Assembly: GCA_012798135.1 (NCBI GenBank)
Contig: JAAZNU010000050.1
Location: 8,268 to 72,267, forward strand
Source of the DNA: Veillonellaceae bacterium
GTDB lineage: Bacteria; Bacillota_C; Negativicutes; UBA1444
Direction: 5' to 3'
DNA length: 64,000 nucleotides
Part shown: positions 1-64,000 of the stretch, in pieces
How the letters are laid out: each line of letters opens with the position of its first letter
How positions within the stretch are numbered: the first letter of the stretch is position 1
Made by a program: the position numbers and the translations under genes
The notes under the pieces: model-generated
Told to the model about the DNA's origin: nothing
Databases searched by the model: none
Seen by the model: the letters and a program-made list of their open reading frames with translations, nothing else

Positions 1-105
1 AATAAAAGCCCAATAAACATCGGCCCAAACAACCGTCAACACAGTCGCGACCGCCATGACGCCGATAAAAGGCCAACCCTCTTTGACAATCGGAAAATCT
101 GTCAT
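1..105 (-). CDS. psd: Phosphatidylserine decarboxylase, N-terminal fragment
   Basis: Only the first 35 codons are in the window; the gene runs off the left edge. The start ATG at 105 has a GGAG about 8 nt upstream. The fragment opens with a PIVKEGWPFIG segment followed by a hydrophobic stretch, which is how short Psd-type phosphatidylserine decarboxylases begin: a membrane-anchored beta chain. The enzyme would convert phosphatidylserine to phosphatidylethanolamine. The serine that becomes the pyruvoyl group lies outside the window, so the call rests on the N-terminus alone. Confidence 0.6.
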   Translation of the reverse strand, partial: MTDFPIVKEGWPFIGVMAVATVLTVVWADVYWAFI

Positions 106-180
106 TTGCTCATCTCCGTCAATTTGCGAATCCCCGCACGCCACCCAATAGTTCTTCGAAAGTGATCGCAGCCAAACCGT

Positions 181-564
181 TTAGACGCCGAAACAGCCCC
201 GGTAGTTGGCAATGGCATTTTGCAAGGCGGACGCGCCCAAAACGCTGCAATGCAGTTTATGCTCGGGCAGACCGTCCAAGGCCGCCACAATATCGGCGTC
301 GGTGATCTTTGCCGCTTCCTCCAGGGTTTTACCCTTCGCCAGTTCCGTTGTCATACTGCTGGAAGCCACCGCCGCCACACATCCAAACACTAAAAAACTT
401 ATCTCGGTGATCACGTTATCCTGAACTTTGATAAATATCGCCAGCGAGTCTCCGCAGCCCGGTTCGCCGCTGATTCCTACCGCGTCGGCATCTTCCATGT
501 AACCGACGTTCTGCGGCTGCATGAAATGTTCAATCGTCTTGTCCGAAAAATCCGCGCATGCCAC
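181..564 (-). CDS. NifU/IscU-like iron-sulfur cluster scaffold protein
   Basis: The 127-residue protein has the three conserved cysteine positions of IscU/NifU N-terminal domains: GEPGCGD near residue 37, FGCVAA near 62 and HCSVLG near 105. The family assembles [2Fe-2S] or [4Fe-4S] clusters on these cysteines. The usual FGCGAA is FGCVAA here. The start is GTG at 564 with an AGGGAG seven nt upstream; no in-frame ATG fits. No cysteine desulfurase gene is adjacent, so this is a stand-alone scaffold. Its promoter carries the same Fur/PerR-like box as the ORP module A promoter, which suggests co-regulation (inference). Confidence 0.85.
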   Translation of the reverse strand: MACADFSDKTIEHFMQPQNVGYMEDADAVGISGEPGCGDSLAIFIKVQDNVITEISFLVFGCVAAVASSSMTTELAKGKTLEEAAKITDADIVAALDGLPEHKLHCSVLGASALQNAIANYRGCFGV

Positions 565-645
565 GCAATCACTCCCTCATATTCATGCCGGAATCTGTCC
601 ATAAGCTCAAGCGCTGTTCATGCCTTTTATTTTATGATCTTATGT

Positions 646-660
646 TCATAATGATTTTAA
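646..660 (-). promoter_or_regulatory. Fur/PerR-like box over the NifU-like gene promoter
   Basis: Minus strand TTAAAATCATTATGA matches the PerR consensus TTATAATNATTATAA at 12 of the 14 defined positions. It starts one base upstream of the -10 hexamer, the same register as the boxes at 7991-8005 and 11303-11317. A TTATGTTCATAA inverted repeat (640-651) overlaps it. Binding is inferred only. Confidence 0.45.
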
Positions 661-682
661 TTTTTATCATCCCATATGTCAA
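654..682 (-). promoter_or_regulatory. Sigma-A-type promoter for the NifU-like gene
   Basis: On the minus strand TTGACA (677-682) and TAAAAT (654-659) are separated by 17 bp, upstream of the GTG start at 564. The leader would be about 85 nt. Confidence 0.65.
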
Positions 683-697
683 TCTTTTCTAGAGTAA

Positions 698-726
698 TTG
701 ACAAATGCCCAAAAAAGAAATACTAT
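698..726 (+). promoter_or_regulatory. Promoter of nrdDG
   Basis: TTGACA (698-703) and TACTAT (721-726) are separated by exactly 17 bp. The -10 lies inside the first NrdR box. Confidence 0.8.
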
Positions 727-766
727 ATATTCGTATCATTCAGTAATCTATCACAATATATTGTGG
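720..766 (+). promoter_or_regulatory. Tandem NrdR boxes upstream of nrdD
   Basis: Box 1 (720-735) contains ACTATATATT and overlaps the -10. Box 2 (751-766) contains the perfect palindrome CACAATATATTGTG and matches the recalled NrdR consensus (ACACWATATATWGTGT) at about 14 of 16 positions. The boxes start 31 bp apart, about three helical turns, the spacing known for paired NrdR sites. Repression of ribonucleotide reductase by NrdR when dATP/ATP is sufficient is the expected role. Confidence 0.8.
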
Positions 767-794
767 AGAATGCGAAACAGGGAGGCTAGGCCAA

Positions 795-2882
795 ATGCTG
801 CAACAAATCGTCAAACGGGACCGAACCCAAGTTCCATTTCGCAAAGAAAAAATTATTTTTGCCATTTTCAAGGCGGCCAATGCCGTCGGCGGCACGGATT
901 TTGCCCTAGCCGAAAAACTCACGGACCAGGTTTTGGTTTTAGCCGACCAAAAATATCCTGATGGCGTCGCCGAAGTGGAAGGCATTCAGGATCTTGTCGA
1001 AAAAGTTCTGATTGAAGCCGGACACGCCAAAACCGCCAAAGCATTCATCCTCTACCGGGAAAAGCGCCGTTCCGCCCGGGAAGCCAATGCGCTGATCGGC
1101 GCCACCATCAATATGTTTTCCGAGTATTTGAACGACCGTGACTGGCAGATCAACGAGAACGCCAACACCCAGAAATCCATCAACGGGTTGAATAATTATG
1201 TCCGGGAGGCTTTCACCCAAAACTACTGGCTGCATGAAATCTATCCGGAGGAAATCCGCAACGCCCACTTGTCGGGGGACATTCATATCCACGATCTCGG
1301 ATTCTTCGGCCCCTACTGCGCCGGCTGGGATCTGCAGCAGGTCCTGCTGAACGGATTCGGCGGCGTACCCGGCAAGGTCGAGTCCAAACCGCCAAAGCAC
1401 CTCCGGTCATTCCTCGGTCAGATTGTCAACTCGACGTTCACCACGCAGGGTGAAAGCGCCGGCGCGCAAGCCTGGTCCTCGTTTGATACCTATTGCGCAC
1501 CGTTCATCCGCTATGACAAACTCGATTACGCAACGGTCCGCCAGGCTTTGCAGGAATTTATCTTCAATCTGAACGTTCCCACCCGGGTCGGTTTCCAGTG
1601 TCCGTTTTCCAACCTGACTTTCGACATCGTGCCGCCCCGGACGTTAAAAGATCAGCATGTCATTTGCGGCGGACAATACATGGCGGAAACCTACGGCGAT
1701 TTCCAGACGGAAATGGATCTGTTCAACCTGGCTTTCTGTGATGTCATGAGCAGCGGCGACTCCAAAGGGCGGGTATTCACCTTTCCCATTCCCACCATCA
1801 ACATTACCCGGGATTTCGACTGGAACAGTCCGGTTGCGGATAAATTCATGGAGATCACTTGCAAATACGGCATCCCTTACTTTTCAAACTATGTCAATTC
1901 CGATTTGTCGCCCGAAGATGCCCTGTCGATGTGTTGCCGTCTCCGTCTGGATACGAAGGAACTGCGCAAACGCGGCGGCGGGCTGTTCGGGTCAAATCCG
2001 CTGACCGGCTCCATCGGGGTTGTTACAATCAATCTCCCCCGGATTGCCTATATTTCGAAAAGCGAGTCGGAATTCTTCGCCCGCCTCTGGCAACAGATGA
2101 ACATCGCCGCCAACAGTTTGGAAATCAAGCGCAAAGTCATCGAAGAACAAACGGCGCGGGGTCTGTATCCCTACTCCGCCAATTATTTGCGGCCGATCCA
2201 ACAAAAAACCGGCTGCTTCTGGTTCAACCACTTCAATACCATCGGCCTCATCGGCATGAATGAAGCCTGTCAAAATCTGTTTGGCCCGGACTGCGACCTG
2301 ACCACCCCGAAGGGGCAGGAATTTGCGATAAAAGCATTAAATTACATGCGCAAGGAAATCCGGGAGATTCAGGACAAAACCGGTCATTATTACAACTTGG
2401 AGGCAACGCCGGCGGAAGGAACCAGCTATCGCCTCGCCAAAAAGGATACCGAACGATATCCGAATATCATCACGGCCGGCGAGTCGGTTCCGTACTACAC
2501 AAATTCATCCCAATTGCCAGTCGGTTTTACCGACGACATCTTTGAAACCCTGGACCTTCAGGACGAACTCCAGTCCCTCTATACCGGCGGCACGGTATTG
2601 CATCTATACCTGGGCGAGGAAATCAAGGATCGCGCCGTCGCCAAACGCCTGATCCAAAAAGTCTTCACCCGGTACCGGTTGCCGTACATTTCCCTGACGC
2701 CGACTTTTTCAATCTGCAACGATCATGGCTACCTAGCCGGCGAGCAGCCGGTTTGCCCGCAGTGCGGCGCCGCCACCGAGATCTGGAGCCGCGTGGTCGG
2801 CTATCTCCGCCCGGTGCGAAACTATAACAAGGGTAAACAGGAAGAATATGTCCAACGCAAGAAATTCGTCATCAACGAATAG
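795..2882 (+). CDS. nrdD: Anaerobic ribonucleoside-triphosphate reductase
   Basis: This 695-residue protein makes deoxyribonucleotides from ribonucleoside triphosphates using a glycyl radical. An ATP-cone allosteric domain fills about residues 3-95. The C-terminus has the zinc site (C641, H644, C654, C657) and the radical loop RVVGYLRP, with Gly669 as the likely radical glycine. Length is normal for class III enzymes. The ATG has a GGGAGG ribosome site. nrdG follows after 5 bp, and paired NrdR boxes sit over the promoter. The enzyme is oxygen-sensitive, consistent with an anaerobe. Confidence 0.97.
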   Translation: MLQQIVKRDRTQVPFRKEKIIFAIFKAANAVGGTDFALAEKLTDQVLVLADQKYPDGVAEVEGIQDLVEKVLIEAGHAKTAKAFILYREKRRSAREANALIGATINMFSEYLNDRDWQINENANTQKSINGLNNYVREAFTQNYWLHEIYPEEIRNAHLSGDIHIHDLGFFGPYCAGWDLQQVLLNGFGGVPGKVESKPPKHLRSFLGQIVNSTFTTQGESAGAQAWSSFDTYCAPFIRYDKLDYATVRQALQEFIFNLNVPTRVGFQCPFSNLTFDIVPPRTLKDQHVICGGQYMAETYGDFQTEMDLFNLAFCDVMSSGDSKGRVFTFPIPTINITRDFDWNSPVADKFMEITCKYGIPYFSNYVNSDLSPEDALSMCCRLRLDTKELRKRGGGLFGSNPLTGSIGVVTINLPRIAYISKSESEFFARLWQQMNIAANSLEIKRKVIEEQTARGLYPYSANYLRPIQQKTGCFWFNHFNTIGLIGMNEACQNLFGPDCDLTTPKGQEFAIKALNYMRKEIREIQDKTGHYYNLEATPAEGTSYRLAKKDTERYPNIITAGESVPYYTNSSQLPVGFTDDIFETLDLQDELQSLYTGGTVLHLYLGEEIKDRAVAKRLIQKVFTRYRLPYISLTPTFSICNDHGYLAGEQPVCPQCGAATEIWSRVVGYLRPVRNYNKGKQEEYVQRKKFVINE

Positions 2883-2887
2883 CCGTC

Positions 2888-3574
2888 ATGTTGATTGCTG
2901 GATTAGTCAAAACCTCTTTCGTCGACTATCCGGGAACAATATCCTGCGTCCTGTTCACACCGGGATGCAATTATAACTGTTTTTACTGCCACAATCGGTC
3001 TTTGATCGACGGCACTCAGAGTCCGCTGAACCGACAAACCATTCACGATTTTCTCGCCAAACGGGCCGGACAGCTGGACGGGGTGGTAATTACGGGCGGC
3101 GAACCGACTTTGCAGCCGGATCTTCCCGCCTTCATTGCTTACCTGAAATCATTTGGCTATAAGATCAAACTAGATTCCAACGGCTCGGCGCCACAGGTGA
3201 TTCGGCAACTGTTGGATGCCGGCGCCTGCGACTATTACGCCATCGACTACAAAGCCCCGCCGCTGCGCTACCGGGAAATCTGCGGCCCGGCCGCGAGTCC
3301 GGCCGCAGTATTGAAAACAATTCAGTCCTTATTGCAATACAACGCACCGTTTGAAGTCCGGACAACGGTGGCGCCCCAATTCAGCGAGACGGACCTGCTT
3401 GCCATGGCCCAAACCTTGCCGCCGGTTCCCTGCTATCGTCTCAACCGTTACCGGAAACCGGAAAAATTTTTGCCGGAGGATGCGGCGAGGGTCCAAGTGC
3501 CGCCGCATTCAGCGGATCAACTGCTCGCCCTGGCCGAAGCCATGCGAATATATCAACCCAATGTCATCGCATAA
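2888..3574 (+). CDS. nrdG: Anaerobic ribonucleotide reductase activating protein (radical SAM)
   Basis: This 228-residue radical SAM enzyme places the glycyl radical on NrdD. The cluster motif is CNYNCFYC (CX3CX2C) near residues 26-33, followed by the glycine-rich GGEPTLQ motif. The start lies 5 bp after the nrdD stop and has no strong ribosome site, so translation is probably coupled. A bidirectional hairpin follows directly. Confidence 0.93.
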   Translation: MLIAGLVKTSFVDYPGTISCVLFTPGCNYNCFYCHNRSLIDGTQSPLNRQTIHDFLAKRAGQLDGVVITGGEPTLQPDLPAFIAYLKSFGYKIKLDSNGSAPQVIRQLLDAGACDYYAIDYKAPPLRYREICGPAASPAAVLKTIQSLLQYNAPFEVRTTVAPQFSETDLLAMAQTLPPVPCYRLNRYRKPEKFLPEDAARVQVPPHSADQLLALAEAMRIYQPNVIA

Positions 3575-3626
3575 AAACAGGCTGGTTCATAATAGGTTTG
3601 ATAACCTGAATGAGCCAGCCTGTTTT
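3575..3626. terminator. Bidirectional terminator between nrdG and the DUF134 gene
   Basis: AAACAGGCTGGTTCAT (about 3576-3590) pairs with ATGAGCCAGCCTGTTT (about 3610-3625) with one G-T mismatch. Plus-strand U-rich sequence follows and the minus strand also ends in a T run. It separates two convergent genes. Confidence 0.85.
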
Positions 3627-3633
3627 TAGTTTT

Positions 3634-4104
3634 TTACTCTGTCCGGCCATGCCGCCAGCAATTCCGGCGGCAGAACTTTCCCTGATGGTCCTGACAACAA
3701 ACCACCTGGGTAGAGCCGCAGTCCGGGCAGGCATACTCGCCCTTTTTGATGGCTTCCATACGTTCGAAGCTCTCCAGCCAGACTTTGTTGCAGTCCAAGC
3801 ACCGTACGGAACAAATGTTGCGCGTGAACGTCCCGCCTTCGACCGTTATGGCCTTGCCGTTGATCAAACTATCGGCGATTTTTTCGCGGGCGGAACTTAG
3901 TATCCGCTGAAAGGTTGGCCGTGAAACCCCCATATTGCCGGCGCACTCTTCCTGTTCCAGTCCCTCTAGGTCTTTCAAGCGGATCGCTTCCAATTCTTCG
4001 ATCTTCAAAGAATTTTTGTCAATGACCGGTTCCTGATCCGAAGGAACGAAGTTCAACACGGAAGGTACATTTTCAATTCTGCGCCATTTTGTCGGTCTTG
4101 CCAA
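3634..4104 (-). CDS. DUF134 family DNA-binding protein, module A
   Basis: This 156-residue protein starts MARPTKWRR and has a helix-turn-helix-like segment near residues 45-75 (LEAIRLKDLEGLEQEECAGN, then MGVSRPTFQRIL). The C-terminal half is rich in CxxC pairs (CLDC, CPDC) and ends with further Cys/His, so it is probably metal-binding. DUF134 genes commonly neighbour Mrp/MinD-type ATPases; a second copy sits in module B. The start is TTG at 4104, with a GGAG about 11 nt upstream. It is likely the regulator of the ORP-type genes (inference). A weak promoter may lie in the 97-bp gap upstream. Confidence 0.82.
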   Translation of the reverse strand: MARPTKWRRIENVPSVLNFVPSDQEPVIDKNSLKIEELEAIRLKDLEGLEQEECAGNMGVSRPTFQRILSSAREKIADSLINGKAITVEGGTFTRNICSVRCLDCNKVWLESFERMEAIKKGEYACPDCGSTQVVCCQDHQGKFCRRNCWRHGRTE

Positions 4105-4201
4105 AACCTATCAGCTCCATTTTTCGATTCAAGCTTTCGCGTACATCAAACGCACTGTATATATTTTATCAGAACCGCACACCAAAAGTAATCGCACAGT
4201 G

Positions 4202-5056
4202 TTACGTCGATAAAATTTGCATTGTTTGACGGTAAATATATTTTACCGCCTCGCCGGCAGGGCACTCCACATCCACAATGCTGCGCCCCTGGTTGACGGT
4301 TGCCACGACCTTCGGATCAAACGGGATCTTGCCGACAAACGGCAATTTATTTTCCTGGCAATACCGTACAATATCTTCGGTTTTCGTCAAATTGGTATTG
4401 TATTTATTGACGCAAACCACAATCTGGGTTTGAAATCCCCGGGCGGTCTTAATAATGCGTTCCATATCGCTGATTCCGGAAATGGAAGGTTCCGCCACGA
4501 TCAACACCATATCTGCGCCGCTGAGCGAAGCGATCACCGGACAGCCGATCCCCGGCGATCCGTCAATAATGGCCAATTCTGCATCTTCAGCAACCGATCG
4601 CAGCTGATTTTTCACTTCCGTCACCAACATCCCGGACGTTCCGCTGCCCATGCGAAGCTGGGCTGTAGAAAATACCGCATCCCCAACATACAGCATTAAC
4701 TCGCCGGCAACTGCCGGCACAAGCTTTATTGCCCCCGCCGGGCAAAGTTTCTCACAAACGCCGCACCCCTCGCACGCATATCCGTCCACGGCATAATGGT
4801 TATCAATAGCGTCGAATCGGCAATTTTCGCGGCACAAGCCGCATTGTACACACTGATTCCTGTCGATTTCGGCTTTTGGCAGCCCAAAATAGTCGGACCG
4901 TCGGGGCGGAACGGTCTGGGTCATTACCAAGTGCAAATTGGGGGCATCAACATCGCAATCCGCATAGGCTCGCGCTCCGGACAACTTGATGAAGGCGCCG
5001 GCGACCGTTGTTTTTCCGGTTCCGCCTTTGCCGCTAAGAATGAGTAGTTGCCGCAT
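4202..5056 (-). CDS. MinD-type P-loop ATPase with two [4Fe-4S] clusters, module A copy 2
   Basis: The 284-residue cytosolic ATPase opens with a deviant Walker A (SGKGGTGKTT, residues 7-16). Two CX2CX2CX3C ferredoxin motifs are inserted near residues 65-110 (CVQCGLCRENC and CEGCGVCEKLC). Homologues are paired in ORP-type gene clusters. The start at 5056 is supported by AAGGAGG seven nt upstream; a longer upstream frame would lack a site. It overlaps the preceding gene by 23 bp. Cargo is unknown; handling of iron-sulfur or Mo-containing clusters together with the ORP protein is the working inference. Confidence 0.88.
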   Translation of the reverse strand: MRQLLILSGKGGTGKTTVAGAFIKLSGARAYADCDVDAPNLHLVMTQTVPPRRSDYFGLPKAEIDRNQCVQCGLCRENCRFDAIDNHYAVDGYACEGCGVCEKLCPAGAIKLVPAVAGELMLYVGDAVFSTAQLRMGSGTSGMLVTEVKNQLRSVAEDAELAIIDGSPGIGCPVIASLSGADMVLIVAEPSISGISDMERIIKTARGFQTQIVVCVNKYNTNLTKTEDIVRYCQENKLPFVGKIPFDPKVVATVNQGRSIVDVECPAGEAVKYIYRQTMQILST

Positions 5057-5906
5057 GCCGCGCCTCCTTGATGACGGAGTTGAGCAAACCCAAAAAAGAC
5101 TCCCAGTATTTCTTATGTTCTCTGACAAGTATTTGTCCGTTGGAATTCAACGTGCCAATTTCGGCGTCAAACGGAATCCTGTCTAAAATCTTCAGTTTCC
5201 GGTCCAGACAATACCGTTCCGCCGGATTCTCTCCTTCGAGGCACTTGTTCAGGACAACGCCGCAAGGTTTCCCAAATAGATTGACCAGTTCATGCACCAT
5301 CGCCAGATTATGCACGCCAAACGAAGTCGGCTCCGCCACCAGAATGCAATAGTCGGCATCTTTGATGCTTTCCATGACAATACAGGCGCTGCCTGGCGGG
5401 CAATCAATAACTGTCAACTTTTTTTCGTTGTCAACAATCTTTAAGAGTTCCTTAATAATCGGGATTCCAGACGTCTCTCCCGTATTCAGGCTTCCTGTCA
5501 ACACGGTAACATTCTCGGACAAACCCGCCTGAATTTTACCGATTGGTTTTTTGACCTCCGACAACGCTTTTTGCGGGCAAAACAAGACACAGCCGCCACA
5601 AGAATGGCACACCGTTTCAAACACTTTCCATTGGCCACAAACATAAACCAAGGCATTGAATTTGCAGAAATCGATGCACACTCGGCAACCATTACAGCGG
5701 TTTGCGTCAACAACCGGGATTTGCACGGCAATCTCCCGGCTTGTTGGGTTTACCGGCTTAAAATACAAATGCCCATTCGGCTCTTCGACATCGCAGTCAA
5801 CATATGTCGACTGCAATGCCGAAGCCGCCAGGTTCACCGACACGAGAGTCTTGCCCGTGCCCCCTTTGCCGCTAAGCACGGCAATTCTAAGATTATTTTC
5901 CGCCAT
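5034..5906 (-). CDS. MinD-type P-loop ATPase with two [4Fe-4S] clusters, module A copy 1
   Basis: This 290-residue protein is a paralogue of its downstream neighbour. It has SGKGGTGKT near residue 11 and two cluster motifs (CNGCRVCIDFC and CHSCGGCVLFC). The DCDVEEPN motif after the P-loop differs from the DCDVDAPN of its partner, and the same split is seen in module B, so the two ATPases of each module belong to two conserved subtypes. It overlaps the ORP gene upstream by 14 bp and the next gene by 23 bp, which points to co-translation. Confidence 0.88.
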   Translation of the reverse strand: MAENNLRIAVLSGKGGTGKTLVSVNLAASALQSTYVDCDVEEPNGHLYFKPVNPTSREIAVQIPVVDANRCNGCRVCIDFCKFNALVYVCGQWKVFETVCHSCGGCVLFCPQKALSEVKKPIGKIQAGLSENVTVLTGSLNTGETSGIPIIKELLKIVDNEKKLTVIDCPPGSACIVMESIKDADYCILVAEPTSFGVHNLAMVHELVNLFGKPCGVVLNKCLEGENPAERYCLDRKLKILDRIPFDAEIGTLNSNGQILVREHKKYWESFLGLLNSVIKEARHAATTHS

Positions 5907-6261
5907 GGTTGTGATACCCGGCATGAACATCTTCCAACAGTGACAGTTTTCCTTCTTCAAAAGCAAGAATACTATCCATAATTGACGTGGTCGTCGTCTT
6001 GTACATTTTCAAATTGGCTGCCTTTAATACCGATGCCGCATTTTCGCCGCACTGGGGAACCAAGACCGCTCCGGCGCCGCTATCCACAACGCTCTGAGCC
6101 GCTTTGATGCCAGCGCCGCCTTGGCTGAGCGCCGCGGTGTTATCGAAAAAAGCACTGGTTTTCGCGTCCGTATCATAAATCAAAAAATAAGGGGTCCGGC
6201 CAAATGATCCAGCAATCTCGGCCTCCATCGATTTGTTGGTGACAGGAATAGCGATTTTCAT
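5893..6261 (-). CDS. NifX/ORP (dinitrogenase iron-molybdenum cofactor) family protein, module A
   Basis: The 122-residue protein begins MKIAIPVTNKS, followed by a GSFGRTPYFLIYD segment, and matches the dinitrogenase iron-molybdenum cofactor domain shared by NifX, NafY and the Mo-Cu orange protein (ORP) of Desulfovibrio. The family carries metal-sulfur clusters. The ATG at 6261 is preferred because AGGAG lies 8 nt upstream; the GTG six bases earlier would be too close to it. It is the first of three overlapping genes with the MinD-type ATPases. Confidence 0.85.
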   Translation of the reverse strand: MKIAIPVTNKSMEAEIAGSFGRTPYFLIYDTDAKTSAFFDNTAALSQGGAGIKAAQSVVDSGAGAVLVPQCGENAASVLKAANLKMYKTTTTSIMDSILAFEEGKLSLLEDVHAGYHNHGGK

Positions 6262-6288
6262 GAACACAACTCCTTTTTTATTTGGATA

Positions 6289-6522
6289 TTACTCGCGCAC
6301 CATCAGCGATCCGCATTGAGGACATTGCACCGTAGTGCACGGTTTTCCGGGTTGGTGGGGAACTTTCTCGCCGCATTGCGGGCAAACGCAAAATCCGTTG
6401 GGAAACGGACCGGTCCTTCGGCCGACGCCTTGCAGCGAACCTCGCGTCCCGCCGCCTCTTCCCTGGCCGCGTCCCGTTCCACCGCCCGTTCCCACGGGCC
6501 CTGTTCCATCTCTTCCAGGCAT
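6289..6522 (-). CDS. Small glycine-rich zinc-ribbon protein (DUF5320-like N-terminus)
   Basis: This 77-residue protein starts MPGRDGTGPVGTGGGTGRG and ends in a zinc ribbon (CPQCG near residue 47 and again near 68). The N-terminus matches that of the DUF5320-like gene at 7606-7929, which lies on the other side of a radical SAM gene. GGGAGG seven nt upstream supports the start. Function is unknown. The shared N-terminal motif suggests a common recognition tag (inference). Confidence 0.75.
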   Translation of the reverse strand: MPGRDGTGPVGTGGGTGRGQGRGGGTRGSLQGVGRRTGPFPNGFCVCPQCGEKVPHQPGKPCTTVQCPQCGSLMVRE

Positions 6523-6585
6523 ACCGACACCTCCCCGATATTTGAAATGACTTGGGTAAGTCCTGCATAGGCGAGTCCTTAATAT

Positions 6586-7524
6586 CTATAACTGTTTACG
6601 ATAAAACTTTTTCCCCTCGTACCAAAATTCCAGCAACAATCCTTGCTTCACAAGTTCATCGACGCGGTTTTCCCCGTTCACCTGACTCTTTATCATTTCA
6701 TTGACAATTTCAGCCCGCAAAGGATGAACTGCCGTAATGCTCAACAGATCCTCAACAATATCGCCCGTGCAAAAGAACCCATCTTCTCGCTCGTCCCCGG
6801 TGATCCATTCCACCGTCACTCCCGCCGCCCGCCGAATCGCGCGAGCCGCCTCTAACAGTCGAGCATTCGGGGGACGCCGGACATTGCGTTCCGCGGGCGG
6901 TCTGGTCGGAACCAATAAATAAGCGATTTCGGGTCGGATCAACGCCAACAACTCAGCCAATTTCCCCAGCGCTTCCGTCGAATCATTCAACCCGTCCACG
7001 AGCATGGTCTCGGTAACCAGTTGGCCTTTATACTGCCGGGCGAAATCAACGACTCCGGCAAGAATTGTTGAAAGATCAAGTGCCCCATGGGGTCGATCCA
7101 CCGCCCGCCAAATGTTGGAATCAACCGCGTCGATTTTCACCGACACCCAATCGGCCTCCGCCAAATCCTTACGAACATCTTCGCGCCATAGCAAAGATGC
7201 ATTGGTGATAACCGCGATCTTTTGCCGAAGCAGCTTGAGCATGGCTATTTCCGTTCCCAAATTCAAATCCAGCGTAGGCTCCCCGTCGGGCACAAATGTC
7301 AGATAGTCGACCCCCTGCCCGTTCTTCATCAGCTGCTGCAACTTTTGCTCCACTTCGGAAAAGATGGCCTGGGGCGGATAAAACGCTTGCCGTTCAATCT
7401 GCATTTTATCCGTTCGACCCAGTTGACAATAACAGCAGGAATACGAGCAAACCTTGGGAGGAATATGATTGATGCCCAAACTTTGTCCCAACCTTCGAGA
7501 AGGTACCGGTCCATAAACAATCAT
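6586..7524 (-). CDS. Radical SAM protein, COG0731-like
   Basis: The 312-residue protein starts MIVYGPVPSRRLGQSLG and has the cluster motif CSYSCCYC (CX3CX2C) near residues 26-33, followed by CQLGRT. The layout resembles the wyosine-synthase-like radical SAM group (COG0731), common next to Fe-S ATPase clusters in anaerobes. The C-terminal 80 residues look like a winged-helix domain. A GGAG lies 10 nt before the ATG at 7524; an alternative ATG is at 7542. It sits between two small glycine-rich proteins in the module A operon. The substrate is unknown. Confidence 0.82.
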   Translation of the reverse strand: MIVYGPVPSRRLGQSLGINHIPPKVCSYSCCYCQLGRTDKMQIERQAFYPPQAIFSEVEQKLQQLMKNGQGVDYLTFVPDGEPTLDLNLGTEIAMLKLLRQKIAVITNASLLWREDVRKDLAEADWVSVKIDAVDSNIWRAVDRPHGALDLSTILAGVVDFARQYKGQLVTETMLVDGLNDSTEALGKLAELLALIRPEIAYLLVPTRPPAERNVRRPPNARLLEAARAIRRAAGVTVEWITGDEREDGFFCTGDIVEDLLSITAVHPLRAEIVNEMIKSQVNGENRVDELVKQGLLLEFWYEGKKFYRKQL

Positions 7525-7605
7525 TTTCTGTTCACTCCACATCGCCGAGCCTTGCTGGAGAACGGGCAAGGCAGGAAAACTCTTCCTGCCTCGTCCACTA
7601 CTATT

Positions 7606-7929
7606 TTATTCCTGGGTCGAAGAAAGTTGTTCCAGCCGCTGTTTTACTTGTTGCAATTGTGTTTCCAACGCGTTCATCTGGCGACTCAACAATTCTTTTT
7701 CAGTGGCGGTGGCAGCGCCGACTTCGCCATACTGTTGCGCCATAAAACGATTTCGCGCCTGCATTCCCACGCCACGCATTCCGCCCCCGAGGCCCCGGCG
7801 ACAACCAAAGCCGCCAAAACGGCCCGCTGCACTGGCTGCGCCCGGCATCCCGGCTCCCGCACAAAATCCCGCACCGCGACCGGTCATCGGTCCATTTCCC
7901 ATCGGCCCGGTTCCATCTCCTCTTGGCAT
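7606..7929 (-). CDS. DUF5320-like small glycine-rich protein with C-terminal coiled coil
   Basis: This 107-residue protein starts MPRGDGTGPMGNGPMTGRG and continues with a Gly/Arg/Ala-rich stretch holding two cysteines (GFCAGAG and FGCRRG). The last 40 residues form a heptad-like coiled coil (ATEKELLSRQMNALETQ). GAGGTG upstream supports the ATG at 7929. It is the first gene after a consensus promoter and heads the module A operon. Family members neighbour Mrp/NifX clusters in anaerobes; no function is known. Confidence 0.78.
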   Translation of the reverse strand: MPRGDGTGPMGNGPMTGRGAGFCAGAGMPGAASAAGRFGGFGCRRGLGGGMRGVGMQARNRFMAQQYGEVGAATATEKELLSRQMNALETQLQQVKQRLEQLSSTQE

Positions 7930-7990
7930 TTTTCTCACCTCTCAATTTTAATAGAGCTATACGCATCTCGACGTCGTTATTGTCATATGC

Positions 7991-8005
7991 TCATAATAAT
8001 CATAA
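7991..8005 (-). promoter_or_regulatory. Fur/PerR-like box over the module A promoter
   Basis: Minus strand TTATGATTATTATGA matches the PerR consensus at 12 of the 14 defined positions. It starts one base upstream of the -10, the same register as at 646-660 and 11303-11317. Confidence 0.5.
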
Positions 8006-8027
8006 TCAAGTTTTGGTCATATGTCAA
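7999..8027 (-). promoter_or_regulatory. Module A operon promoter
   Basis: Minus-strand TTGACA (8022-8027) and TATGAT (7999-8004) are separated by 17 bp, about 70 bp upstream of the DUF5320-like ATG. It probably drives the genes down to 4202. Confidence 0.8.
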
Positions 8028-8037
8028 TAACAGAAGC

Positions 8038-8075
8038 AAAAAAAGTTCGGCTGCATCTATACAACCGAACTTTCT
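8038..8075 (-). terminator. Terminator of the CoA-disulfide-reductase-like gene
   Basis: On the minus strand AAAGTTCGG (8065-8073) pairs with CCGAACTTT (8042-8050) and a T run follows. It lies downstream of the stop at 8114 and just upstream of the module A promoter. Confidence 0.8.
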
Positions 8076-8113
8076 TCATGATTACCTACAAGAGGGATCA
8101 ACTGCAGGCCAAA

Positions 8114-9799
8114 TCAGCCTTTTTCGCAGCAATAGGGCCAGGCAACGACTCCGCCTTCAATGACCTTCACATTATCGAAGCCTTCCCCCTCCAAGATGCA
8201 CTGCGCTTCGTAGCCGCGCACACTAATCTTGCAGAATGCCAGGATTTCGCCGTCTTTGCCCAATTCCTGCAAACGGCTGCGCAACTGTCCCAGCGGAATA
8301 TACTTGATATTGGGGCAATTGCCGATCCGAATCTGCTTGCATTCATCGGGGGTTCGAACATCCAGCAATACTGTTTTGGCATCCGCCATCTTCGCCTTGG
8401 CTTCGACGGGTGAAATCCCCTTGAATTTACCGGCCAATTTGTTCATCGCCGAAATAGCGGCGGCCGCCAGGTTGTCAATCGGCGAATTATACGGCGGTGC
8501 GTAGGACAAATCGATATCGAACAAGTCTTGGACCGTTCCGCCCAACGTCAATACCGTAGCCGCGACATCCACCCGTTTGGCGACTTCCCCTTCGCCTAGC
8601 GCTTGCATTCCCAAGACCTTGCGCGTGGGAACGTCCACAATCAGCTTGACCGTGATCAGTTTGGCCCCCGGCATGTAATGGGGCTTGTCGTGACCGGACA
8701 CCATAATTGTAACGTATTCATATCCCAAAGCCTTCGCATCTTTTTCACTCAGCCCGGTCTTGCCGACATTCAGAGCCATCACCTTCACGACGACCGTATT
8801 CAGGACGCCCCGGAAGACCTCGTCGCCGCCGCAGAGGTTGTCGCCGATTACCCGACCCTGTTTGTTGGCAGTCGAACCCATCGGTGCCAACACTTTGCGT
8901 CCGGAAATCATATTCGTGTTCTCCACGCAGTCACCACCGGCAAAAATGTTGGGATCGCTGGTTCGCAGCCGATCATCGACCTGAATTCCGCCGGTCCCTC
9001 CCAGCGCCAAGCCAGCCTCCTTCGCCAGTTCGACATTGGGTCGGGCGCCAAGCGCCAAAATGACCAGATCCGCCGGGATGCTCCGTTTTTCGGTTTCAAC
9101 GCTTTGCACCGCCGAGTCGCCCTTCAGCCCGGTGACCTTTTCGCCGGTTAACAATCGAATTCCCTGTTCTTCAGCGTACTTGCGCACCACTTCGGCAATC
9201 TCAAAATCCAAAAATGCCGGGAATATAGTCTCCTGCATTTCTACGACCGTCACCGCCAGGCCGGATTTCTTCAACGCTTCCGCCATCTCCATGCCCACAA
9301 GTCCGGCCCCAATAATTACCGCTTGTTTGTACTTACCGTCGCTTATCCCCTTTTTCACGGTTTCCGCATCATGGGGATGCCACATGGTAAATACATTGGT
9401 CAGCCCAATTCCCGGCAGTGGCGGCCGCACCGGCGAGGCTCCGGTGGCCAGTACCAATTTGTCATAAGGAAGCAGCGATTCTTCCTGCAAAACCAGGTTC
9501 TTCACCAGCACTGTTTTTGCGGCGCGGTCAATTTTCATGGCCATTGTTTGGGTCAACACATCGATTTTTTTGATATTCTTGAAATATTCCGGACTACGCA
9601 GCACGCCAACCGGAGTTTTTCGCAAATCATCAATATTGGCAACGTCGCCGGATACATAGTAGGGCATCCCGCAGGCGCCATAAGAAATGATATCACCGCG
9701 CTCCACCACCGTAATTTGAGCCTGAGGATCATTTCGGCGCGCCTTGGACGCCGCCTTCAAACCAGCCGCCACTCCACCGATCACCACTATTTTTTCCAT
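8114..9799 (-). CDS. CoA-disulfide reductase / NADH oxidase family flavoprotein fused to rhodanese
   Basis: The 561-residue protein has an N-terminal FAD dinucleotide fold (KIVVIGGVAAG, residues 3-13). The redox-active cysteine is in YGACGMPYY near residue 42. A second NAD(P)H fold (AVIIGAGLVGMEMAE) lies near 150 and the FAD motif GGDCVE near 280. The last 100 residues are a rhodanese domain with catalytic cysteine in AFCKISVRG. Such CDR-RHD fusions reduce CoA disulfides, persulfides or polysulfides with NAD(P)H. The ATG at 9799 has an AGGAGGG about 11 nt upstream. An ArsR-type regulator gene precedes it, with 94 bp between. Confidence 0.87.
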   Translation of the reverse strand: MEKIVVIGGVAAGLKAASKARRNDPQAQITVVERGDIISYGACGMPYYVSGDVANIDDLRKTPVGVLRSPEYFKNIKKIDVLTQTMAMKIDRAAKTVLVKNLVLQEESLLPYDKLVLATGASPVRPPLPGIGLTNVFTMWHPHDAETVKKGISDGKYKQAVIIGAGLVGMEMAEALKKSGLAVTVVEMQETIFPAFLDFEIAEVVRKYAEEQGIRLLTGEKVTGLKGDSAVQSVETEKRSIPADLVILALGARPNVELAKEAGLALGGTGGIQVDDRLRTSDPNIFAGGDCVENTNMISGRKVLAPMGSTANKQGRVIGDNLCGGDEVFRGVLNTVVVKVMALNVGKTGLSEKDAKALGYEYVTIMVSGHDKPHYMPGAKLITVKLIVDVPTRKVLGMQALGEGEVAKRVDVAATVLTLGGTVQDLFDIDLSYAPPYNSPIDNLAAAAISAMNKLAGKFKGISPVEAKAKMADAKTVLLDVRTPDECKQIRIGNCPNIKYIPLGQLRSRLQELGKDGEILAFCKISVRGYEAQCILEGEGFDNVKVIEGGVVAWPYCCEKG

Positions 9800-9893
9800 C
9801 TGATCATCCGCCCTCCTATTTTCTATCTTTACTGATTCACGCGTCACAGTCGACCCTCCGCTCCAAAGTCCCGCGCGTAAGTCGATTGAGAGT

Positions 9894-10208
9894 CTACGAT
9901 TCCTCTTCCGAAAAATAGCCATTCACGAGCGATTGCACAATCTGGCGTTTTTTCTCGTCATACAGTGAATAATAAATATTGGTCCCTTCGCGCTTGCCGA
10001 CTATGATTTTCGCCGCCTTCAGTTTTGCTAAATGCTGCGAAACCGTGGATTGCGCTTCGCCAAGGCAGCTTTGCATTTCGGTCACATTCGATTGTTGTTT
10101 TTCACACAAAGTCTTGGCGATGCACAGCCTTTGCGGATGAGCCAAGGCTTTAAGAATATCTGCCAATTCATTGAATGCTTCCGGATCTGTACGGTAGAAA
10201 TGTTGCAC
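9894..10208 (-). CDS. ArsR/SmtB family transcriptional regulator
   Basis: The 104-residue protein has a winged helix-turn-helix (LKALAHPQRLCIAKTL, then AQSTVSQHLAKLKAA). GTG at 10208 is chosen because GGGAGAGG precedes it by seven nt; the upstream ATG at 10241 has no ribosome site and lies inside the operator. A 24-bp palindrome lies in its leader, typical of autorepression. Candidate sensing cysteines are in RLCIAKTLC and QSCLG. With the CDR-rhodanese downstream, it may sense persulfide or metal (inference). Confidence 0.88.
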   Translation of the reverse strand: MQHFYRTDPEAFNELADILKALAHPQRLCIAKTLCEKQQSNVTEMQSCLGEAQSTVSQHLAKLKAAKIIVGKREGTNIYYSLYDEKKRQIVQSLVNGYFSEEES

Positions 10209-10231
10209 TACGTTACCTCTCCCGCCAATTA

Positions 10232-10255
10232 ATCGTAACATTTAAATATTGCGAT
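10232..10255. promoter_or_regulatory. ArsR-type operator palindrome
   Basis: ATCGTAACATT (10232-10242) and AATATTGCGAT (10245-10255) form an inverted repeat with 9 of 11 positions matched. It lies just downstream of the promoter of the ArsR-type gene, as for autoregulated ArsR operons. Confidence 0.7.
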
Positions 10256-10269
10256 GTTTGTATGTTTTG

Positions 10270-10297
10270 ATTATAACACGCTGCGATATTTTTTCAA
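10270..10297 (-). promoter_or_regulatory. Promoter of the ArsR/CDR-rhodanese operon
   Basis: Minus-strand TTGAAA (10292-10297) and TATAAT (10270-10275) are spaced by 16 bp. Transcription would begin at or beside the operator. Confidence 0.75.
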
Positions 10298-10397
10298 GCG
10301 ATTCTCCGAACAAAAATAAACTATTCACAATCTTTACGTCTGCTTCCCGGTACAACATTCCTGCGAGGCACCCAAATACGAACCGGGCCAGCCCCCC

Positions 10398-10437
10398 AAA
10401 AAAGCGACAGGCTGTCTTTCTTTCGACATCCTGCCGC
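10398..10437 (-). terminator. Terminator of the Sec-peroxiredoxin gene
   Basis: GCGGCAGGATGTC and GACAGCCTGTCGC pair on the minus strand with two mismatches and are followed by six T. It lies 27 bp after the stop codon at 10464. Confidence 0.85.
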
Positions 10438-10463
10438 TCATTCCCATTGAGGGTTCGGTTCAT

Positions 10464-11186
10464 CTATTTTTCGAACGCTTTATCCGGTTGCCACACTTTC
10501 CATACTTTGCCGACCAGATCCGGACTTGGCTGCAGCGTCGGTTTGCCAGGGGTCCAACCAGCCGGCGTCGCTTCGCCGGTAGCCCGCACATGTTGGAATG
10601 CCTGCGCCTGCCGGATCAATTCCGCAACGTTTCGTCCCACCGGGGGAGTCATAACCTCCATCGCCTGAATGACTCCATCCGGATCAATCAGGAAACGACC
10701 CCGAATGTCAACCCCGGCTTCCGCATCGTACACACCGTAAATCTCACCAATCCGGCCTCCCTGATCTGACAGCATGGGGAAGGGAACGCCGCCGGGAACC
10801 ATCTTGGAAAGCTCTTCTTCTTGCCAGATCTTATGGCTGAAGCGGCTATCAACGCTTACTGCCAACACCTGAACGTTCAGATTTTGCAATTCTTGATTTT
10901 TGACGGCGACCGCCGACAATTCGGTCGGTCAGACAAAGGTAAAATCACCGGGATAGAAGCAGAGAGAAACCCATTTCCCTTTGTAATCGGATAGTTTCAC
11001 CGTCGTGAAGCCGCCGTTGACAAATGCATTGGCTTCGAAATCCGGAGCCGGTTTTCCCACTTTGGCCAACATCTTGTTTTCCTCCTTCGCCGCATGAAGA
11101 ATCGTTGCTTCGTTTGGTGTATTCGTGGATTCGCTGATCGTCGGACCTTTGGCAGGTTTTACGCACGAAATCTTTTCCTCTGCCAC
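10464..11186 (-). CDS. Selenocysteine-containing peroxiredoxin (AhpC/Prx family)
   Basis: An in-frame TGA at 10931-10929 splits an otherwise continuous 240-residue peroxiredoxin. The product reads FTFV-U-PTE, with Sec86 exactly at the peroxidatic cysteine of the FTFVCPTE motif. A selenocysteine-insertion hairpin follows the TGA. The start is GTG at 11186 with AGGAGGTGA five nt upstream. Residues 1-38 are an N-terminal extension before [12 protein letters not shown]. The resolving cysteine of typical 2-Cys enzymes is absent: the usual CPAGW reads TPAGW. Only Cys8 and Cys76 remain, so a different thiol partner is likely. The enzyme would reduce peroxides. A Fur/PerR-like box overlaps its promoter. 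Confidence 0.93.
10900..10919 (-). promoter_or_regulatory. Bacterial SECIS hairpin of the peroxiredoxin
   Basis: Starting 9 nt after the TGA, the mRNA folds TTG-T-CGGC-GGTC-GCCG-T-CAA. The apical loop GGUC begins 17 nt after the stop codon, nearly the same position as GGUCU in the formate dehydrogenase gene of this window. An alternative hairpin directly at the TGA (10908-10930) overlaps it. Confidence 0.8.
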
Positions 11187-11302
11187 TGTTTTCACCTCCT
11201 TTCCATAATCCATTCTCGGTTATTGCCAAAACAGCAACAACTTGCAAAAATCAGGCGCGGAAGGGTTATTCCTTTATCGGCGCCAATGTGCAATTGCATC
11301 TT

Positions 11303-11317
11303 TGATAATAATTATAA
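11303..11317 (-). promoter_or_regulatory. Fur/PerR box over the Sec-peroxiredoxin promoter
   Basis: Minus strand TTATAATTATTATCA differs at one of the 14 defined positions from the PerR consensus TTATAATNATTATAA, and also at one from the Fur 7-1-7 consensus TGATAATNATTATCA. It covers the -10. Peroxide-responsive control is likely (inference). Confidence 0.65.
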
Positions 11318-11339
11318 TCCATCGCGGGTGCTCCCACAA
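11311..11339 (-). promoter_or_regulatory. Sec-peroxiredoxin promoter
   Basis: Minus-strand TTGTGG (11334-11339) and TATAAT (11311-11316) are spaced by 17 bp. The leader to the GTG start is about 120 nt. Confidence 0.75.
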
Positions 11340-11366
11340 TAGCCCTTCAACTAAGCAAGCGATTCA

Positions 11367-12011
11367 CTATTTCGCGGATTCTTGCTCCAGCATCTTTCGG
11401 GCTCTGATCACCGCAAAGACGCCTTCGCCGATTCCAGGCTTTATTTCTTGAGCAACATTTTCAAACGTAAAGATGGTTTGTCGTTCCGCATCCACGCAGA
11501 AACCTGCCCGAGTCAGAAGTTCTTTGATTTCGGCGGCGCTATGAAAATGAGCCTGCCGATAAAATAAACTGGACTGCTTTTTCTGTTCATATTCTTTTCC
11601 CAGCCGGGTTGCTGCGTCAATAAGCGCGATAATAAACCAGCCCCGAGGAACCAAGATGCGGTAGGCTTCCCGAAAAGACCGCGCGACATCCGTCAAAAAG
11701 CAATCCACTGTGATCATTACCGCAAAATCAAACATTGCCGTCTTAAACGGCAGACGTTCGGCCACGCCGTCAAAAACATGCACGCCCCTTGATTGGGCTT
11801 TTTTACGCATGGCCTCGGAAGGTTCGACCCCGTATTTGATTCCCAGCGCCGCGGCGAACAGTCCCGATCCGACGCCGATTTCCAAGCCTATGCCGGACTG
11901 CGGCAAGACTTCTTTAATTGCGGCAATCTCCGTCTTGAGCAAACAGGCATGTTCCTGAAACCATTGTTCATATTCAGTCACATGCGTCCCAAAAACGTCT
12001 TCCCCGGTCAT
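11367..12011 (-). CDS. Class I SAM-dependent methyltransferase
   Basis: This 214-residue protein has the SAM-binding motif LEIGVGSGLFA near residues 43-53. A second motif (DGVAERLPF) lies near 80 and the post-I acidic region is present. GGAGG five nt upstream supports the ATG at 12011. It is the last gene of the module B operon, 40 bp after the DUF1847 gene. The acceptor is unknown; its neighbours suggest metal or thiol chemistry (inference). Confidence 0.8.
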   Translation of the reverse strand: MTGEDVFGTHVTEYEQWFQEHACLLKTEIAAIKEVLPQSGIGLEIGVGSGLFAAALGIKYGVEPSEAMRKKAQSRGVHVFDGVAERLPFKTAMFDFAVMITVDCFLTDVARSFREAYRILVPRGWFIIALIDAATRLGKEYEQKKQSSLFYRQAHFHSAAEIKELLTRAGFCVDAERQTIFTFENVAQEIKPGIGEGVFAVIRARKMLEQESAK

Positions 12012-12051
12012 ATGCGCCTCCGAGTTTCGTCTTAGCGTCGCAAAACTATCT

Positions 12052-12756
12052 CTATTCCACAATGTCGACTTTCTTCAGGCGATCCTGTTTAAAACGTTCA
12101 CAGTACGAATCGTAGGTATAAATGGCGGCCAGCGGATTGTGGCCCATCGCTCGGTCTTTCACCGCAAACACCGTAACCATGGCTTTGCAGTATTTGATGA
12201 ACATCGAGTCATGACCGACACATAATCCCAGCAAAATATTGAAATCTGTCTCGGCCGTATTGAGGACTTCCGCCTGCGCAATCGGGTTGCACATGGACTC
12301 CGCTTCACCAACCTGCACTCGTTCATCCGGCCCAATTTCCAGCAGTTCTTTGTCTATTCCGCCCACTTTGCACATGACGGAAACCACATCGAACCCGTGA
12401 TCCTCCAAAATCTTGCAAAAGACATTGGCTTCTTTGTGCAAGCCGCCGCAAAAAGCAACTCCCAATTTCTTATAGCCCATTTTTCGGGAGAATTCAATGA
12501 TTTCCTGAACACGCGGCTTCACCGGAAATTTGTAATGGGGCGTAGCCGCGCGGTCGATGTAGCACTCCGCTTCCTGTATGGAGGCATTGCGGGCAAACTG
12601 GTGGATATCCGGTTTCGCATACTCCGCCACTGCTTTTTCAATCGCTTCCGGATACAATTTGGTGGAACAGAATACAGGAGCGGTTCCTTCTTCCTTGTTC
12701 CGGCAGTACCGTGTCTTAACCATACACAGGGCGCATTTTCCTTCATTTTGCGGCAT
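12052..12756 (-). CDS. DUF1847 family metal-binding protein
   Basis: The 234-residue protein is cysteine-rich: CALC near residue 8, then RYC, FCS, FCGG, VMC, SMC, GLC and KYC. It matches the layout of DUF1847 proteins of anaerobes (CAxC start, GVAFCGGLHKEA, LCVGHDSMF). Function is unknown; the cysteines suggest metal or cluster binding. GAGGAG precedes the ATG. It lies directly downstream of the CGGC-domain gene. Confidence 0.8.
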   Translation of the reverse strand: MPQNEGKCALCMVKTRYCRNKEEGTAPVFCSTKLYPEAIEKAVAEYAKPDIHQFARNASIQEAECYIDRAATPHYKFPVKPRVQEIIEFSRKMGYKKLGVAFCGGLHKEANVFCKILEDHGFDVVSVMCKVGGIDKELLEIGPDERVQVGEAESMCNPIAQAEVLNTAETDFNILLGLCVGHDSMFIKYCKAMVTVFAVKDRAMGHNPLAAIYTYDSYCERFKQDRLKKVDIVE

Positions 12757-12787
12757 TCAGCATTCTCCTCTCAATCATCCTATTAAA

Positions 12788-13240
12788 TCAGTCATACGCC
12801 AAACGGGTTTTTTCGTCGGCGAGCAAGTTTTCCAAATAGTCGAGGCAATCGGGCGGGGTCCAGGTTTCCAGCTCAGCATGGACCTTGCGGTACTTTTCCG
12901 GAATCGGATGCGTACCGACTACAACCTCCATGCCAAATTTTTTCGTGATAAGTTCGCGGAAATACTCAATATGCGGGCAAGGCGGGTAGCCGACAACCAA
13001 GCCGGTTGCCAGGTGAATGACTTGGGCCCCGTTCTTTTTCATTTCTTCGGGAGCGTATTCTATATTTCCTCCCGGGCATCCGCCGCAAGTAGTGAAGCCA
13101 ACGATTTCCACTTGTTTCCCCTGGTAACGGGAAAAGCCGCCTTCCCGGGCGCTCACCGACCGGAAGCATTTGCCGCCGGCACAGGTTTTATAACGGTCGC
13201 AAATCACAATCCCGATTTTGATCGTATCGCCTTCCTGCAT
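12788..13240 (-). CDS. CGGC domain-containing protein
   Basis: This 150-residue protein contains TTCGGCPGG near residues 51-59, the signature of CGGC-domain proteins, plus YKTCAGGKCFRS near 17-28. The domain is predicted to bind metal and is typical of anaerobes and methanogens. GGAGGTG upstream supports the ATG. It sits between the split permease and the DUF1847 gene, suggesting a metal or metalloid transport set (inference). Confidence 0.82.
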   Translation of the reverse strand: MQEGDTIKIGIVICDRYKTCAGGKCFRSVSAREGGFSRYQGKQVEIVGFTTCGGCPGGNIEYAPEEMKKNGAQVIHLATGLVVGYPPCPHIEYFRELITKKFGMEVVVGTHPIPEKYRKVHAELETWTPPDCLDYLENLLADEKTRLAYD

Positions 13241-13260
13241 TTGTTGACACCTCCAATAAA

Positions 13261-13815
13261 TTATGCTTGGTGTTTGTTATAAATCTCCTGTTTTTCCCTC
13301 TCCGGCACCCAACGATCAATCAGGAACGCCATTACTACGATTCCCACCAGACTGCAGACCCAGCGGGTCACTGAAAAAGTCAAGCCCAGGTACTGCGTTT
13401 CGAACAGAAACATGGGGATCTTCAATGTCGACCAGGCACCCAAAAACAGCATGACATTATAAAGGCTGGCCCCTTTTTTCATCATCACGGCAGCCACCGG
13501 GAACGCGCCATATAAGGGACCGGCGGCTGCCGCCCCCAAAAAGATTGCCAGCGTCATTCCCCGCAAACCCGATCCGCCGCCGAGATGGCTGATGACGACT
13601 TCCCGAGGTACCCAGACATCCAACAGCCCCAGGATGATAAATACCGGCGGCAAAAAGCTCAACATTTCAACAAAACCATTTGTCGTCTGAAGCACAATCT
13701 GCCGCCCAAATTCCGGAGCCCACACAAACGCCGCACTATCAGCCACCAACGCCATGATCACCCATTTGTAGCGCTGCAACGTCGTCAAATTACCCCGCCA
13801 CCTTTGCCAAAACAT
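13261..13815 (-). CDS. Permease, C-terminal half of an ArsP/DUF318-type transporter
   Basis: About 184 residues with four to five membrane segments. It contains GGGSGLRGMTLAIFLGAAAAGPLYGAFPVAAVMMKKG (given here only as a region near residues 80-115), the conserved core of DUF318 permeases. The start is uncertain: ATG at 13815 has no clear ribosome site, and a TTG about 30 bases downstream, after GGTGGCGGGG, could be used. It overlaps the preceding gene, which encodes the other half. Confidence 0.75.
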   Translation of the reverse strand: MFWQRWRGNLTTLQRYKWVIMALVADSAAFVWAPEFGRQIVLQTTNGFVEMLSFLPPVFIILGLLDVWVPREVVISHLGGGSGLRGMTLAIFLGAAAAGPLYGAFPVAAVMMKKGASLYNVMLFLGAWSTLKIPMFLFETQYLGLTFSVTRWVCSLVGIVVMAFLIDRWVPEREKQEIYNKHQA

Positions 13816-14269
13816 AAGCAACGGCGAAGGAATACAACAAACTCATCCCATTACGCAGCAACATCGTTCTCCGGTTAAAAAACTGCGCCTCCATCGGCGC
13901 GGTCACTACCCCAACCATCATCAATGTCGAAACAAAAATTGCCACCTGCATCATTCCAGCGCCCATTTCCAGCACCGCGCGTGCCAGCGGAAAGGCAATG
14001 AAGCCCGGGATTAAAGTAATCGAACCGAGAATTGCCGCTATGCAGAGCCCTGCCCAACCGGACTGTGCTCCCAAAAGTTCTGAAACCGCCGATGGCGATA
14101 GAAGGGCCAAGCTAGCGCCGATCAGCAACAGTACAAACGCGAAGGACGGCAAGATATTCTCAAAACTCTTCCAGGCCTTTTTCAACGCCTGTCGCGTTTT
14201 TTGCCGATTCTTTGTATAAGACCAAGCAACGCCTGCCGCCGCCAGGCTATAAAACAGAACAATCTCCAC
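13790..14269 (-). CDS. Permease, N-terminal half of an ArsP/DUF318-type transporter
   Basis: The 159-residue protein has four predicted membrane segments and a basic loop (KNRQKTRQALKKAWKSF) near residues 20-36. It has GSITLIPGFIAFPLA, another DUF318 core segment. In single-chain DUF318 permeases the two halves are fused; here they are two overlapping genes. The start is GTG at 14269 after GGGGGA. It may export a metal, metalloid or thiol compound (inference from family and neighbours). Confidence 0.75.
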   Translation of the reverse strand: MEIVLFYSLAAAGVAWSYTKNRQKTRQALKKAWKSFENILPSFAFVLLLIGASLALLSPSAVSELLGAQSGWAGLCIAAILGSITLIPGFIAFPLARAVLEMGAGMMQVAIFVSTLMMVGVVTAPMEAQFFNRRTMLLRNGMSLLYSFAVAYVLAKVAG

Positions 14270-14371
14270 ACTATCCCCCGTTCTCTGTCCCCAAAAGCAC
14301 AGTCAAATCAGAACGATATTCACAACATACACAGCAAGTTGTTGTTACGCATTGTGCAAGGACGTAAAAGG

Positions 14372-14412
14372 AATTCAGGCGGAAATTCGCCAACCGAAAA
14401 TCCGCCTGAATT
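14372..14412 (-). terminator. Hairpin after the Mrp-ORP fusion gene
   Basis: AATTCAGGCGGA (14372-14383) and TCCGCCTGAATT (14401-14412) pair perfectly. The trailing T run is short (CCTTTTAC), so this may be a partial terminator that lowers expression of the permease genes. Confidence 0.6.
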
Positions 14413-14421
14413 ATTCCTGTC

Positions 14422-15603
14422 TCAGTGTCCGCAGTGATGATCCTCGTCACCGTCATGGTTGCAGGCATTACCGCCAACCGTCAAATTACGTGCCAGATAG
14501 CGGTTGATGATTTCCAGTGGTTTATCCGGTTGGACGCCGCAAATAACGGCGACGCCGCGGGACTGCAAAATTTCCTGCGCCCGTTCGCCCATACCGCCGA
14601 CCAGTACGACAGTCGCCCCCTGCTGAGCCAGCCAGTTCGGAATCACACCCGGTTCATGGGGCGGCGGCACTAAATTTTCCGTTTTCGTCACCTTGCCATT
14701 TTCGACCGTTGCGAACAAAAACTCTTCACAATGCCCAAAATGGGAGCTCAACATACCGCCGACCACCGGAACTGCAACTTTTTCCATCTTTATTTCCCCT
14801 TTCGTTTCTGCCGCGCCGGATAAAATATTGTCGACAATTTCCGTCATGGCAGCTTTCATGGCTGCGGAACGTTCCAACGCGGAGACGCCATCGTCGCCGG
14901 CAACGACCACTGATGGATCGATCGGCATCCGGCCAAGGAACGGCACATTGAATTCGCGGGCCAGCGCTTCGCCGCCGCCGGATTTGAAAATATCGACGTG
15001 ATGCCCGCATTGCGGACAAACATAGCCGCTCATGTTTTCAATGATCCCGACAATATCCATGCCGACCTGACGGCAGAAATTGAGCGATTTGCGAACATCC
15101 GCCAGCGCCACGCCCTGCGGAGTGGTTACTACGATAGCCCCGCAATCGGGAATAAACTGGGCGATGGTCAACGGCTCGTCGCCGGTACCGGGAGGACTGT
15201 CAATCACAAGGACATCCAGCGCTCCCCAATCGACATCGGTCATAAATTGCTTGATCACGCCGATTTTCAAAGGGCCGCGCCAAATCACCGCGTCATCTTG
15301 ATGCTGAAGAAACCCCTGCATCGAAATAATTTTCAAATTTTCCGAATAGGCATAGGGTTGGATTTTTCCATCCACCGTGCCCAGCGGCATGCCGGTCAGC
15401 CCCATGATCCGGGCGATACTCGGCCCATGTACGTCAATATCCATTAAGCCGGTTTGCAACCCTTTCGCCGCGAAGGAAGCGGCGATTCCTGCCGCCATCG
15501 TACTTTTGCCGACGCCGCCTTTGCCGCTCATGACCATAAATACCTGTTTCACGCCCTTGAGAAACTCCTGAATCGCCGGATCTTTCGGTACTCCCTGTTC
15601 CAT
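14422..15603 (-). CDS. Mrp/NBP35-type ATPase fused to a NifX/ORP domain
   Basis: This 393-residue protein has two parts. Residues 1 to about 260 are an Mrp ATPase with SGKGGVGKST near residue 26, and CPQCG in the Fe-S carrier region (MSGYVCPQCGHH). Residues about 275-375 are a NifX/ORP domain (MEKVAVPVVGGMLSSHFG). The tail is His/Cys-rich (CNHDGDEDHHCGH). Desulfovibrio ORP clusters contain a similar Mrp-ORP fusion. The ATG at 15603 is favoured by GGGG ten nt upstream. The stand-alone ORP gene ends 5 bp before it. Confidence 0.88.
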   Translation of the reverse strand: MEQGVPKDPAIQEFLKGVKQVFMVMSGKGGVGKSTMAAGIAASFAAKGLQTGLMDIDVHGPSIARIMGLTGMPLGTVDGKIQPYAYSENLKIISMQGFLQHQDDAVIWRGPLKIGVIKQFMTDVDWGALDVLVIDSPPGTGDEPLTIAQFIPDCGAIVVTTPQGVALADVRKSLNFCRQVGMDIVGIIENMSGYVCPQCGHHVDIFKSGGGEALAREFNVPFLGRMPIDPSVVVAGDDGVSALERSAAMKAAMTEIVDNILSGAAETKGEIKMEKVAVPVVGGMLSSHFGHCEEFLFATVENGKVTKTENLVPPPHEPGVIPNWLAQQGATVVLVGGMGERAQEILQSRGVAVICGVQPDKPLEIINRYLARNLTVGGNACNHDGDEDHHCGH

Positions 15604-15608
15604 TTTTC

Positions 15609-15968
15609 TCATTCCCCTTTTTTTTCGTTTGGTGCGAAATACTCGTTATAGTGTCCTTCCAGGAAGGCCATCATTATATCCTGAACTTTTCCCGGTTCGA
15701 CACAATAAATCTTGATCTGGTTGGCCCGCAAAACCTGAAGCGCCTTCGGTCCGACAAAGCCGCTGATCAGTGCGTTGACGCCCAACTTCTCGACAAATTG
15801 CGCCGTCTGGATGCCGGCGCCATGTTCCAGCCCCGCGTTGGCAAAATTTTCGTGCGCCGTCCAGGTTTTCCCCTGTGTGTCAAACACTAAAAAATAAGGT
15901 GCCCGGCCAAATCGGCCGTCCATCATTTCTTGGTAATTGTTGGCGGTTGCCGTAATTGCGACTCGCAT
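15609..15968 (-). CDS. NifX/ORP family protein, module B
   Basis: The 119-residue protein begins MRVAITATANNYQE and has GRFGRAPYFLVFD, aligned to GSFGRTPYFLIYD of module A. It is a single dinitrogenase iron-molybdenum cofactor domain. GAGGGGG upstream supports the ATG at 15968. It likely carries a metal-sulfur cluster loaded or moved by the neighbouring ATPases (inference). Confidence 0.85.
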   Translation of the reverse strand: MRVAITATANNYQEMMDGRFGRAPYFLVFDTQGKTWTAHENFANAGLEHGAGIQTAQFVEKLGVNALISGFVGPKALQVLRANQIKIYCVEPGKVQDIMMAFLEGHYNEYFAPNEKKGE

Positions 15969-15988
15969 TCTGAACCCCCTCTTTCTTT

Positions 15989-16876
15989 TCAAGATTTCGC
16001 CGTGTGCTCCAGCCGGTAGGCAATATTTTCCCATAAACGGTTCAAGGCTTCCCCAATCAGGCGATCTTCCGTCGGCACAACCGTACGACCTTCCTGCAGC
16101 GCCTTGCGGAACTCTTCACGGTAGGGAATCTCTCCCGCTACCATGATGCTGTTGGCGACGCACCAGTTTCGAATCTGCTGGCGCATTCCCTCGTGCAGAT
16201 CGCTTTTATTGAGGCAAACCAACAACGGCAGCCGAAAATGCCGGGTCAGTTCATACAACCGTTGCAGATCATGCAGCGCGGAAATGGTCGGTTCCACTAC
16301 GGCCAACGCCAAGGTGGCGCCGGTCAGGGCGGCTATGGCAGGACAACCGATACCGGGCGGGCCATCCGTCAACATCAGGGAGCCCGCCTGCTGGCATATC
16401 AAAGAACGGGCGACTTCCTTGACCTTGGACACCAATTTCCCTGAGTTTTCGATGGCAACGCCTAGGTTGGCGTTGACCAGCAGCCCCCGCGAGGTCTGCC
16501 AGACTTCCCAAGCTCCCGCTTCCTTGCGCCCCATCGTAATGGCGCCGGTCGGGCAAAAATCGGCGCACACACCGCAGCCTTCGCATAACAGCGGCGCGGC
16601 CAGAACTCCGTTTTCGATTGCACCGAATCGACAAAGCAACCCGCATTTATTGCAGCCGATACAGGCTTCCCGATTGATTTTGACTTCCCACCCCGACTCG
16701 AAACTGCCGGAATCGACCTTCTCCCCGTCAAGAATCAATTGCAGATTGGCGGCATCGACATCGCAGTCGGCCATCACTTTATTGGGGATAATCGCGGCCA
16801 GCGCGCCCGTGATGCTGGTTTTCCCGGTGCCGCCCTTTCCGCTGACGACTACGATTTCCTTTATCGGGACGGCCAT
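15989..16876 (-). CDS. MinD-type P-loop ATPase with two [4Fe-4S] clusters, module B copy 2
   Basis: The 295-residue protein has SGKGGTGKTS near residue 11, DCDVDAAN, and the cluster motifs CIGCNKCGLLC and CEGCGVCADFC. It is the counterpart of the 4202-5056 gene. GGAGG ten nt upstream supports the ATG at 16876. It overlaps the upstream ATPase gene by 16 bp. Confidence 0.88.
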   Translation of the reverse strand: MAVPIKEIVVVSGKGGTGKTSITGALAAIIPNKVMADCDVDAANLQLILDGEKVDSGSFESGWEVKINREACIGCNKCGLLCRFGAIENGVLAAPLLCEGCGVCADFCPTGAITMGRKEAGAWEVWQTSRGLLVNANLGVAIENSGKLVSKVKEVARSLICQQAGSLMLTDGPPGIGCPAIAALTGATLALAVVEPTISALHDLQRLYELTRHFRLPLLVCLNKSDLHEGMRQQIRNWCVANSIMVAGEIPYREEFRKALQEGRTVVPTEDRLIGEALNRLWENIAYRLEHTAKS

Positions 16877-17709
16877 GTACGTTGCACCTCCCGCCAAATA
16901 TTTCTTCCCTGCACAATGGCCTGCACCGGCAACCGTCCACCGGCATACGCCGCCGCCCACTCCCGGCTATACGGAATTTCGGCCAGCAGGGGAATGTTTC
17001 TTTCTTGGCACAGAGCCCGTATGCGGTCCTGCCAGGGACCGGCGTCACTTTTATTGATCACGACGCCGCGGCGATCGTGACCGATTTCCGCCAAAACATC
17101 CACGGCCAGAACCAAGTCGTGATAACCGAAGGCATTCGGTTCTGTCACCAATAGGCAGACATCGCTGTCATAAACGGCTAACGCCATCAAGCACGAGGTT
17201 CCCGGCGGACAATCCAGCACCACATTTCCCGTCGACGGGGCTTTGGCCTTGAGCGCCTTGATCAGCGGACCACCGGCCGGCAAACCGGGATCCAGTTTCC
17301 CGGCGATCCAATGCACCCGCTGGTACTCTTCGGTTCCTGCGCCCTGTTCAATGACGCCGATCCGCCGGGGGACCTCCCGGATCGCCTGCCGGGTGCACGC
17401 CAGGCTGCAACCCCCGCAGCTATGACAAAGCTCGGGGAAAAGCATCGCCTTGCCCCCGGCCACTACCAAGGCCGAAAAGCGGCAAACCTTGGCACAATCG
17501 TCACAGCCATCACATCGCTCGACAACGATATCAGGAATTTGAACGGTTACTGTTTCAGTCGTCACGCAGTCCGGCTTAACAAACAGATGGCAATTCGGTT
17601 CCTCAACATCACAATCGATTAACATCGCCTGCTCGGCCCCTGCCGACAGCATCAGGGACACTGTTGTTTTCCCGGTTCCTCCCTTGCCGCTCGCCACACT
17701 GACCCGCAT
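16861..17709 (-). CDS. MinD-type P-loop ATPase with two [4Fe-4S] clusters, module B copy 1
   Basis: This 282-residue protein begins directly with MRVSVASGKGGTGKTT and has DCDVEEPN, CDGCDDCAKVC and CHSCGGCSLAC. It is the counterpart of the 5034-5906 gene. GGAGGTG precedes the ATG. A GAAATATATTTC palindrome lies 18 bp upstream, in the gap after the DUF134 gene. Confidence 0.88.
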   Translation of the reverse strand: MRVSVASGKGGTGKTTVSLMLSAGAEQAMLIDCDVEEPNCHLFVKPDCVTTETVTVQIPDIVVERCDGCDDCAKVCRFSALVVAGGKAMLFPELCHSCGGCSLACTRQAIREVPRRIGVIEQGAGTEEYQRVHWIAGKLDPGLPAGGPLIKALKAKAPSTGNVVLDCPPGTSCLMALAVYDSDVCLLVTEPNAFGYHDLVLAVDVLAEIGHDRRGVVINKSDAGPWQDRIRALCQERNIPLLAEIPYSREWAAAYAGGRLPVQAIVQGRNIWREVQRTWPSR

Positions 17710-17726
17710 CGGCCCACCTCCATATC

Positions 17727-17738
17727 GAAATATATTTC
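17727..17738. promoter_or_regulatory. Palindrome GAAATATATTTC upstream of the module B ATPases
   Basis: A perfect 12-bp palindrome in the 51-bp gap between the DUF134 gene and the first ATPase gene. A near copy is at 18217-18228, upstream of the DUF134 gene. Possible DUF134 operator (inference). Confidence 0.5.
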
Positions 17739-17760
17739 ATTACTGACAGAAAAAAACTTG

Positions 17761-18183
17761 TCAACGAAGTCGGGCCGCTGCCTGCGCCCCGCATTGCGGA
17801 CATAATAGCTGGCACCCCCGTCCACCCTGGCCGGCCAGCACTTCCCATTCGTGACCGCAGGCGCCGCAACGGAACCGCCGACTGCCGTTGCAACATTTCA
17901 TCCGGTAGTTGCCGCCTTCTATCCGCAAGGAGCGACCCTCCCAAAGAAAGCGGCCGATTTTCAGGTGAGCCTTTTCCAGAATCCGATGGAAAGTCGGGCG
18001 AGACACACCCATCAGTTCCGCGGCCGGTCCCTGCTCCATCCCTTCCACGTCGGCCAAACGAATGGCCTCCATTTCTTCGATGGTGATCACCATTTCATCC
18101 ACGGCGAATATAGGAATGCCTACCGGTTTGAACTGGCCGACCGGTGGCAATTGTTCCACATGTCGATCCTTAATGGGTCGCAT
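17761..18183 (-). CDS. DUF134 family DNA-binding protein, module B
   Basis: This 140-residue protein has IEEMEAIRLADVEGMEQ and MGVSRPTFHRILEKA near residues 35-70, matching the module A copy. CxxC pairs (CGAC, CPQC) form a C-terminal metal site. It lies first in the module B operon behind a TTGACT-17-TATAAT promoter. The start region is duplicated (see 18180-18211); the inner ATG at 18183 is in frame. It probably autoregulates and controls the ATPase/ORP genes (inference). Confidence 0.83.
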   Translation of the reverse strand: MRPIKDRHVEQLPPVGQFKPVGIPIFAVDEMVITIEEMEAIRLADVEGMEQGPAAELMGVSRPTFHRILEKAHLKIGRFLWEGRSLRIEGGNYRMKCCNGSRRFRCGACGHEWEVLAGQGGRGCQLLCPQCGAQAAARLR

Positions 18184-18211
18184 TCTGCCTACCTCGCATT
18201 CTGCCTACCTC
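18180..18211 (-). repeat. Tandem 16-bp duplication of ribosome site and start codon
   Basis: GAGGTAGGCAGAATGC occurs twice, head to tail, with no mismatch. Each copy holds a GAGG and an ATG. The inner ATG (18183) starts the DUF134 protein. The outer ATG (18199) opens a 9-codon frame that stops with TAA just past the inner start, so it overlaps it. Confidence 0.9.
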
Positions 18212-18216
18212 ATTAT

Positions 18217-18228
18217 GAAATATTTTTC
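18217..18228. promoter_or_regulatory. Near-palindrome GAAATATTTTTC at the DUF134 transcription start
   Basis: It differs from the 17727-17738 palindrome at one base and lies at about +1 of the DUF134 promoter, a repressor-like position. Confidence 0.5.
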
Positions 18229-18234
18229 GTTTCA

Positions 18235-18263
18235 ATTATAGAATCCCCTGAACCGCAAGTCAA
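18235..18263 (-). promoter_or_regulatory. Module B operon promoter
   Basis: Minus-strand TTGACT (18258-18263) and TATAAT (18235-18240) are spaced by 17 bp. Downstream lie the near-palindrome and the duplicated start. Confidence 0.8.
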
Positions 18264-18335
18264 GCAGCGCGTAAACGACAAGGTTGCGCAAGCGCTTCAG
18301 AATCTTATCATTTTACACCGCAACGCTTCCAGCCT

Positions 18336-18791
18336 TTATTCCACGCAACGAATCATGGCGATTTCATCGCAGTTGGGGAATTTGCTGCAGTTGATGCAGT
18401 CTTTCCAAACTTTTTGCGACAAGCGCTCCTTGGGAACTTCATGAAATCCCGCCTTGGCAAAAAAGCCCGGCTGATAGGTCAGCGTAAACAGTGTTTTCAC
18501 GCCGAGCTCCCGGGCGTCATCCGCCAGTTGCTCGACAATGGCCATGCCGACACCTTGGCCGACATATTCCGGAGCAATCGCCATGGCCCGGATTTCCGCC
18601 AGTTCATCCCAAACCAGATGCAAGGCGCCGACACCGACAACCTGCCTGTCCTGTTCCGCCAGAACAAAATCACGAAGCGTTTCGTAAATGGCATTCCGCG
18701 AACGGGCCAACATCAAACCCTGCTCCGCATAGTGGTTAACAATCCGGTGAATGCTTTCGACATCGCGGAATTGCGCCCGACGGTATTTCAT
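18336..18791 (-). CDS. GNAT N-acetyltransferase, ArgA-like
   Basis: The 151-residue protein matches the small ArgA-type acetyltransferases. It has YRRAQFRDVESIHRIVN at the N-terminus, acetyl-CoA loop residues in EYVGQGVGMAIVEQL, LTYQPGFFAKAGF, and a conserved C-terminal CINCSKFPNCDE. A role in N-acetylglutamate formation for arginine synthesis is likely but not proven. GGAGG eight nt upstream supports the ATG at 18791. It is co-oriented with nth, 18 bp apart. Confidence 0.83.
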   Translation of the reverse strand: MKYRRAQFRDVESIHRIVNHYAEQGLMLARSRNAIYETLRDFVLAEQDRQVVGVGALHLVWDELAEIRAMAIAPEYVGQGVGMAIVEQLADDARELGVKTLFTLTYQPGFFAKAGFHEVPKERLSQKVWKDCINCSKFPNCDEIAMIRCVE

Positions 18792-18809
18792 GCAAGGCAC
18801 CTCCAATCG

Positions 18810-19490
18810 TTATGGGGTTGAGGATGGTGTTAATGGACTTTCCGTCATTTTCTCCGTCAAAACCGTTGACGAAGGGCACAGGTCACCGATGCAGCAGTCC
18901 CGGCACAACGGATTCCGGGCCCGGCAGACCTTCCGGCCGTGCCAGATCAGCCAATGATGGGCCGCCGACCAATCCCGGCGGGGAATGACTTTCATCAGGC
19001 CTTGTTCGACTTCACCGGGCGTTTTGCCGACCGCCAGTTTCGTCCGGTTCGCTACGCGAAATACGTGGGTGTCCACGGCAATGGCCGGCACATTGAATTG
19101 ATGGCTCAACATCACATTCGCCGTTTTGCGGCCCACGCCAGGCAACGTCAAGAGATCGTTCATCGTTCCGGGAACTTCGCCGCCATACTCGTCGACCAGC
19201 CGCCGGCAGGTGCCGAGTAGACTTTTCGCCTTGGCCCGGTACAGTCCGCAATCGTGAATCAATTCCTCTAGTTGGCTCAACTCAAGTTCCAGCATCTTTG
19301 CCGGCGAATTCCATTGGGGGAATAGACGGCCGGTGATAATGTTGACCCGGACATCGGTGCACTGTGCGGATAGTATGACCGCCACCAGCAATTCAAATGA
19401 AGAATTGAACCTTAATCCGGTTGTCATGCCAAAATAAGTCTTGGCCAGCCGTTGCAGCATATCCTGCCGCCGGGCCATTGTCATTCGCAT
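18810..19490 (-). CDS. nth: Endonuclease III (DNA glycosylase/AP lyase)
   Basis: The 226-residue protein has the helix-hairpin-helix LPGVGRKTANV with the catalytic lysine, and VDTHVFRVANR with the catalytic aspartate. The [4Fe-4S] motif is CX6CX2CX5C (CRARNPLCRDC and CIGDLC). It removes oxidised pyrimidines. AGGGGG precedes the ATG. The C-terminus extends about 15 residues past the cluster. Confidence 0.95.
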   Translation of the reverse strand: MRMTMARRQDMLQRLAKTYFGMTTGLRFNSSFELLVAVILSAQCTDVRVNIITGRLFPQWNSPAKMLELELSQLEELIHDCGLYRAKAKSLLGTCRRLVDEYGGEVPGTMNDLLTLPGVGRKTANVMLSHQFNVPAIAVDTHVFRVANRTKLAVGKTPGEVEQGLMKVIPRRDWSAAHHWLIWHGRKVCRARNPLCRDCCIGDLCPSSTVLTEKMTESPLTPSSTP

Positions 19491-19571
19491 GCAATTCCCC
19501 CTGACAAAAATTTGTTTCTATGGTCCTTCCACATCTCCCCGCCGCTTTCCTGCCGCACGGAAAAGGATTTT

Positions 19572-19600
19572 TTGTGTGAGCATGGAATTCGTGGTAAGAT
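19572..19600 (+). promoter_or_regulatory. Candidate promoter of the tatA-ferredoxin-AOR operon
   Basis: TTGTGT (19572-19577) and TAAGAT (19595-19600) are spaced by 17 bp, 39 bp before the tatA ATG. Confidence 0.5.
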
Positions 19601-19639
19601 AAATGTAAACTTCAAACACAACCTTAGGAGGGAACACAA

Positions 19640-19876
19640 ATGTTTGGCTTGGGTATGCCCGAACTCATCTTGATCCTGATTATCGCGCTCGTAATTTTCG
19701 GTCCATCCAAACTGCCGGAAATGGGGGCTTCCATTGGCAAAGCCATCCGGGAATTCCGCAATGCGACCAAGGAACCGGATTCCGAAACCGAACGCAAGGT
19801 CGTCGTCGCCGAGTACCATGAAACGCCAAAACAGCCGGCCACTGCACCAAACCCGGAACAGAAAGAAAAAGAATGA
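19640..19876 (+). CDS. tatA: Twin-arginine translocase subunit TatA/TatE
   Basis: This 78-residue protein has an N-terminal membrane helix ([20 protein letters not shown]), the conserved FGPxKLPE, then an amphipathic helix and a charged tail ending in QKEKE. It forms the Tat pore. AGGAGGG precedes the ATG. It overlaps the next gene, a Tat substrate, by 4 bp; no tatC is in the window. It looks like a TatA dedicated to its operon (inference). Confidence 0.92.
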
Positions 19877-20550
19877 CCCGTCTGACGTTCAGCCGGCGCG
19901 AGTTCGTCATCGGCGCTTTGGCCGGCGCGACCGCCGGCGCCGGGATTACGGCTGCCCTGCTGCGAAAATCTTCTTCGGTCCCGTCCGGGTCTTCGGGCGG
20001 GTCGGTTTTTCATACGGACCGAGCGGCCCGCATCACCACATTGAGTTATATCGTGGCAGACCATGCCCGTTGCACCGGTTGCGGCATCTGCGAAGCGGAA
20101 TGTGCGATCGTTCACGACCGAACGTTCGATATCGGACGCAGCCGCATTCGGCTCCACCATTTCGAACCCGCATTGGATATTGCTTCGGTTTGCACCGGTT
20201 GCGGCGATGCACCCTGTATTGCCGCCTGCCCCAAGGAAGCCGGTGCCTTGAGTCGGGATCGTCTGACCGGCGCTATTCTGTTGAATGAGTCGAAATGTAT
20301 TGGCTGCGGCGCTTGCCAGAAAGTTTGCGCCGGGCAACGTTCCGGGGTGATCCGGTTGAGCCGGGACGGGAAAAAGGCAATGGGAATCTGTGATCTGTGC
20401 GGAGGAGACCCGGCCTGCGTCAAAGCCTGTCCCGAGCATTGCCTGTCGTTGGTTCCTGCCAACCAGGACGGCCGCGATCTGGCGACTCCGCCGGCGGCGA
20501 TCGCCCACAGCCTTTCCCGTAACCTATATCGTTCGGGGAGGGATGGCTGA
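19873..20550 (+). CDS. Tat-exported ferredoxin-like protein with [4Fe-4S] clusters
   Basis: The 225-residue protein has a Tat signal ([19 protein letters not shown]). Cysteine motifs follow: [35 protein letters not shown] and [14 protein letters not shown], enough for four [4Fe-4S] clusters. The layout is like HybA/YdhY-type electron-transfer subunits. It overlaps the AOR gene (TGATG). It would pass electrons to or from the AOR-family enzyme, possibly outside the cytoplasmic membrane. Confidence 0.88.
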
Positions 20551-22355
20551 TGTCTGGCGGTTATACCGGCAAGATTTTGGAAGTGGACCTCACCGGGCGG
20601 CGTCATTTTTTCAGCGATACGGACCGGCAGGCGGCCGCACAATTTCTGGGTGGCCGCGGAATGGGAATCAAGACGCTGTGGGACCGGATTCCGGGACCCG
20701 GTCTGGATCCGCTGTCGCCGGAAAATCCGTTGATGTTTTGGCCAGGCCCCCTGTCCGGCTTTCCTTTAGCTGGAGCATCCCGGGTCGCCGTCGTCACCAA
20801 GTCGGCCAGCACTTCTCCGGCGAAAAGCCCTGTTGCCAACGCCTCTACGGTCTCCTATTCCTCGATTGGCGGCCATTTCGGCCCCGCGCTGAAACAAGCC
20901 GGCTATGACGGCCTGATCCTCACCGGGAAATCAGACCGTCCGGTCGTATTGGTCGTTAACGAAGGTAGCGTTTCATTTCGGGACGCTACCGATCTTTGGG
21001 GCCAATCCGCCACCGCCACTCTGACCCGGCTCAATCAGGAGCTAGGGCCTGATTTTCGTTTGCTGACGATTGGTCCGGCAGGTGAGGCCGGAGTTCGGTT
21101 TGCCGGCATTGTCAGCGATGTTCGCCGCACTACCGCCCGTGGCGGCGCCGGCGCCGTCATGGGATCGAAGAATCTGAAAGCGATCGCCGTCCGCGGTTCC
21201 CTGCCGATTCCGTTGCAAAATAAGGCCGGGCTGTTTGCTTTGCGTCGCGAGCTTGCCACGCTGCTCGCCCGTTGGAGTAATTACGAGCATTGGCGGCGTT
21301 GGGGAGCTACCCCGTTGCTGCTGTCAGCCAGTCAGGCCGGTATGCTTACGACCAAAAACTTTCGGGAAGGTTCCTGGCCGGCCGTCGCCAATTTATCCAT
21401 GTCCGTTGCCGAGCGTGAATTTTGGGTCCGCCATACCGCCTGCGCTCATTGTAGCTTAAAATGCGTCAAAATCGGCCAGATTTCGAATGGTTCTTGGCGC
21501 GGCGTCATCGCCGAGGGTCCCGGCTACAGCGCCGGGGCCATGTTGGGCGCCAACTGCGGGGTCACAGGTTTCAACGGACTCATGAAGCTCATTTCCCGTG
21601 CTGACGAATTGGGGCTCGATCCCATCGCCGCCGGCAATGTGCTGGGTTTTGTCCTGGATTTGTACGAAAACGGTATTCTGCGCCCAAATGATTTGGATGG
21701 TCTGTCGCCGACCTGGGGCAATGTCCCAGTCCTGCTGGAACTGCTGGACCGGATCGCGCGGCGGCAGGGAATCGGCGAAGTCTTGTCCCGGGGCGTGAAA
21801 AAAGCGGCCGCCGCCATCGGCGAGGCCGCCGATCCTTTCGCCATGCACGTGAAAGGGCAGGAAATGGCCGGCTGGAACATACCCGCCAGCCACGACTTCG
21901 CCATCGTATACGGAACCGCCAATCGGGGCGCGAGCCACCAAGAGGGGGCATCCGTCCCCGAGCAACATCGCCGGACCTTTTTGGATGCGCTGGGCATCTG
22001 CCGGTTTGTGTATGGCGCCGTCGGCACTGCACCGTATCAGCGGGCCCTAACGCTGGCCACCGGTCTGCCGGGCGACGACGCCTCGATGTTGACAATTGGG
22101 GAACGCATCTGGAATCTGGAGAAAATGTTCAATGCCCGGGAAGGCTTCCGCCGTCAGGACGACCGCTTGCCATCCCGGATTACTTCCCTGCGGTTTACCG
22201 TCGGTCCGAAAGCCGGCGCGACTTTTCCGGCCGATAAACAGGATTCGCTGCTCGACAAATATTACGCTGACCGGGGCTGGAATCAACAAACCAGCCTGCC
22301 GACGCCCGAAAAATTAAAATTGCTGGGGCTCGACAAGCTGGTCGCAAAAGGCTGA
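20550..22355 (+). CDS. Aldehyde ferredoxin oxidoreductase family protein
   Basis: The 601-residue protein opens [16 protein letters not shown] and has GGRGMGIKTLWDRIP, typical of the tungsten/molybdenum bis-pterin AOR family. Cluster cysteines are in CAHCSLKC near residue 290 and CRFVYG near 485. It has no signal peptide, although its partner ferredoxin does, so export would need hitchhiking. Family substrates are aldehydes or carboxylates; the real one is unknown. Confidence 0.9.
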   Translation: MSGGYTGKILEVDLTGRRHFFSDTDRQAAAQFLGGRGMGIKTLWDRIPGPGLDPLSPENPLMFWPGPLSGFPLAGASRVAVVTKSASTSPAKSPVANASTVSYSSIGGHFGPALKQAGYDGLILTGKSDRPVVLVVNEGSVSFRDATDLWGQSATATLTRLNQELGPDFRLLTIGPAGEAGVRFAGIVSDVRRTTARGGAGAVMGSKNLKAIAVRGSLPIPLQNKAGLFALRRELATLLARWSNYEHWRRWGATPLLLSASQAGMLTTKNFREGSWPAVANLSMSVAEREFWVRHTACAHCSLKCVKIGQISNGSWRGVIAEGPGYSAGAMLGANCGVTGFNGLMKLISRADELGLDPIAAGNVLGFVLDLYENGILRPNDLDGLSPTWGNVPVLLELLDRIARRQGIGEVLSRGVKKAAAAIGEAADPFAMHVKGQEMAGWNIPASHDFAIVYGTANRGASHQEGASVPEQHRRTFLDALGICRFVYGAVGTAPYQRALTLATGLPGDDASMLTIGERIWNLEKMFNAREGFRRQDDRLPSRITSLRFTVGPKAGATFPADKQDSLLDKYYADRGWNQQTSLPTPEKLKLLGLDKLVAKG

Positions 22356-22376
22356 GATCAAAAGGCCTGAAGGCGT

Positions 22377-23735
22377 TCAGTTGGTCAGACTGCGGATCGG
22401 CGCCGGAATACGTCCGCCCCGGGCGATGAAGGCATCCGGCCGAAACCGGTTCACGCCCATGATCGGCGCATGTCCAAGCAATCCGCCAAATACGACGGAA
22501 TCGCCCACGGTCTTGCCGGGAACGGGAATCAGCCGCACAGCCGTCGTTTTGTTGTTGATCATGCCGATAGCGGCCTCGTCGGCAATGATGGCCGAAATCG
22601 TTGCGGCCGAGGTATCGCCGGGCACCGCAATCATGTCCAGGCCAACAGAACAGACACAGGTCATCGCTTCAAGTTTTTCCAGTGAGAGGGCGCCTCGCTC
22701 CACGGCAGCGATCATGCCGGCATCCTCGCTGACCGGAATGAACGCGCCGGACAGTCCGCCGACATGGGAAGACGCCATCAGGCCGCCTTTTTTCACCGCA
22801 TCGTTCAGCAACGCCAGCGCGGCGGTCGTGCCTGGCGCACCGGCGCTTTCCAGTCCCATTTCTTCCAGGATCGCGGCTACACTGTCGCCAATCGCCGGCG
22901 TCGGCGCCAGCGACAGGTCGACGATGCCAAACGGCACATTCAAACGGCGGGAGGCCTCCTGCGCCACCAGTTGCCCGACGCGGGTAATCTTAAACGCCGT
23001 CTTTTTGACGGTTTCGGCAACCACACCCAAATCGGCGCCCCTCACCTGTTCGATGGCCCTCATCACGACGCCGGGGCCACTGACACCGACATTGATGCAA
23101 ACCTCTGCTTCACCGACGCCATGGAACGCGCCGGCCATGAACGGATTATCCTCCACGGCGTTGGCAAATACCACCAGCTTGGCGCAACCGATCGCGTCGC
23201 GGTCTTTGGTCAGTTCGGCCGTGCATTTGATGATTTCACCCATTCGCGCCACACAATCCATGTTGATGCCGGTGGATGTGGAAGCCAGGTTGACCGAAGA
23301 ACAGACTCGTTCGGTCCTTGCCAGCGCCTCCGGTATGGAATCGATCAAGACCAGGTCGCCTTTGGTGAATCCTTTGTGCACGAGGGCGGAAAACCCGCCG
23401 ATAAAATTGACACCAACGGCGCTGGCAGCCCGGTCCAGAGCTTCTGCCACCGCCACATAATTATCGGTGCGGCAGGCCTCCGCAGCGATGGCGACCGGCG
23501 TCACAGAAATTCGCTTATTAATTATGGGAACGCCGTATTCGGCCTCGATGTCCTCGCCAACCTGCACCAGTTTTTCCGCTTGCCGGGTGATCTTCTCATA
23601 GATGTTCCGGCAAAAATTCGTCATATCCGGTTCGGCGCAATCTCGCAGGCTGATGCCCATGGTAATCGTCCGGACATCCAGGTTCTGTTCCTTGATCATC
23701 CGGTTTGTTTCCAGAATATCCTGCAGCTCAATCAT
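22377..23735 (-). CDS. PFL family protein (UPF0210/DUF711)
   Basis: This 452-residue protein matches the UPF0210 family: it starts [14 protein letters not shown] and has [15 protein letters not shown] and [20 protein letters not shown]. The family structure resembles pyruvate formate-lyase, but no radical glycine motif is evident and function is unknown. GGGGG precedes the ATG. It is paired with the small ACT-domain gene upstream, 12 bp away, an arrangement widely conserved in Firmicutes. Confidence 0.88.
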
Positions 23736-23747
23736 GAAAGTACCCCC

Positions 23748-24017
23748 TTACACCCGATGCATAACCTGGAAAATATCCGCATGCTGAACCCGAATCTCCA
23801 GACCGAACTCCTCGCCTTTACTGCGCAGGATCTCCTGCAGTTCTTTCAGGCTGACTTTGGCCTCGGCCATGTCGGCCGTCATGATCATATTAAAAAAACC
23901 GTCCAGGATCGTCTGATCCAAGTTCAGGATATTCACGCCATTTTCCGCCAATACGGTGGACACCATGGCAATAATGCCAACCCGGTCCCGGCCCAGAACG
24001 CTGATCACGATTCTCAT
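23748..24017 (-). CDS. ACT domain-containing protein (UPF0237)
   Basis: The 89-residue protein is a single ACT domain starting MRIVISVLGRDRVGIIAMV. It resembles GcvR-like regulators that bind amino acids. AAAGGAG precedes the ATG. It probably regulates or partners the UPF0210 protein encoded 12 bp downstream. Confidence 0.88.
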   Translation of the reverse strand: MRIVISVLGRDRVGIIAMVSTVLAENGVNILNLDQTILDGFFNMIMTADMAEAKVSLKELQEILRSKGEEFGLEIRVQHADIFQVMHRV

Positions 24018-24146
24018 GCTATCGCTCCTTTATCCATTCAGTGATTTGATTCCTGAGGTATCTACTATTTTATTTTCCACCGTCAAATAAAGCAAGGCTA
24101 AATGCTGTCACCTGGCACTCAATCTTTTGCGGGAGGCACGGAGAAA

Positions 24147-24815
24147 ATGAATCTGCTGGATGTAATCGGCCCCATCATGATCGGCCCCTCCAGTTCCCAT
24201 ACCGCCGGCGCCGTTCGCCTCGGACGGTTGGCGCTGGCGCTGTTGGGAGAACCGGTCCAGGAAGCCAATATCGGCTTGCACGGTTCCTTCGCCAGTACCG
24301 GCAAGGGGCATGGCACCGACCGGGCGCTGATTGCCGGCCTGATGGGCTGGCAGACCGACGATCCCCGCATCCCCCATTCGTTTGAATATGCCGTCCGAGC
24401 CGGCTTCCCCTTCCATTTCGAAACAGTTTGTCTGGGTGACGATGCGCATCCCAATACGGTCGTTTTCGCCCTGAAAGGAAAAAGCGAAGGAGTGCTGCGT
24501 CTGACCGGCTGTTCGATTGGCGGCGGCCAGATCCGCATGACGGAACTGAACGGCTTCCCCTTCGAATTGAGCGGAGAGTTTTCCACGCTGGTTACGCTGC
24601 ATCACGACCGTCCCGGCGTCATTCACAGCGTGACCGGGGTATTGGCCGCCCGCGCAGTAAATGTGGCGGAAATGCGGGTTTCCCGCCGAAAGCGGGGAAA
24701 TTCGGCGATCATGGTCATTGACGCCGACGGAACGATTCCTCCGGAAATCGTTGCCGCCGTGGCGGACCTGCCGCACATCATCGCCGTTCGCCGCCTGAAT
24801 CCCGTGATGGACTGA
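24147..24815 (+). CDS. sdaAB: L-serine dehydratase, iron-sulfur dependent, beta subunit
   Basis: The 222-residue protein has MNLLDVIGPIMIGPSSSHTAG at its start (GPSSSHTAGA is diagnostic). A C-terminal ACT domain follows (HHDRPGVIHSVTGVLA). With the alpha subunit it deaminates L-serine to pyruvate. The start at 24147 follows GGGAGG; an upstream in-frame ATG at 24102 lacks a site. The alpha gene begins 13 bp later. Confidence 0.94.
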   Translation: MNLLDVIGPIMIGPSSSHTAGAVRLGRLALALLGEPVQEANIGLHGSFASTGKGHGTDRALIAGLMGWQTDDPRIPHSFEYAVRAGFPFHFETVCLGDDAHPNTVVFALKGKSEGVLRLTGCSIGGGQIRMTELNGFPFELSGEFSTLVTLHHDRPGVIHSVTGVLAARAVNVAEMRVSRRKRGNSAIMVIDADGTIPPEIVAAVADLPHIIAVRRLNPVMD

Positions 24816-24828
24816 GGAGGAAAGGAAC

Positions 24829-25728
24829 ATGGACAAACTCTCCCTGCTCACCTGGCTGGAGGATGCAACAGCGGAAAATATTTCATTTGGGCAGTATTGC
24901 CTGCAGACCCAGGCGGCCGAGTTGGAGATCGAGGAAGCCGCGTTGTTGCAGCGCATGCAGGAGTCCCTGTCGGTCATGCGGAATGCCATTGATTTCGGCT
25001 TGACCGGAGTCCGTTCCACCGGCGGCCTGGTCGGTGGCAGCGGGCTGCGGCTGAAAACTTGGCACGAAGGCGCGGACCCCCGCAAACAGCTTTTGGGGAC
25101 GCTCGTGGCGAAGGCGGCGACTTATGCGCTGGCCGCCAACGAGGCCAACGCGGCCATGGGGCGAATCTGCGCGGCCCCGACAGCCGGTTCCAGCGGCGTC
25201 CTGCCGGGTATTTTTTTTGCCATTGCCGAAGAATGCGCGATAGCGGAAGATCGTTTAGCCCTAGCCCTCGTTACTGCCGGCAGCATCGGCATGGTGCTCG
25301 CCTCCCGCGCTTCCTTGTCGGGCGCCGAGGGCGGCTGCCAGGCTGAATGCGGCTCCGCTGCCGCGATGGCCGCCGGCGCAGCGGTAGATTTGTTGGGTGG
25401 TTCACCCGATCAGATCGGCCATGCCGTGGCGCTGGCCCTGAAAAATCTTCTGGGGCTGGTGTGTGATCCGGTCGCCGGCCTGGTCGAAGTACCCTGCGTC
25501 AAGCGAAACGCCGGCGCGGCCATGATCGCTCTGTTGGCGGCGGACATGGCCTTGGCCGGAATCGAGAGCGCAATTCCCGTCGATGAAGTCATCGACGCGA
25601 TGGCCGAAATCGGCCACGCCCTGCCGGAAACACTGCGTGAAACCGGGCGAGGCGGCCTGGCCGGGACTCCGACCGGGAGAGCGTATACGGAACGATTTTT
25701 TGGCAGTCGCAATCATTTGGCAGAATAA
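24829..25728 (+). CDS. sdaAA: L-serine dehydratase, iron-sulfur dependent, alpha subunit
   Basis: The 299-residue subunit carries the [4Fe-4S] cluster. Motifs are GSSGVLPGIFF, GCQAECGSAAAMAAG, CDPVAGLVEVPCVKRN and PTGRAY. GAGGAGG precedes the ATG. Both subunits lie in one operon ended by a strong hairpin. Confidence 0.95.
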   Translation: MDKLSLLTWLEDATAENISFGQYCLQTQAAELEIEEAALLQRMQESLSVMRNAIDFGLTGVRSTGGLVGGSGLRLKTWHEGADPRKQLLGTLVAKAATYALAANEANAAMGRICAAPTAGSSGVLPGIFFAIAEECAIAEDRLALALVTAGSIGMVLASRASLSGAEGGCQAECGSAAAMAAGAAVDLLGGSPDQIGHAVALALKNLLGLVCDPVAGLVEVPCVKRNAGAAMIALLAADMALAGIESAIPVDEVIDAMAEIGHALPETLRETGRGGLAGTPTGRAYTERFFGSRNHLAE

Positions 25729-25735
25729 CGTAATC

Positions 25736-25769
25736 AAAAAGGCTGCGGAGTTGTCTCCGCAGCCTTTTT
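25736..25769. terminator. Bidirectional terminator between sdaAA and the permease gene
   Basis: AAAAAGGCTGCGGAG and CTCCGCAGCCTTTTT form a perfect 15-bp stem with a 4-nt loop, serving convergent genes. Confidence 0.93.
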
Positions 25770-25805
25770 GGATTCATTGGGAAACAGGATTCCGGTTATG
25801 TCGGA

Positions 25806-27095
25806 TCAGTCCTGGGGTCCGCCGTCATTGGCCAAATTGAATTTATCCAGAACAAAGAACAATAAGCTGATCAGAATGGAAACAATCGTCCCCAGCGCCA
25901 TCCCTTTCAGTTCCACGGCGCCCACCTTGACGGTCGCGCCGCTGATGCCCGAAATCAGAACAACGGAGGTCAAAATCAAATTGCGTGACTTGGTATAGTC
26001 GACTTTCTTTTCGATCAGCATCCGGATGCCGGCGGCCGCAATCACACCGAATAACAGAATACATACTCCGCCCATGACCGGCACGGGAATGCTGCGGATG
26101 ATCGCCGCGAATTTGCCGATAAAGGAAATGGCGATGGCAATACAGGCCGCGCCGCCAATGACCCAGACGCTGAAGACTTTCGTAATGGCCATGACGCCGA
26201 TGTTTTCGCCATAGGTGGTATTCGGCGTGGCGCCGACCAAGCCGGACAAAACGTTGGAAATGCCGTCGCCGAGCAAAGACCTGTCCAAGCCGGGGTCCTT
26301 CACCAAATCTTTTTCCACGATATTGCCGGTCACCACCAAGTGGCCGATATGTTCGGCCAACACGACGAATGCCGCCGGCAGGATCATCATCATGGCGCTG
26401 ACATTGAATGTCGGGGCGTACAAATTGGGAATCTCGAACCAAGGCGCCGCCGCAATACTGGAAAAATTAACGATTCCCATCGCCATCGAAAACAGGTAGC
26501 CAGCCACCACCCCGATCAGGATGGGAATGGCCGCCAGAAACCCACGTAGTAGGATTGAGCCGAGAATCGTCACCGCCAACGTAAACATGGATACGGTTAC
26601 CGCCGTGGCATACGGGATTTGCAGCTGCTCAATCGTTTTGCCGGTCAACCCGGCCATATCGGTCGCCACCGGCGCCAGTTCAAGGCCGATAATGGCCACG
26701 ATCGCTCCCATGGCGGCTGGTGGGAAGATCACATCGATCCAGCGCGTTCCGGCTACCCGAACCAGTTGGGAAACCAAAATGAAAAATACCCCAAACATGA
26801 TGAAGCCGCCCTGGGCCGCAGCGTATCCGCCCAGCGCCGGATCGGCCATAATGGCGAAAACTGGCGAGATAAAGGCGAAACTGGAACCAAGATAAGCTGG
26901 AATCCGTCCTTTGGCCACAATCAGATATACAATAGTGCCAATGCCGTTCATCAACAGCGAAGTCGCCGGGTTGACCTTAAATAAAAACGGGACCAGGACA
27001 GTTGCGCCAAACATGGCGAACAGGTGTTGCAAGCTCAGTGGAAGGGTCTGCCCCAGCGGCAATTTTTCGTGGACCTGAATCATTCTTCTTTCCAT
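25806..27095 (-). CDS. Uracil/xanthine permease (NCS2 family)
   Basis: This 429-residue protein has about 12 to 14 membrane segments. NCS2 features are HLFAMFGATVLVPFLF near the N-terminus, an AEHIG segment, and TPNTTYGENIG, which holds the conserved substrate-site region. It imports uracil or another nucleobase with protons. ATG at 27095 follows GGAG by eight nt; a second ATG four codons later is possible. A hairpin terminator lies upstream. Confidence 0.9.
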   Translation of the reverse strand: MERRMIQVHEKLPLGQTLPLSLQHLFAMFGATVLVPFLFKVNPATSLLMNGIGTIVYLIVAKGRIPAYLGSSFAFISPVFAIMADPALGGYAAAQGGFIMFGVFFILVSQLVRVAGTRWIDVIFPPAAMGAIVAIIGLELAPVATDMAGLTGKTIEQLQIPYATAVTVSMFTLAVTILGSILLRGFLAAIPILIGVVAGYLFSMAMGIVNFSSIAAAPWFEIPNLYAPTFNVSAMMMILPAAFVVLAEHIGHLVVTGNIVEKDLVKDPGLDRSLLGDGISNVLSGLVGATPNTTYGENIGVMAITKVFSVWVIGGAACIAIAISFIGKFAAIIRSIPVPVMGGVCILLFGVIAAAGIRMLIEKKVDYTKSRNLILTSVVLISGISGATVKVGAVELKGMALGTIVSILISLLFFVLDKFNLANDGGPQD

Positions 27096-27167
27096 ACATC
27101 CATCTCCCATCATTTACATACGGTAAAAAACAAAATAATACCCAACCGAGGTTAGTGCGCGGGCAGG

Positions 27168-27216
27168 AAAAAAGACGCCCACAATTCGTATCTGTTACAA
27201 ATCATGTCGCGTCTTT
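27168..27216 (-). terminator. Terminator or attenuator upstream of the nucleobase permease
   Basis: On the minus strand AAAGACGC (27209-27216) pairs with GCGTCTTT (27171-27178), followed by T6. It may end transcription of the flavin reductase gene (stop at 27304) or act as an attenuator; a GAGGAGCACCTC hairpin just upstream could compete. I did not recognise a PyrR site. Confidence 0.65.
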
Positions 27217-27303
27217 GTGCATGAGGTGCTCCTCTCTTGATTATTGCCCTTTACTATTGTTCGGAGTCCATCGGCAAAATCCTGTCGCCGCCGCAAATTT
27301 CCT

Positions 27304-28065
27304 TTATTTTTTTTGCTTGTTCGACCGAAAATATTCATAGGTCAAGGCGGCGCGCTCATCCACGACCATGCCGCCGGTCACATCCGCCACGAACAGATGA
27401 TGGGTGCCTACGTCCAAAACCTTGTCGGGAATCACGCGGCCTTCCAGATAGGCCATGCAGTTGCAGAGAATCGGGCAGCCATTTTTTCCTGCCACATAGG
27501 GGACATCCGCGAACTTGTCGGCGGTGCGGCCCGAGCGATAGCCAAAGTTCCGTACCATGTCGAACTGCTCCTGCCCCAGTACGGAAACAGTAAAACAACC
27601 GGTTTCCGAAATGTACTCATGCGTCAGATTCTTTTTATTGAGACAGACGGCAATGCGCAATGGCGGGTCGGTCAACTGGAAAACCGTATTGGAAATTTGC
27701 CCGTTCAGCTTGCCGGCCTTGATGGAGGACACGACATACAGTCCGTAGCTGATTTTGTCGAGCGCCGCCCGTGAAGTCCCCTCGGTGGAATTTTGCACGC
27801 TCGCGGCGGTCAGTTGTTGTACCACATCTTCCAGCAATACGAACATCTCGCGGCCGACTCCACATACCGGGCAGACTTCCGGCGGTTCGTCTCCCTCATG
27901 GATATAATCGCAAACCGTGCATTTCCAGCGTTTCGGTTTGGCCGGTGCCGGCGCAGAATCAACCAGTTCAAATTCTTCGGGGCCCACTCCGCAGACAGGG
28001 CAAACATCCGGCGGTTGTTCGCCTTCGTGAATATAGCCGCACACCTTGCATCGCCACTTTTTCAT
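27304..28065 (-). CDS. Flavin reductase-domain protein with two N-terminal rubredoxin-like domains
   Basis: The 253-residue protein has two tandem rubredoxin-like domains: CKVCGY with CPVCGVG near residues 6-30, and CTVCDY with CPVCGVG near 48-72. A flavin reductase (FMN-binding) domain follows from about residue 95 (DKISYGLYVVSS). It resembles the high-molecular-weight rubredoxins of acetogens, which take part in O2, NO or peroxide reduction, but the order and rubredoxin number differ. AAAGGAG precedes the ATG at 28065. Confidence 0.87.
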   Translation of the reverse strand: MKKWRCKVCGYIHEGEQPPDVCPVCGVGPEEFELVDSAPAPAKPKRWKCTVCDYIHEGDEPPEVCPVCGVGREMFVLLEDVVQQLTAASVQNSTEGTSRAALDKISYGLYVVSSIKAGKLNGQISNTVFQLTDPPLRIAVCLNKKNLTHEYISETGCFTVSVLGQEQFDMVRNFGYRSGRTADKFADVPYVAGKNGCPILCNCMAYLEGRVIPDKVLDVGTHHLFVADVTGGMVVDERAALTYEYFRSNKQKK

Positions 28066-28157
28066 GCTGTCACTCCTTTGTTTGCTGAAAATGAACGCAA
28101 GTATCCTTTTTGTCAAAGTTCGCCGTCCGGCCGGTCATTCCTGCCGAACCGCCAAAA

Positions 28158-28186
28158 TTGACAGGACATAATGAACTTGTTAGTAT
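28158..28186 (+). promoter_or_regulatory. Promoter of the DUF896-mobB-mobA genes
   Basis: TTGACA (28158-28163) and TAGTAT (28181-28186) are spaced by 17 bp, 35 bp before the DUF896 ATG. Confidence 0.75.
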
Positions 28187-28221
28187 GAAACCGGGGTCTA
28201 AATTACGAGGAGGTTTCGCTC

Positions 28222-28443
28222 ATGATTACCAAGGAACTGATTGACCGCATCAACGAATTGTCCCGCAAACAGCGTGAATTCGGATTGACCGACGAAGAAA
28301 CAGCGGAACAGGCAGTCCTGCGCCGAAGCTATCTAGATGGCATCAAGAGTCAGGTCCGGCAGCAACTCGACTCCGCGCAGATTCCTGCAAAGAGCCATGC
28401 TGCCGGTTGCTCCTGCGGCTGCCATGGCGAGCACCGGCATTGA
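28222..28443 (+). CDS. DUF896 domain protein with Cys/His-rich tail
   Basis: This 73-residue protein has the DUF896/YnzC helical hairpin (LIDRINELSRKQREFGLTDEE and RRSYLDGIKSQVRQQL). The tail CSCGCHGEHRH is unusual for the family and could bind metal. GAGGAGG precedes the ATG. Its stop overlaps the likely TTG start of mobB. Confidence 0.88.
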   Translation: MITKELIDRINELSRKQREFGLTDEETAEQAVLRRSYLDGIKSQVRQQLDSAQIPAKSHAAGCSCGCHGEHRH

Positions 28444-28934
28444 TTCCGATCATCTCGTTTATCGGCCGTTCGGGAGTCGGCAAAACGACCTATTTGGAAA
28501 AGCTGATTGCCGAATTGAAAAAACGCGGTTATCGCGTGGGCGTCGTCAAGCATGACATCCACGGATTCGAAATCGACCACCCCGGCAAGGATACCTGGCG
28601 TCATGCCCAAGCCGGCGCGGATGTGGTGTGTATTTCATCGCACGAAAAATTTGCCCTGATTCAAAAAATGCAACGTGACCTGCCGCTGACGGAAATCGTC
28701 GCCCGGATCCGGGATGTCGATATTATTTTGGTGGAAGGATATAAAAATCACAGCGCGATCCGGGCGGAAATCTATCGGCGGGATTGCGGCCGTGAGCCGC
28801 TAGGCCGGCCAGAAGGCTTGTTCGCCGTAATCGCGGATGTTTCGCTGTATCCAGAGCTGCCCCACTTCGACCTGAACTCGGTCGCATCGTTCACCGATTT
28901 TTTGGAACAGAATTTTTTGGAGGCGAAACAATGA
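28440..28934 (+). CDS. mobB: Molybdopterin-guanine dinucleotide biosynthesis protein MobB
   Basis: The 164-residue GTPase-like protein has the P-loop FIGRSGVGKTT, VVKHDIHGFEIDHPGKDT and VEGYK, all standard in MobB. The start is inferred as TTG at 28440, overlapping the DUF896 stop; a longer frame exists but fits the family less well. It supports MGD cofactor formation for molybdoenzymes such as the formate dehydrogenase. Confidence 0.9.
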   Translation: MIPIISFIGRSGVGKTTYLEKLIAELKKRGYRVGVVKHDIHGFEIDHPGKDTWRHAQAGADVVCISSHEKFALIQKMQRDLPLTEIVARIRDVDIILVEGYKNHSAIRAEIYRRDCGREPLGRPEGLFAVIADVSLYPELPHFDLNSVASFTDFLEQNFLEAKQ

Positions 28935-29527
28935 CCGGCGTGGTTCTGGCCGGCGGAAAAAATACCCGGATGGGACGAAACAAAGCCACTTTGCCTTGGC
29001 AGCAAAACGATTTTTTGCACATCATTCTGTACGGGCTGGCTGAAGTTTGTTCGGAATTGATTGTCGTAACGAATACTCCATTGTCGGTAAAGCTGCCGAC
29101 CGTTCGCTCCGTTCCCGACATCATCCCGCAGTGCGGTCCGTTATCGGGAATTCACGCCGGCCTGACGCATGCGTTCTTCCCCGCGGTCTTTGTCACCGCC
29201 TGTGATATGCCCTATCTCCAGCCGGCGGCGGTGGCCTGGTTGGGTTCGTGCCTTGGCGACTACGACGCGGTCGTACCGGACGACGGCAAATTTCGGGAAC
29301 CCTTGTTTGCCTGTTATGCCAAAAGCTGCATTCCGATCATCGAACGCCTGCTGGCGCATGGAGTCCGCAAAACCCAGACCTTGTTCGATCATATCCGCGC
29401 CAAGTCCATACCAGTCGACGAACTGCGCCGATTCGACCCGTCACTCCGCCTGCTGCAAAACATCAACACGGCGGCGGATTATCAACGGGCCTTGCAGAAT
29501 ATGGACAATACTTCTGTACTTCTGTGA
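28931..29527 (+). CDS. mobA: Molybdenum cofactor guanylyltransferase MobA
   Basis: The 198-residue protein starts MTGVVLAGGKNTRMGRNK (nucleotidyltransferase motif) and has CGPLSGIHAGL and TACDMPYL. It attaches GMP to molybdopterin. ATGA overlap with mobB indicates coupling. Confidence 0.93.
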   Translation: MTGVVLAGGKNTRMGRNKATLPWQQNDFLHIILYGLAEVCSELIVVTNTPLSVKLPTVRSVPDIIPQCGPLSGIHAGLTHAFFPAVFVTACDMPYLQPAAVAWLGSCLGDYDAVVPDDGKFREPLFACYAKSCIPIIERLLAHGVRKTQTLFDHIRAKSIPVDELRRFDPSLRLLQNINTAADYQRALQNMDNTSVLL

Positions 29528-29533
29528 TATAAT
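29528..29533 (+). promoter_or_regulatory. -10 box of the phosphate transport operon
   Basis: TATAAT directly after the mobA stop, 43 bp before the next ATG. No good -35 is visible at the right distance, so this call is tentative. Confidence 0.4.
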
Positions 29534-29575
29534 AGATTTCATCACACAAAACCAGTTTGTGACGGAGGGATACCC

Positions 29576-30205
29576 ATGGCCTTCAATCTGAAACCGAAAG
29601 AAGAAAAATTTTTTCAGACGCTCGCCGAGCATTCGATGCTGGTTCGGGAGGCAACGGAACTTCTCCACAGCGCCATCGCCGACCGTAGTCAGGTTCCCGA
29701 GCTCATGAAAAAAATCAACGAAACCGAGCGAATCGCCGACGAGATTGTCGACCGCATTCTGGCCAAGTTGCATAAAACCTTTATTGCCCCCATGGACCGC
29801 GAAGACATCTTCACGCTGGCCAAAAAGCTGGATGACATCATCGATTGCATCAAAGCGGCTATTGAACGGATGGAGTTGTACAATATCGATGAACCGTCGG
29901 ATCGCATTCGCGAAATGGCGGAATTGATTCTGAAATGCGGTAAACAGGTTGAAAAAGCCATTTTTAGCCTGCAGGACATGAAAAAAGAGCGTCTCCGACT
30001 GCAGGCCCGCTGTGAACGGATCATTGACATGGAAGCGCGCGGTGATGAATTGTACCGGCAAGAAATGGGCAAACTGTTCCGCGAGTGCACCGATGCCATC
30101 AACATCATCAAATGGAAGGAAATTCTGGTCAACCTGGAAGAAGTCCTCGATCTGTCGGAAGACGTCGCCACCTCGCTAAAACGGGTTGTCATCAAATATG
30201 CCTGA
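29576..30205 (+). CDS. DUF47 (PhoU-like) Pit accessory protein
   Basis: The 209-residue all-helical protein starts MAFNLKPKEEKFFQTLAEHS and has EIVDRILAKLHKTFIAPMDREDI, matching DUF47. Such proteins are encoded beside PitA-type transporters and modulate them. It overlaps the transporter gene by 8 bp. Confidence 0.92.
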   Translation: MAFNLKPKEEKFFQTLAEHSMLVREATELLHSAIADRSQVPELMKKINETERIADEIVDRILAKLHKTFIAPMDREDIFTLAKKLDDIIDCIKAAIERMELYNIDEPSDRIREMAELILKCGKQVEKAIFSLQDMKKERLRLQARCERIIDMEARGDELYRQEMGKLFRECTDAINIIKWKEILVNLEEVLDLSEDVATSLKRVVIKYA

Positions 30206-31193
30206 GCTGTCAACGGAAGTATTTCTGGTTATTTTCCTGGCGTTGGCCTTCGATTATATCAATGGATTCCACGATACGGCGAATGCCATTGCCACGTCGG
30301 TTTCCACCCGCGCCCTGTCACCGAAGCAGGCAATCTGGATGGCGGCAGCATTGAACTTTGCCGGCGCCCTGTTTAGTACCGGCGTCGCCAAAACCATCGG
30401 CGGCGACATTGTCAAATCCGCTTCCCTGATCGACCAGCGGGTAATTACCGCCGCTTTGATCGGCGCTATTGTCTGGAATCTGCTGACCTGGTGGTATGGA
30501 ATTCCCAGCAGTTCTTCCCATGCCTTAGTTGGTGGAATCATTGGCGCCGTGGTTGCCGGTCGGGGCTGGGATCCCCTGAATCTGGCCGGAATAGAAAAAA
30601 TCTTTCTCTCATTGGTGTTGTCGCCGATAGTCGCCCTGATTGTCGGTTACTTTTTTTTGATTCTGATGATGTGGCTGTTTCGCGGCTTCCCGCCCCACGC
30701 CCTAAGTGTAGGGTTTGCCCGGGCCCAGATCGGCACGGCGGCCTTGATCGCCTTCTCCCACGGTTCCAATGATGCCCAGAAAGCCATGGGAATCATCACG
30801 CTGGCGTTGCTCAGCGCGGGAAGCATTCCTTCGCTGGATGTTCCCACCTGGGTAAAAGTCGCCTGCGCTTTGTCCATGAGTCTCGGCACGGCGATCGGCG
30901 GCTGGAAAATCATCAAAACGATGGGAACCGGTATCGCCCGACTCGAACCCTTCAGCGGTTGCGCCGTGGAGATTACGTCCTCTCTGGTTATTTTTTCAGC
31001 AACTTTGCTGCATCTGCCGGTCAGCACGACCCATGTCGTGTCCGGGTCGATCATGGGCATCGGCGCCTCCAACCGGATCCGTTCGGTACGGTGGGGAGTC
31101 GCCCGGCAGATGCTGATGGCCTGGGTGTTGACGATTCCGCTCAGCGCATTGGCCAGCGGACTGATTTACTACGTATCGCAAAAACTGTTCTAA
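30198..31193 (+). CDS. pit: Inorganic phosphate transporter, Pit family
   Basis: The 331-residue membrane protein has the two family repeats: FDYINGFHDTANAIATS near the N-terminus and ALIAFSHGSNDAQKAMG in the middle. It imports phosphate with a cation. The ATG at 30198 overlaps the DUF47 gene; a TTG 12 bases upstream is an alternative. Confidence 0.93.
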   Translation: MPELSTEVFLVIFLALAFDYINGFHDTANAIATSVSTRALSPKQAIWMAAALNFAGALFSTGVAKTIGGDIVKSASLIDQRVITAALIGAIVWNLLTWWYGIPSSSSHALVGGIIGAVVAGRGWDPLNLAGIEKIFLSLVLSPIVALIVGYFFLILMMWLFRGFPPHALSVGFARAQIGTAALIAFSHGSNDAQKAMGIITLALLSAGSIPSLDVPTWVKVACALSMSLGTAIGGWKIIKTMGTGIARLEPFSGCAVEITSSLVIFSATLLHLPVSTTHVVSGSIMGIGASNRIRSVRWGVARQMLMAWVLTIPLSALASGLIYYVSQKLF

Positions 31194-31348
31194 CTGCAGG
31201 CCTGGCTCAAAGTTCTTTCCCTGCGTTACCGGCCCGGCGATGCGAACGCTTCGATGCTGCGCTTAGCCGCCGCACCCATGAATATTGGGTTGCAACGCAG
31301 CCTTTCCCTGATGATTTCAAAAACGACAGTTTGGCCAGTATCCGCCAC

Positions 31349-31399
31349 GACAGGAAGGAACCCGCTAAAATTGGTCATTTTAGCGGGTTCCTTCCTGTC
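31349..31399. repeat. 23-bp perfect inverted repeat between convergent genes
   Basis: Arms 31349-31371 and 31377-31399 (starting GACAGGAAGGAACCC) with a 5-nt loop TGGTC. No U tract follows on either strand, so it is not a standard terminator. The rest of 31194-31425 shows no gene I can support. Confidence 0.85.
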
Positions 31400-31425
31400 T
31401 GTATATTGCCGGACGGCCGGCGCCA

Positions 31426-33180
31426 CTACCTGGTTCCCCTGAACTCCCGCCACATTTCCCGGATCGCCACTTGGGCGCCCCGCAGGAAATTGATCTTCCA
31501 GAACCCACTGATCTGCGCTTCCAGTTCCCGTTTGTCACAGACCGTGGAAATATTGGCGCTGTCGACCTGACACTTGACTGCCTGCAGCAATTCATTCCGC
31601 AAAGACTCATCCGGTTCGGCCAGAATCTCGTCAATCCGGGTCATCAGACGCATCGCCCGGCGAATTCGTTCCTCAGTCGCCGCCGCCTGTTGCTGACCAA
31701 TCAGACCATATTTCACTTTTAACTGATTGAACCGCAACCCGGCTTCGTAGGTGGCAGTAGCGATTTCATCCCGGTTCATCCAACGGGTTTCGTAATTCAG
31801 AACATGTTTCCAGCTGGGCTGCACCAGAGCCTGTCGATGTTCCTCAAGGGTGCGGCGCAGCAGTTTGTACCCGTATTTTTCGGGATTGTTGAACACTTCG
31901 CTGCCCGGATCCAAAAACGGTGCAAACGGCGAAATGAACGGAAACAGTCGCGGCCGGTCCCCGGTATTGAATCGTTCCATCAGCTGGCCGCAATACTCCA
32001 CGGTTTCCATGACCGACTCGTAAGTCTGCTCTGGCAAGCCAATCATAAAAAACAGATCGAACCGTTTGCAGCCGGCCTCCAACGCGCCGGCGATCGTTTC
32101 TTCCAGCTCAGCGTTGGTATAGGAGCGGCCAAACGCCGAACGAACTTTTTCATCATGGGATTCGGGTGACATCTGCAAAATAAAGTCCGGCGCCGCCTCG
32201 CCCAGTTTGCGGAAAAACGTCCGCGGCGCCGGGGTCAGCACTTCCAGAATCAGCTGTTTGGTCGCCCCCCTGACCCGGGAGAGAAAACGATCCGCATAGT
32301 CGGGATCACCGAACCGGATGTCGCCGAGAACGAAAACCGGCCCCTTGCTCCAGCGGGACATGCTCCAGATATCTTCGGCCAAGTCCTCCGGCCGTCGATA
32401 AGCAGGCCCGCCGCGCAGGCACATCGATTGCATGGCCATCGCCGATCCCCCGCAGGTCCGGCAGCGACAGGAACAACCACGACAACTCAGCGCCGCCATG
32501 ATCGGATAACGGAGCCAATCGACGAACGGTAGCGCCCCGATGAGATCCCGGCTACGGACGACGGATCGAACAACCTGGGAATAATCCAGCCGCACATGGT
32601 CCAGTGTGGTGGGTACAAACGACAATGGATTGATCCGCACTGTTCCCGTTTCGTCCTTCCAAGTCAGGTTCGGAATATCCGGCAGCGCCGGAACCGGATC
32701 CCCTTTGCCGGCAATATGGCGCATCAGCAGCAGCATCGGTTCTTCCGTAGAATCGCCGCGCAGCACGAAATCCGTTTCCGGCCGTGCCGCCAGTTCTTCA
32801 TGAAAAAAAGTTGAGGAAAAGCCGCCAAACATCAGCGGAATTTCCGGATGCAGCTTCTTCAGCAAGGCGCCGACTGCCAGCGCCCCGTGCGCATGCGGCA
32901 GCCAGTGCAGATCAATGCCAAACGCCTTGGGCTTAAGTTTGGCCAGATACTTTTCCACGTCGAAGTCCCGGTCCCGCATCATCAGCACTGCCAGATTGAC
33001 GATCCGCACCCGGAAACCGTCACGCTCCAGGTATTCCGCCAACGTGGTGAAGCCGATCGGATACATTTCGAAGACCGGCGTGGAGGGAACCAGGTCGCTG
33101 ACCGGGCCGTACAGGATGGACTCTTTGCGAAAATCATATACGCTGGGCGCATGGATCAAAATCAAATCTTCCTGCTTCAT
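31426..33180 (-). CDS. B12-binding domain radical SAM protein
   Basis: The 584-residue protein has an N-terminal cobalamin-binding-like domain (residues 1-150, with GIDLHWLPHAHG). A radical SAM core follows with CSCRCRTC (CX3CX2C) near residue 240. The overall layout matches the TIGR04190-type family of unknown function. Extra cysteines surround the motif. GGGGAC precedes the ATG. A D,D-carboxypeptidase gene lies 15 bp upstream in the same orientation. Confidence 0.85.
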   Translation of the reverse strand: MKQEDLILIHAPSVYDFRKESILYGPVSDLVPSTPVFEMYPIGFTTLAEYLERDGFRVRIVNLAVLMMRDRDFDVEKYLAKLKPKAFGIDLHWLPHAHGALAVGALLKKLHPEIPLMFGGFSSTFFHEELAARPETDFVLRGDSTEEPMLLLMRHIAGKGDPVPALPDIPNLTWKDETGTVRINPLSFVPTTLDHVRLDYSQVVRSVVRSRDLIGALPFVDWLRYPIMAALSCRGCSCRCRTCGGSAMAMQSMCLRGGPAYRRPEDLAEDIWSMSRWSKGPVFVLGDIRFGDPDYADRFLSRVRGATKQLILEVLTPAPRTFFRKLGEAAPDFILQMSPESHDEKVRSAFGRSYTNAELEETIAGALEAGCKRFDLFFMIGLPEQTYESVMETVEYCGQLMERFNTGDRPRLFPFISPFAPFLDPGSEVFNNPEKYGYKLLRRTLEEHRQALVQPSWKHVLNYETRWMNRDEIATATYEAGLRFNQLKVKYGLIGQQQAAATEERIRRAMRLMTRIDEILAEPDESLRNELLQAVKCQVDSANISTVCDKRELEAQISGFWKINFLRGAQVAIREMWREFRGTR

Positions 33181-33195
33181 ATCGTCCCCGCTTTG

Positions 33196-34128
33196 TTATT
33201 TTCCCAACACACGAAACCCATAATCCAACAACAGGGCGGAATCTCGAAACACCGTGTCCCCGCCGTTCAGCACCACGGCAATCAGCAGCACGTCGCCCCG
33301 TCGCGCCGACGACACCAGACAGCGGCCGGCCGCATTGGTGGTGCCGGTTTTGACGCCGTTCGCACCCGGATAGGTCAGCAGCAGGCGATTGGTGTTTACC
33401 ACTGAGGTTTCTTTGGTCCGGTTCAAGAATTTCACGGTATGATAGGGCGTACTCACGAAGTCCTCGAAGCCGGGGGTTCGGAACCCCTCTGCCGCGATCA
33501 GGGCCAGATCATACGCCGTCGTAAAATGATTGACGGGATCCGGCAAACCGTGGGGATTGGAAAAATGGGTCCGCAGGGCACCGATGCGCTCCGCTTCTTC
33601 ATTCATCCAGCCAATAAATTTGGAGTAAGAGCCGCCGCCGACATGCTCCGCCACGGCGTGGGCCGCGTCATTGCCGGATACCAGCATCAGGCCAAACAGC
33701 AACTCCCGCAGCGTCAAACGGTCGAACCGCTGCAAATCCAGGCTGGAGCCTTCCACGTCGGCGGCCGCGGGACTTACGACGACCGTATCGTTTAGGTTGC
33801 CATGCTTCAGGGCGGTAATCAGGGTCATGATTTTGGTGGTACTGGCCGGATACATGATTTTATGGCCGTCTTTGTCGAACAGAACTTGTTTGGTTCCCGC
33901 CACCATCAGAAACGCCGTTTCGCTTTTCACAACCGGCTTCGGAACATTCGCCAGCAGCGGCGGTTGTTTGGCAGGAGCGGGCGATGCAATCCTGGCGGCA
34001 ACCTGAGGCGGGACAGCTTTGCCGGGCGCCGCGGCCGAGTAGACATTGGCCGGATTTTGTATCGACAGGGTAGCCCAGGCAATCAGGCCGACCAGACAAA
34101 TCAGCCACAAAGTTTTCTTCTTGATCAT
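33196..34128 (-). CDS. D-alanyl-D-alanine carboxypeptidase (S11, DacF-like)
   Basis: The 310-residue protein has a signal/membrane segment (KKKTLWLICLVGLIAWATL) and the penicillin-binding motifs PASTTKIMT (SxxK), VSGND (SxN) and VKTGTT (KTG). It trims peptidoglycan stem peptides outside the membrane. GGGAG precedes the ATG at 34128. It lacks the long C-terminal domain of PBP5-type enzymes. Confidence 0.92.
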   Translation of the reverse strand: MIKKKTLWLICLVGLIAWATLSIQNPANVYSAAAPGKAVPPQVAARIASPAPAKQPPLLANVPKPVVKSETAFLMVAGTKQVLFDKDGHKIMYPASTTKIMTLITALKHGNLNDTVVVSPAAADVEGSSLDLQRFDRLTLRELLFGLMLVSGNDAAHAVAEHVGGGSYSKFIGWMNEEAERIGALRTHFSNPHGLPDPVNHFTTAYDLALIAAEGFRTPGFEDFVSTPYHTVKFLNRTKETSVVNTNRLLLTYPGANGVKTGTTNAAGRCLVSSARRGDVLLIAVVLNGGDTVFRDSALLLDYGFRVLGK

Positions 34129-34228
34129 CAACACTCCCAATCTCGCTATGAAAGCAAACAGAAGGCGGCTCGTCACAACCCCCTTCTGTCTGTAATCGTT
34201 AAGTCTTCGCGGGTTCGATCAACACGTT

Positions 34229-34318
34229 TCAGTTATAGGTCTTTTTTTCTTTTTTCACCTTTGTATCACTGGGTTTCTTTTTGTCGCTCTTTTTTGATGA
34301 CTGCTCCTTGTTTGCCAT
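34229..34318 (-). CDS. 29-residue lysine-rich small protein
   Basis: A short gene encodes MANKEQSSKK followed by about 19 residues dominated by Lys, Ser, Asp and Glu, ending KKTYN. AAGGAGG lies 10 nt before the ATG, stronger than for many large genes nearby. It is too basic for a membrane protein and too short for a known fold. It may bind nucleic acid or be a stress or spore-type small protein (inference). Confidence 0.65.
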   Translation of the reverse strand: MANKEQSSKKSDKKKPSDTKVKKEKKTYN

Positions 34319-34519
34319 AGTTTCACATCCTCCTTGTGCGTGGGTCGGTCGCCAGAGCGATCCTGCAAATTATTATACTATATTTGACGTCAAAGAAAAA
34401 AATCCTACCGGAACCGGACAAAATCCGCAGAGGAAAATTCATCGACAAGTCGAATAATGTTTATCATACCGATAACATCGGCTTGGCGCGGACCAAGAAC
34501 ACCAACAGGAGTGATGACT

Positions 34520-36121
34520 GTGCCCCGAAAAAAATTTGCCGCTCTCGCGGCTATTCTATTTCTCATGGTGATTGTGGCCGTACTGCCTGGCTGCGGCGGA
34601 AAATCCGGTCCCAAGTACCTGCGTTATTCCGTGGGAACGGAGCCGGAAACACTGGATCCCCGCAAATCCACCGGCATTCCGGAAGCCACGGTGGAAGCGC
34701 AGCTGTTCGAGGGACTGACTACCCTGGACGCCAAAAACAATCCGATTCCGGCCATGGCCGAAAAATGGGAAATTGCGCCGGATGGGCTGAAATACAAGTT
34801 TTTCCTGCGGCCGGGCATCAAATGGTCCAACGGTGACCCCGTGACCGCCTACGATTTCGAATACGCCTGGAAAACGGCGCTATCGCCGGACCTCGGCAGC
34901 AAATACGCTTACCAGCTCTTTTATGTCAAAAACGGTGAAGCTTACAATCAGGGACTGACCACTGCCGACAAGGTCGGGGTCAAGGCCCTGGACGACCGAA
35001 CGCTGGAAGTGTTGCTGGAAAAACCTACCGCCTATTTTTTGTCGCTGACAGCCTTCCATACCCTCTATCCGGTCCCGCGCCGGATCGTCGAAGCCAATCC
35101 CAAATGGGCCGCCGATCCCAAAACGCTGGTTGGCAACGGTCCGTTCAAGATCACCGCCTGGGTCCATAACTCCCGCATTGAACTGGCTAAAAACGAGTAC
35201 TATTGGGACGCCGGCAAAGTAAAAATGCCGAAAATCGATTTTATTCTGACCGAGTCCGGCAGCACGGAGATCGCCATGTTTGACAATAATCAGATCGACA
35301 TGGGCGAAAACGCGCCGCCGGCTGAATATCCGCGGCTGAAAAAAGAAGGCCGACTGCAGATTTCCCCCTATCTGGGCACCTACTTTTTCGCCTTCAATGT
35401 CACGAAAGCCCCGCTGGATAATCTCAAAGTCCGCAAGGCGTTGTCGCTGGCAATCGATCGACGGGCGATCATTGACAATGTGACCAAGGGCGAGCAAAAA
35501 CCGGCTATGGCCTGGGTGCCGCCGGGAATGGCCGACGCCAGCTCCGCCGACGATTTTCGCGCCATTGGCGGCGACTTTTTCCAAGACCGTGACATTGAAA
35601 CTGCCAAAAAACTGTTGGCGGAGGCCGGTTATCCCGATGGCCGGGGATTGCCCGCCATCGAATTGATTTACAATACCAATGATGTGCACAAGGCCATCGC
35701 CGAGGCGGTGCAGGAAATGTGGCGCAAAAACCTCGGCGTCAACGTCTCTCTGACCAATCAGGAATGGAAAGTATTCATCAATACCCGCAGCAAAGGCGGT
35801 TACCAAATCGCCCGTCATGGCTGGATCGGCGACTATGCCGACCCGATGACGTTCATCGACATGTTCGATTCCACCAGCGGCAACAATGACTCCCAGTATA
35901 AAAATCCCCAGTATGACAATTTCGTCCGACTGGCCAAATCGACCGGCAACCAGGAAATCCGGATGAAAGCCATGCACAGCGCCGAAAAATTGCTATTGGA
36001 TGACGCGGTCATCGCGCCGGTTTATTTCTATACCCGGGTTTCGATGGTTAAACCCAACGTGAAGGGATATCAACGATCCGTTCTCGGTCATGTATATTTT
36101 AAGGAGGCCTATGTGGAGTGA
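34520..36121 (+). CDS. oppA: Peptide ABC transporter substrate-binding lipoprotein
   Basis: The 533-residue family 5 binding protein has a signal peptide with lipobox LPGC, so Cys is lipidated. YSVGTEPETLDPRKSTG, the LTTLDA region and WKVFINTRSKGGYQIA fit OppA. GTG at 34520 is chosen because AGGAG lies eight nt upstream; an ATG two codons earlier is too close. It is the first gene of a five-gene transporter operon. Confidence 0.93.
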   Translation: MPRKKFAALAAILFLMVIVAVLPGCGGKSGPKYLRYSVGTEPETLDPRKSTGIPEATVEAQLFEGLTTLDAKNNPIPAMAEKWEIAPDGLKYKFFLRPGIKWSNGDPVTAYDFEYAWKTALSPDLGSKYAYQLFYVKNGEAYNQGLTTADKVGVKALDDRTLEVLLEKPTAYFLSLTAFHTLYPVPRRIVEANPKWAADPKTLVGNGPFKITAWVHNSRIELAKNEYYWDAGKVKMPKIDFILTESGSTEIAMFDNNQIDMGENAPPAEYPRLKKEGRLQISPYLGTYFFAFNVTKAPLDNLKVRKALSLAIDRRAIIDNVTKGEQKPAMAWVPPGMADASSADDFRAIGGDFFQDRDIETAKKLLAEAGYPDGRGLPAIELIYNTNDVHKAIAEAVQEMWRKNLGVNVSLTNQEWKVFINTRSKGGYQIARHGWIGDYADPMTFIDMFDSTSGNNDSQYKNPQYDNFVRLAKSTGNQEIRMKAMHSAEKLLLDDAVIAPVYFYTRVSMVKPNVKGYQRSVLGHVYFKEAYVE

Positions 36122-36127
36122 GTTCTC

Positions 36128-37060
36128 GTGGTTAAATTGATAATGGGTCGTATTGTTTCGATGCTGCTGGTTTTGTGGGTCATCGTTACGGCCACGTTCA
36201 TCCTGATGCATGCCATCCCCGGCGGTCCGTTCACCGCGGAAAAAGCCCTGCCCGAAGCGGTGCTGAAAAACATCGAGGCCCGCTATCACCTAAATGATCC
36301 CTTGCCCAGACAATACGCGGATTACCTGGGCAATCTGCTGCGGGGGGATCTGGGCCCTTCCTTCAAATATGAATCCCGCACCGTCAACGAAATCATCGCC
36401 GAAAGCTTCCCTGTTTCGGCGGAGCTGGGCGCTGTGGCGGTTTCCCTGTCGATCTTGGTTGGGATTCCGGCGGGAATGGCCGGCGCTTTGTATCAAAACC
36501 GCTGGCCGGATCATCTGGTCATGCTGTTCGCGACCGTTGGTATCTCCGTGCCTAGTTTTATTTTAGCCACGGTTCTAATTTATATTTTTGCGCTCTGGCT
36601 CAATCTTTTGCCGGCCGCCATGTGGGGAGGCCCGGAATACGCGATTCTCCCGGCCCTGGCCCTGGCCGGCATGCCTACCGCGTTTGTCGCCCGGCTGACC
36701 CGTTCCAGCATGCTCGAAATCCTGGCCCAGGACTATATCCGGACCGCCCGGGCCAAAGGGCTGTCCGCCTTCACCATTCTCTGGCGCCATGCGTTAAAAA
36801 ACGCCCTGCTGCCGGTTGTAACCTATCTGGGACCGATGATTGCCGCCATTTTTACCGGCAGCTTCGTCATCGAATCCATTTTCGCCATTCCCGGTCTCGG
36901 CCGCCATTTTGTCACCAGCATTTACAACCGGGACTACACGGTGATTTTGGGAATCACCGTGTTTTACAGCGCCCTGCTGGTCTTCATGAATTTTCTTGTG
37001 GATCTGACCTATGTCTGGCTGGATCCCCGAATCAAACTCGGGGAAGGGGATAACCACTGA
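36128..37060 (+). CDS. oppB: Peptide ABC transporter permease OppB
   Basis: The 310-residue permease has six membrane segments and the EAA loop (DYIRTARAKGLSAFTILWRH). GTG start with GGAG nine nt upstream. Its TGA overlaps the ATG of oppC. Confidence 0.94.
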   Translation: MVKLIMGRIVSMLLVLWVIVTATFILMHAIPGGPFTAEKALPEAVLKNIEARYHLNDPLPRQYADYLGNLLRGDLGPSFKYESRTVNEIIAESFPVSAELGAVAVSLSILVGIPAGMAGALYQNRWPDHLVMLFATVGISVPSFILATVLIYIFALWLNLLPAAMWGGPEYAILPALALAGMPTAFVARLTRSSMLEILAQDYIRTARAKGLSAFTILWRHALKNALLPVVTYLGPMIAAIFTGSFVIESIFAIPGLGRHFVTSIYNRDYTVILGITVFYSALLVFMNFLVDLTYVWLDPRIKLGEGDNH

Positions 37061-37959
37061 TGGACTTCTCACCGCTGAAAGCCCGGGACGCCGTCGTCGC
37101 CAAAGCAATCCGTCCGCATATCGGATTTCGCCAGGATGCCTGGTTGCGGTTAAAAAAGAACCGGGCCGCCATGGCCGGCCTGGGTATCATCGTTCTGATC
37201 AGCCTGTTGGCTGTTGTTGGCCCGCTGGTTTCGCCTTATTCCTATTCCGACCAATCCCTGGCCAGCGCCAACCAGCCGCCGTCGGCCGCCCACTGGCTGG
37301 GCACCGACAATCTGGGCCGCGACTTGGCCACCCGCATCTGTTATGGCGCCCGGATTTCCCTGTCGATCGGAATTGTCGCCAGCCTGATCAACTTGGGCAT
37401 CGGCGTCCTCTACGGCGGAATCTCCGGATATTCCGGAGGCCGCATCGACAGTGTCATGATGCGGATCGTCGATATCCTCTACGGAATCCCGCTGCTGTTA
37501 TATGTCATTCTGCTGATGGTGGTGTTGAAGCCCGGCCTGACCAATGTTTTCCTCGCCCTCGGCCTGGTCTACTGGCTGCGGATGGCCCGGATCGTCCGGG
37601 CGCAGGTTCTGGGCCTGAAAGAGCTGGAATACGTTCTGGCGGCGCGAGTCCTCGGCGCCAGCCGCCGCCGGCTGATCTTCGGCCATCTCCTGCCCAACAG
37701 TCTGGGGCCGATTATCATCACGCTGACGTTGTCCATCCCGGAAGCGATTTTTACGGAAGCCTTTCTCAGCTTCATCGGTCTGGGCGTTTCGGCGCCGATG
37801 GCCAGTTGGGGCGTATTGGCCTCGGAAGGGGTTGTGACATTGCGTTCCTATCCGTTCCAGCTATTGTCGCCGGCGATCGCCATCAGCCTGACCATGCTGG
37901 GCTTCAACTTCCTGGGCGACGGCCTGCGTGACGCCCTGGACCCGCGCATGCGCCGCTGA
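37060..37959 (+). CDS. oppC: Peptide ABC transporter permease OppC
   Basis: The 299-residue permease has the N-terminal LKKNRAAMAGLGIIVLISLL segment typical of OppC, WLGTDNLGRDLATRICYGAR, and the EAA loop LAARVLGASRRRLIFGHLLP. Confidence 0.94.
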   Translation: MDFSPLKARDAVVAKAIRPHIGFRQDAWLRLKKNRAAMAGLGIIVLISLLAVVGPLVSPYSYSDQSLASANQPPSAAHWLGTDNLGRDLATRICYGARISLSIGIVASLINLGIGVLYGGISGYSGGRIDSVMMRIVDILYGIPLLLYVILLMVVLKPGLTNVFLALGLVYWLRMARIVRAQVLGLKELEYVLAARVLGASRRRLIFGHLLPNSLGPIIITLTLSIPEAIFTEAFLSFIGLGVSAPMASWGVLASEGVVTLRSYPFQLLSPAIAISLTMLGFNFLGDGLRDALDPRMRR

Positions 37960-38004
37960 TTCAAAAACAATAATCGTAGTTCGATTGGGAAGGATCGATT
38001 TCAT

Positions 38005-39018
38005 TTGACCATGTTACTATCCGTTCGAAATCTGCAGGTCCGCTTCCGCACCTATGCCGGTGTGGTTCATGCCTTGCGCGGCGTTGACTTCGATCTGGCC
38101 GCCGGCGATATTGTCGGCATCGTTGGTGAATCCGGCTGCGGGAAGACAGTCACAGCCAGTGCCGTCATGAGGATTATCCCCTCTCCACCCGGCGAAATCA
38201 TTGCCGGCGAGGCCTGGTTCGACGGTCAGGACCTATTGAAACTGGCCGAGCCGGAACTGCGGCATATTCGTGGCAATTTGATAAGCATGATTTTTCAGGA
38301 TCCCATGACTTCTTTAAACCCCGTGTTGACAATTGGTACGCAGCTGACCGAGCCGTTTCGCGAGCATCAGTCCATCCCTGCGGCGGAAGCCCGACAGCGG
38401 GCTGTCGAACTGCTGACGCTGGTCGGCATCTCCGACCCCGCCTCCCGGCTTGAGCAATATCCGCACCAATTAAGCGGCGGCATGCGACAGCGCGTCATGA
38501 TCGCCATGGCCCTGGCCTGCAATCCGCGCCTGCTGTTTGCCGATGAACCGACAACCGCCCTGGATGTCACCATACAGGCGCAAATTCTGGAACTGTTGAA
38601 GCAGCTGAACCAAACACTGAACACCACCATCGTCCTGATCACCCATGATTTGGGTGTCGTGGCCGGACTCTGCCGCAAGGTGCTGGTCATGTACGCCGGC
38701 CAGGTTGTCGAAGCGGCAACGGTCAACGACCTGTTTGCCCATCCCGGTCATCCTTACACGCTGGGTCTGTTGCACTCGGTACCGCACCCGGAATCGACCG
38801 GCCAGCGTCTGTCGACCATCAACGGGCAACCTCCTGACCTGATCATTGAACCGACCGGCTGCGCCTTTCTGCCCCGCTGTCCGTTCGCCATGCAGGCCTG
38901 TCTGTCTGCGCCACCTCTGTTTGCTGCCGGTGAAAACCATCAGGTTCGCTGTTGGCTGTGCCATCCTGACGCGCCACGACCATTGCCGGATGCTTTCGCG
39001 ACCGGAGGCAGATCATGA
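38005..39018 (+). CDS. oppD: Peptide ABC transporter ATP-binding protein OppD
   Basis: This 337-residue ATPase has Walker [11 protein letters not shown], signature [12 protein letters not shown] and Walker [13 protein letters not shown], plus a C-terminal Cys-containing OppD/F tail ([14 protein letters not shown]). The start is TTG at 38005 or ATG at 38011; AAGGA lies better for the TTG. Confidence 0.94.
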
Positions 39019-39998
39019 CGCGCCCGCTAATCGAAGTTCAAAACCTGACCAAACATTTTGTAATCGCGCGCAGTTGGTCCGGGCAACCGCTGAAAACCGT
39101 GCAGGCGGTCACTCAGGTCAGTTTTTCCATCCCGCCCGGTGAAACACTCGGCTTAGTTGGCGAAACCGGCTGCGGAAAATCCACCGTCGGCCGGACATTG
39201 GCGGGACTGTACGAACCTTCCGGCGGCACCGCATTTCTGGATGGAATCGACATCCACGCCGCGCTGCGTTCCCGCGACAACATCAAGTTCCGCCGCCGCT
39301 TGCAGATGATTTTTCAGGATCCATACGCATCCCTGGATCCGCGAATGACCGTCGGCGACATTGTCGGCGAACCGCTGGACATTCACCAACTGGCCACCGG
39401 CGAGGCCCGACGGGAGCGAATTCAGGAATTGCTGGCGCAAGTCGGCCTTGATCCCGAGCATGCCGGCCGCTATCCTCATGAATTTTCCGGCGGGCAACGG
39501 CAACGCGTGGGCATCGCCCGCTCATTGGCCGCCCAACCCGATTTTATTGTGTGCGACGAGCCGATTTCGGCGCTGGACGTCTCGATTCAGGCCCAAGTCG
39601 TCAACCTGTTGCAGGACTTGCAGGAAAAACTGGGCCTGACCTATTTGTTCATCGCTCACGACTTGTCCATGGTCCGCCACATCAGCCACCGGATCGCCGT
39701 GATGTATCTCGGCTCCCTCGTTGAGACCGCTGCCAGCGCCGACTTGTTTACAAATCCGCAACACCCTTATTCCCAGGCGCTGCTTTCCGCCATCCCGCTG
39801 CCCGATCCCCAGCTGGAAGCTGCTCGCGAACGCATTGTAATGCCTGGCGAAGTGCCCAGTCCGATCAATCCGCCTTCCGGCTGCCGGTTCCGCACCCGTT
39901 GCCCTTTGGCGATGCCGGTTTGCGCCGAAATCATGCCCGTACTCATCGATGATGGACATGGCCACGCGACCGCTTGTCATCGCATCCATACGCCATGA
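39015..39998 (+). CDS. oppF: Peptide ABC transporter ATP-binding protein OppF
   Basis: The 327-residue ATPase has [29 protein letters not shown] and [13 protein letters not shown], and the OppF tail [18 protein letters not shown] overlap with oppD. With OppD it powers peptide uptake. Confidence 0.94.
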
Positions 39999-40027
39999 GA
40001 AATAATGCTGAAACGGGGGGTACCCGA

Positions 40028-41422
40028 ATGAACGAACCATTATCCTCCCTGGAACTGAAGCCACGCATTCTGTATGAGGTGGCCAAGGCCGCCTGGAACG
40101 GGGCGTTAGCTGAACGGCGCGAAGACATCTGCCGTCTGGTCTGCGAGGAATTCGGCGACCGGGTGACCCGCCATCGGGTCGCCAATCAGATTCGCGTTGC
40201 CATGGGGCTTTCCCCTCATGAATTGGACACCGTCAGCGGCGAAAACGATGCCGACGCTCTCATGGGCCTCATGGATGGACCATTCATCGTCAATGATCCG
40301 ACTGCTTGTCAACATTGCCCGGAAGCCGGAACCTGCTGCGGCCCGGATTGTCCGCTGCAGGCGCTGTCCAAGGAACCTGGCGGCGGTGTCGCCATTGACC
40401 ATACAAAATGTCTGGGTGAAGGCCATTGTCTCGCACAATGTTCCTTCGGCGGCCTGGCGGAAAAATCACAGTTCGTCCCGCTCATTTCCCTGCTTCGAGA
40501 TCAGACGGCGCCAGTGTATGCCTCGGTTGCCCCCGCCTTCACCGGACAGTTCGGTCCGGACGTCACGCCTGGTAAATTGCGGTCGGCACTGCGTCGACTT
40601 GGCTTCGTCGAAATGGTTGAAACGGCCCTGTATGCGGACCTCATCACCATGAAAGAAGCTTTCGAATTCGACGAGCACGTTCAAACAGCCGGTGATTTCC
40701 TGATCACCAGCTGTTGCTGTCCGGTCTGGATCAAGCTCATCGAAGGCCGTTTCGCAGCCCTGGCGTCCCATATTTCACCGTCGGTCTCGCCGATGATCGC
40801 CTCCGGCCGCTGCCTCAAAGCCATCGAACCCGAAGCGAAAGTTGTCTTCATCGGTCCCTGCATCGCCAAAAAAACGGAAGCGACATTGCCCGACTTGGCT
40901 GGCGCTATTGATTTCGTCCTCACCTTCCAGGAGCTGGCGGCCATTTTCCAGGCAACCGGCATTGACCCGACCACCCTGCCGGACGAGGAAAACCCCGTCG
41001 CGTCGCGGGCCGGCCGAATCTACGCCCGCGCCGGCGGCGTCAGCCAAGCCGTTGCCGACACCCTGTCCCGGATCCTGCCGAAGCGGGTGGGCGATTTGCA
41101 GTCACTGAACGTGCATGGGATCCCCAATTGTCAAAAAGTCCTGGAACAGGCGGCAACCGGCGTCATCGACGCCAACTTCATTGAGGGAATGGCCTGTCTG
41201 GGCGGTTGTGTAGGTGGACCGGGCCGGATTGTGTCCACCGATGTCTCAACGCCGGCGGTGAACGCCTACGGTGAAAATTCCGCCGCCACCACCCCGGTGG
41301 AAAATCCCCAGGTATATCAGCTGCTCACCCGACTGGGCCTGGAAATGAACGCTGCGGTCACGTCGGGGGAAAGTCCGGCGGCTCGGATTTTGTCCAGATG
41401 TATACAAAAACCACAAGAATGA
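40028..41422 (+). CDS. [FeFe] hydrogenase-like protein, divergent group
   Basis: The 464-residue protein has the three H-cluster motifs in altered form: TSCCCPVW (usual TSCCPGW), IGPCIAKKTE and EGMACLGGC. Before the H domain lie Cys-rich ferredoxin-like segments (CQHCPEAGTCCGPDCP and CLGEGHCLAQC). The first 85 residues are a helical segment with no Fe-S ligands. The overall form suggests a group B or D hydrogenase rather than bifurcating HydA. No hydEFG genes are in the window. GGGGGG seven nt upstream supports the ATG. Confidence 0.83.
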   Translation: MNEPLSSLELKPRILYEVAKAAWNGALAERREDICRLVCEEFGDRVTRHRVANQIRVAMGLSPHELDTVSGENDADALMGLMDGPFIVNDPTACQHCPEAGTCCGPDCPLQALSKEPGGGVAIDHTKCLGEGHCLAQCSFGGLAEKSQFVPLISLLRDQTAPVYASVAPAFTGQFGPDVTPGKLRSALRRLGFVEMVETALYADLITMKEAFEFDEHVQTAGDFLITSCCCPVWIKLIEGRFAALASHISPSVSPMIASGRCLKAIEPEAKVVFIGPCIAKKTEATLPDLAGAIDFVLTFQELAAIFQATGIDPTTLPDEENPVASRAGRIYARAGGVSQAVADTLSRILPKRVGDLQSLNVHGIPNCQKVLEQAATGVIDANFIEGMACLGGCVGGPGRIVSTDVSTPAVNAYGENSAATTPVENPQVYQLLTRLGLEMNAAVTSGESPAARILSRCIQKPQE

Positions 41423-41462
41423 TGTAAAATATAATATATATTTGAAGATAAGGAGGTTTCCC

Positions 41463-42812
41463 ATGAGCAACAATCCCGTTAAAATCATGGAAACAGTGCT
41501 GCGGGACGGACATCAGTCGCTGGCAGCCACCCGAATGCGTACTTCCGATATGATAGAAATGCTGGAAAAGCTGGACGATGTCGGTTACTTTTCCCTGGAA
41601 GCCTGGGGCGGCGCCACGTTCGACAGCACGCTCCGGTTCCTGAACGAAGATCCGTGGGAACGCTTGCGCACAATTCGGAAACATGTGACCAAAACGCCAA
41701 TCCAAATGTTGCTGCGGGGCCAAAATATTCTCGGCTACAATCATTACGCCGACGATGTCGTAACCGAATTTGTCAAACGGGCCGTTGACAATGGTGTCGG
41801 CGTCGTTCGCATCTTCGACGCCCTGAACGATGTCCGCAATCTGGAAGTTTCGATGCGAGTCGCCAAAGAAACCGGCGCGCATGTGCAAGGCGCCTTTGTC
41901 TACACCATCAGCCCTTTCCACACGATTGACACGTTTGTCAAAGTGGCCAAGGATCTGGTCTCCATGGGAGCCGACTCGATCTGCATCAAGGACATGGCCG
42001 GATTGCTCGCACCGTATGTCGCCTATGATCTGGTGAAAGCGCTGAAAGCGGCCGTCAGTGTGCCCATCGATATTCACTCCCATTACACCAGTGGCATGGC
42101 CGGGATGGCCTATCTCAAGGCGATCGAAGCCGGGGTGGATATTATTGACTGCGCCTTGTCGCCATTCGCCATGGGCTCTTCCCAACCCGCCACCGAAGCA
42201 CTGGTCGCCGCGCTGGAAAACACGCCGCGCGACACCGGCATCGCCAAGGAAACGCTGTTCCCGATCGCCGACCATTTCCGGACCGTGAAAAAGAATGTGG
42301 CGGAAACTTTTAAACTGAACACCGCCATCGACATTGACACCAAAGTTCTTTCCTTCCAGATTCCCGGCGGCATGCTCTCCAATTTCCTGAACCAGCTGAA
42401 AGAACAGGGAATGGCGGATAAATATCCGGAAATGTTGGAAGAGATGCCGCGGGTTCGGGCCGATCTGGGTTATCCTCCCCTGGTCACGCCGACCAGTCAG
42501 ATCACCGGTTCCATGGCGGCTTTCAACGTAATGTTCGGCCGCTACAAGATAGTTCCCCGCGAAGTGAAGGATCTCGCCCGCGGCAAATATGGCCGTACAC
42601 CGGCGCCGCTGAATCCGGAAGTGGCGGATCTGATTCTGCAGGGCGAACCGCTCATCACCCACCGCCCGGCCGACGATATCGCGCCGCAAATGGAAAAACT
42701 GACCAAAGAGCTGGCTGAGAAAGGCTACCCCAACGCTTCGGTGGAAGACGTCCTGAGTTACGCCTTGTTCCCGGATGTCGCCCTGAAATTCTTCGAAGCC
42801 AACCGAAAATAA
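41463..42812 (+). CDS. Carboxyltransferase subunit (pyruvate carboxylase B / oxaloacetate decarboxylase alpha type)
   Basis: The 449-residue TIM-barrel protein has ETVLRDGHQSLAATRM, the metal-binding HSHYTSGMAGMAYLKA and DCALSPFAMGSSQPATE. It lacks the C-terminal biotin domain, so a separate biotin carrier is needed, as in methylmalonyl-CoA carboxytransferase 5S or PycB systems. AAGGAGG precedes the ATG. A terminator follows, so it is probably monocistronic. A TATAAT lies at 41430-41435. Confidence 0.87.
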   Translation: MSNNPVKIMETVLRDGHQSLAATRMRTSDMIEMLEKLDDVGYFSLEAWGGATFDSTLRFLNEDPWERLRTIRKHVTKTPIQMLLRGQNILGYNHYADDVVTEFVKRAVDNGVGVVRIFDALNDVRNLEVSMRVAKETGAHVQGAFVYTISPFHTIDTFVKVAKDLVSMGADSICIKDMAGLLAPYVAYDLVKALKAAVSVPIDIHSHYTSGMAGMAYLKAIEAGVDIIDCALSPFAMGSSQPATEALVAALENTPRDTGIAKETLFPIADHFRTVKKNVAETFKLNTAIDIDTKVLSFQIPGGMLSNFLNQLKEQGMADKYPEMLEEMPRVRADLGYPPLVTPTSQITGSMAAFNVMFGRYKIVPREVKDLARGKYGRTPAPLNPEVADLILQGEPLITHRPADDIAPQMEKLTKELAEKGYPNASVEDVLSYALFPDVALKFFEANRK

Positions 42813-42835
42813 ACCAAAAGCGCCGATTCATAGGA

Positions 42836-42882
42836 CAGGGGCTGGTGAAAAACTTTTCAGTTTTTTGCCAGCCCCTGCTTTT
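42836..42882 (+). terminator. Terminator of the carboxyltransferase gene
   Basis: CAGGGGCTGG (42836-42845) pairs with CCAGCCCCTG (42868-42877), followed by CTTTTT. The loop is long (22 nt). Confidence 0.85.
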
Positions 42883-42894
42883 TAGGTCCGGTTC

Positions 42895-44904
42895 CTATTC
42901 CGGTCGGATATCCACCTTTACATCATAGAAGGTGCTGCCATGGGCACGGTCGGTAAGTCGCTGGGAGGTCAGAGCGTTGATGGTGCGGGGTCCCGGCGCA
43001 TCCTGCAACCAGGAAACACCGTCGGCTACCAGAACTCCCGGCGGAACCGTGTCGGTAATTTTGAGAAAAAAGGCTACTTCTCCCCGTTCGTTCGAGACGA
43101 TGACCCGCTGCTGATCTCGCAACTTGCGCCGATTGGCGTCCGCAGGGTTGATCCGGACAGACATGGGGCCTTTTTTCGCCACCAGTTCCGGCTGCTCGTT
43201 GAACGAGGAATTCAGCGTATACAGGCTGGGGGCGGTCACCAGATAAAAGGAACCGGCGCCCCCGTAAGGCGGGAACCAGTCCGGCACCGGCGTCGGCTCA
43301 GCCGGATTCGCGATTTCAATCTTTCCGGACGAAGTCCGGAAAGTCATCTTGTAATTTTCCGGCAACGGCAGCGAAACCGGTTCGCCGGCATTCAACCGCG
43401 TCGAATCGACGCCGGTCAGCCACGGCCCTGGTTTGGCAAATAGTTCATCCAAAACTTGCTCTTCGGTCTGACCGAAATACGCCTCGGTAAAGCCCATCGT
43501 CCGTGCCAACAGCCGAAACGTATCCCAATTCGACTTGGCCTCGCCGAGGGGAGGAATGCAGGATTTCACCCGTTGCACGCCATAGTGCCCGTAGGAACGG
43601 TAGGCATCCGCATGCTCCGCCGACGAAGTGGCCGGCAGCACAATGTCGGCATACTTTGCCGTGTCCGTCATGAACCGTTCATGCACAACCGTGAACAAAT
43701 CTTCCCGGGCCAGTCCCTGCAAAATGCGGTTTTGATCCGGATATACCGATGCCGGGTTCGACTGGTAGACGTACAGGCTCATGATCGGCGGCTCTATAAG
43801 TGTGGTCAAGGCGTCGCCCAACTGGTTGATGTTGACCCAGCGTGTGGATTTCGTCAAAAAGTCCGGTCGGCTGATGATCGTCATGTCAAAGGCGGAACCG
43901 GTACTCAAATCCCCCAGGGTGCCACCGCCCGGCCGGCTCATTGCTCCCACCAGGGCAGGCAGGCTGGTTATCAAACGGGCGGTCATCGCCCCGTTGCCAT
44001 AACGGTACAGGCCACTGCCCTGGCGAATGAACGGGGCCCGGGCCTTGCCATAGGCATGGGCCAGTTCCGTCAGCGATTCCATGGGAACGCCCGTGATCGC
44101 CGCCACTTTAGCCGGCGTATAACGGGGCAGGACCTTGGTTTCCAGTTGGTCAAATCCCTGAGTATGGGCTTGTAGAAACTGCCGGTCCACCAGATTGTCA
44201 CGCACCAAAATGTGCATCAAGCCCAGCGCCAGCGCCCCGTCCGTTCCCGGTCGAACCAGCAGGACTTTGTCGGCTACGGTTTGAACGGTAGCGGTTTCAT
44301 GGGTTTCAATCACCCAGACTTTGGCGCCCCGCTGTTTAGCCTCCCGAACCGGATGCAAAAAATGGATGTTGGTCGCCAAAGTATGGGCGCCCCAGATCAG
44401 GATCAGGTCGCTTTGCGCCGCTTCATCCGGATGCGCCTGCAAAGTCTTCCCCATGACCGCCTCCCAGCCATTCCCCTTGGCGGCGGAACACAGCGTCCGC
44501 TCGAGACGGGAAGCACCCAGCTTGTGAAACAGAGCGTCGCCGGCGTTACGTTGCAACAGGCCCATGGTTCCAGCATAGGAGGCGGGCAGGATGGCTTCGC
44601 CGCCATAACGGGCCAGAATCTCCCGCCAGCGTTGGGCGATGATCTCCACCGCTACCGCCCAGGAAATCGGCCGAAAATCGCCCGACCCCTTGGGTCCGGT
44701 TCGCAGCAGCGGCGTCAACAGTCGTAGCGGCGAATGGATCGTGCGCTCATAATGCACCATCTTCGGGCACAACACCCCCCGGGTGTAAGAATGCGCAGGG
44801 TCGCCGCGCACGCCGGTTACCCGGTCGCCGGTCACTTCCAGCAACAATCCGCAGGCGTCCGGGCAATCAAACGGACAGACGGAACGCTTCACTGTGGTCG
44901 TCAT
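42895..44904 (-). CDS. Molybdopterin-dependent oxidoreductase
   Basis: This 669-residue protein has an N-terminal [4Fe-4S] motif (CPFDCPDACG with a later Cys in VLCPKM) and the molybdopterin core (LIWGAHTLATNIHF, GTDGALALGLMHILV). A cysteine in RTLCSAAKGNG is a candidate Mo ligand; no Sec codon is present. No signal peptide is seen, so it is cytosolic. The ATG at 44904 follows GGGTGG; GTG three codons earlier is possible. It lies 30 bp downstream of a GlcD-type gene. The substrate is unknown. Confidence 0.85.
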   Translation of the reverse strand: MTTTVKRSVCPFDCPDACGLLLEVTGDRVTGVRGDPAHSYTRGVLCPKMVHYERTIHSPLRLLTPLLRTGPKGSGDFRPISWAVAVEIIAQRWREILARYGGEAILPASYAGTMGLLQRNAGDALFHKLGASRLERTLCSAAKGNGWEAVMGKTLQAHPDEAAQSDLILIWGAHTLATNIHFLHPVREAKQRGAKVWVIETHETATVQTVADKVLLVRPGTDGALALGLMHILVRDNLVDRQFLQAHTQGFDQLETKVLPRYTPAKVAAITGVPMESLTELAHAYGKARAPFIRQGSGLYRYGNGAMTARLITSLPALVGAMSRPGGGTLGDLSTGSAFDMTIISRPDFLTKSTRWVNINQLGDALTTLIEPPIMSLYVYQSNPASVYPDQNRILQGLAREDLFTVVHERFMTDTAKYADIVLPATSSAEHADAYRSYGHYGVQRVKSCIPPLGEAKSNWDTFRLLARTMGFTEAYFGQTEEQVLDELFAKPGPWLTGVDSTRLNAGEPVSLPLPENYKMTFRTSSGKIEIANPAEPTPVPDWFPPYGGAGSFYLVTAPSLYTLNSSFNEQPELVAKKGPMSVRINPADANRRKLRDQQRVIVSNERGEVAFFLKITDTVPPGVLVADGVSWLQDAPGPRTINALTSQRLTDRAHGSTFYDVKVDIRPE

Positions 44905-44934
44905 GCATTTCACCCACCCTGTCTATCTGCCTTC

Positions 44935-46338
44935 TTATTCCATGTTGAAGATTTTGCCGGGATTCAGGATCAGATTCGGGTCCAGCGCTTTTTTCACCGC
45001 CCGCATCATGTCCAGCTCATCCGGAGTGGTATATTCCTCCATCAGCTGCCGGCGTTTATAGCCGATGCCATGTTCGCCCGACAGTTTTCCGCCCAGCTGA
45101 TAGACCAATGTGTAAATTTCCTTCTGAAACGCTTTCAGGGTGCTATCCCAAACATCGTCGGCCAAATTGCCTTTCAGGACATGGAAATGGACATTGCCGT
45201 CGCCGGCGTGGCTGGCGATGCGAGTGACCAATCCATATTTTTCGCTGATCTTGGCGGCTTCATGCATTAACGTGGCAATTTGATTGACCGGCACCACCAT
45301 GTCCTCTTTCGACTGGATCAGGCTTTCTTCACGGGCCGCTTCCAGGAAGCACTTGCGGGCGTGCCAGATTTTCGCCGGATCGGCCACCAGTACTTCCAAT
45401 GCGCCGTTGTTCATGCAAAGTTCATCCAGCAATACGCTCTTGTCCTCCAGGTCTTCTTCGCTCTGTCCTTCCACCTGGATAATGACATAATTGCCGACAT
45501 CACTGTGCGGCTGTTTTGCCTTCAGAAAGTGCTCCACACTCTTGACCGTGGCATTGTCCATAAATTCGACGCATGTCGGCGTGATGCCGGCTTTGATGAT
45601 TTTGGTCACGATGGCGATGGCCTGGTCGACCGTCGGAAAAATCGCCAGCAAATCAATGACATTATGCGGCAACGGTTTCAGCCGCAGGGTAATCTCGGTG
45701 ATGATGCCCAGAGTTCCCTCCGCTCCCATCACGAGATGATCCAGCGAGTAACCGGTCGTGGATTTTTCCAGTCGTCCGCCGAGACGGACAATTTTCCCCA
45801 GCGGCGTCACCACCTGAAATCCGTAGACCTGATGACGTGTCGTGCCATATTTGATGGCCCGGTTACCGCCGGCATTCGTGGCCACGTTGCCGCCAATGAC
45901 GCAGCTGTCGCCACTGCAGGGATCTCCGGCGTAAAACAGGCCTTTCTCCTTGGCTGCTTTCTGCACGTCATCCGTCCGCACACCCGGCTGTACCACCATA
46001 TACATGGCCTCTTCATTGACTTCCAGTACTTGATTCATCCGTTCGGTGCTGACCACTATCCCGCCGAACAGCGGTACCGCCGCCGCCGCCAGTCCCGTAC
46101 CGCCCCCCCGGGCCACTACCGGCACCAGTTCGCGGTTGGCCAGTTTCAGGATGGCCGCGATCTGCTCGGCAGTCTCAGGAAACGCAACCGCTTCCGGCAT
46201 ATGCTGGTAACGCGGATCGGTTTCTTCGTCATGCGAATAGGTCGCCAATTTGTCCGGATCCACCGTCACGTTTTTCACACCGACAATGGCTTCCAGCTCC
46301 TTGACCAGCTCTGGAGTCAACGGATTGTAATTTGCCAT
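44935..46338 (-). CDS. FAD-binding oxidoreductase, GlcD/lactate dehydrogenase type
   Basis: The 467-residue protein has a PCMH-type FAD-binding domain (PVVARGGGTGLAAAAVP; PCSGDSCVIGGNVATNAGG) and the C-terminal FAD-oxidase domain with HAGDGNVHFHVL and GEHGIGYKRRQL. It would oxidise a 2-hydroxy acid such as lactate or glycolate. AGGAGG precedes the ATG. No EtfAB or GlcF gene is adjacent; instead a molybdopterin enzyme gene follows. Confidence 0.92.
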   Translation of the reverse strand: MANYNPLTPELVKELEAIVGVKNVTVDPDKLATYSHDEETDPRYQHMPEAVAFPETAEQIAAILKLANRELVPVVARGGGTGLAAAAVPLFGGIVVSTERMNQVLEVNEEAMYMVVQPGVRTDDVQKAAKEKGLFYAGDPCSGDSCVIGGNVATNAGGNRAIKYGTTRHQVYGFQVVTPLGKIVRLGGRLEKSTTGYSLDHLVMGAEGTLGIITEITLRLKPLPHNVIDLLAIFPTVDQAIAIVTKIIKAGITPTCVEFMDNATVKSVEHFLKAKQPHSDVGNYVIIQVEGQSEEDLEDKSVLLDELCMNNGALEVLVADPAKIWHARKCFLEAAREESLIQSKEDMVVPVNQIATLMHEAAKISEKYGLVTRIASHAGDGNVHFHVLKGNLADDVWDSTLKAFQKEIYTLVYQLGGKLSGEHGIGYKRRQLMEEYTTPDELDMMRAVKKALDPNLILNPGKIFNME

Positions 46339-46385
46339 GCTTATTTCCTCCTGTTGCTCATTTTGTTCTAGTATTTGATAAAATC

Positions 46386-48029
46386 TCAGCCAATAAATTC
46401 CCGCAAGATCGAAGTGGATGGGACCTGGTCCGGCGGCGCCAGACGGAAATGTCGCAAAAATCCGGTCAAGCGGCGCGCTTCCAGATATTCCGGATATTCC
46501 GGCGTAATCTTCGCCAATAGCGGTTCGGCATATTGCCGCAACACGGACAGCTCATAAATGAGCGCCGAGTTGAACATGACATCGGCTTCCTCCTGAAAAG
46601 GAAAAATGTTGACTTCCTCACCACTGCGGACCGCCGGCCAAAGCCGCAGTGTCTGCAACGCATCGTGGCTGCGGAACTGATTGTCCCGGACGATTCGTCG
46701 AATCAAGCGGGTATCGGTGGTCGGAATCCGGTTATGGTGGTCGATGGACAGTTGGGTCAGCGCGCTGATATAAATCAGCATTTTCTGGTCGCGGGGGATG
46801 GTCGCCGTCAAATCCGGATTCAGTCCATGAATTCCCTCAACCAGCAAAACCTGCTCAGGGCCGACCTGGATTTTCCGACCCGAATATTCACGCTGGCCGG
46901 TCTTGAAGTTGTAAAACGGCGGCTCCACCGTCCGCCCCGATAAAAGTTCCACCAGATGAACATTCAATAGCGGCAGGTCCAGGGCATGGATCGATTCGAA
47001 GTCATAATCGCCGTTCTGAGCGCGCGGCGTCTTGTCACGGTCCAAAAAATAATCATCCAGCGAGATGGCCACGGATCGGATGCCATGCACCCGCAACTGA
47101 ATCGCCAGCCGTTGAATAAACGTAGTCTTGCCGGACGAAGAAGGCCCGGCAATCAGCACGATTCTGACGTTGGGCCGGCGTTCGTCCACCATATCGGCAA
47201 TTGCCGCCACTTTCTTTTCATGCAACGCTTCCGCCACTCGCATGATTTCATAAAAATCACCAGAACCGATCGCCTCGTTCAGTTGCGCCACCGTCGGGCA
47301 TCCCAACAGGTCGCCCCAACGCTCGGCTTCCCAAAAAATCTGGGCGAGCTTGGGTTGATTCCGGAAAGCAGGAACCGCATCCGGATTCGTCTTGTCAGGA
47401 AAGCGCAACACCAGTCCCGGCGGATAAAAGGTCAAGGAGAATTGTTTCAGATAACCGGTCTCGGGAACCATCGGCCCATAAAAATAATCCATGACGCCAT
47501 CGCAAGTGTACAGACTGACCGTATCCCGCTCGATTTGGCGCAACAGACAGGCCTTCGCCATATTGCCGATGGCCTCGAACTGCTGAATCGCCTCGCTCAG
47601 CGGCATGTTGCGCAGCACAATCGGCAAATTGTCGGCGATAATTACTCCCATCGCCTGCTCCAGTAAGGCAACGTCCGATTCGGTGACCGGACGGCCCAGC
47701 AGCCATTCAAAATACAGTCCATTGCCCAGCGAATGTTCAACCAGCACTTCTTTGCCGGGATATAGGCGCTGCGCCGCAATGATCAAAACAAAGGTCAGGC
47801 TTCGCTCATATACTTTCATGCCCTGGCCGGATTTCAAGTCAAAAAACTCCACTTCGGCATCCGTCTTCTGACCGACCTGCAGGTCGGTCAAGGCATTATT
47901 TGCCCTGGCCGCCACAATCGGCGCCGGGTAGAGCGGTTGCCGCTCCCGCGCCATCGTCAGCAACAATGTGCCGCGCCCATATAGTTTTTCCGTCCCATCG
48001 CTGAAGCGAATTTTGATTTCCCCGCTCAT
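46386..48029 (-). CDS. TGS-like/uridine kinase-family nucleoside kinase
   Basis: The 547-residue protein has an N-terminal TGS-like segment (IKIRFSDGTEKLYGRGTLLL) and a middle region like the threonyl-tRNA synthetase second domain (residues about 60-200). The C-terminal phosphoribulokinase/uridine-kinase domain has the P-loop GPSSSGKTT and SLDDYFLDRDKTP. This multi-domain form is common in Firmicutes and Thermotoga. GAGGGA precedes the ATG at 48029. Confidence 0.9.
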   Translation of the reverse strand: MSGEIKIRFSDGTEKLYGRGTLLLTMARERQPLYPAPIVAARANNALTDLQVGQKTDAEVEFFDLKSGQGMKVYERSLTFVLIIAAQRLYPGKEVLVEHSLGNGLYFEWLLGRPVTESDVALLEQAMGVIIADNLPIVLRNMPLSEAIQQFEAIGNMAKACLLRQIERDTVSLYTCDGVMDYFYGPMVPETGYLKQFSLTFYPPGLVLRFPDKTNPDAVPAFRNQPKLAQIFWEAERWGDLLGCPTVAQLNEAIGSGDFYEIMRVAEALHEKKVAAIADMVDERRPNVRIVLIAGPSSSGKTTFIQRLAIQLRVHGIRSVAISLDDYFLDRDKTPRAQNGDYDFESIHALDLPLLNVHLVELLSGRTVEPPFYNFKTGQREYSGRKIQVGPEQVLLVEGIHGLNPDLTATIPRDQKMLIYISALTQLSIDHHNRIPTTDTRLIRRIVRDNQFRSHDALQTLRLWPAVRSGEEVNIFPFQEEADVMFNSALIYELSVLRQYAEPLLAKITPEYPEYLEARRLTGFLRHFRLAPPDQVPSTSILREFIG

Positions 48030-48061
48030 CGCCCATCCCTCGTTGACTTCGCTCTGAGAAA

Positions 48062-48091
48062 AGAAGACGGACCGCAAGCGATCCGCCTTCT
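48062..48091 (-). terminator. Terminator of the aminotransferase gene
   Basis: AGAAGGCGGA and TCCGTCTTCT pair on the minus strand with one mismatch and are followed by TTTT. Stop codon is at 48109. Confidence 0.8.
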
Positions 48092-48108
48092 CCGGTAATA
48101 CACGATAC

Positions 48109-49353
48109 TTATTTCACGGCGTCCATCGCTTTTTTCAGTTTACCGGCCATCCCTTTGATCTTCTCCGTGGGAACGGCGCACACGGCGATCCGGATACCCT
48201 TGGCCAGCGCCACCGCAAATACATTCTCCTCGTTCAGTTTGGCCACGACCGCATCCGGGACGGTGGAAGGAACAGACAGGAAGTACCCGGCGTTGTAAGG
48301 CAGCATGGTCAAATTGGCGGCCGCCGCTTCCTGGGCGAATAGGTCCGCGCGGCCTTTAATCAGTTGGTAGAATCCGGCCCGTTCCTGTTCAACCTGGGCA
48401 TAAAGGGCCTTGTCCGCGCAAATCATGGCCATCGTCCGCATAGCGCCCCGGTTAATGTTGGACCAGGTGGCGCGGCTGCTGTATTGGTTGACGTCTTCGA
48501 ATTCCTTGGCGACATCGGCGTCGGAAGTCACGCCGATCATGGCCCCGACCCGCTGGCCGTACATGGTGAAGGATTTGGACATGCTGAAGCCAACGATGAA
48601 CAGCAAATTCGCCGGCATCTGGCCGAATTTCGCAAAAAACTTGCGGCAGGTGTTACGCTCGCCGGAGAAATCCAGATAGGCGATGTCCGCCACAAGCGTG
48701 ATCTTCTTCGCAGGATTCTTGGCGGCGGTTTTCAGGATGTTGATGATGCCGTCCCACTCGGCGTCGGTAACGGTGTAGCCGGTCGGGTTGTGGGCGGGCG
48801 TGTTCAGGATGATCAACAAATTGTTCTGTTTGGCCAGCAACGCAGAGATTTTGTTCTCAAACGCCGACAGATTGAACTGCATTTTGTCGTCAAACAGCGG
48901 GAAAGTATCCAGTTTTCGCAGGACTTCCTCGCACAAAACCTTGTACGGTCCCCAGTACCAGTCGGTCGTCAGCACCGTATCATGGATTTCGGAATAGTTC
49001 CAGATGGCATGGTGCAACACGCCGGATCCGCCGGAAGTGGCGACGGCCCGGGTGAATGCGTCGGGCTTGCTTTCCCCGAACACATGATCCATGGCCGCGT
49101 TCAGGAAATCCGGCAAGCCGGCGATCGGCGCGTAGTTGATGATTTCGGTGATCGGCACGCTGCGGAACACTTTCTCCACGGTCGGCAGACAAACCAACTG
49201 TTCGTTATCGTCTAGCAAAGCGCCGATAGTGGCGTTGGTCACCTTGTCCTTGCCGAACTGAGCCGCGGCTTTCACCGCCAGCGCATTGGCGCCGAAGATT
49301 TTATCGGTAGCCATTTTTCCTACCGAATGGGACGCGACAACCGAATGAGCCAT
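48109..49353 (-). CDS. Class I/II pyridoxal phosphate aminotransferase
   Basis: The 414-residue enzyme has NTPAHNPTGYTV (substrate/PLP contacts), VADIAYLDF (PLP pyridine-binding Asp) and the Schiff-base lysine in GFSMSKSFTMYGQR. The form resembles aspartate/aromatic aminotransferases of Negativicutes. AGGAGGGG precedes the ATG. A TATAAT lies at 49405-49410. Confidence 0.9.
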   Translation of the reverse strand: MAHSVVASHSVGKMATDKIFGANALAVKAAAQFGKDKVTNATIGALLDDNEQLVCLPTVEKVFRSVPITEIINYAPIAGLPDFLNAAMDHVFGESKPDAFTRAVATSGGSGVLHHAIWNYSEIHDTVLTTDWYWGPYKVLCEEVLRKLDTFPLFDDKMQFNLSAFENKISALLAKQNNLLIILNTPAHNPTGYTVTDAEWDGIINILKTAAKNPAKKITLVADIAYLDFSGERNTCRKFFAKFGQMPANLLFIVGFSMSKSFTMYGQRVGAMIGVTSDADVAKEFEDVNQYSSRATWSNINRGAMRTMAMICADKALYAQVEQERAGFYQLIKGRADLFAQEAAAANLTMLPYNAGYFLSVPSTVPDAVVAKLNEENVFAVALAKGIRIAVCAVPTEKIKGMAGKLKKAMDAVK

Positions 49354-49452
49354 TGTAAACCCCTCCTGTTTTTTCGTTAATTCTTGAAGTATGCTAACAT
49401 TTATATTATATATGCTTGCCTAATTTTCGGATACTCCCATTGTACAGTTTTC

Positions 49453-50748
49453 TTATGGATACATTTTATGAAGCATCCGGGGAAACGGAATCGCTTCCCG
49501 GATATGATCGAGGCCGCAGATCCAGGCGACAGTCCGCTCAATCCCCAGGCCGAACCCGGAATGTGGGACCGAACCGTACCGGCGCAGGTCCAGGTACCAT
49601 TCGAAGGCTTCCCTGGGCAGTTGGTGCGCGGCAATCCGCTGTTCCAGCAGCGCCAAATCGTCGATCCGCTGGCCGCCGCCGATGATTTCGCCGTAACCTT
49701 CGGGCGCCAGCAGGTCCGCTCCCAGCACCACCTTGTCATCCAAAGGATCCGGCTTCATATAGAACGCCTTGATGGCAGTCGGATAACGGTGCACAAACAC
49801 CGGCGAATCAAAATGGTTGCCGATAATGGTCTCATGCGGCGCCCCGAAATCATCGCCCCACTCGAACGGTTCGCCGGCGGCATTCAGCAGCTTGACCGCC
49901 TCCGTGTAGCTGATGCGGGGGAACGGCTTTTTGATCGCCTCCAGTTTGGCGATGTCCCTCTCCAACAATTTCAGTTCGTTCCGACAGCGTTCGAGCACCC
50001 GCTCGACAACGAATACCACCATGTCTTCCTGCAGGCGCATGTTATCGTCCACATCAAAAAAGGCCGCTTCCGCCTCGATCATCCAAAACTCCAGCAGATG
50101 GCGGCGAGTCTTGGATTTTTCCGCCCGAAACGTCGGGCCGAAACAATAGATTCGACCCAACGCGGTTGCCGTCGCCTCGTTGTATAGCTGGCCGCTTTGC
50201 GACAAGTATCCCTTCTCACCATGATAGTCGAGTTCGAACAAATTGGTGGTCCCTTCGCAGGCTGCCGGGGTGATGATGGGCGCGTCCGCCAAAACAAAAT
50301 CATTCCGGTAAAAGAACTCGCGCAACGCAAATTCGATTTCAGCCCGGATGCGCAGGATGGCCGCCTGTTTGGGTGTACGGATCCAAAGATGCCGTCGCTC
50401 CGCCAAAAAATCCACGCCATGTTCCTTGAGGCTGATGGGGTATTCCTGGGCCAAACTGACGATTTCCAGCCCGGTGACATCGAGTTCATAACCGCCGGCG
50501 GCCCGGGATTCGGCGCGCACAGTACCCCGTAACCGTAACGAGCTCTCCTGGGTCAGAGTTTCCGCCAGCGCAAACGCTTCGGCGTTAGCCTTGAGCAAAA
50601 CACCCTGAACCGTGCCGGTGCCGTCCCGAACAATCAGAAAGGCAATTTTCCCGGATGAGCGTTTATTGTACAACCAGCCGCGGATTTCGACTTCCTGGCC
50701 GACATGGTCGGCCAAATGTTTGATCAGTGTGGCTGTCAATGTTTCCAC
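49453..50748 (-). CDS. asnS: Asparaginyl-tRNA synthetase
   Basis: The 431-residue class IIb synthetase has an N-terminal OB-fold ([18 protein letters not shown]) and motif 2 region ([18 protein letters not shown]). Motif 3 is [13 protein letters not shown]. Length and the [12 protein letters not shown] segment fit AsnS rather than AspS. It starts 16 bp after the aspartate kinase gene. Confidence 0.92.
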
Positions 50749-50764
50749 TCCTTCTTCCTATTGT

Positions 50765-52000
50765 TCACAGTCGACTTTTGTCATCGCGGAAAAAAGCCGC
50801 GTGAATGGCATTGACCGCGTCTTTGGCGCGTTCTTCGCGAACGAGGCAGGAAACGCTGATCTCCGAAGTGCTGATAACCTCGATATTGATGCCGGCGGAC
50901 GACAATGCGCCGAACATCCGGGCAGCCATGCCGGGACTGCCCAGCATGCCCGCACCGACGATCGAGACTTTCGCCACCGCTTCGTCGACCACTACCCCCA
51001 AGATATCCAGGTCTTTGCCGACAGTATTCATGATCGTCCGGGTCTGCTCCGCATCGCCCTTGGCGACAGTAAAGACGATATCGTTAATTTTTTTGTCGGC
51101 GTTGCGAATGCTCTGCACGATCATATCCACGTCGATATTGGCTTCCGCCAGTGCGGAGAAAATTTTGAACGCGATGCCCGGCCGATCCGGTACGCCCAAC
51201 ACGGCCACCTTGGCGACATTCAGGTCATGCGTAACGCCCCGCACGACAAATTCTTTTTCTTCCACCGTATATCCCTCCCTGATAATTGTCCCCGGTTCCG
51301 TAGTGAATGTGGAACGGACATGAATCGGCACGCCGTAGCGGGAACCCAGCTCCACCGACCGGGGCTGCATGACCCCGGCGCCCAGTCGGGCCATTTCCAG
51401 CATTTCGTTGTACGCGATTTCCTTCATTTTTCGGGCGTTTTTCACGACCCGGGGATCGGCGGAATACACCCCATCCACATCCGTAAAGATCTCGCAGACT
51501 TTGGCATTCAACGCCCCGGCCAACGCCACCGCTGTCGTATCGGAACCGCCCCGGCCCAGTGTCGTGATGTCGCCGTTGGGCGACTCGCCCTGAAACCCGG
51601 CAACGACAACGATATTGCCGCGAGAAAGTTCCTCGAACACGCGGTCTGGATTGATCTCACAGATCCTTCCCTTCATGTGCACGGAGTTGGTCATGATCCC
51701 CGCCTGCGGCCCAGTCAGGGAAACCGCCGGGCAACCAAGGTCGGCAAAGGCCATCGCCAACAGCGCAATGGAAATCTGCTCGCCCGTGGACAGCAGCATG
51801 TCCATTTCCCGGCTCCGGGTCGCACCGGTGACTTGTTTGGCCAAAGTGATCAGCTCATCGGTCGTATCGCCCATGGCGGAAACCGTCACCACTACCTGAT
51901 CGTCAGGACCTTTTTCACGGACAACCCGAGCCGCCACCGCCTTGATCTTTTCCGGCGTGGCCACCGAACTGCCGCCGAATTTTTTCACCACAATGCCCAT
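50765..52000 (-). CDS. lysC: Aspartate kinase
   Basis: The 411-residue protein starts MGIVVKKFGGSSVAT and has GRGGSDTTAVALA and FTDVDGVYSADPR. The C-terminal 140 residues hold two ACT domains for feedback by lysine or threonine. The ATG at 52000 follows GGGG by eight nt; an upstream frame lacks support. It feeds aspartate-family amino acid synthesis. Confidence 0.95.
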   Translation of the reverse strand: MGIVVKKFGGSSVATPEKIKAVAARVVREKGPDDQVVVTVSAMGDTTDELITLAKQVTGATRSREMDMLLSTGEQISIALLAMAFADLGCPAVSLTGPQAGIMTNSVHMKGRICEINPDRVFEELSRGNIVVVAGFQGESPNGDITTLGRGGSDTTAVALAGALNAKVCEIFTDVDGVYSADPRVVKNARKMKEIAYNEMLEMARLGAGVMQPRSVELGSRYGVPIHVRSTFTTEPGTIIREGYTVEEKEFVVRGVTHDLNVAKVAVLGVPDRPGIAFKIFSALAEANIDVDMIVQSIRNADKKINDIVFTVAKGDAEQTRTIMNTVGKDLDILGVVVDEAVAKVSIVGAGMLGSPGMAARMFGALSSAGINIEVISTSEISVSCLVREERAKDAVNAIHAAFFRDDKSRL

Positions 52001-52082
52001 GTTATCATCCCCTTGCCCCAGATAAACATAATATTTATTCGCCATTCAGCAACAAAACCCTGCCCCGGCCAGCGTTGACATT

Positions 52083-52107
52083 AAAAAAAGCCCCGGTTTT
52101 CCGGGGC
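52083..52107 (-). terminator. Terminator of the superoxide reductase gene
   Basis: GCCCCGG and CCGGGGC form a perfect stem with a TTTT-type loop, followed by seven T on the minus strand. Confidence 0.92.
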
Positions 52108-52129
52108 CTGCCTGAATACCAGATTCAGA

Positions 52130-52525
52130 TTAGGCTTCGACTTTGATCGGCTGGGAGCTTTCCCACAAGCCGTGGATGTTGCAATAAGCAACGGCGAGCA
52201 GGGTTCCCGATCCGGTCAGTTTCAATGCCGCCTGCGCTACTGGTTCGGATAGAACCGGTCCTTTATTGGGGCCTTCCGCGGACTCCGCATGAGCCGTAAA
52301 CTCAAAACAGCCTACTTCATACGCAAACTTGCCGGCGTCCGGCTTGAAATAGAGCCGGATGGAACGGATATGGTGTTCCGTCGTGTTGGGATGAGCAATT
52401 TCTTTACCGACTGACAATTCGACAATAAATTTTTCGCCCGCTTTCACAGACTCCGGCGCCACAATGACCGGCACATGTTTTTCTGCTTTCCAGTCGGCGG
52501 TTTGGATTACTTCGGCAAATTTCAT
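52130..52525 (-). CDS. Superoxide reductase (class II, neelaredoxin type)
   Basis: The 131-residue protein has only the catalytic iron domain: ligands in EKHVPVI, HPNTTEHHI and YCNIHG (His4Cys site), with no N-terminal desulforedoxin domain. It reduces superoxide to peroxide without making O2. GAGGAGG precedes the ATG; it is monocistronic with a strong terminator. Peroxide produced could be removed by the Sec peroxiredoxin. Confidence 0.94.
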   Translation of the reverse strand: MKFAEVIQTADWKAEKHVPVIVAPESVKAGEKFIVELSVGKEIAHPNTTEHHIRSIRLYFKPDAGKFAYEVGCFEFTAHAESAEGPNKGPVLSEPVAQAALKLTGSGTLLAVAYCNIHGLWESSQPIKVEA

Positions 52526-52642
52526 TCGTGATGCCTCCTCTTCAAATGATCATTTTTTTATGTTTGATGCCGTGACGGCACCTGATTTATTTATTTTACG
52601 CCCCATGTAAAAAATCCTGCCGGAAATTAATTATTTCTCAAA

Positions 52643-53794
52643 TTATTTTCTCGCCCCCGGAACCAGGCGCTGATAGATTTTCACCTGCAGATTTCTGATC
52701 TGCCTGGCCGAAACATCCATCCATTCTTCCGGTGCGATCGGATCCACCGGCAACAGTTTCAGATATTCGTCGCAGACATAGATTGCCGAAAGTGTCTGCA
52801 AGGCAACCAACGCCGTACTCGACTGCGCCGCTCTTTCCACCTGCGCCCGGTCCATTTTCAGGGTGATCAGGCACTCCTTCTTGTCACTATCCCGGCTCAT
52901 GCCGCTGAGATAAATCTTGCCAAGCGTGGGAATCCGGGCGAACAGGATCGTGCCGATCTGCATCACCACAGCTGCGCACAGTTCCGCGTACTGCTTGTTG
53001 ATTTCCAGGGCTTCCTTGCTTTCATACTGGATTTTCCCCGTTTCGCTCAGCGAGGTGCGCTCCGTGGGAATGAGCGCCTTGCTAGGCAGCCACACCCGCA
53101 CCTGCATGATGTTGCCGAACAGATCGATGTCCACATCCACGGGAAACGGCAGGGACAGTTTGGGCAGATATTCGTCGATGGTCATCACCACGGCAGCCAT
53201 CTCGCCATTGAGCAGCCGGACATAAAAATCAATCCGCTCTTCCTCCGCATCGTCATGCAGTTTCCGTTGAAGTGCGATTGTCTCTTCCTGTTCCCGGGTT
53301 TTGGTGTCGATCTCCAGGCGGGTATCTTTTTCAAACTTCACCAAAACACGCTGCCGCTCCCGGATCAGTTTAAATTGCAGATAACCGACGGCTGCCAGCA
53401 TGACCGTGGCCAGCGCAATGGTGATCCAGCTGGGGAAAACAGCCACGCACAAAATCAAGGCTACCATGAGTCCCCAGCGAATCATGATCGGCTGACGATA
53501 ACGCCGTTCCGCCGCCAGGAGTCGCTCCGGCAGCAGCGACTGGAACTCTTGACGAGGTGGTTCCCGAAACGGTTCCTTCACCAGAAAGCGGACATAATTT
53601 TCCGGTTCATAGCTGAATTTGCTCACATCCGCCAATGCCTTTTCCACCGCTTCATGCTGCTGATGCTCCGCCTGCCAGCGTTGCAACTGCGCATTTTGGC
53701 GATAGTATCGTTCGCTGGCGTATTCCTTGACCAGTCCGCTGCGCAGCGAATACTGCTCTTTCTTTCCCTCTCCGGACGCTAAGCCTGTGCTCAA
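52643..53794 (-). CDS. Membrane protein of unknown function with coiled coil
   Basis: I do not recognise this 383-residue protein. Residues about 1-95 are charged and helical; about 102-145 form two membrane segments (GLMVALILCVAVF; TIALATVMLAAVGYL); about 148-195 are a charged coiled coil (KLIRERQRVLVKFEKDTR and ETIALQRKLHDD). The remaining 190 residues are soluble with mixed structure. The start is TTG at 53794 with GGAGG seven nt upstream. It has no obvious operon partner. Confidence 0.75.
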   Translation of the reverse strand: MSTGLASGEGKKEQYSLRSGLVKEYASERYYRQNAQLQRWQAEHQQHEAVEKALADVSKFSYEPENYVRFLVKEPFREPPRQEFQSLLPERLLAAERRYRQPIMIRWGLMVALILCVAVFPSWITIALATVMLAAVGYLQFKLIRERQRVLVKFEKDTRLEIDTKTREQEETIALQRKLHDDAEEERIDFYVRLLNGEMAAVVMTIDEYLPKLSLPFPVDVDIDLFGNIMQVRVWLPSKALIPTERTSLSETGKIQYESKEALEINKQYAELCAAVVMQIGTILFARIPTLGKIYLSGMSRDSDKKECLITLKMDRAQVERAAQSSTALVALQTLSAIYVCDEYLKLLPVDPIAPEEWMDVSARQIRNLQVKIYQRLVPGARK

Positions 53795-53915
53795 AACAAC
53801 GCCTCCTCGCGGTCCCGCAGGGCCATTCCCCGGCGCGACGAAAGTTTGCTGATTTAACTATATCATTAATTCCACAATCAGGGCAACGTTGACAGCAATC
53901 ACCATTTAGTTGTGA

Positions 53916-54893
<978 letters not shown>

Positions 54894-54922
54894 AAAAAGT
54901 CATATTCCGTCAGTCTCAAAAA

Positions 54923-54960
54923 AAAAGACCGGAATCAGTTCGCGCTGATTCCGGTCTTTT
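54923..54960. terminator. Bidirectional terminator between fba and the tagaturonate-epimerase-like gene
   Basis: AAAAGACCGGAATCAG and CTGATTCCGGTCTTTT form a perfect 16-bp stem serving convergent genes. Confidence 0.93.
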
Positions 54961-54983
54961 GGATTTTCCCGGCCGATTCTGTT

Positions 54984-56525
54984 TTATTTGCGGGTCCCGG
55001 CAGGTAAACGTTCCTTCAGCAACTTAATGTGCTTGCCGATGTGCTGTATCAAAATATTGGCGTATTCCTCCTCGTGGGCGTCCCAGATCGCATAAAGACG
55101 GTCGCGGAACACATAGTTTCCCGCCACGTCTTTGTCGGTCAGCACAAACCCGAACGTAATGTGGAGAAGCTGGCGGGCATCCTGCTCGTTCAGCATCCGT
55201 TCCAGCTCCGCATCCGGCAAGCTGTCCGCATCCGGGATCTTCGCCAGATCGGTCGTCACATGATAAAACTTGGTCGCATCCGGGAACCGCAGTCTCGCAT
55301 GGGCGCAAATCCGGCGGAACAGCGCCGGTTCGACGCGGCAAATCACCCGCAGGGCTTCCAGATAGTTGGTTCCGGCCGTCTTCACGTGTACCCGGCCGCG
55401 GGTATATTGGCCGACAATCGGAAACACCTTAAATTTGTCGCTGCCGGAATGAATGCTCAACCGATAGCCGAAGTGATCGGCGATGGCGGCGTGAACTGCG
55501 TATTCAGCCTCAAACTGGGCCAAATCGCCGATATAGTCGATGGCCTTCTGAAATTCACCGCAGAACCGGGGCGCCAAGCTGGCCAGTTCAATACCGGCCC
55601 TGACCATTTCCGACGCCATGAAATAATGGGCCTCGACCGTCGTCGGCGTAGTCGTCTCGTCGATCGACAGTTCGAAGTCGACGGGCATCGAATGGCGGGC
55701 AATATAACCCGCATGAATTTCTTTAATGAAGGCCAGGGTCTCGCCGTAAGTCAACAACGTCCTTTGCAAAGCCTCCAGGGAAAAAGTGATCGCCGTGTCG
55801 CCGACCGCAAAGGTTTTCCCCAGATAATCGCGCTCCGCTCTTGCCCGAAGATCCGGCGCCAAGTCGGCATATCGCCGGGCAACCTCCGCTGCGGTCAAAC
55901 CATCGATCGTGTTATCGATTTTCTCGGAACAGTCCAGAGTAATCATGGAAAAGCCAAGGTCCAGCGACATTTTGACTTCTGCCGCTTTTTTCAGGTGGTC
56001 GCCATCGGCGCCGAATCCGTCCTGAAAACCTTCTTGCAATACCGCCCAGGACGCCGCATCCAGGACATCCTCGTAAGTCCGTTGCGTCAAATTCAATTCC
56101 CGGATCGACTGTTGCGCCAAGACCGGACGCAATCCCGTTCCCCGCAGGCAACGCAAATGTCCCGGCGAAGCCAGGCCCAAACGGTCTCCCAACCCCAGGC
56201 TGAAGCTGTCGCGACCGAAGGCGACCGGGTTCATAAAGGCGATATGCCGCCGCATGATCACTGCGTTCGCATGGGACAGCTCGACAATTTTATAGTTAAT
56301 CCCGTGAAGAGTACCCGTTTCCGCCGCAACAATCTCGGCGAAAAGGGGATTTTCTTTTTTTTCTAATACTATCAGCCGCTTGCCGTTTTGCGTCCGCGCC
56401 AGGAAAAGCGCAACCGCCGAATTTACCAGAAGCGAGTTCCGGTAAATTCCTGCCGGCGTTTCCGCCGGACAGACAAACCCACTATCAATCAGCTGCAAGG
56501 CAAAAGATTCCCAGCCGTTTTTCAC
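54984..56525 (-). CDS. uxaE: Tagaturonate epimerase (UxaE) family protein
   Basis: The 513-residue protein resembles UxaE enzymes, which convert D-tagaturonate to D-fructuronate. Markers are GFGADGDHLKKAAEVK, FSMITLDCSEKIDN, FELSIDETTTPTT and the conserved HSGSDKFKVFPIVG. It is the last gene of a TRAP transporter operon, which would bring in hexuronates. No uxaA, uxaB or uxaC gene is in the window. Confidence 0.83.
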   Translation of the reverse strand: MKNGWESFALQLIDSGFVCPAETPAGIYRNSLLVNSAVALFLARTQNGKRLIVLEKKENPLFAEIVAAETGTLHGINYKIVELSHANAVIMRRHIAFMNPVAFGRDSFSLGLGDRLGLASPGHLRCLRGTGLRPVLAQQSIRELNLTQRTYEDVLDAASWAVLQEGFQDGFGADGDHLKKAAEVKMSLDLGFSMITLDCSEKIDNTIDGLTAAEVARRYADLAPDLRARAERDYLGKTFAVGDTAITFSLEALQRTLLTYGETLAFIKEIHAGYIARHSMPVDFELSIDETTTPTTVEAHYFMASEMVRAGIELASLAPRFCGEFQKAIDYIGDLAQFEAEYAVHAAIADHFGYRLSIHSGSDKFKVFPIVGQYTRGRVHVKTAGTNYLEALRVICRVEPALFRRICAHARLRFPDATKFYHVTTDLAKIPDADSLPDAELERMLNEQDARQLLHITFGFVLTDKDVAGNYVFRDRLYAIWDAHEEEYANILIQHIGKHIKLLKERLPAGTRK

Positions 56526-56601
56526 AACTCGTCCCTCCCATTTCTTTTTTTAAGTGACCCTGACCTGATCGCATTCATGGTCATTCCATCCGTATGCCTT
56601 T

Positions 56602-56643
56602 TGCATCGAGTGGGGCTTGCGAATGCAAGCCCCACTCGATGCA
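56602..56643. repeat. 19-bp perfect inverted repeat between the dctM-like and uxaE genes
   Basis: Arms TGCATCGAGTGGGGCTTGC (56602-56620) and its complement (56625-56643) with a 4-nt loop. No U tract follows on the minus strand, so it may be an mRNA-stability or partial-termination hairpin inside the operon. Confidence 0.85.
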
Positions 56644-56701
56644 CCTAATTTTCCTAACGGGCCTGCCGGATGGCTTTGTCGTCGATAGGCCGCCGACGAT
56701 T

Positions 56702-57991
56702 TTACTTCATCAGGAGCTTGGGAATGAACATTACCAATTGAGGAACATACGTGATTAGCAATAGCACGGATATCATCGTCGCATAAAACGGAACCATGGT
56801 ACGCGAAAGCTTTTCAATCGAAATGTTGCCGATCGCGCAACCAACAAACAGCGTACTGCCGACCGGCGGCGTCAACAAGCCAATGGACAGGTTTAGCATC
56901 ATGATAATGCCGAAATGAATGGGGTCAACCCCAATTTTCGTAGCAACCGGCAATAAGATAGGGGTTGTAATCAAAATCAGCGGCGCCATGTCCATTATGC
57001 ACCCCAAAAAGAGCAACAGGGCGTTGAGAACCAGCAGTATCACATATTTATTGTCGGAAATCGACAATAAGGTTTGGGTGGCCAGCGCCGGCACTTTGAG
57101 ATAGGCCAGCATCCAGCCAAACGCGCTGGACGTCGCGATCAACGCCATAACGATGGCAAGTGTCCGCAGGCTCTTCATCAAAATAATCCTCATATGGGAA
57201 AGCGGCACATGCCGGTAAACGAAGAACGAAACCAAAAATGCATAAACGGCGGCGATGGCCGCTGATTCCGTAGCGGTATACAAGCCGGTAACAACGCCGC
57301 CAACTACGATGACGGCGGTAAACAAGCCAAGCGCAGCATCCTTTGTCGCCGAAAGCGCTTCTTTCCAGCTAACGCGTTCACCCGCCGGATAATTCCGTTT
57401 GACGGCAATAATGTAAGACATCAGCATCAGGGCAAGTCCAAGAAAAACTCCCGGCACGATACCCGCAAGAAACAGGCCGCCTACGGAAACTCCGCCGGCA
57501 ACCATCGAATAAATAATCATATTGTGACTGGGCGGGATAAGAATACCTTGCGTTGATCCGGTTATGGTGACGGCAACCGCATAATCCGCATCATAGCCTT
57601 TTTCTTTCATCATCGGAATCAACATGGAGCCAACCGCCGAGGTATCCGCCACGGAAGAACCGGAAATTCCGCCAAAGAACATGCTGGCCAGCACGTTCAC
57701 CAATGCCAGGCCGCCGCGGATACGCCCGACAATGGCGTTGGAAAAAGCAATCAGCCGTTGGCAAATCCCGCCTTCGCCCATGATTTCACCCGCCAGGATA
57801 AAAAAGGGAATCGCCAGCAACGCAAAAGAATTAATCCCCCGAACCATGCCCTGGGCCATTAGAGCCATGGGGATGTCCAGATAGAAGGCCGTCGTCACGG
57901 CCGATATGCCAAGCGCGAAAGCGATGGGCACACGAATCAGGACCAGAAAGGCAAAGCCTCCCAGCAATAAAGTGATTGCGCCGGTATTCAA
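56702..57991 (-). CDS. TRAP transporter large permease (DctM family)
   Basis: The 429-residue protein has about 12 membrane segments, with the family motifs IPFFILAGEIMGEGGI, ISGSSVADTSAVGSMLIP and LTPPVGSTLFVGCAIG. It imports organic acids with Na+. Four-bp overlap with the DctQ gene. Confidence 0.94.
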   Translation of the reverse strand: MNTGAITLLLGGFAFLVLIRVPIAFALGISAVTTAFYLDIPMALMAQGMVRGINSFALLAIPFFILAGEIMGEGGICQRLIAFSNAIVGRIRGGLALVNVLASMFFGGISGSSVADTSAVGSMLIPMMKEKGYDADYAVAVTITGSTQGILIPPSHNMIIYSMVAGGVSVGGLFLAGIVPGVFLGLALMLMSYIIAVKRNYPAGERVSWKEALSATKDAALGLFTAVIVVGGVVTGLYTATESAAIAAVYAFLVSFFVYRHVPLSHMRIILMKSLRTLAIVMALIATSSAFGWMLAYLKVPALATQTLLSISDNKYVILLVLNALLLFLGCIMDMAPLILITTPILLPVATKIGVDPIHFGIIMMLNLSIGLLTPPVGSTLFVGCAIGNISIEKLSRTMVPFYATMISVLLLITYVPQLVMFIPKLLMK

Positions 57992-58470
57992 CTCTGTGCC
58001 TCCTTCCGCTTTGTAAACTGGGCGATAATATCGCCAAACACATAATAAATAATGGCAAGCCCCGAACAGGGCACCGCAGCATAAAGAAAGGCGGAAGGAA
58101 TGCCCAAACCCGGCATGTCGTTCGCTAAAGCGACTTCACTCATATTAATGCCTTCAAATACCATAAATATAGCAAATGCCAGCACTAACGCGCGTTTAAT
58201 CCAATCGGTCGCATTCTTGAAAGAATCGGGAAGAATACGGTCAAAAACATCAATACTTATGTGTAAATTATCCCGCACTCCAATGGCCATGCTGATAAAG
58301 CCAAACCAAATCATGCACAACAGGGCGCTTTCTTCCCCCCATGCCGGCGTATGTTCCAGGACATAACGCGAGAATACAACCCAGGCGACAATTATGGTCA
58401 TTAAAACAAGCAGGCTCATACTGAAATATTCCACCAGGAAATCCACTGCCCGGCGCACCGTTACCCGCAC
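57988..58470 (-). CDS. TRAP transporter small permease (DctQ family)
   Basis: The 160-residue protein has four membrane segments and the family motif WGEESALLCMIWFGFI followed by GVRDNLHI. GTG at 58470 is chosen because GGAGG lies seven nt upstream; an ATG five codons earlier overlaps that site. Confidence 0.92.
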   Translation of the reverse strand: MRVTVRRAVDFLVEYFSMSLLVLMTIIVAWVVFSRYVLEHTPAWGEESALLCMIWFGFISMAIGVRDNLHISIDVFDRILPDSFKNATDWIKRALVLAFAIFMVFEGINMSEVALANDMPGLGIPSAFLYAAVPCSGLAIIYYVFGDIIAQFTKRKEAQS

Positions 58471-58491
58471 TTGAGCACCTCCCATTTTCAA

Positions 58492-58523
58492 GCTGTGCCG
58501 CCGGTTAATACCGGCGGCACAGC
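58492..58523. repeat. Inverted repeat between the dctP-like and dctQ-like genes
   Basis: GCTGTGCCGCCGGT and ACCGGCGGCACAGC form a perfect 14-bp stem with a 4-nt loop. Such hairpins after dctP genes may stabilise the binding-protein message (inference). Confidence 0.85.
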
Positions 58524-58558
58524 AGAACGGTCTTTTCCGCAAACAGGTTCAGCAACGA

Positions 58559-59578
58559 TTACTTTACAGCCCGGACTTTATCGATAACATCCTTGAAGTC
58601 TGCACCGAACTTGTCATACAGAGGTTTGACGGCGTCCTGCCAAGGTTTGAAGTCCTTCACTTCGGTAATTTTGTTTCCTTTGGCCTTGACCGCATCGATG
58701 GATTTTTTCTCATAGGCAGCCCACGATTTGCGTTGAACGGCCTGGGATTCTTGAGCGGCTTCCTTAATGATCTTCTTATCATCCGCACTTAATTTATCCC
58801 ATACCGCTTTGGACATGATGACGACTTCCGGGGTCATGGTATGATAATCGAGTGTGTAGAATTTCGCGACTTCATAATGCGACGTGGAGAAATAACTGGG
58901 CCAGTTGTTTTCCGCACCGTCGATCACGCCGGTCTGAAGTCCGCTGTACACTTCGCCATACGCCATGGGAGTTGCGGATGCGCCCAGCGACTGGACGAGG
59001 CCGACCATCAATTCCGACTGCTGAACGCGGATTTTCAGGCCTTTCATGTCCGCAGGCGTGAGCACCTCCCGCTTGCTGTTATAAAAACTCCGCGCGCCGG
59101 AATCATAATAGGTCAAGCCGACCATTTTGGCAGCTTCCAGCGAGTCCAGGATCTCTTTGCCAACGGGTCCGTTCAGGACTTTCCAAAGATGATCCGGTCC
59201 ATTGAACAGATAGGGGAGCGATAATACCCGCAGCTTCTTGGCAAAGTCGGAAAGCGGTTGGGCATTAACACGGGCCAAATGAATACCGCCCATCTGCACG
59301 GCTTCGATAACGCTCTTTTCATCGCCTAATTGCCCGCCGGCATACACTTCGACTTTAATGCGGCCTTTGGTTTTTTCATTCACGATTTTTGCGAATTCCT
59401 TGTCGCCAATGGTAGTCGGGTAATCTTCCGGCTGATTTTCAGCCAATTTCAAAACAAGCGTCTGCTGACTTTTTTGTTCAGCCGGTTTTTTGTCTCCGCC
59501 GCCACAACCTGCAACGACAGAAGCAACCAAGATAAAGCAAAGAACTAGAACGAATTTCGTGGAACGGAATACTGACAT
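58559..59578 (-). CDS. TRAP transporter substrate-binding lipoprotein (DctP family)
   Basis: The 339-residue protein has a signal peptide with lipobox VAGC and the DctP core: AENQPEDYPTTIGDKEFAK, the substrate-binding arginine in LKIRVQQSE, and GVIDGAENNW. GGAGG precedes the ATG at 59578. The UxaE gene in the operon suggests a hexuronate ligand. Confidence 0.94.
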   Translation of the reverse strand: MSVFRSTKFVLVLCFILVASVVAGCGGGDKKPAEQKSQQTLVLKLAENQPEDYPTTIGDKEFAKIVNEKTKGRIKVEVYAGGQLGDEKSVIEAVQMGGIHLARVNAQPLSDFAKKLRVLSLPYLFNGPDHLWKVLNGPVGKEILDSLEAAKMVGLTYYDSGARSFYNSKREVLTPADMKGLKIRVQQSELMVGLVQSLGASATPMAYGEVYSGLQTGVIDGAENNWPSYFSTSHYEVAKFYTLDYHTMTPEVVIMSKAVWDKLSADDKKIIKEAAQESQAVQRKSWAAYEKKSIDAVKAKGNKITEVKDFKPWQDAVKPLYDKFGADFKDVIDKVRAVK

Positions 59579-59625
59579 TCTTTTACACCTCCAAATATTT
59601 GGCAATACATATCTGCCCATGTAGT

Positions 59626-59631
59626 ATTATA
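59626..59631 (-). promoter_or_regulatory. -10 box of the TRAP/uxaE operon
   Basis: TATAAT on the minus strand, 48 bp upstream of the dctP-type ATG; no good -35 is visible, so an activator may be required. Confidence 0.5.
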
Positions 59632-59851
59632 CAACTTCTTCGAATGCCGGAGTACTGTTTTTTGAATATTTTCTCTACCCCAAATTGATTCAGACCCGCA
59701 TGGTTTCCCTCTCGCCAAGCACTGCCCTCGACAAAACTTATCGCCTGCGGTGCAAACAACTGCTTGCAGGAATTGCCTGATTCCGGGCGAATGTATCATA
59801 AGTGACAACCATTCAAAATTCGCGCATCATCCGCAAGAAAGAAGGTCAACC

Positions 59852-60418
59852 ATGAAACACAAAGCCATAGTTGCACTCCTCGTCGCCCTGCTTATGTTTA
59901 GTGTCGCAACAGTCGCGGCAGCCGCTGCGAATCCAATTCCCTCCGCTACGGCTCCTTCCTCGGTGTCCGTGCCGGCCGCGGCGCCAACGCCGGATTATCT
60001 GCAGGCGATCAAACTTCTCCAGGACAACAAATACGGCGAGAACGAAATCAAGAGTTTCGTTTATCAGGTCTTTTCCCTATTCGACCGCCATGCCGAAGTT
60101 AACAACCTCTTGTTGCTGTTCGCCAATGAAGACCTGTACATGAAGGTGCCGGAAGGCCGAATCGATTCCCACCAGGATTTCGAAAAATGGTATGCCGGCA
60201 TCGGCGCCAAATATCAGTCCAACATTCACCGTATTGAGCGGGTCGACGTGCAGATTCCCGTCAAAGGTGATTACCGGGTCAATGTGCTTGTTCTCTGGCA
60301 GGCTTTGGACCGGGAGGGAAAACTTACTTCCCTGCGGACGCGGCAGGAATGGAAAATCATTGACGGCGGCGGCTACTGGCCGCGCATCGTCAGTTACGTC
60401 GCCGAACCCACTCCTTGA
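59852..60418 (+). CDS. Secreted NTF2/SnoaL-like domain protein
   Basis: The 188-residue protein has a signal peptide (MKHKAIVALLVALLMFSVAT to AAAA), then an Ala/Pro/Ser linker, and from about residue 52 a compact domain (VYQVFSLFDRHAEVNNLLLL, DLYMKVPEGRIDSHQDFEKWYA). It resembles SnoaL/NTF2-like folds. No catalytic residue is evident. It is monocistronic with a terminator. The role is unknown. Confidence 0.7.
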   Translation: MKHKAIVALLVALLMFSVATVAAAAANPIPSATAPSSVSVPAAAPTPDYLQAIKLLQDNKYGENEIKSFVYQVFSLFDRHAEVNNLLLLFANEDLYMKVPEGRIDSHQDFEKWYAGIGAKYQSNIHRIERVDVQIPVKGDYRVNVLVLWQALDREGKLTSLRTRQEWKIIDGGGYWPRIVSYVAEPTP

Positions 60419-60455
60419 GGCCGCTGGGCCTGCCGGAGCTTTACAATGAAAATTG

Positions 60456-60485
60456 ACAGCCGACGCGGCAGCGTCGGCTGTTTTA
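60456..60485 (+). terminator. Terminator of the secreted protein gene
   Basis: ACAGCCGACGC and GCGTCGGCTGT form a perfect 11-bp stem followed by TTTAT. Confidence 0.88.
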
Positions 60486-60528
60486 TCGATCTTCATAATA
60501 TATTTACCGGTTTCCGGCCAGCGCCCTG

Positions 60529-60834
60529 TCAGTTAATCCGTATCCGGTTTTTTTGTTCCATAAATTGCTGAAACTCGTCCAATAGCTTATTGTGTCCCAG
60601 AAATTCAAACAAATACTTGGTCATGGTTCGGGCTTCCAAAAGATGTCCTTCAATTTCATCGAGGCTTTGGCTAATCTCCGCGCATTCCTGACTGGCCTGA
60701 ACGAAGCTCTGCATCGCCATCGGGAACAATTGCCGCACCACATCCTCGGCGCTCAATTCGCCCTGATTCATCTTTTTGACGATTGCATCCATCTTTTCCG
60801 ACAACTCTTGGGTTTTGCTGATCATGCGGCTCAT
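60529..60834 (-). CDS. Small helical protein of unknown function
   Basis: The 101-residue protein is predicted all-helical with heptad-like stretches (ISKTQELSEKMDAIVKKMNQ; CAEISQSLDEIEGHLLEA). AAAGGAGG before the ATG at 60834 supports this start. It is divergent from the formate dehydrogenase gene, 173 bp away. I do not recognise the family; a partner or regulator role is a guess. Confidence 0.65.
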   Translation of the reverse strand: MSRMISKTQELSEKMDAIVKKMNQGELSAEDVVRQLFPMAMQSFVQASQECAEISQSLDEIEGHLLEARTMTKYLFEFLGHNKLLDEFQQFMEQKNRIRIN

Positions 60835-61007
60835 GGCGCCTCCTTTCCCCCCACATTGTTTTCGGGTCGGCTCTGTTTTGGTTTTATTTATTTCGACATC
60901 AGGCATCAAATATTCCTGCCGGAAAAGACTGAAAAAATCTTTTTTTAACAGGAACTTGACCAGCTTACGCCGAAAAACTGCAGAGAGTAATCTGGAGGTG
61001 GTGTCCT

Positions 61008-63686
61008 GTGGACTCGATTCAACTTACAATCGACGGAATCTCCATACAGACGGAACCGGGAACGACCGTACTGGAAGCGGCGCGCCAAGCCGGCATCCGC
61101 ATCCCAACGCTCTGCCATCTCGCTGATCTTTCACCTGAGGGAGCCTGCCGTGTTTGCGTCGTCAAAATCGAGGGCATGCGAACATTAACGGCTTCCTGCG
61201 TGCAGCCGGTCGCCGCGGGCATGGTAATACACACACACACCGCAGAAGTTCTGGAGGCGCGACGAATGGTCCTGGAACTGCTGCTGGCCAATCACCCGAC
61301 GGACTGCCTGGCCTGCGCCCGTAACCTGAACTGCGAGCTGCAGACACTGGCAGCGGACCTTGGCGTAAAAACTCCGCGTTTTTCCGGTCAACAGCGCCAC
61401 TACGCAATAGATAAAGACAATGCTTTTATTGTCCGCGACAACGAAAAATGCATCCTGTGCGGCCGTTGCGTCAGGGTCTGCCAGGAATTGCAGGTCTGCA
61501 ACGTCCTTGGTTTCATGAACCGCGGATTTGAAACCAAGCTGGCAACGGCGTTCGATACGCCGACGCACGAGTCGGAATGCGTATTTTGCGGTGCCTGCGT
61601 TGCTGCCTGCCCCGTCGGCGCTTTAACAGAAAAAGTTCTGAGCCAGGCGGGCCGGCCCGATAAAACAGTCCGAACCACCTGTCCCTTCTGCGGCGTCGGC
61701 TGCAATTTTGACCTGAATGTGAAGGACGGCAAAATCGTCGGCGTGACATCCAGTCCCGACAGCCCGGTCAACGGCCGCCTGCTTTGCGTCAAAGGCCGTT
61801 TCGGCACGGATTATGTTCACAGCCCGCATCGCCTGACCACACCGTTGCTGCGCAAAAACGGCCGGTTGGAACCAGTGTCCTGGAACGAAGCCCTGGACTT
61901 CACCGCCGCACGTCTGTCGGCGATCAAACGTGAACGCGGGCCGGATTCCATCGCGGCGTTAAGTTCCGCCCGCTGCACGAACGAAGAAAATTATCTGCTG
62001 CAAAAATTCATGCGCGCGGTGATTGGCACCAACAGTGTCGATCACTGCGCCCGGACCTGACACAGCCCCACCGTGGCCGGTCTGGTCACAGCCTTCGGTT
62101 CCGGCGCCATGACAAATTCCATCGGCGAAATCGTCGACAGTTCCATGCTCTTTATCATCGGCGCCAACCCTTCGGAAGCCCATCCCGTGATTGCCGCCAA
62201 AATGCGCCAGGCCCGCCGGAAAGGCGCCGGTCTCATTGTCGCCGATCCGCGCCGGACCGAACTTGCCGCCATGGCCGATGTCTGGCTCCGGTTAAATCCC
62301 GGCAGCGATGTAGCGCTGTTAAATGGTTTGATGCATATCATCATCCGGGACAATCTGCACGACAAGGAGTTCATCGGGCATTGCACCAGCGGGTTTGAAG
62401 CCGTCGCCGAAACAGTGAAAAAATATCCGCCGGAGCTTGTCGCCAAAATTACCGGGATTGAGCCCCGTCTGCTGGAAAAAGCGGCCCATTTCTATGCGCA
62501 GGCGGAACGCGCCCAGATTTTCTACACGCTCGGCATTACCGAACATTGCTGGGGAACGGACAACGTCCTGTCTATCGCCAATCTGGCCATGCTGACCGGG
62601 AACATTGGCAAGCCTTCCTCCGGCGTGAATCCGCTGCGCGGACAAAACAATGTCCAAGGCGCCTGCGACATGGGCGCGCTTCCCGATGTCCTGCCCGGTT
62701 ACCGAAAAGTATCGGACGCGGATGAGAGACACCGGTTTGAAGAGGCTTGGCACGTGACACTCCCCTCGGTTCGTGGATTCACCATCCCGGAAATGTTTAC
62801 AGCCGCGACCAATGGAGAGATCAACGCAATGTATATCATCGGCGAAAATCCGGTCTTGTCGGATGCCAATGCCAACCACGTCCGTCATGCTTTACAGGCT
62901 CTGGACTTTTTGGCCGTTCAGGATCTCTTTTTGACCGAGACCGCCCAATTGGCGGATGTAGTTCTGCCGGCCGCCAGTTTTGCGGAAAAAGATGGCACGT
63001 TCACGAACACGGAGCGGCGAATTCAACGCGTACGCAAAGCTGTAGAACCACCGGGCGACAGCCGCCCCGATCTGGACATTATTGTTGCGCTTGCCGCGCG
63101 GATGGGCTATACAATGTCCAATACGGAACCATCCGAAGTCATGGCGGAAATATCTTCCCTGACCGGGATTTACCGTGGAGTCACTTACGAGCGCCTCGAA
63201 GGACAAGGCTTGCAATGGCCGGTTCCTTCCCTGGAGCATCCCGGTACGCAATACCTGCATGAGAATGGGCATTTCACCTGTGGATTGGGCTGGTTTACCC
63301 CAGTGGATCATCATCCGCCCGCTGAAGGCCCGGATGAAGAATATCCTTTCGTCCTGACAACCGGCAGAAGGCTGTATCACTATAACGTCAGCACCTTTGG
63401 GCGCTCTGAAGCTCTGTCTTCCCATCTGGCCGAAGAACGCTTATGGATTCATCCGAGTGATGCCAATCGTCTCGGGCTGGCAGCCGACAGCCGGGTTCGC
63501 GTCTCGTCCCGCCGTGGAGAAATCAGCACCAGAGTCTGGATCACGACCGATGTACCTATGGGATTGGTTTGGTTGTCGTTTCACTTCCCGGACGCCCCCG
63601 TCAACGAGCTCACGAATGATGCCGGCGATCAAGTGACCCGCACTTACGAATACAAAGTCTGCGCCGTCAAGGTACAACTGGAATAA
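61008..63686 (+). CDS. fdhA: Formate dehydrogenase alpha subunit, selenocysteine-containing
   Basis: An in-frame TGA at 62058-62060 lies in HCART-U-HSPTVAGL, the active-site motif of Sec formate dehydrogenases, so the gene is one 892-residue frame with Sec351. Domains in order: [2Fe-2S] (CRVCVV region, residues 1-80), His/Cys NADH-dehydrogenase-G cluster (HPTDCLACARNLNC), two [4Fe-4S] (CILCGRCVRVC; CVFCGACVAAC), MopB [4Fe-4S] (CPFCGVGC), then the molybdopterin core. GTG start with GGAGG nine nt upstream. This form is NAD- or ferredoxin-linked FdhA of acetogens. No partner subunit is adjacent; an rRNA operon end follows. Confidence 0.96.
62073..62089 (+). promoter_or_regulatory. Bacterial SECIS hairpin of fdhA
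   Basis: GTGGCC-GGTCT-GGTCAC folds with the apical loop GGUCU starting 18 nt after the UGA. The E. coli fdhF element has the same loop at the same distance. It would recruit SelB with Sec-tRNA. Confidence 0.88.
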
Positions 63687-63810
63687 CCAGGCTGCGTTGC
63701 GGTTGTCAATTCCCTTTGGCATGCCATAAACTGTCGCAATCAATATATAGAAGCACTGGATCATGGTGCCGCCCCTTGCGCTGTTTACGCCGCGAACAAA
63801 TTTGTCCTGA

Positions 63811-63857
63811 TAAAGAACAACACCCTGTCGAAATAATCGACAGGGTGTTGTTCTTTA
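63811..63857 (-). terminator. rRNA operon terminator
   Basis: The 21-bp perfect stem pairs 63811-63831 with 63837-63857 around a 5-nt loop, just after the 5S rRNA. No other feature is seen in 63687-63810. Confidence 0.93.
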
Positions 63858-63861
63858 CTAA

Positions 63862-63977
63862 CCGGCGGCGACCTACTCTTCCAGGCCGTTTCCAGCCAAG
63901 TACCATCGGCGCATGGGGTCTTAACTACCGTGTTCGGGATGGGAACGGGTGGAACCCCCCAGCCATCACCACCGGAT
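63862..63977 (-). rRNA. rrf: 5S ribosomal RNA
   Basis: The minus strand reads TCCGGTGGTGATGGC at the 5' end and has the conserved CCCGTTCCCATCCCGAACAC and GCGCCGATGGTACTTGG segments. Ends pair as CCGGTGG with CCGCCGG. Exact ends are within a few bases. A TGAGGGTTGCACCCTCA hairpin lies just upstream (63981-63997), between 5S and the probable 23S gene outside the window. Confidence 0.95.
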
Positions 63978-64000
63978 CCATGAGGGTGCAACCCTCACAA

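Follow-up and report, generated by a model that had tools for sequence, protein, structure and literature searches.

Do two neighbouring gene modules of this Veillonellaceae bacterium, each accompanied by a DUF134 regulator, represent copies of a single metallocluster system, and does DUF134 act on them as an activator or as a repressor? The window, the whole stretch of 64,000 nucleotides that we analysed, carries both modules (A and B; Table 1), whose genes are likely to serve this anaerobe in assembling and carrying metal-sulphur clusters. Judging from the DNA, each module apparently stands behind its own kind of switch, worked by DUF134.

Gene content of modules A and B

All named genes of both modules lie on the minus strand. 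Two MinD-type ferredoxin ATPases, a NifX/ORP protein and a DUF134 regulator had been ascribed to each module in an earlier note, and all of them were found with Pfam. The motifs quoted there are also present in the translations, DCDVEEPN in both MinD1 proteins, DCDVDAPN in MinD2 of module B and DCDVDAAN in MinD2 of module A. Together the modules encode four MinD/CbiA-type ATPases with Fer4 stretches. Gene order is DUF134 (first)-MinD1-MinD2-NifX-MrpORP in module A and DUF5320-radical SAM-small Gly-rich/Zn-ribbon protein-NifX-MinD1-MinD2-DUF134 in module B. The MrpORP fusion and the DUF5320 and radical SAM genes were missing from the earlier note. The start of the small Gly/Arg-rich protein is DUF5320-like by eye, and a 17-bp palindrome, GGTAAAATATATTTACC, lies within the 3' end of the module B MinD2 gene (4231-4247; 0.09 expected).

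Table 1. Features of the two modules, their promoters and the NifU-like locus (window coordinates)
Feature	Position	Strand	Details
NifU/IscU-like scaffold	181..564	-	Pfam NifU_N 133.3 bits
NifU promoter, double-operator layout as in module B	632..685	-	site 1 666-685, site 2 632-651
Module B DUF134 regulator	3634..4104	-	156 aa, helix SRPTFQR; Pfam 88.3 bits (cut-off 27); last gene
Module B MinD2 (DCDVDAPN)	4202..5056	-	Pfam
Module B MinD1 (DCDVEEPN)	5034..5906	-	Pfam; trees
Module B NifX	5893..6267	-	Nitro_FeMo-Co 70.6 bits
Small Gly/Arg-rich protein, C-terminal zinc ribbon	6289..6522	-	Pfam: weak Zn ribbon only
Radical SAM protein (start codon tentative)	6586..7539	-	Pfam PF04055 49.9 bits
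DUF5320 protein, first gene past module B promoter	7606..7938	-	Pfam PF17253 91 bits
Module B double-operator promoter	7977..8030	-	site 1 on -35 (8011-8030), -10 TATGAT, site 2 at start (7977-7996)
MrpORP, Mrp/NBP35 ATPase fused to Nitro_FeMo-Co	14422..15612	-	NF041136 493.6 bits (cut-off 450); Pfam
Module A NifX/ORP protein	15609..15968	-	Nitro_FeMo-Co 70.6 bits
Module A MinD2 (DCDVDAAN), ferredoxin-type MinD ATPase	15989..16876	-	Pfam
Module A MinD1 (DCDVEEPN), ferredoxin-type MinD ATPase	16861..17709	-	Pfam
Module A promoter 2, upstream of MinD1	17724..17764	-	alpha site 17726-17739, 1 mismatch
Module A DUF134 regulator	17761..18183	-	140 aa, helix SRPTFHR; Pfam PF02001 72.9 bits (cut-off 27)
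Module A promoter 1	18213..18263	-	-35 TTGACT, spacer 17, -10 TATAAT (18235-18263)
Alpha site, module A promoter 1	18216-18229	-	starts 5 bp past -10

The likeness to the Desulfovibrio ORP genes that the earlier note saw in both modules holds for module A and is weaker in module B. Like the D. vulgaris cluster (DVU2103-2109), module A has two ferredoxin-type MinD proteins, a one-domain ORP relative, whose top solved match is the D. gigas ORP (2wfb, 4.6e-17), and MrpORP. Unlike that cluster, it is a single operon with DUF134 first and sigma-70-like promoters. Its MrpORP resembles the curated family (NF041136), passing the cut-off and having deviant Walker A, CPQC, HFGHCE and PPPHEPG stretches, but the N-terminal four-cysteine stretch of the Desulfovibrio protein, as described in PMC6345978, is missing from its N-terminus. 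Module B differs from the D. vulgaris cluster in having no MrpORP (ORFs and Pfam, 3634 to 7938) and in the nearest solved relative of its NifX, which is MTH1175 (1eo1, 1.3e-17), a protein of the same fold family; ORP ranks third (8.8e-9). Because this NifX is nearer to MTH1175 than to ORP, the term 'ORP-type' fits module B less well. IssA is placed in the NifX/MTH1175-like family in the same paper (PMC6345978). Unlike IssA as described there, the module B NifX, which ends EVHAGYHNHGGK, has no long cationic tail, and an IssA-like storage role was rejected since this tail was not seen.

Both regulators match the DUF134/UPF0251 family (PF02001) above its cut-off. This family was found in 150 of 300 genomes of the class and in 114 of 159 genomes of the phylum, and relatives of the two regulators are named in the source annotations as 'predicted DNA-binding protein (UPF0251 family)'. 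A structure model of the module A protein (mean pLDDT 86.5) is similar in Foldseek searches to sigma region 4 and to the DeoR DNA-binding domain, with no match reaching 0.001. The C-terminus of this protein has a stretch with two CxxC motifs. Furthermore, DUF134-NifX fusions, found in each of the 4 cases tested and in 14 of 138 overall, suggest that the NifX fold helps in sensing.

Operators at the module and NifU promoters

The window contains two exact copies of TTGACATATG, at 682 and 8027 (0.087 expected), each placed on a -35 box and followed, in the start region, by another CAT core. The strict second CATATG occurs only at 8027, the NifU promoter having CATAAG instead. With one mismatch allowed, TTGACATATG is found 7 times in the window versus 2.92 expected. 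The same arrangement recurs among relatives: TTGACATATG lies upstream of 17 of 20 fetched B modules, and the double operator (on -35 and at the start) marks 33 distinct promoters spread over 24 of the 26 genomes (65.3 Mb) that were picked for carrying the genes, the reversed control pattern being found in none of the 26. Twenty-one of these 33 promoters have a B-like MinD1 gene no more than 5 kb away, and the longest nearby downstream ORF is a DUF5320, DUF134, NifX, NifU or Mrp match in 22 of the 25 that have a locus. The NifU/IscU-like scaffold, which scores 156 bits with TIGR03419 (below the cut-off of 187.9), is predicted from its promoter to be a member of the module B regulon.

The DUF134 protein of module B may not be the reader of these sites. 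All 13 DUF134 proteins of relatives with a double operator have TTV-type helices (A[RSA]TVQ-type), and the window protein, with SRPTFQR, falls outside this group in a 151-row DUF134 tree; the sister genome G001 also has a TTV-type DUF134 gene preceded by a double operator. It is therefore a serious possibility, if one that we somewhat doubt, that a third, TTV-type DUF134 encoded elsewhere reads the module B and NifU sites and that the module B protein has other targets. Against this, site 2 of both window double operators has a beta-like half (TTATGAGCAT, TTATGAACAT), as is seen with TFQ helices.

The palindrome TGAAATATATTTCA (alpha site) was found upstream of A-type DUF134 genes. The window has two near-matches to it (at most 2 mismatches; 0.23 expected), both at module A promoters, and 3 of 100 window shuffles reach this number. 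Promoter 2 has a possible -35/-10 pair with a spacer of 16 and a weak -10; the sister locus has alpha sites at the same places as both promoters. Exact alpha sites number 36 in 22 genomes (94.9 Mb) picked for carrying the genes, 28 of them no farther than 11 kb from an A-type DUF134 gene; the scrambled palindrome gives 3 sites and the reversed pattern 1. Among 41 distinct exact sites in the loci analysed, 31 lie upstream of a module gene at a distance of at most 450 bp and 10 do not. Eight of the 36 are away from A-type DUF134 genes: outlying sites in G088 and G041:C38 precede MinD1 and DUF1847/NifX genes, those of L137 and L138 fall inside an ORF start, and no clear gene link was found for the rest.

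The position of the sites bears on the sign of control. Activators rarely sit past the -10 or over both the -35 and the start. In 29 of 32 alpha promoters the alpha site begins 5-7 bp past the top -10 candidate, and both the -35 and the start lie under the double operator. Moreover, 28 of the 32 alpha promoters come within 2 mismatches in 12 of the sigma-70 consensus, compared with 0 of 32 shuffled upstream regions. The window shows no excess of sigma-54 sites (27 versus 35.4 expected), none of which lies within 17724-17764 or 18213-18263, and sigma-54 control of module A was rejected on these grounds. The Desulfovibrio ORP genes, on divergent operons, are controlled by sigma-54, DVU2106 and IHF according to PMC3897727 and PMC4641369. 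That DUF134 is an activator doing the job of DVU2106 is unlikely in view of the promoter geometry, even though DUF134 accompanies ORP-type genes just as that activator does in Desulfovibrio (PMC3897727) and DVU2106, too, is a palindrome-binding repressor of its own gene. Of the earlier proposal that DUF134 replaces the sigma-54 activator, what survives on comparative DNA evidence is the role of regulator; the sigma-70-like promoters and the repressor-like position of the sites argue against the rest. The best reading of the sequences is that DUF134 proteins would be autoregulated repressors of sigma-70 promoters and no stand-in for a sigma-54 activator.

Palindromes of several types accompany DUF134 genes. 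Perfect palindromes of at least 14 bp are present in 33 of 90 DUF134 upstream regions versus 29 of 1065 for other ORFs, and 23 of the 90 genes have no listed operator. Beta sites number 14, in 12 of the 22 genomes (reversed control 0), and lie mostly upstream of lone DUF134 genes, around which no conserved neighbour was found (the most widely shared family occurs in 6 of 22 loci, with no constant offset). In the window alone, the beta and short gamma patterns have no or bare enrichment; TGAGCATATGCTCA (3 mismatches) occurs 4 times versus 2.03 expected, which is not enriched, and TGACATATGTCA (2 mismatches) 4 times versus 1.20. A simple recognition-helix code (H for alpha, Q for beta) fitted 24 of 26 and 28 of 30 cases of the initial set and failed out of sample: no beta site was present for 15 of 20 T[FL]Q proteins, and none of 3 T[FL]H proteins had an alpha site, two carrying TTGACATATGTTCA. 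Because these proteins break the helix-operator rule, it is not general, and we keep the putative relation at clade level only; mapping the alpha, beta and gamma labels onto the 151-row tree takes 3 changes.

The single L004 site, GAACATATGTTC, resembles the Gram-positive LexA box and could be something else. It is nevertheless improbable that some other regulator reads the palindromes in general, or that they are hairpins of 5' untranslated RNA, with DUF134 a mere neighbour: the type of site tracks the DUF134 clade, sites persist at lone DUF134 genes that share no neighbour, and one module B site lies over the -35, a position outside any transcript of that promoter.

Ancestry and proposed regulation

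In quick trees with only 3 B rows and long branches, MinD1 and MinD2 of module B cluster with those of L061 and L066, separate from 24 and 22 A rows, with support of 100, and B MinD1 relatives are present in 84 of 199 genomes of the phylum (threshold 1e-60). Because the ATPases of the two modules belong to distinct, ancient clades, the modules do not result from local duplication; on sequence comparison they are old, distinct relatives and not copies. Consequently, the idea of a recent duplication is abandoned, as is that of 'two full copies', since gene content and order also differ; about 6.5 kb, not 10 kb, separates 7938 from 14422. A recent tandem duplication with specialised cargo, to which shared core families and proximity might point, is extremely improbable in view of the MinD trees and of the wide distribution of B MinD1.

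We consider it likely that A and B are old, separate metallocluster sets whose sigma-70 promoters carry DUF134 repressor operators, with a signal that would lift the block. Comparison among genomes is what supports the gene content, separate ancestry, operators, their place after the -10, specificity and gene link; DUF134 binding, repression, the signal and the identity of the cluster are what we infer. The metallocluster handling set would consist of the Fe-S-binding MinD ATPase pair and the NifX/ORP carrier, with MrpORP added in A and the NifU scaffold linked to B. Sigma-70 promoters would drive each module, with DUF134 operators at the start region and, in B, also on the -35. DUF134 would use its sigma-region-4-like helix-turn-helix to sit on DNA as a symmetric oligomer and, once bound, would block RNA polymerase, repressing the module together with its own gene. 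A metal, cluster or redox signal would lift this block and would be read by the C-terminal cysteine stretch of DUF134 or by a NifX domain, which is fused in some relatives. More speculatively, DUF134 proteins could be repressors of metallocluster status that sense through the NifX/ORP fold, fused or in trans, the orange-protein family partly supplying the reporter, and two operator-distinct circuits could separate the ORP/MrpORP and NifU/MinD/NifX regulons in one cell.

DUF134 is common in anaerobes, and the titles and abstract beginnings covered by our literature search described no operator, target or regulon for the DUF134/UPF0251 family; the operators, promoter geometry and targets proposed here go beyond the family as described there. 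A defined operator and a fixed promoter geometry make the role of DUF134 testable. The DUF134 operators would tie ORP, MinD ATPases, MrpORP, DUF5320 and NifU scaffolds into regulons, and these links would provide a handle on what orange-protein sets do.

Ancestry and gene content of the two modules

Pfam matches to DUF134, Nitro_FeMo-Co and ferredoxin-type MinD ATPases confirmed, as the earlier note had held, that modules A and B each carry a DUF134 protein, a NifX/ORP protein and MinD ATPases, with all genes discussed here on the minus strand. The description of the modules as two full copies was not upheld, given that their ATPases fall in separate clades and their gene content differs. Quick trees of MinD1 (27 proteins) and MinD2 (25 proteins) split A from B with support of 100 each, placing window A with its sister, UBA1444 locus L001, among the A rows and window B with the relatives L061 and L066; B rows numbered only three, long branches were flagged, and L004 was a long row of uncertain place. 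The nearest solved structures agree with separate lineages: the D. gigas ORP for A NifX (2wfb, 4.6e-17) and MTH1175 for B NifX (1eo1, 1.3e-17; ORP, 8.8e-9). Judged by sequence, modules A and B are two lineages, not two copies. Among 7999 scored candidates, 7765 were homologues of B MinD1, which had matches at 1e-60 in 84 of 199 phylum genomes.

The module A fusion protein lies above the curated MrpORP cut-off. The source organism is closely related to UBA1444, a MAG of the Negativicutes: its A DUF134 shares 93 percent identity with that of UBA1444, and locus L001 is largely collinear with the window. L001 also has the overlapping ArsP_1-like permease halves. Downstream of the closest other A-type DUF134, in a Sporomusaceae MAG (L002, 10001-14333), lie genes for two membrane proteins, DUF1847 and a CoA-disulfide-reductase-like protein, with neither MinD nor NifX. 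Two other loci (L083 and L084) carry two different DUF134 genes in tandem before one A-like module. Elsewhere in the window, a peroxiredoxin is likely a selenocysteine enzyme and a formate dehydrogenase-like protein is likely a selenoprotein, as read from their in-frame TGA codons.

Positions, strands and arrangement of features in the window
Feature	Position	Strand	Description
TTATGARCATATGYTCATAA-like site	632-651		before NifU-like gene; 2 mismatches
TTGACAAATGCCCAAAA	698-707	+	one base from TTGACATATG; on likely -35 of nrdD-like gene at 795
Module B		-	in order: DUF5320 (7606-7938), radical SAM, small Gly-rich/Zn-ribbon protein, NifX, MinD1, MinD2, DUF134 (3634-4104) last
GGTAAAATATATTTACC	4231-4247	-	perfect 17-bp palindrome-like; within B MinD2 3' end
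TTATGARCATATGYTCATAA-like site	7977-7996		before module B; 3 mismatches
Peroxiredoxin (AhpC/TSA)	10464-11213	-	in-frame TGA in PGDFTFV-TGA-PTE
ArsP_1-like permease	13261-14269	-	two overlapping halves, 3' of MrpORP; then CGGC, DUF1847, methyltransferase
Module A		-	in order: DUF134 (17761-18183), MinD1, MinD2, NifX, MrpORP (14422-15612)
TGAAATATATTTCA near-matches	17726-17739; 18216-18229		at module A's two promoters
Formate dehydrogenase-like protein	61008-63686	+	split by in-frame TGA; reads CART-U-HSPTV

Alpha operators and DUF134 as their predicted reader

The palindrome TGAAATATATTTCA (alpha operator) was repeatedly found upstream of A-type DUF134 genes. When up to 2 mismatches were allowed, 32 upstream regions had a site, and in 29 of them it started 5, 6 or 7 bp past the best -10 box. 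Of these 32 promoters, 28 were within 2 mismatches of the two sigma-70 hexamers, against 0 of 32 shuffled. Across 22 genomes picked because they carry A-type loci (94.9 Mb), the exact palindrome occurred 36 times; an A-type DUF134 gene lay within 2 kb of 25 of these sites and within 11 kb of 28. A scrambled palindrome gave 3 sites and the reversed pattern 1. In the fetched loci, 31 of 41 distinct exact sites lay ≤450 bp upstream of a gene of the module or of the wider window cluster, three of them with a NifU-like gene downstream. The window holds exactly two near-matches (0.23 expected; 3 of 100 shuffles reach two), and L001 keeps both positions. The sequence GGTAAAATATATTTACC (0.09 expected) resembles the alpha core.

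Upstream of DUF134 genes, 33 of 90 had a perfect palindrome of ≥14 bp, against 29 of 1065 other long ORFs, a set in which some ORFs are not real genes. An alpha, beta or gamma site preceded 67 of the 90 and none preceded 23, the patterns being drawn from these same loci; on a 151-row DUF134 tree from a short alignment the three labels required 3 changes. Exact beta sites numbered 14 and were spread over 12 of 22 genomes. Lone beta DUF134 genes keep their site without a recurring neighbour, which points to autoregulation. The predicted A DUF134 structure (mean pLDDT 86.5) resembles sigma region 4 (5fgm; 0.8 Å over 50) and the operator-bound DeoR DNA-binding domain (7bhy; 0.7 Å over 40, 38 percent identity); in the structure search no match reached E 0.001, and MCM chains ranked first by E-value with low probability.

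The double operator of module B

A comparison operator with consensus TTATGARCATATGYTCATAA, from two DUF134 genes of other phyla (L003 and L004), has just two window matches at ≤4 mismatches, against a mean of 0.03 strand hits in 60 Markov sequences. In both promoters concerned, those of the NifU-like gene and of module B, the -35 also bears TTGACATATG, 34 bp upstream of the second core; the window has no further exact copy of this ten-mer (two in all, 0.087 expected). Among 20 fetched module B relatives (MinD1 59-67 percent identical) it lies upstream of the module in 17, the other three ending at a contig edge near NifX, and DUF134 is absent from the fetched stretch in 4 of the 17. Counted on both strands, the ten-mer is present 32 times in these 20 loci (0.55 expected); the other loci (990 kb) have 14 copies.

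The double pattern, TTGACATATG followed after 24-36 bases by CATATG, marked 33 distinct promoters in 24 of 26 chosen genomes, and the reversed pattern appeared in 0 of 26. A B-like MinD1 lay within 5 kb of 21 of them. Loci were returned for 25. Of the longest ORFs lying downstream at up to 420 bp, 22 matched DUF5320 (Gly-rich proteins; weak matches, 24-51 bits), DUF134, NifX, NifU or Mrp, and 3 matched none of these. A NifU-like gene behind such a promoter (L243) and a NifU inside a module B relative (L235) support membership of the window's NifU-like gene in the module B regulon. The nrdD-like gene is a possible further target. At L233 and L237 a double-operator promoter divergent from module B precedes an Fe-S protein whose translation looks HdrD/DsrK-like by eye, and at L265 a pair similar to the ArsP_1-like halves has the double-operator region in common.

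A simple rule linking recognition helix to operator, H with alpha and Q with beta, held for 24 of 26 H and 28 of 30 Q in the first 94 proteins and failed in 44 new ones, with alpha in 0 of 3 H (TTGACATATGTTCA in 2 of those), beta in 5 of 20 Q and nothing in 15. The helix of the window B DUF134 is of the Q kind, against A[RSA]TVQ-type helices in 13 of 13 DUF134 proteins beside a double operator. This may reflect a swap of the regulator with re-tuning of its sites, given that the second sites of both window promoters (module B and the NifU-like gene) have a beta-like half; or the module B sites may be read by a third DUF134 encoded elsewhere. No listed site type was found in the upstream region of the module B DUF134 gene.

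Mode of control and candidate signal

Desulfovibrio orp operons are reported to require sigma-54, its activator DVU2106 and IHF (PMC3897727, PMC4641369). In the window, sigma-54 sites are no more frequent than expected by chance. That DUF134 stands in for this activator can be retained as to a regulator of ORP-type genes but probably not as to activation, since the operators span the transcription start (in B, the -35 as well) and the promoters seem by their sequence to need no activator. DUF134 would most probably act as a repressor that also controls its own gene.

The C-terminal CxxC pair of DUF134 is invariant (C106/C109, C128/C131), Nitro_FeMo-Co was the fusion partner in each of four long DUF134 proteins tested, and 14 of 138 DUF134 proteins have a NifX match; the CxxC pair and the fusions are leads to the signal of DUF134. 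Since MrpORP is reported to pass Fe-S clusters to Orp3 and Orp4 (PMC6345978), cluster supply would be a sensible signal.
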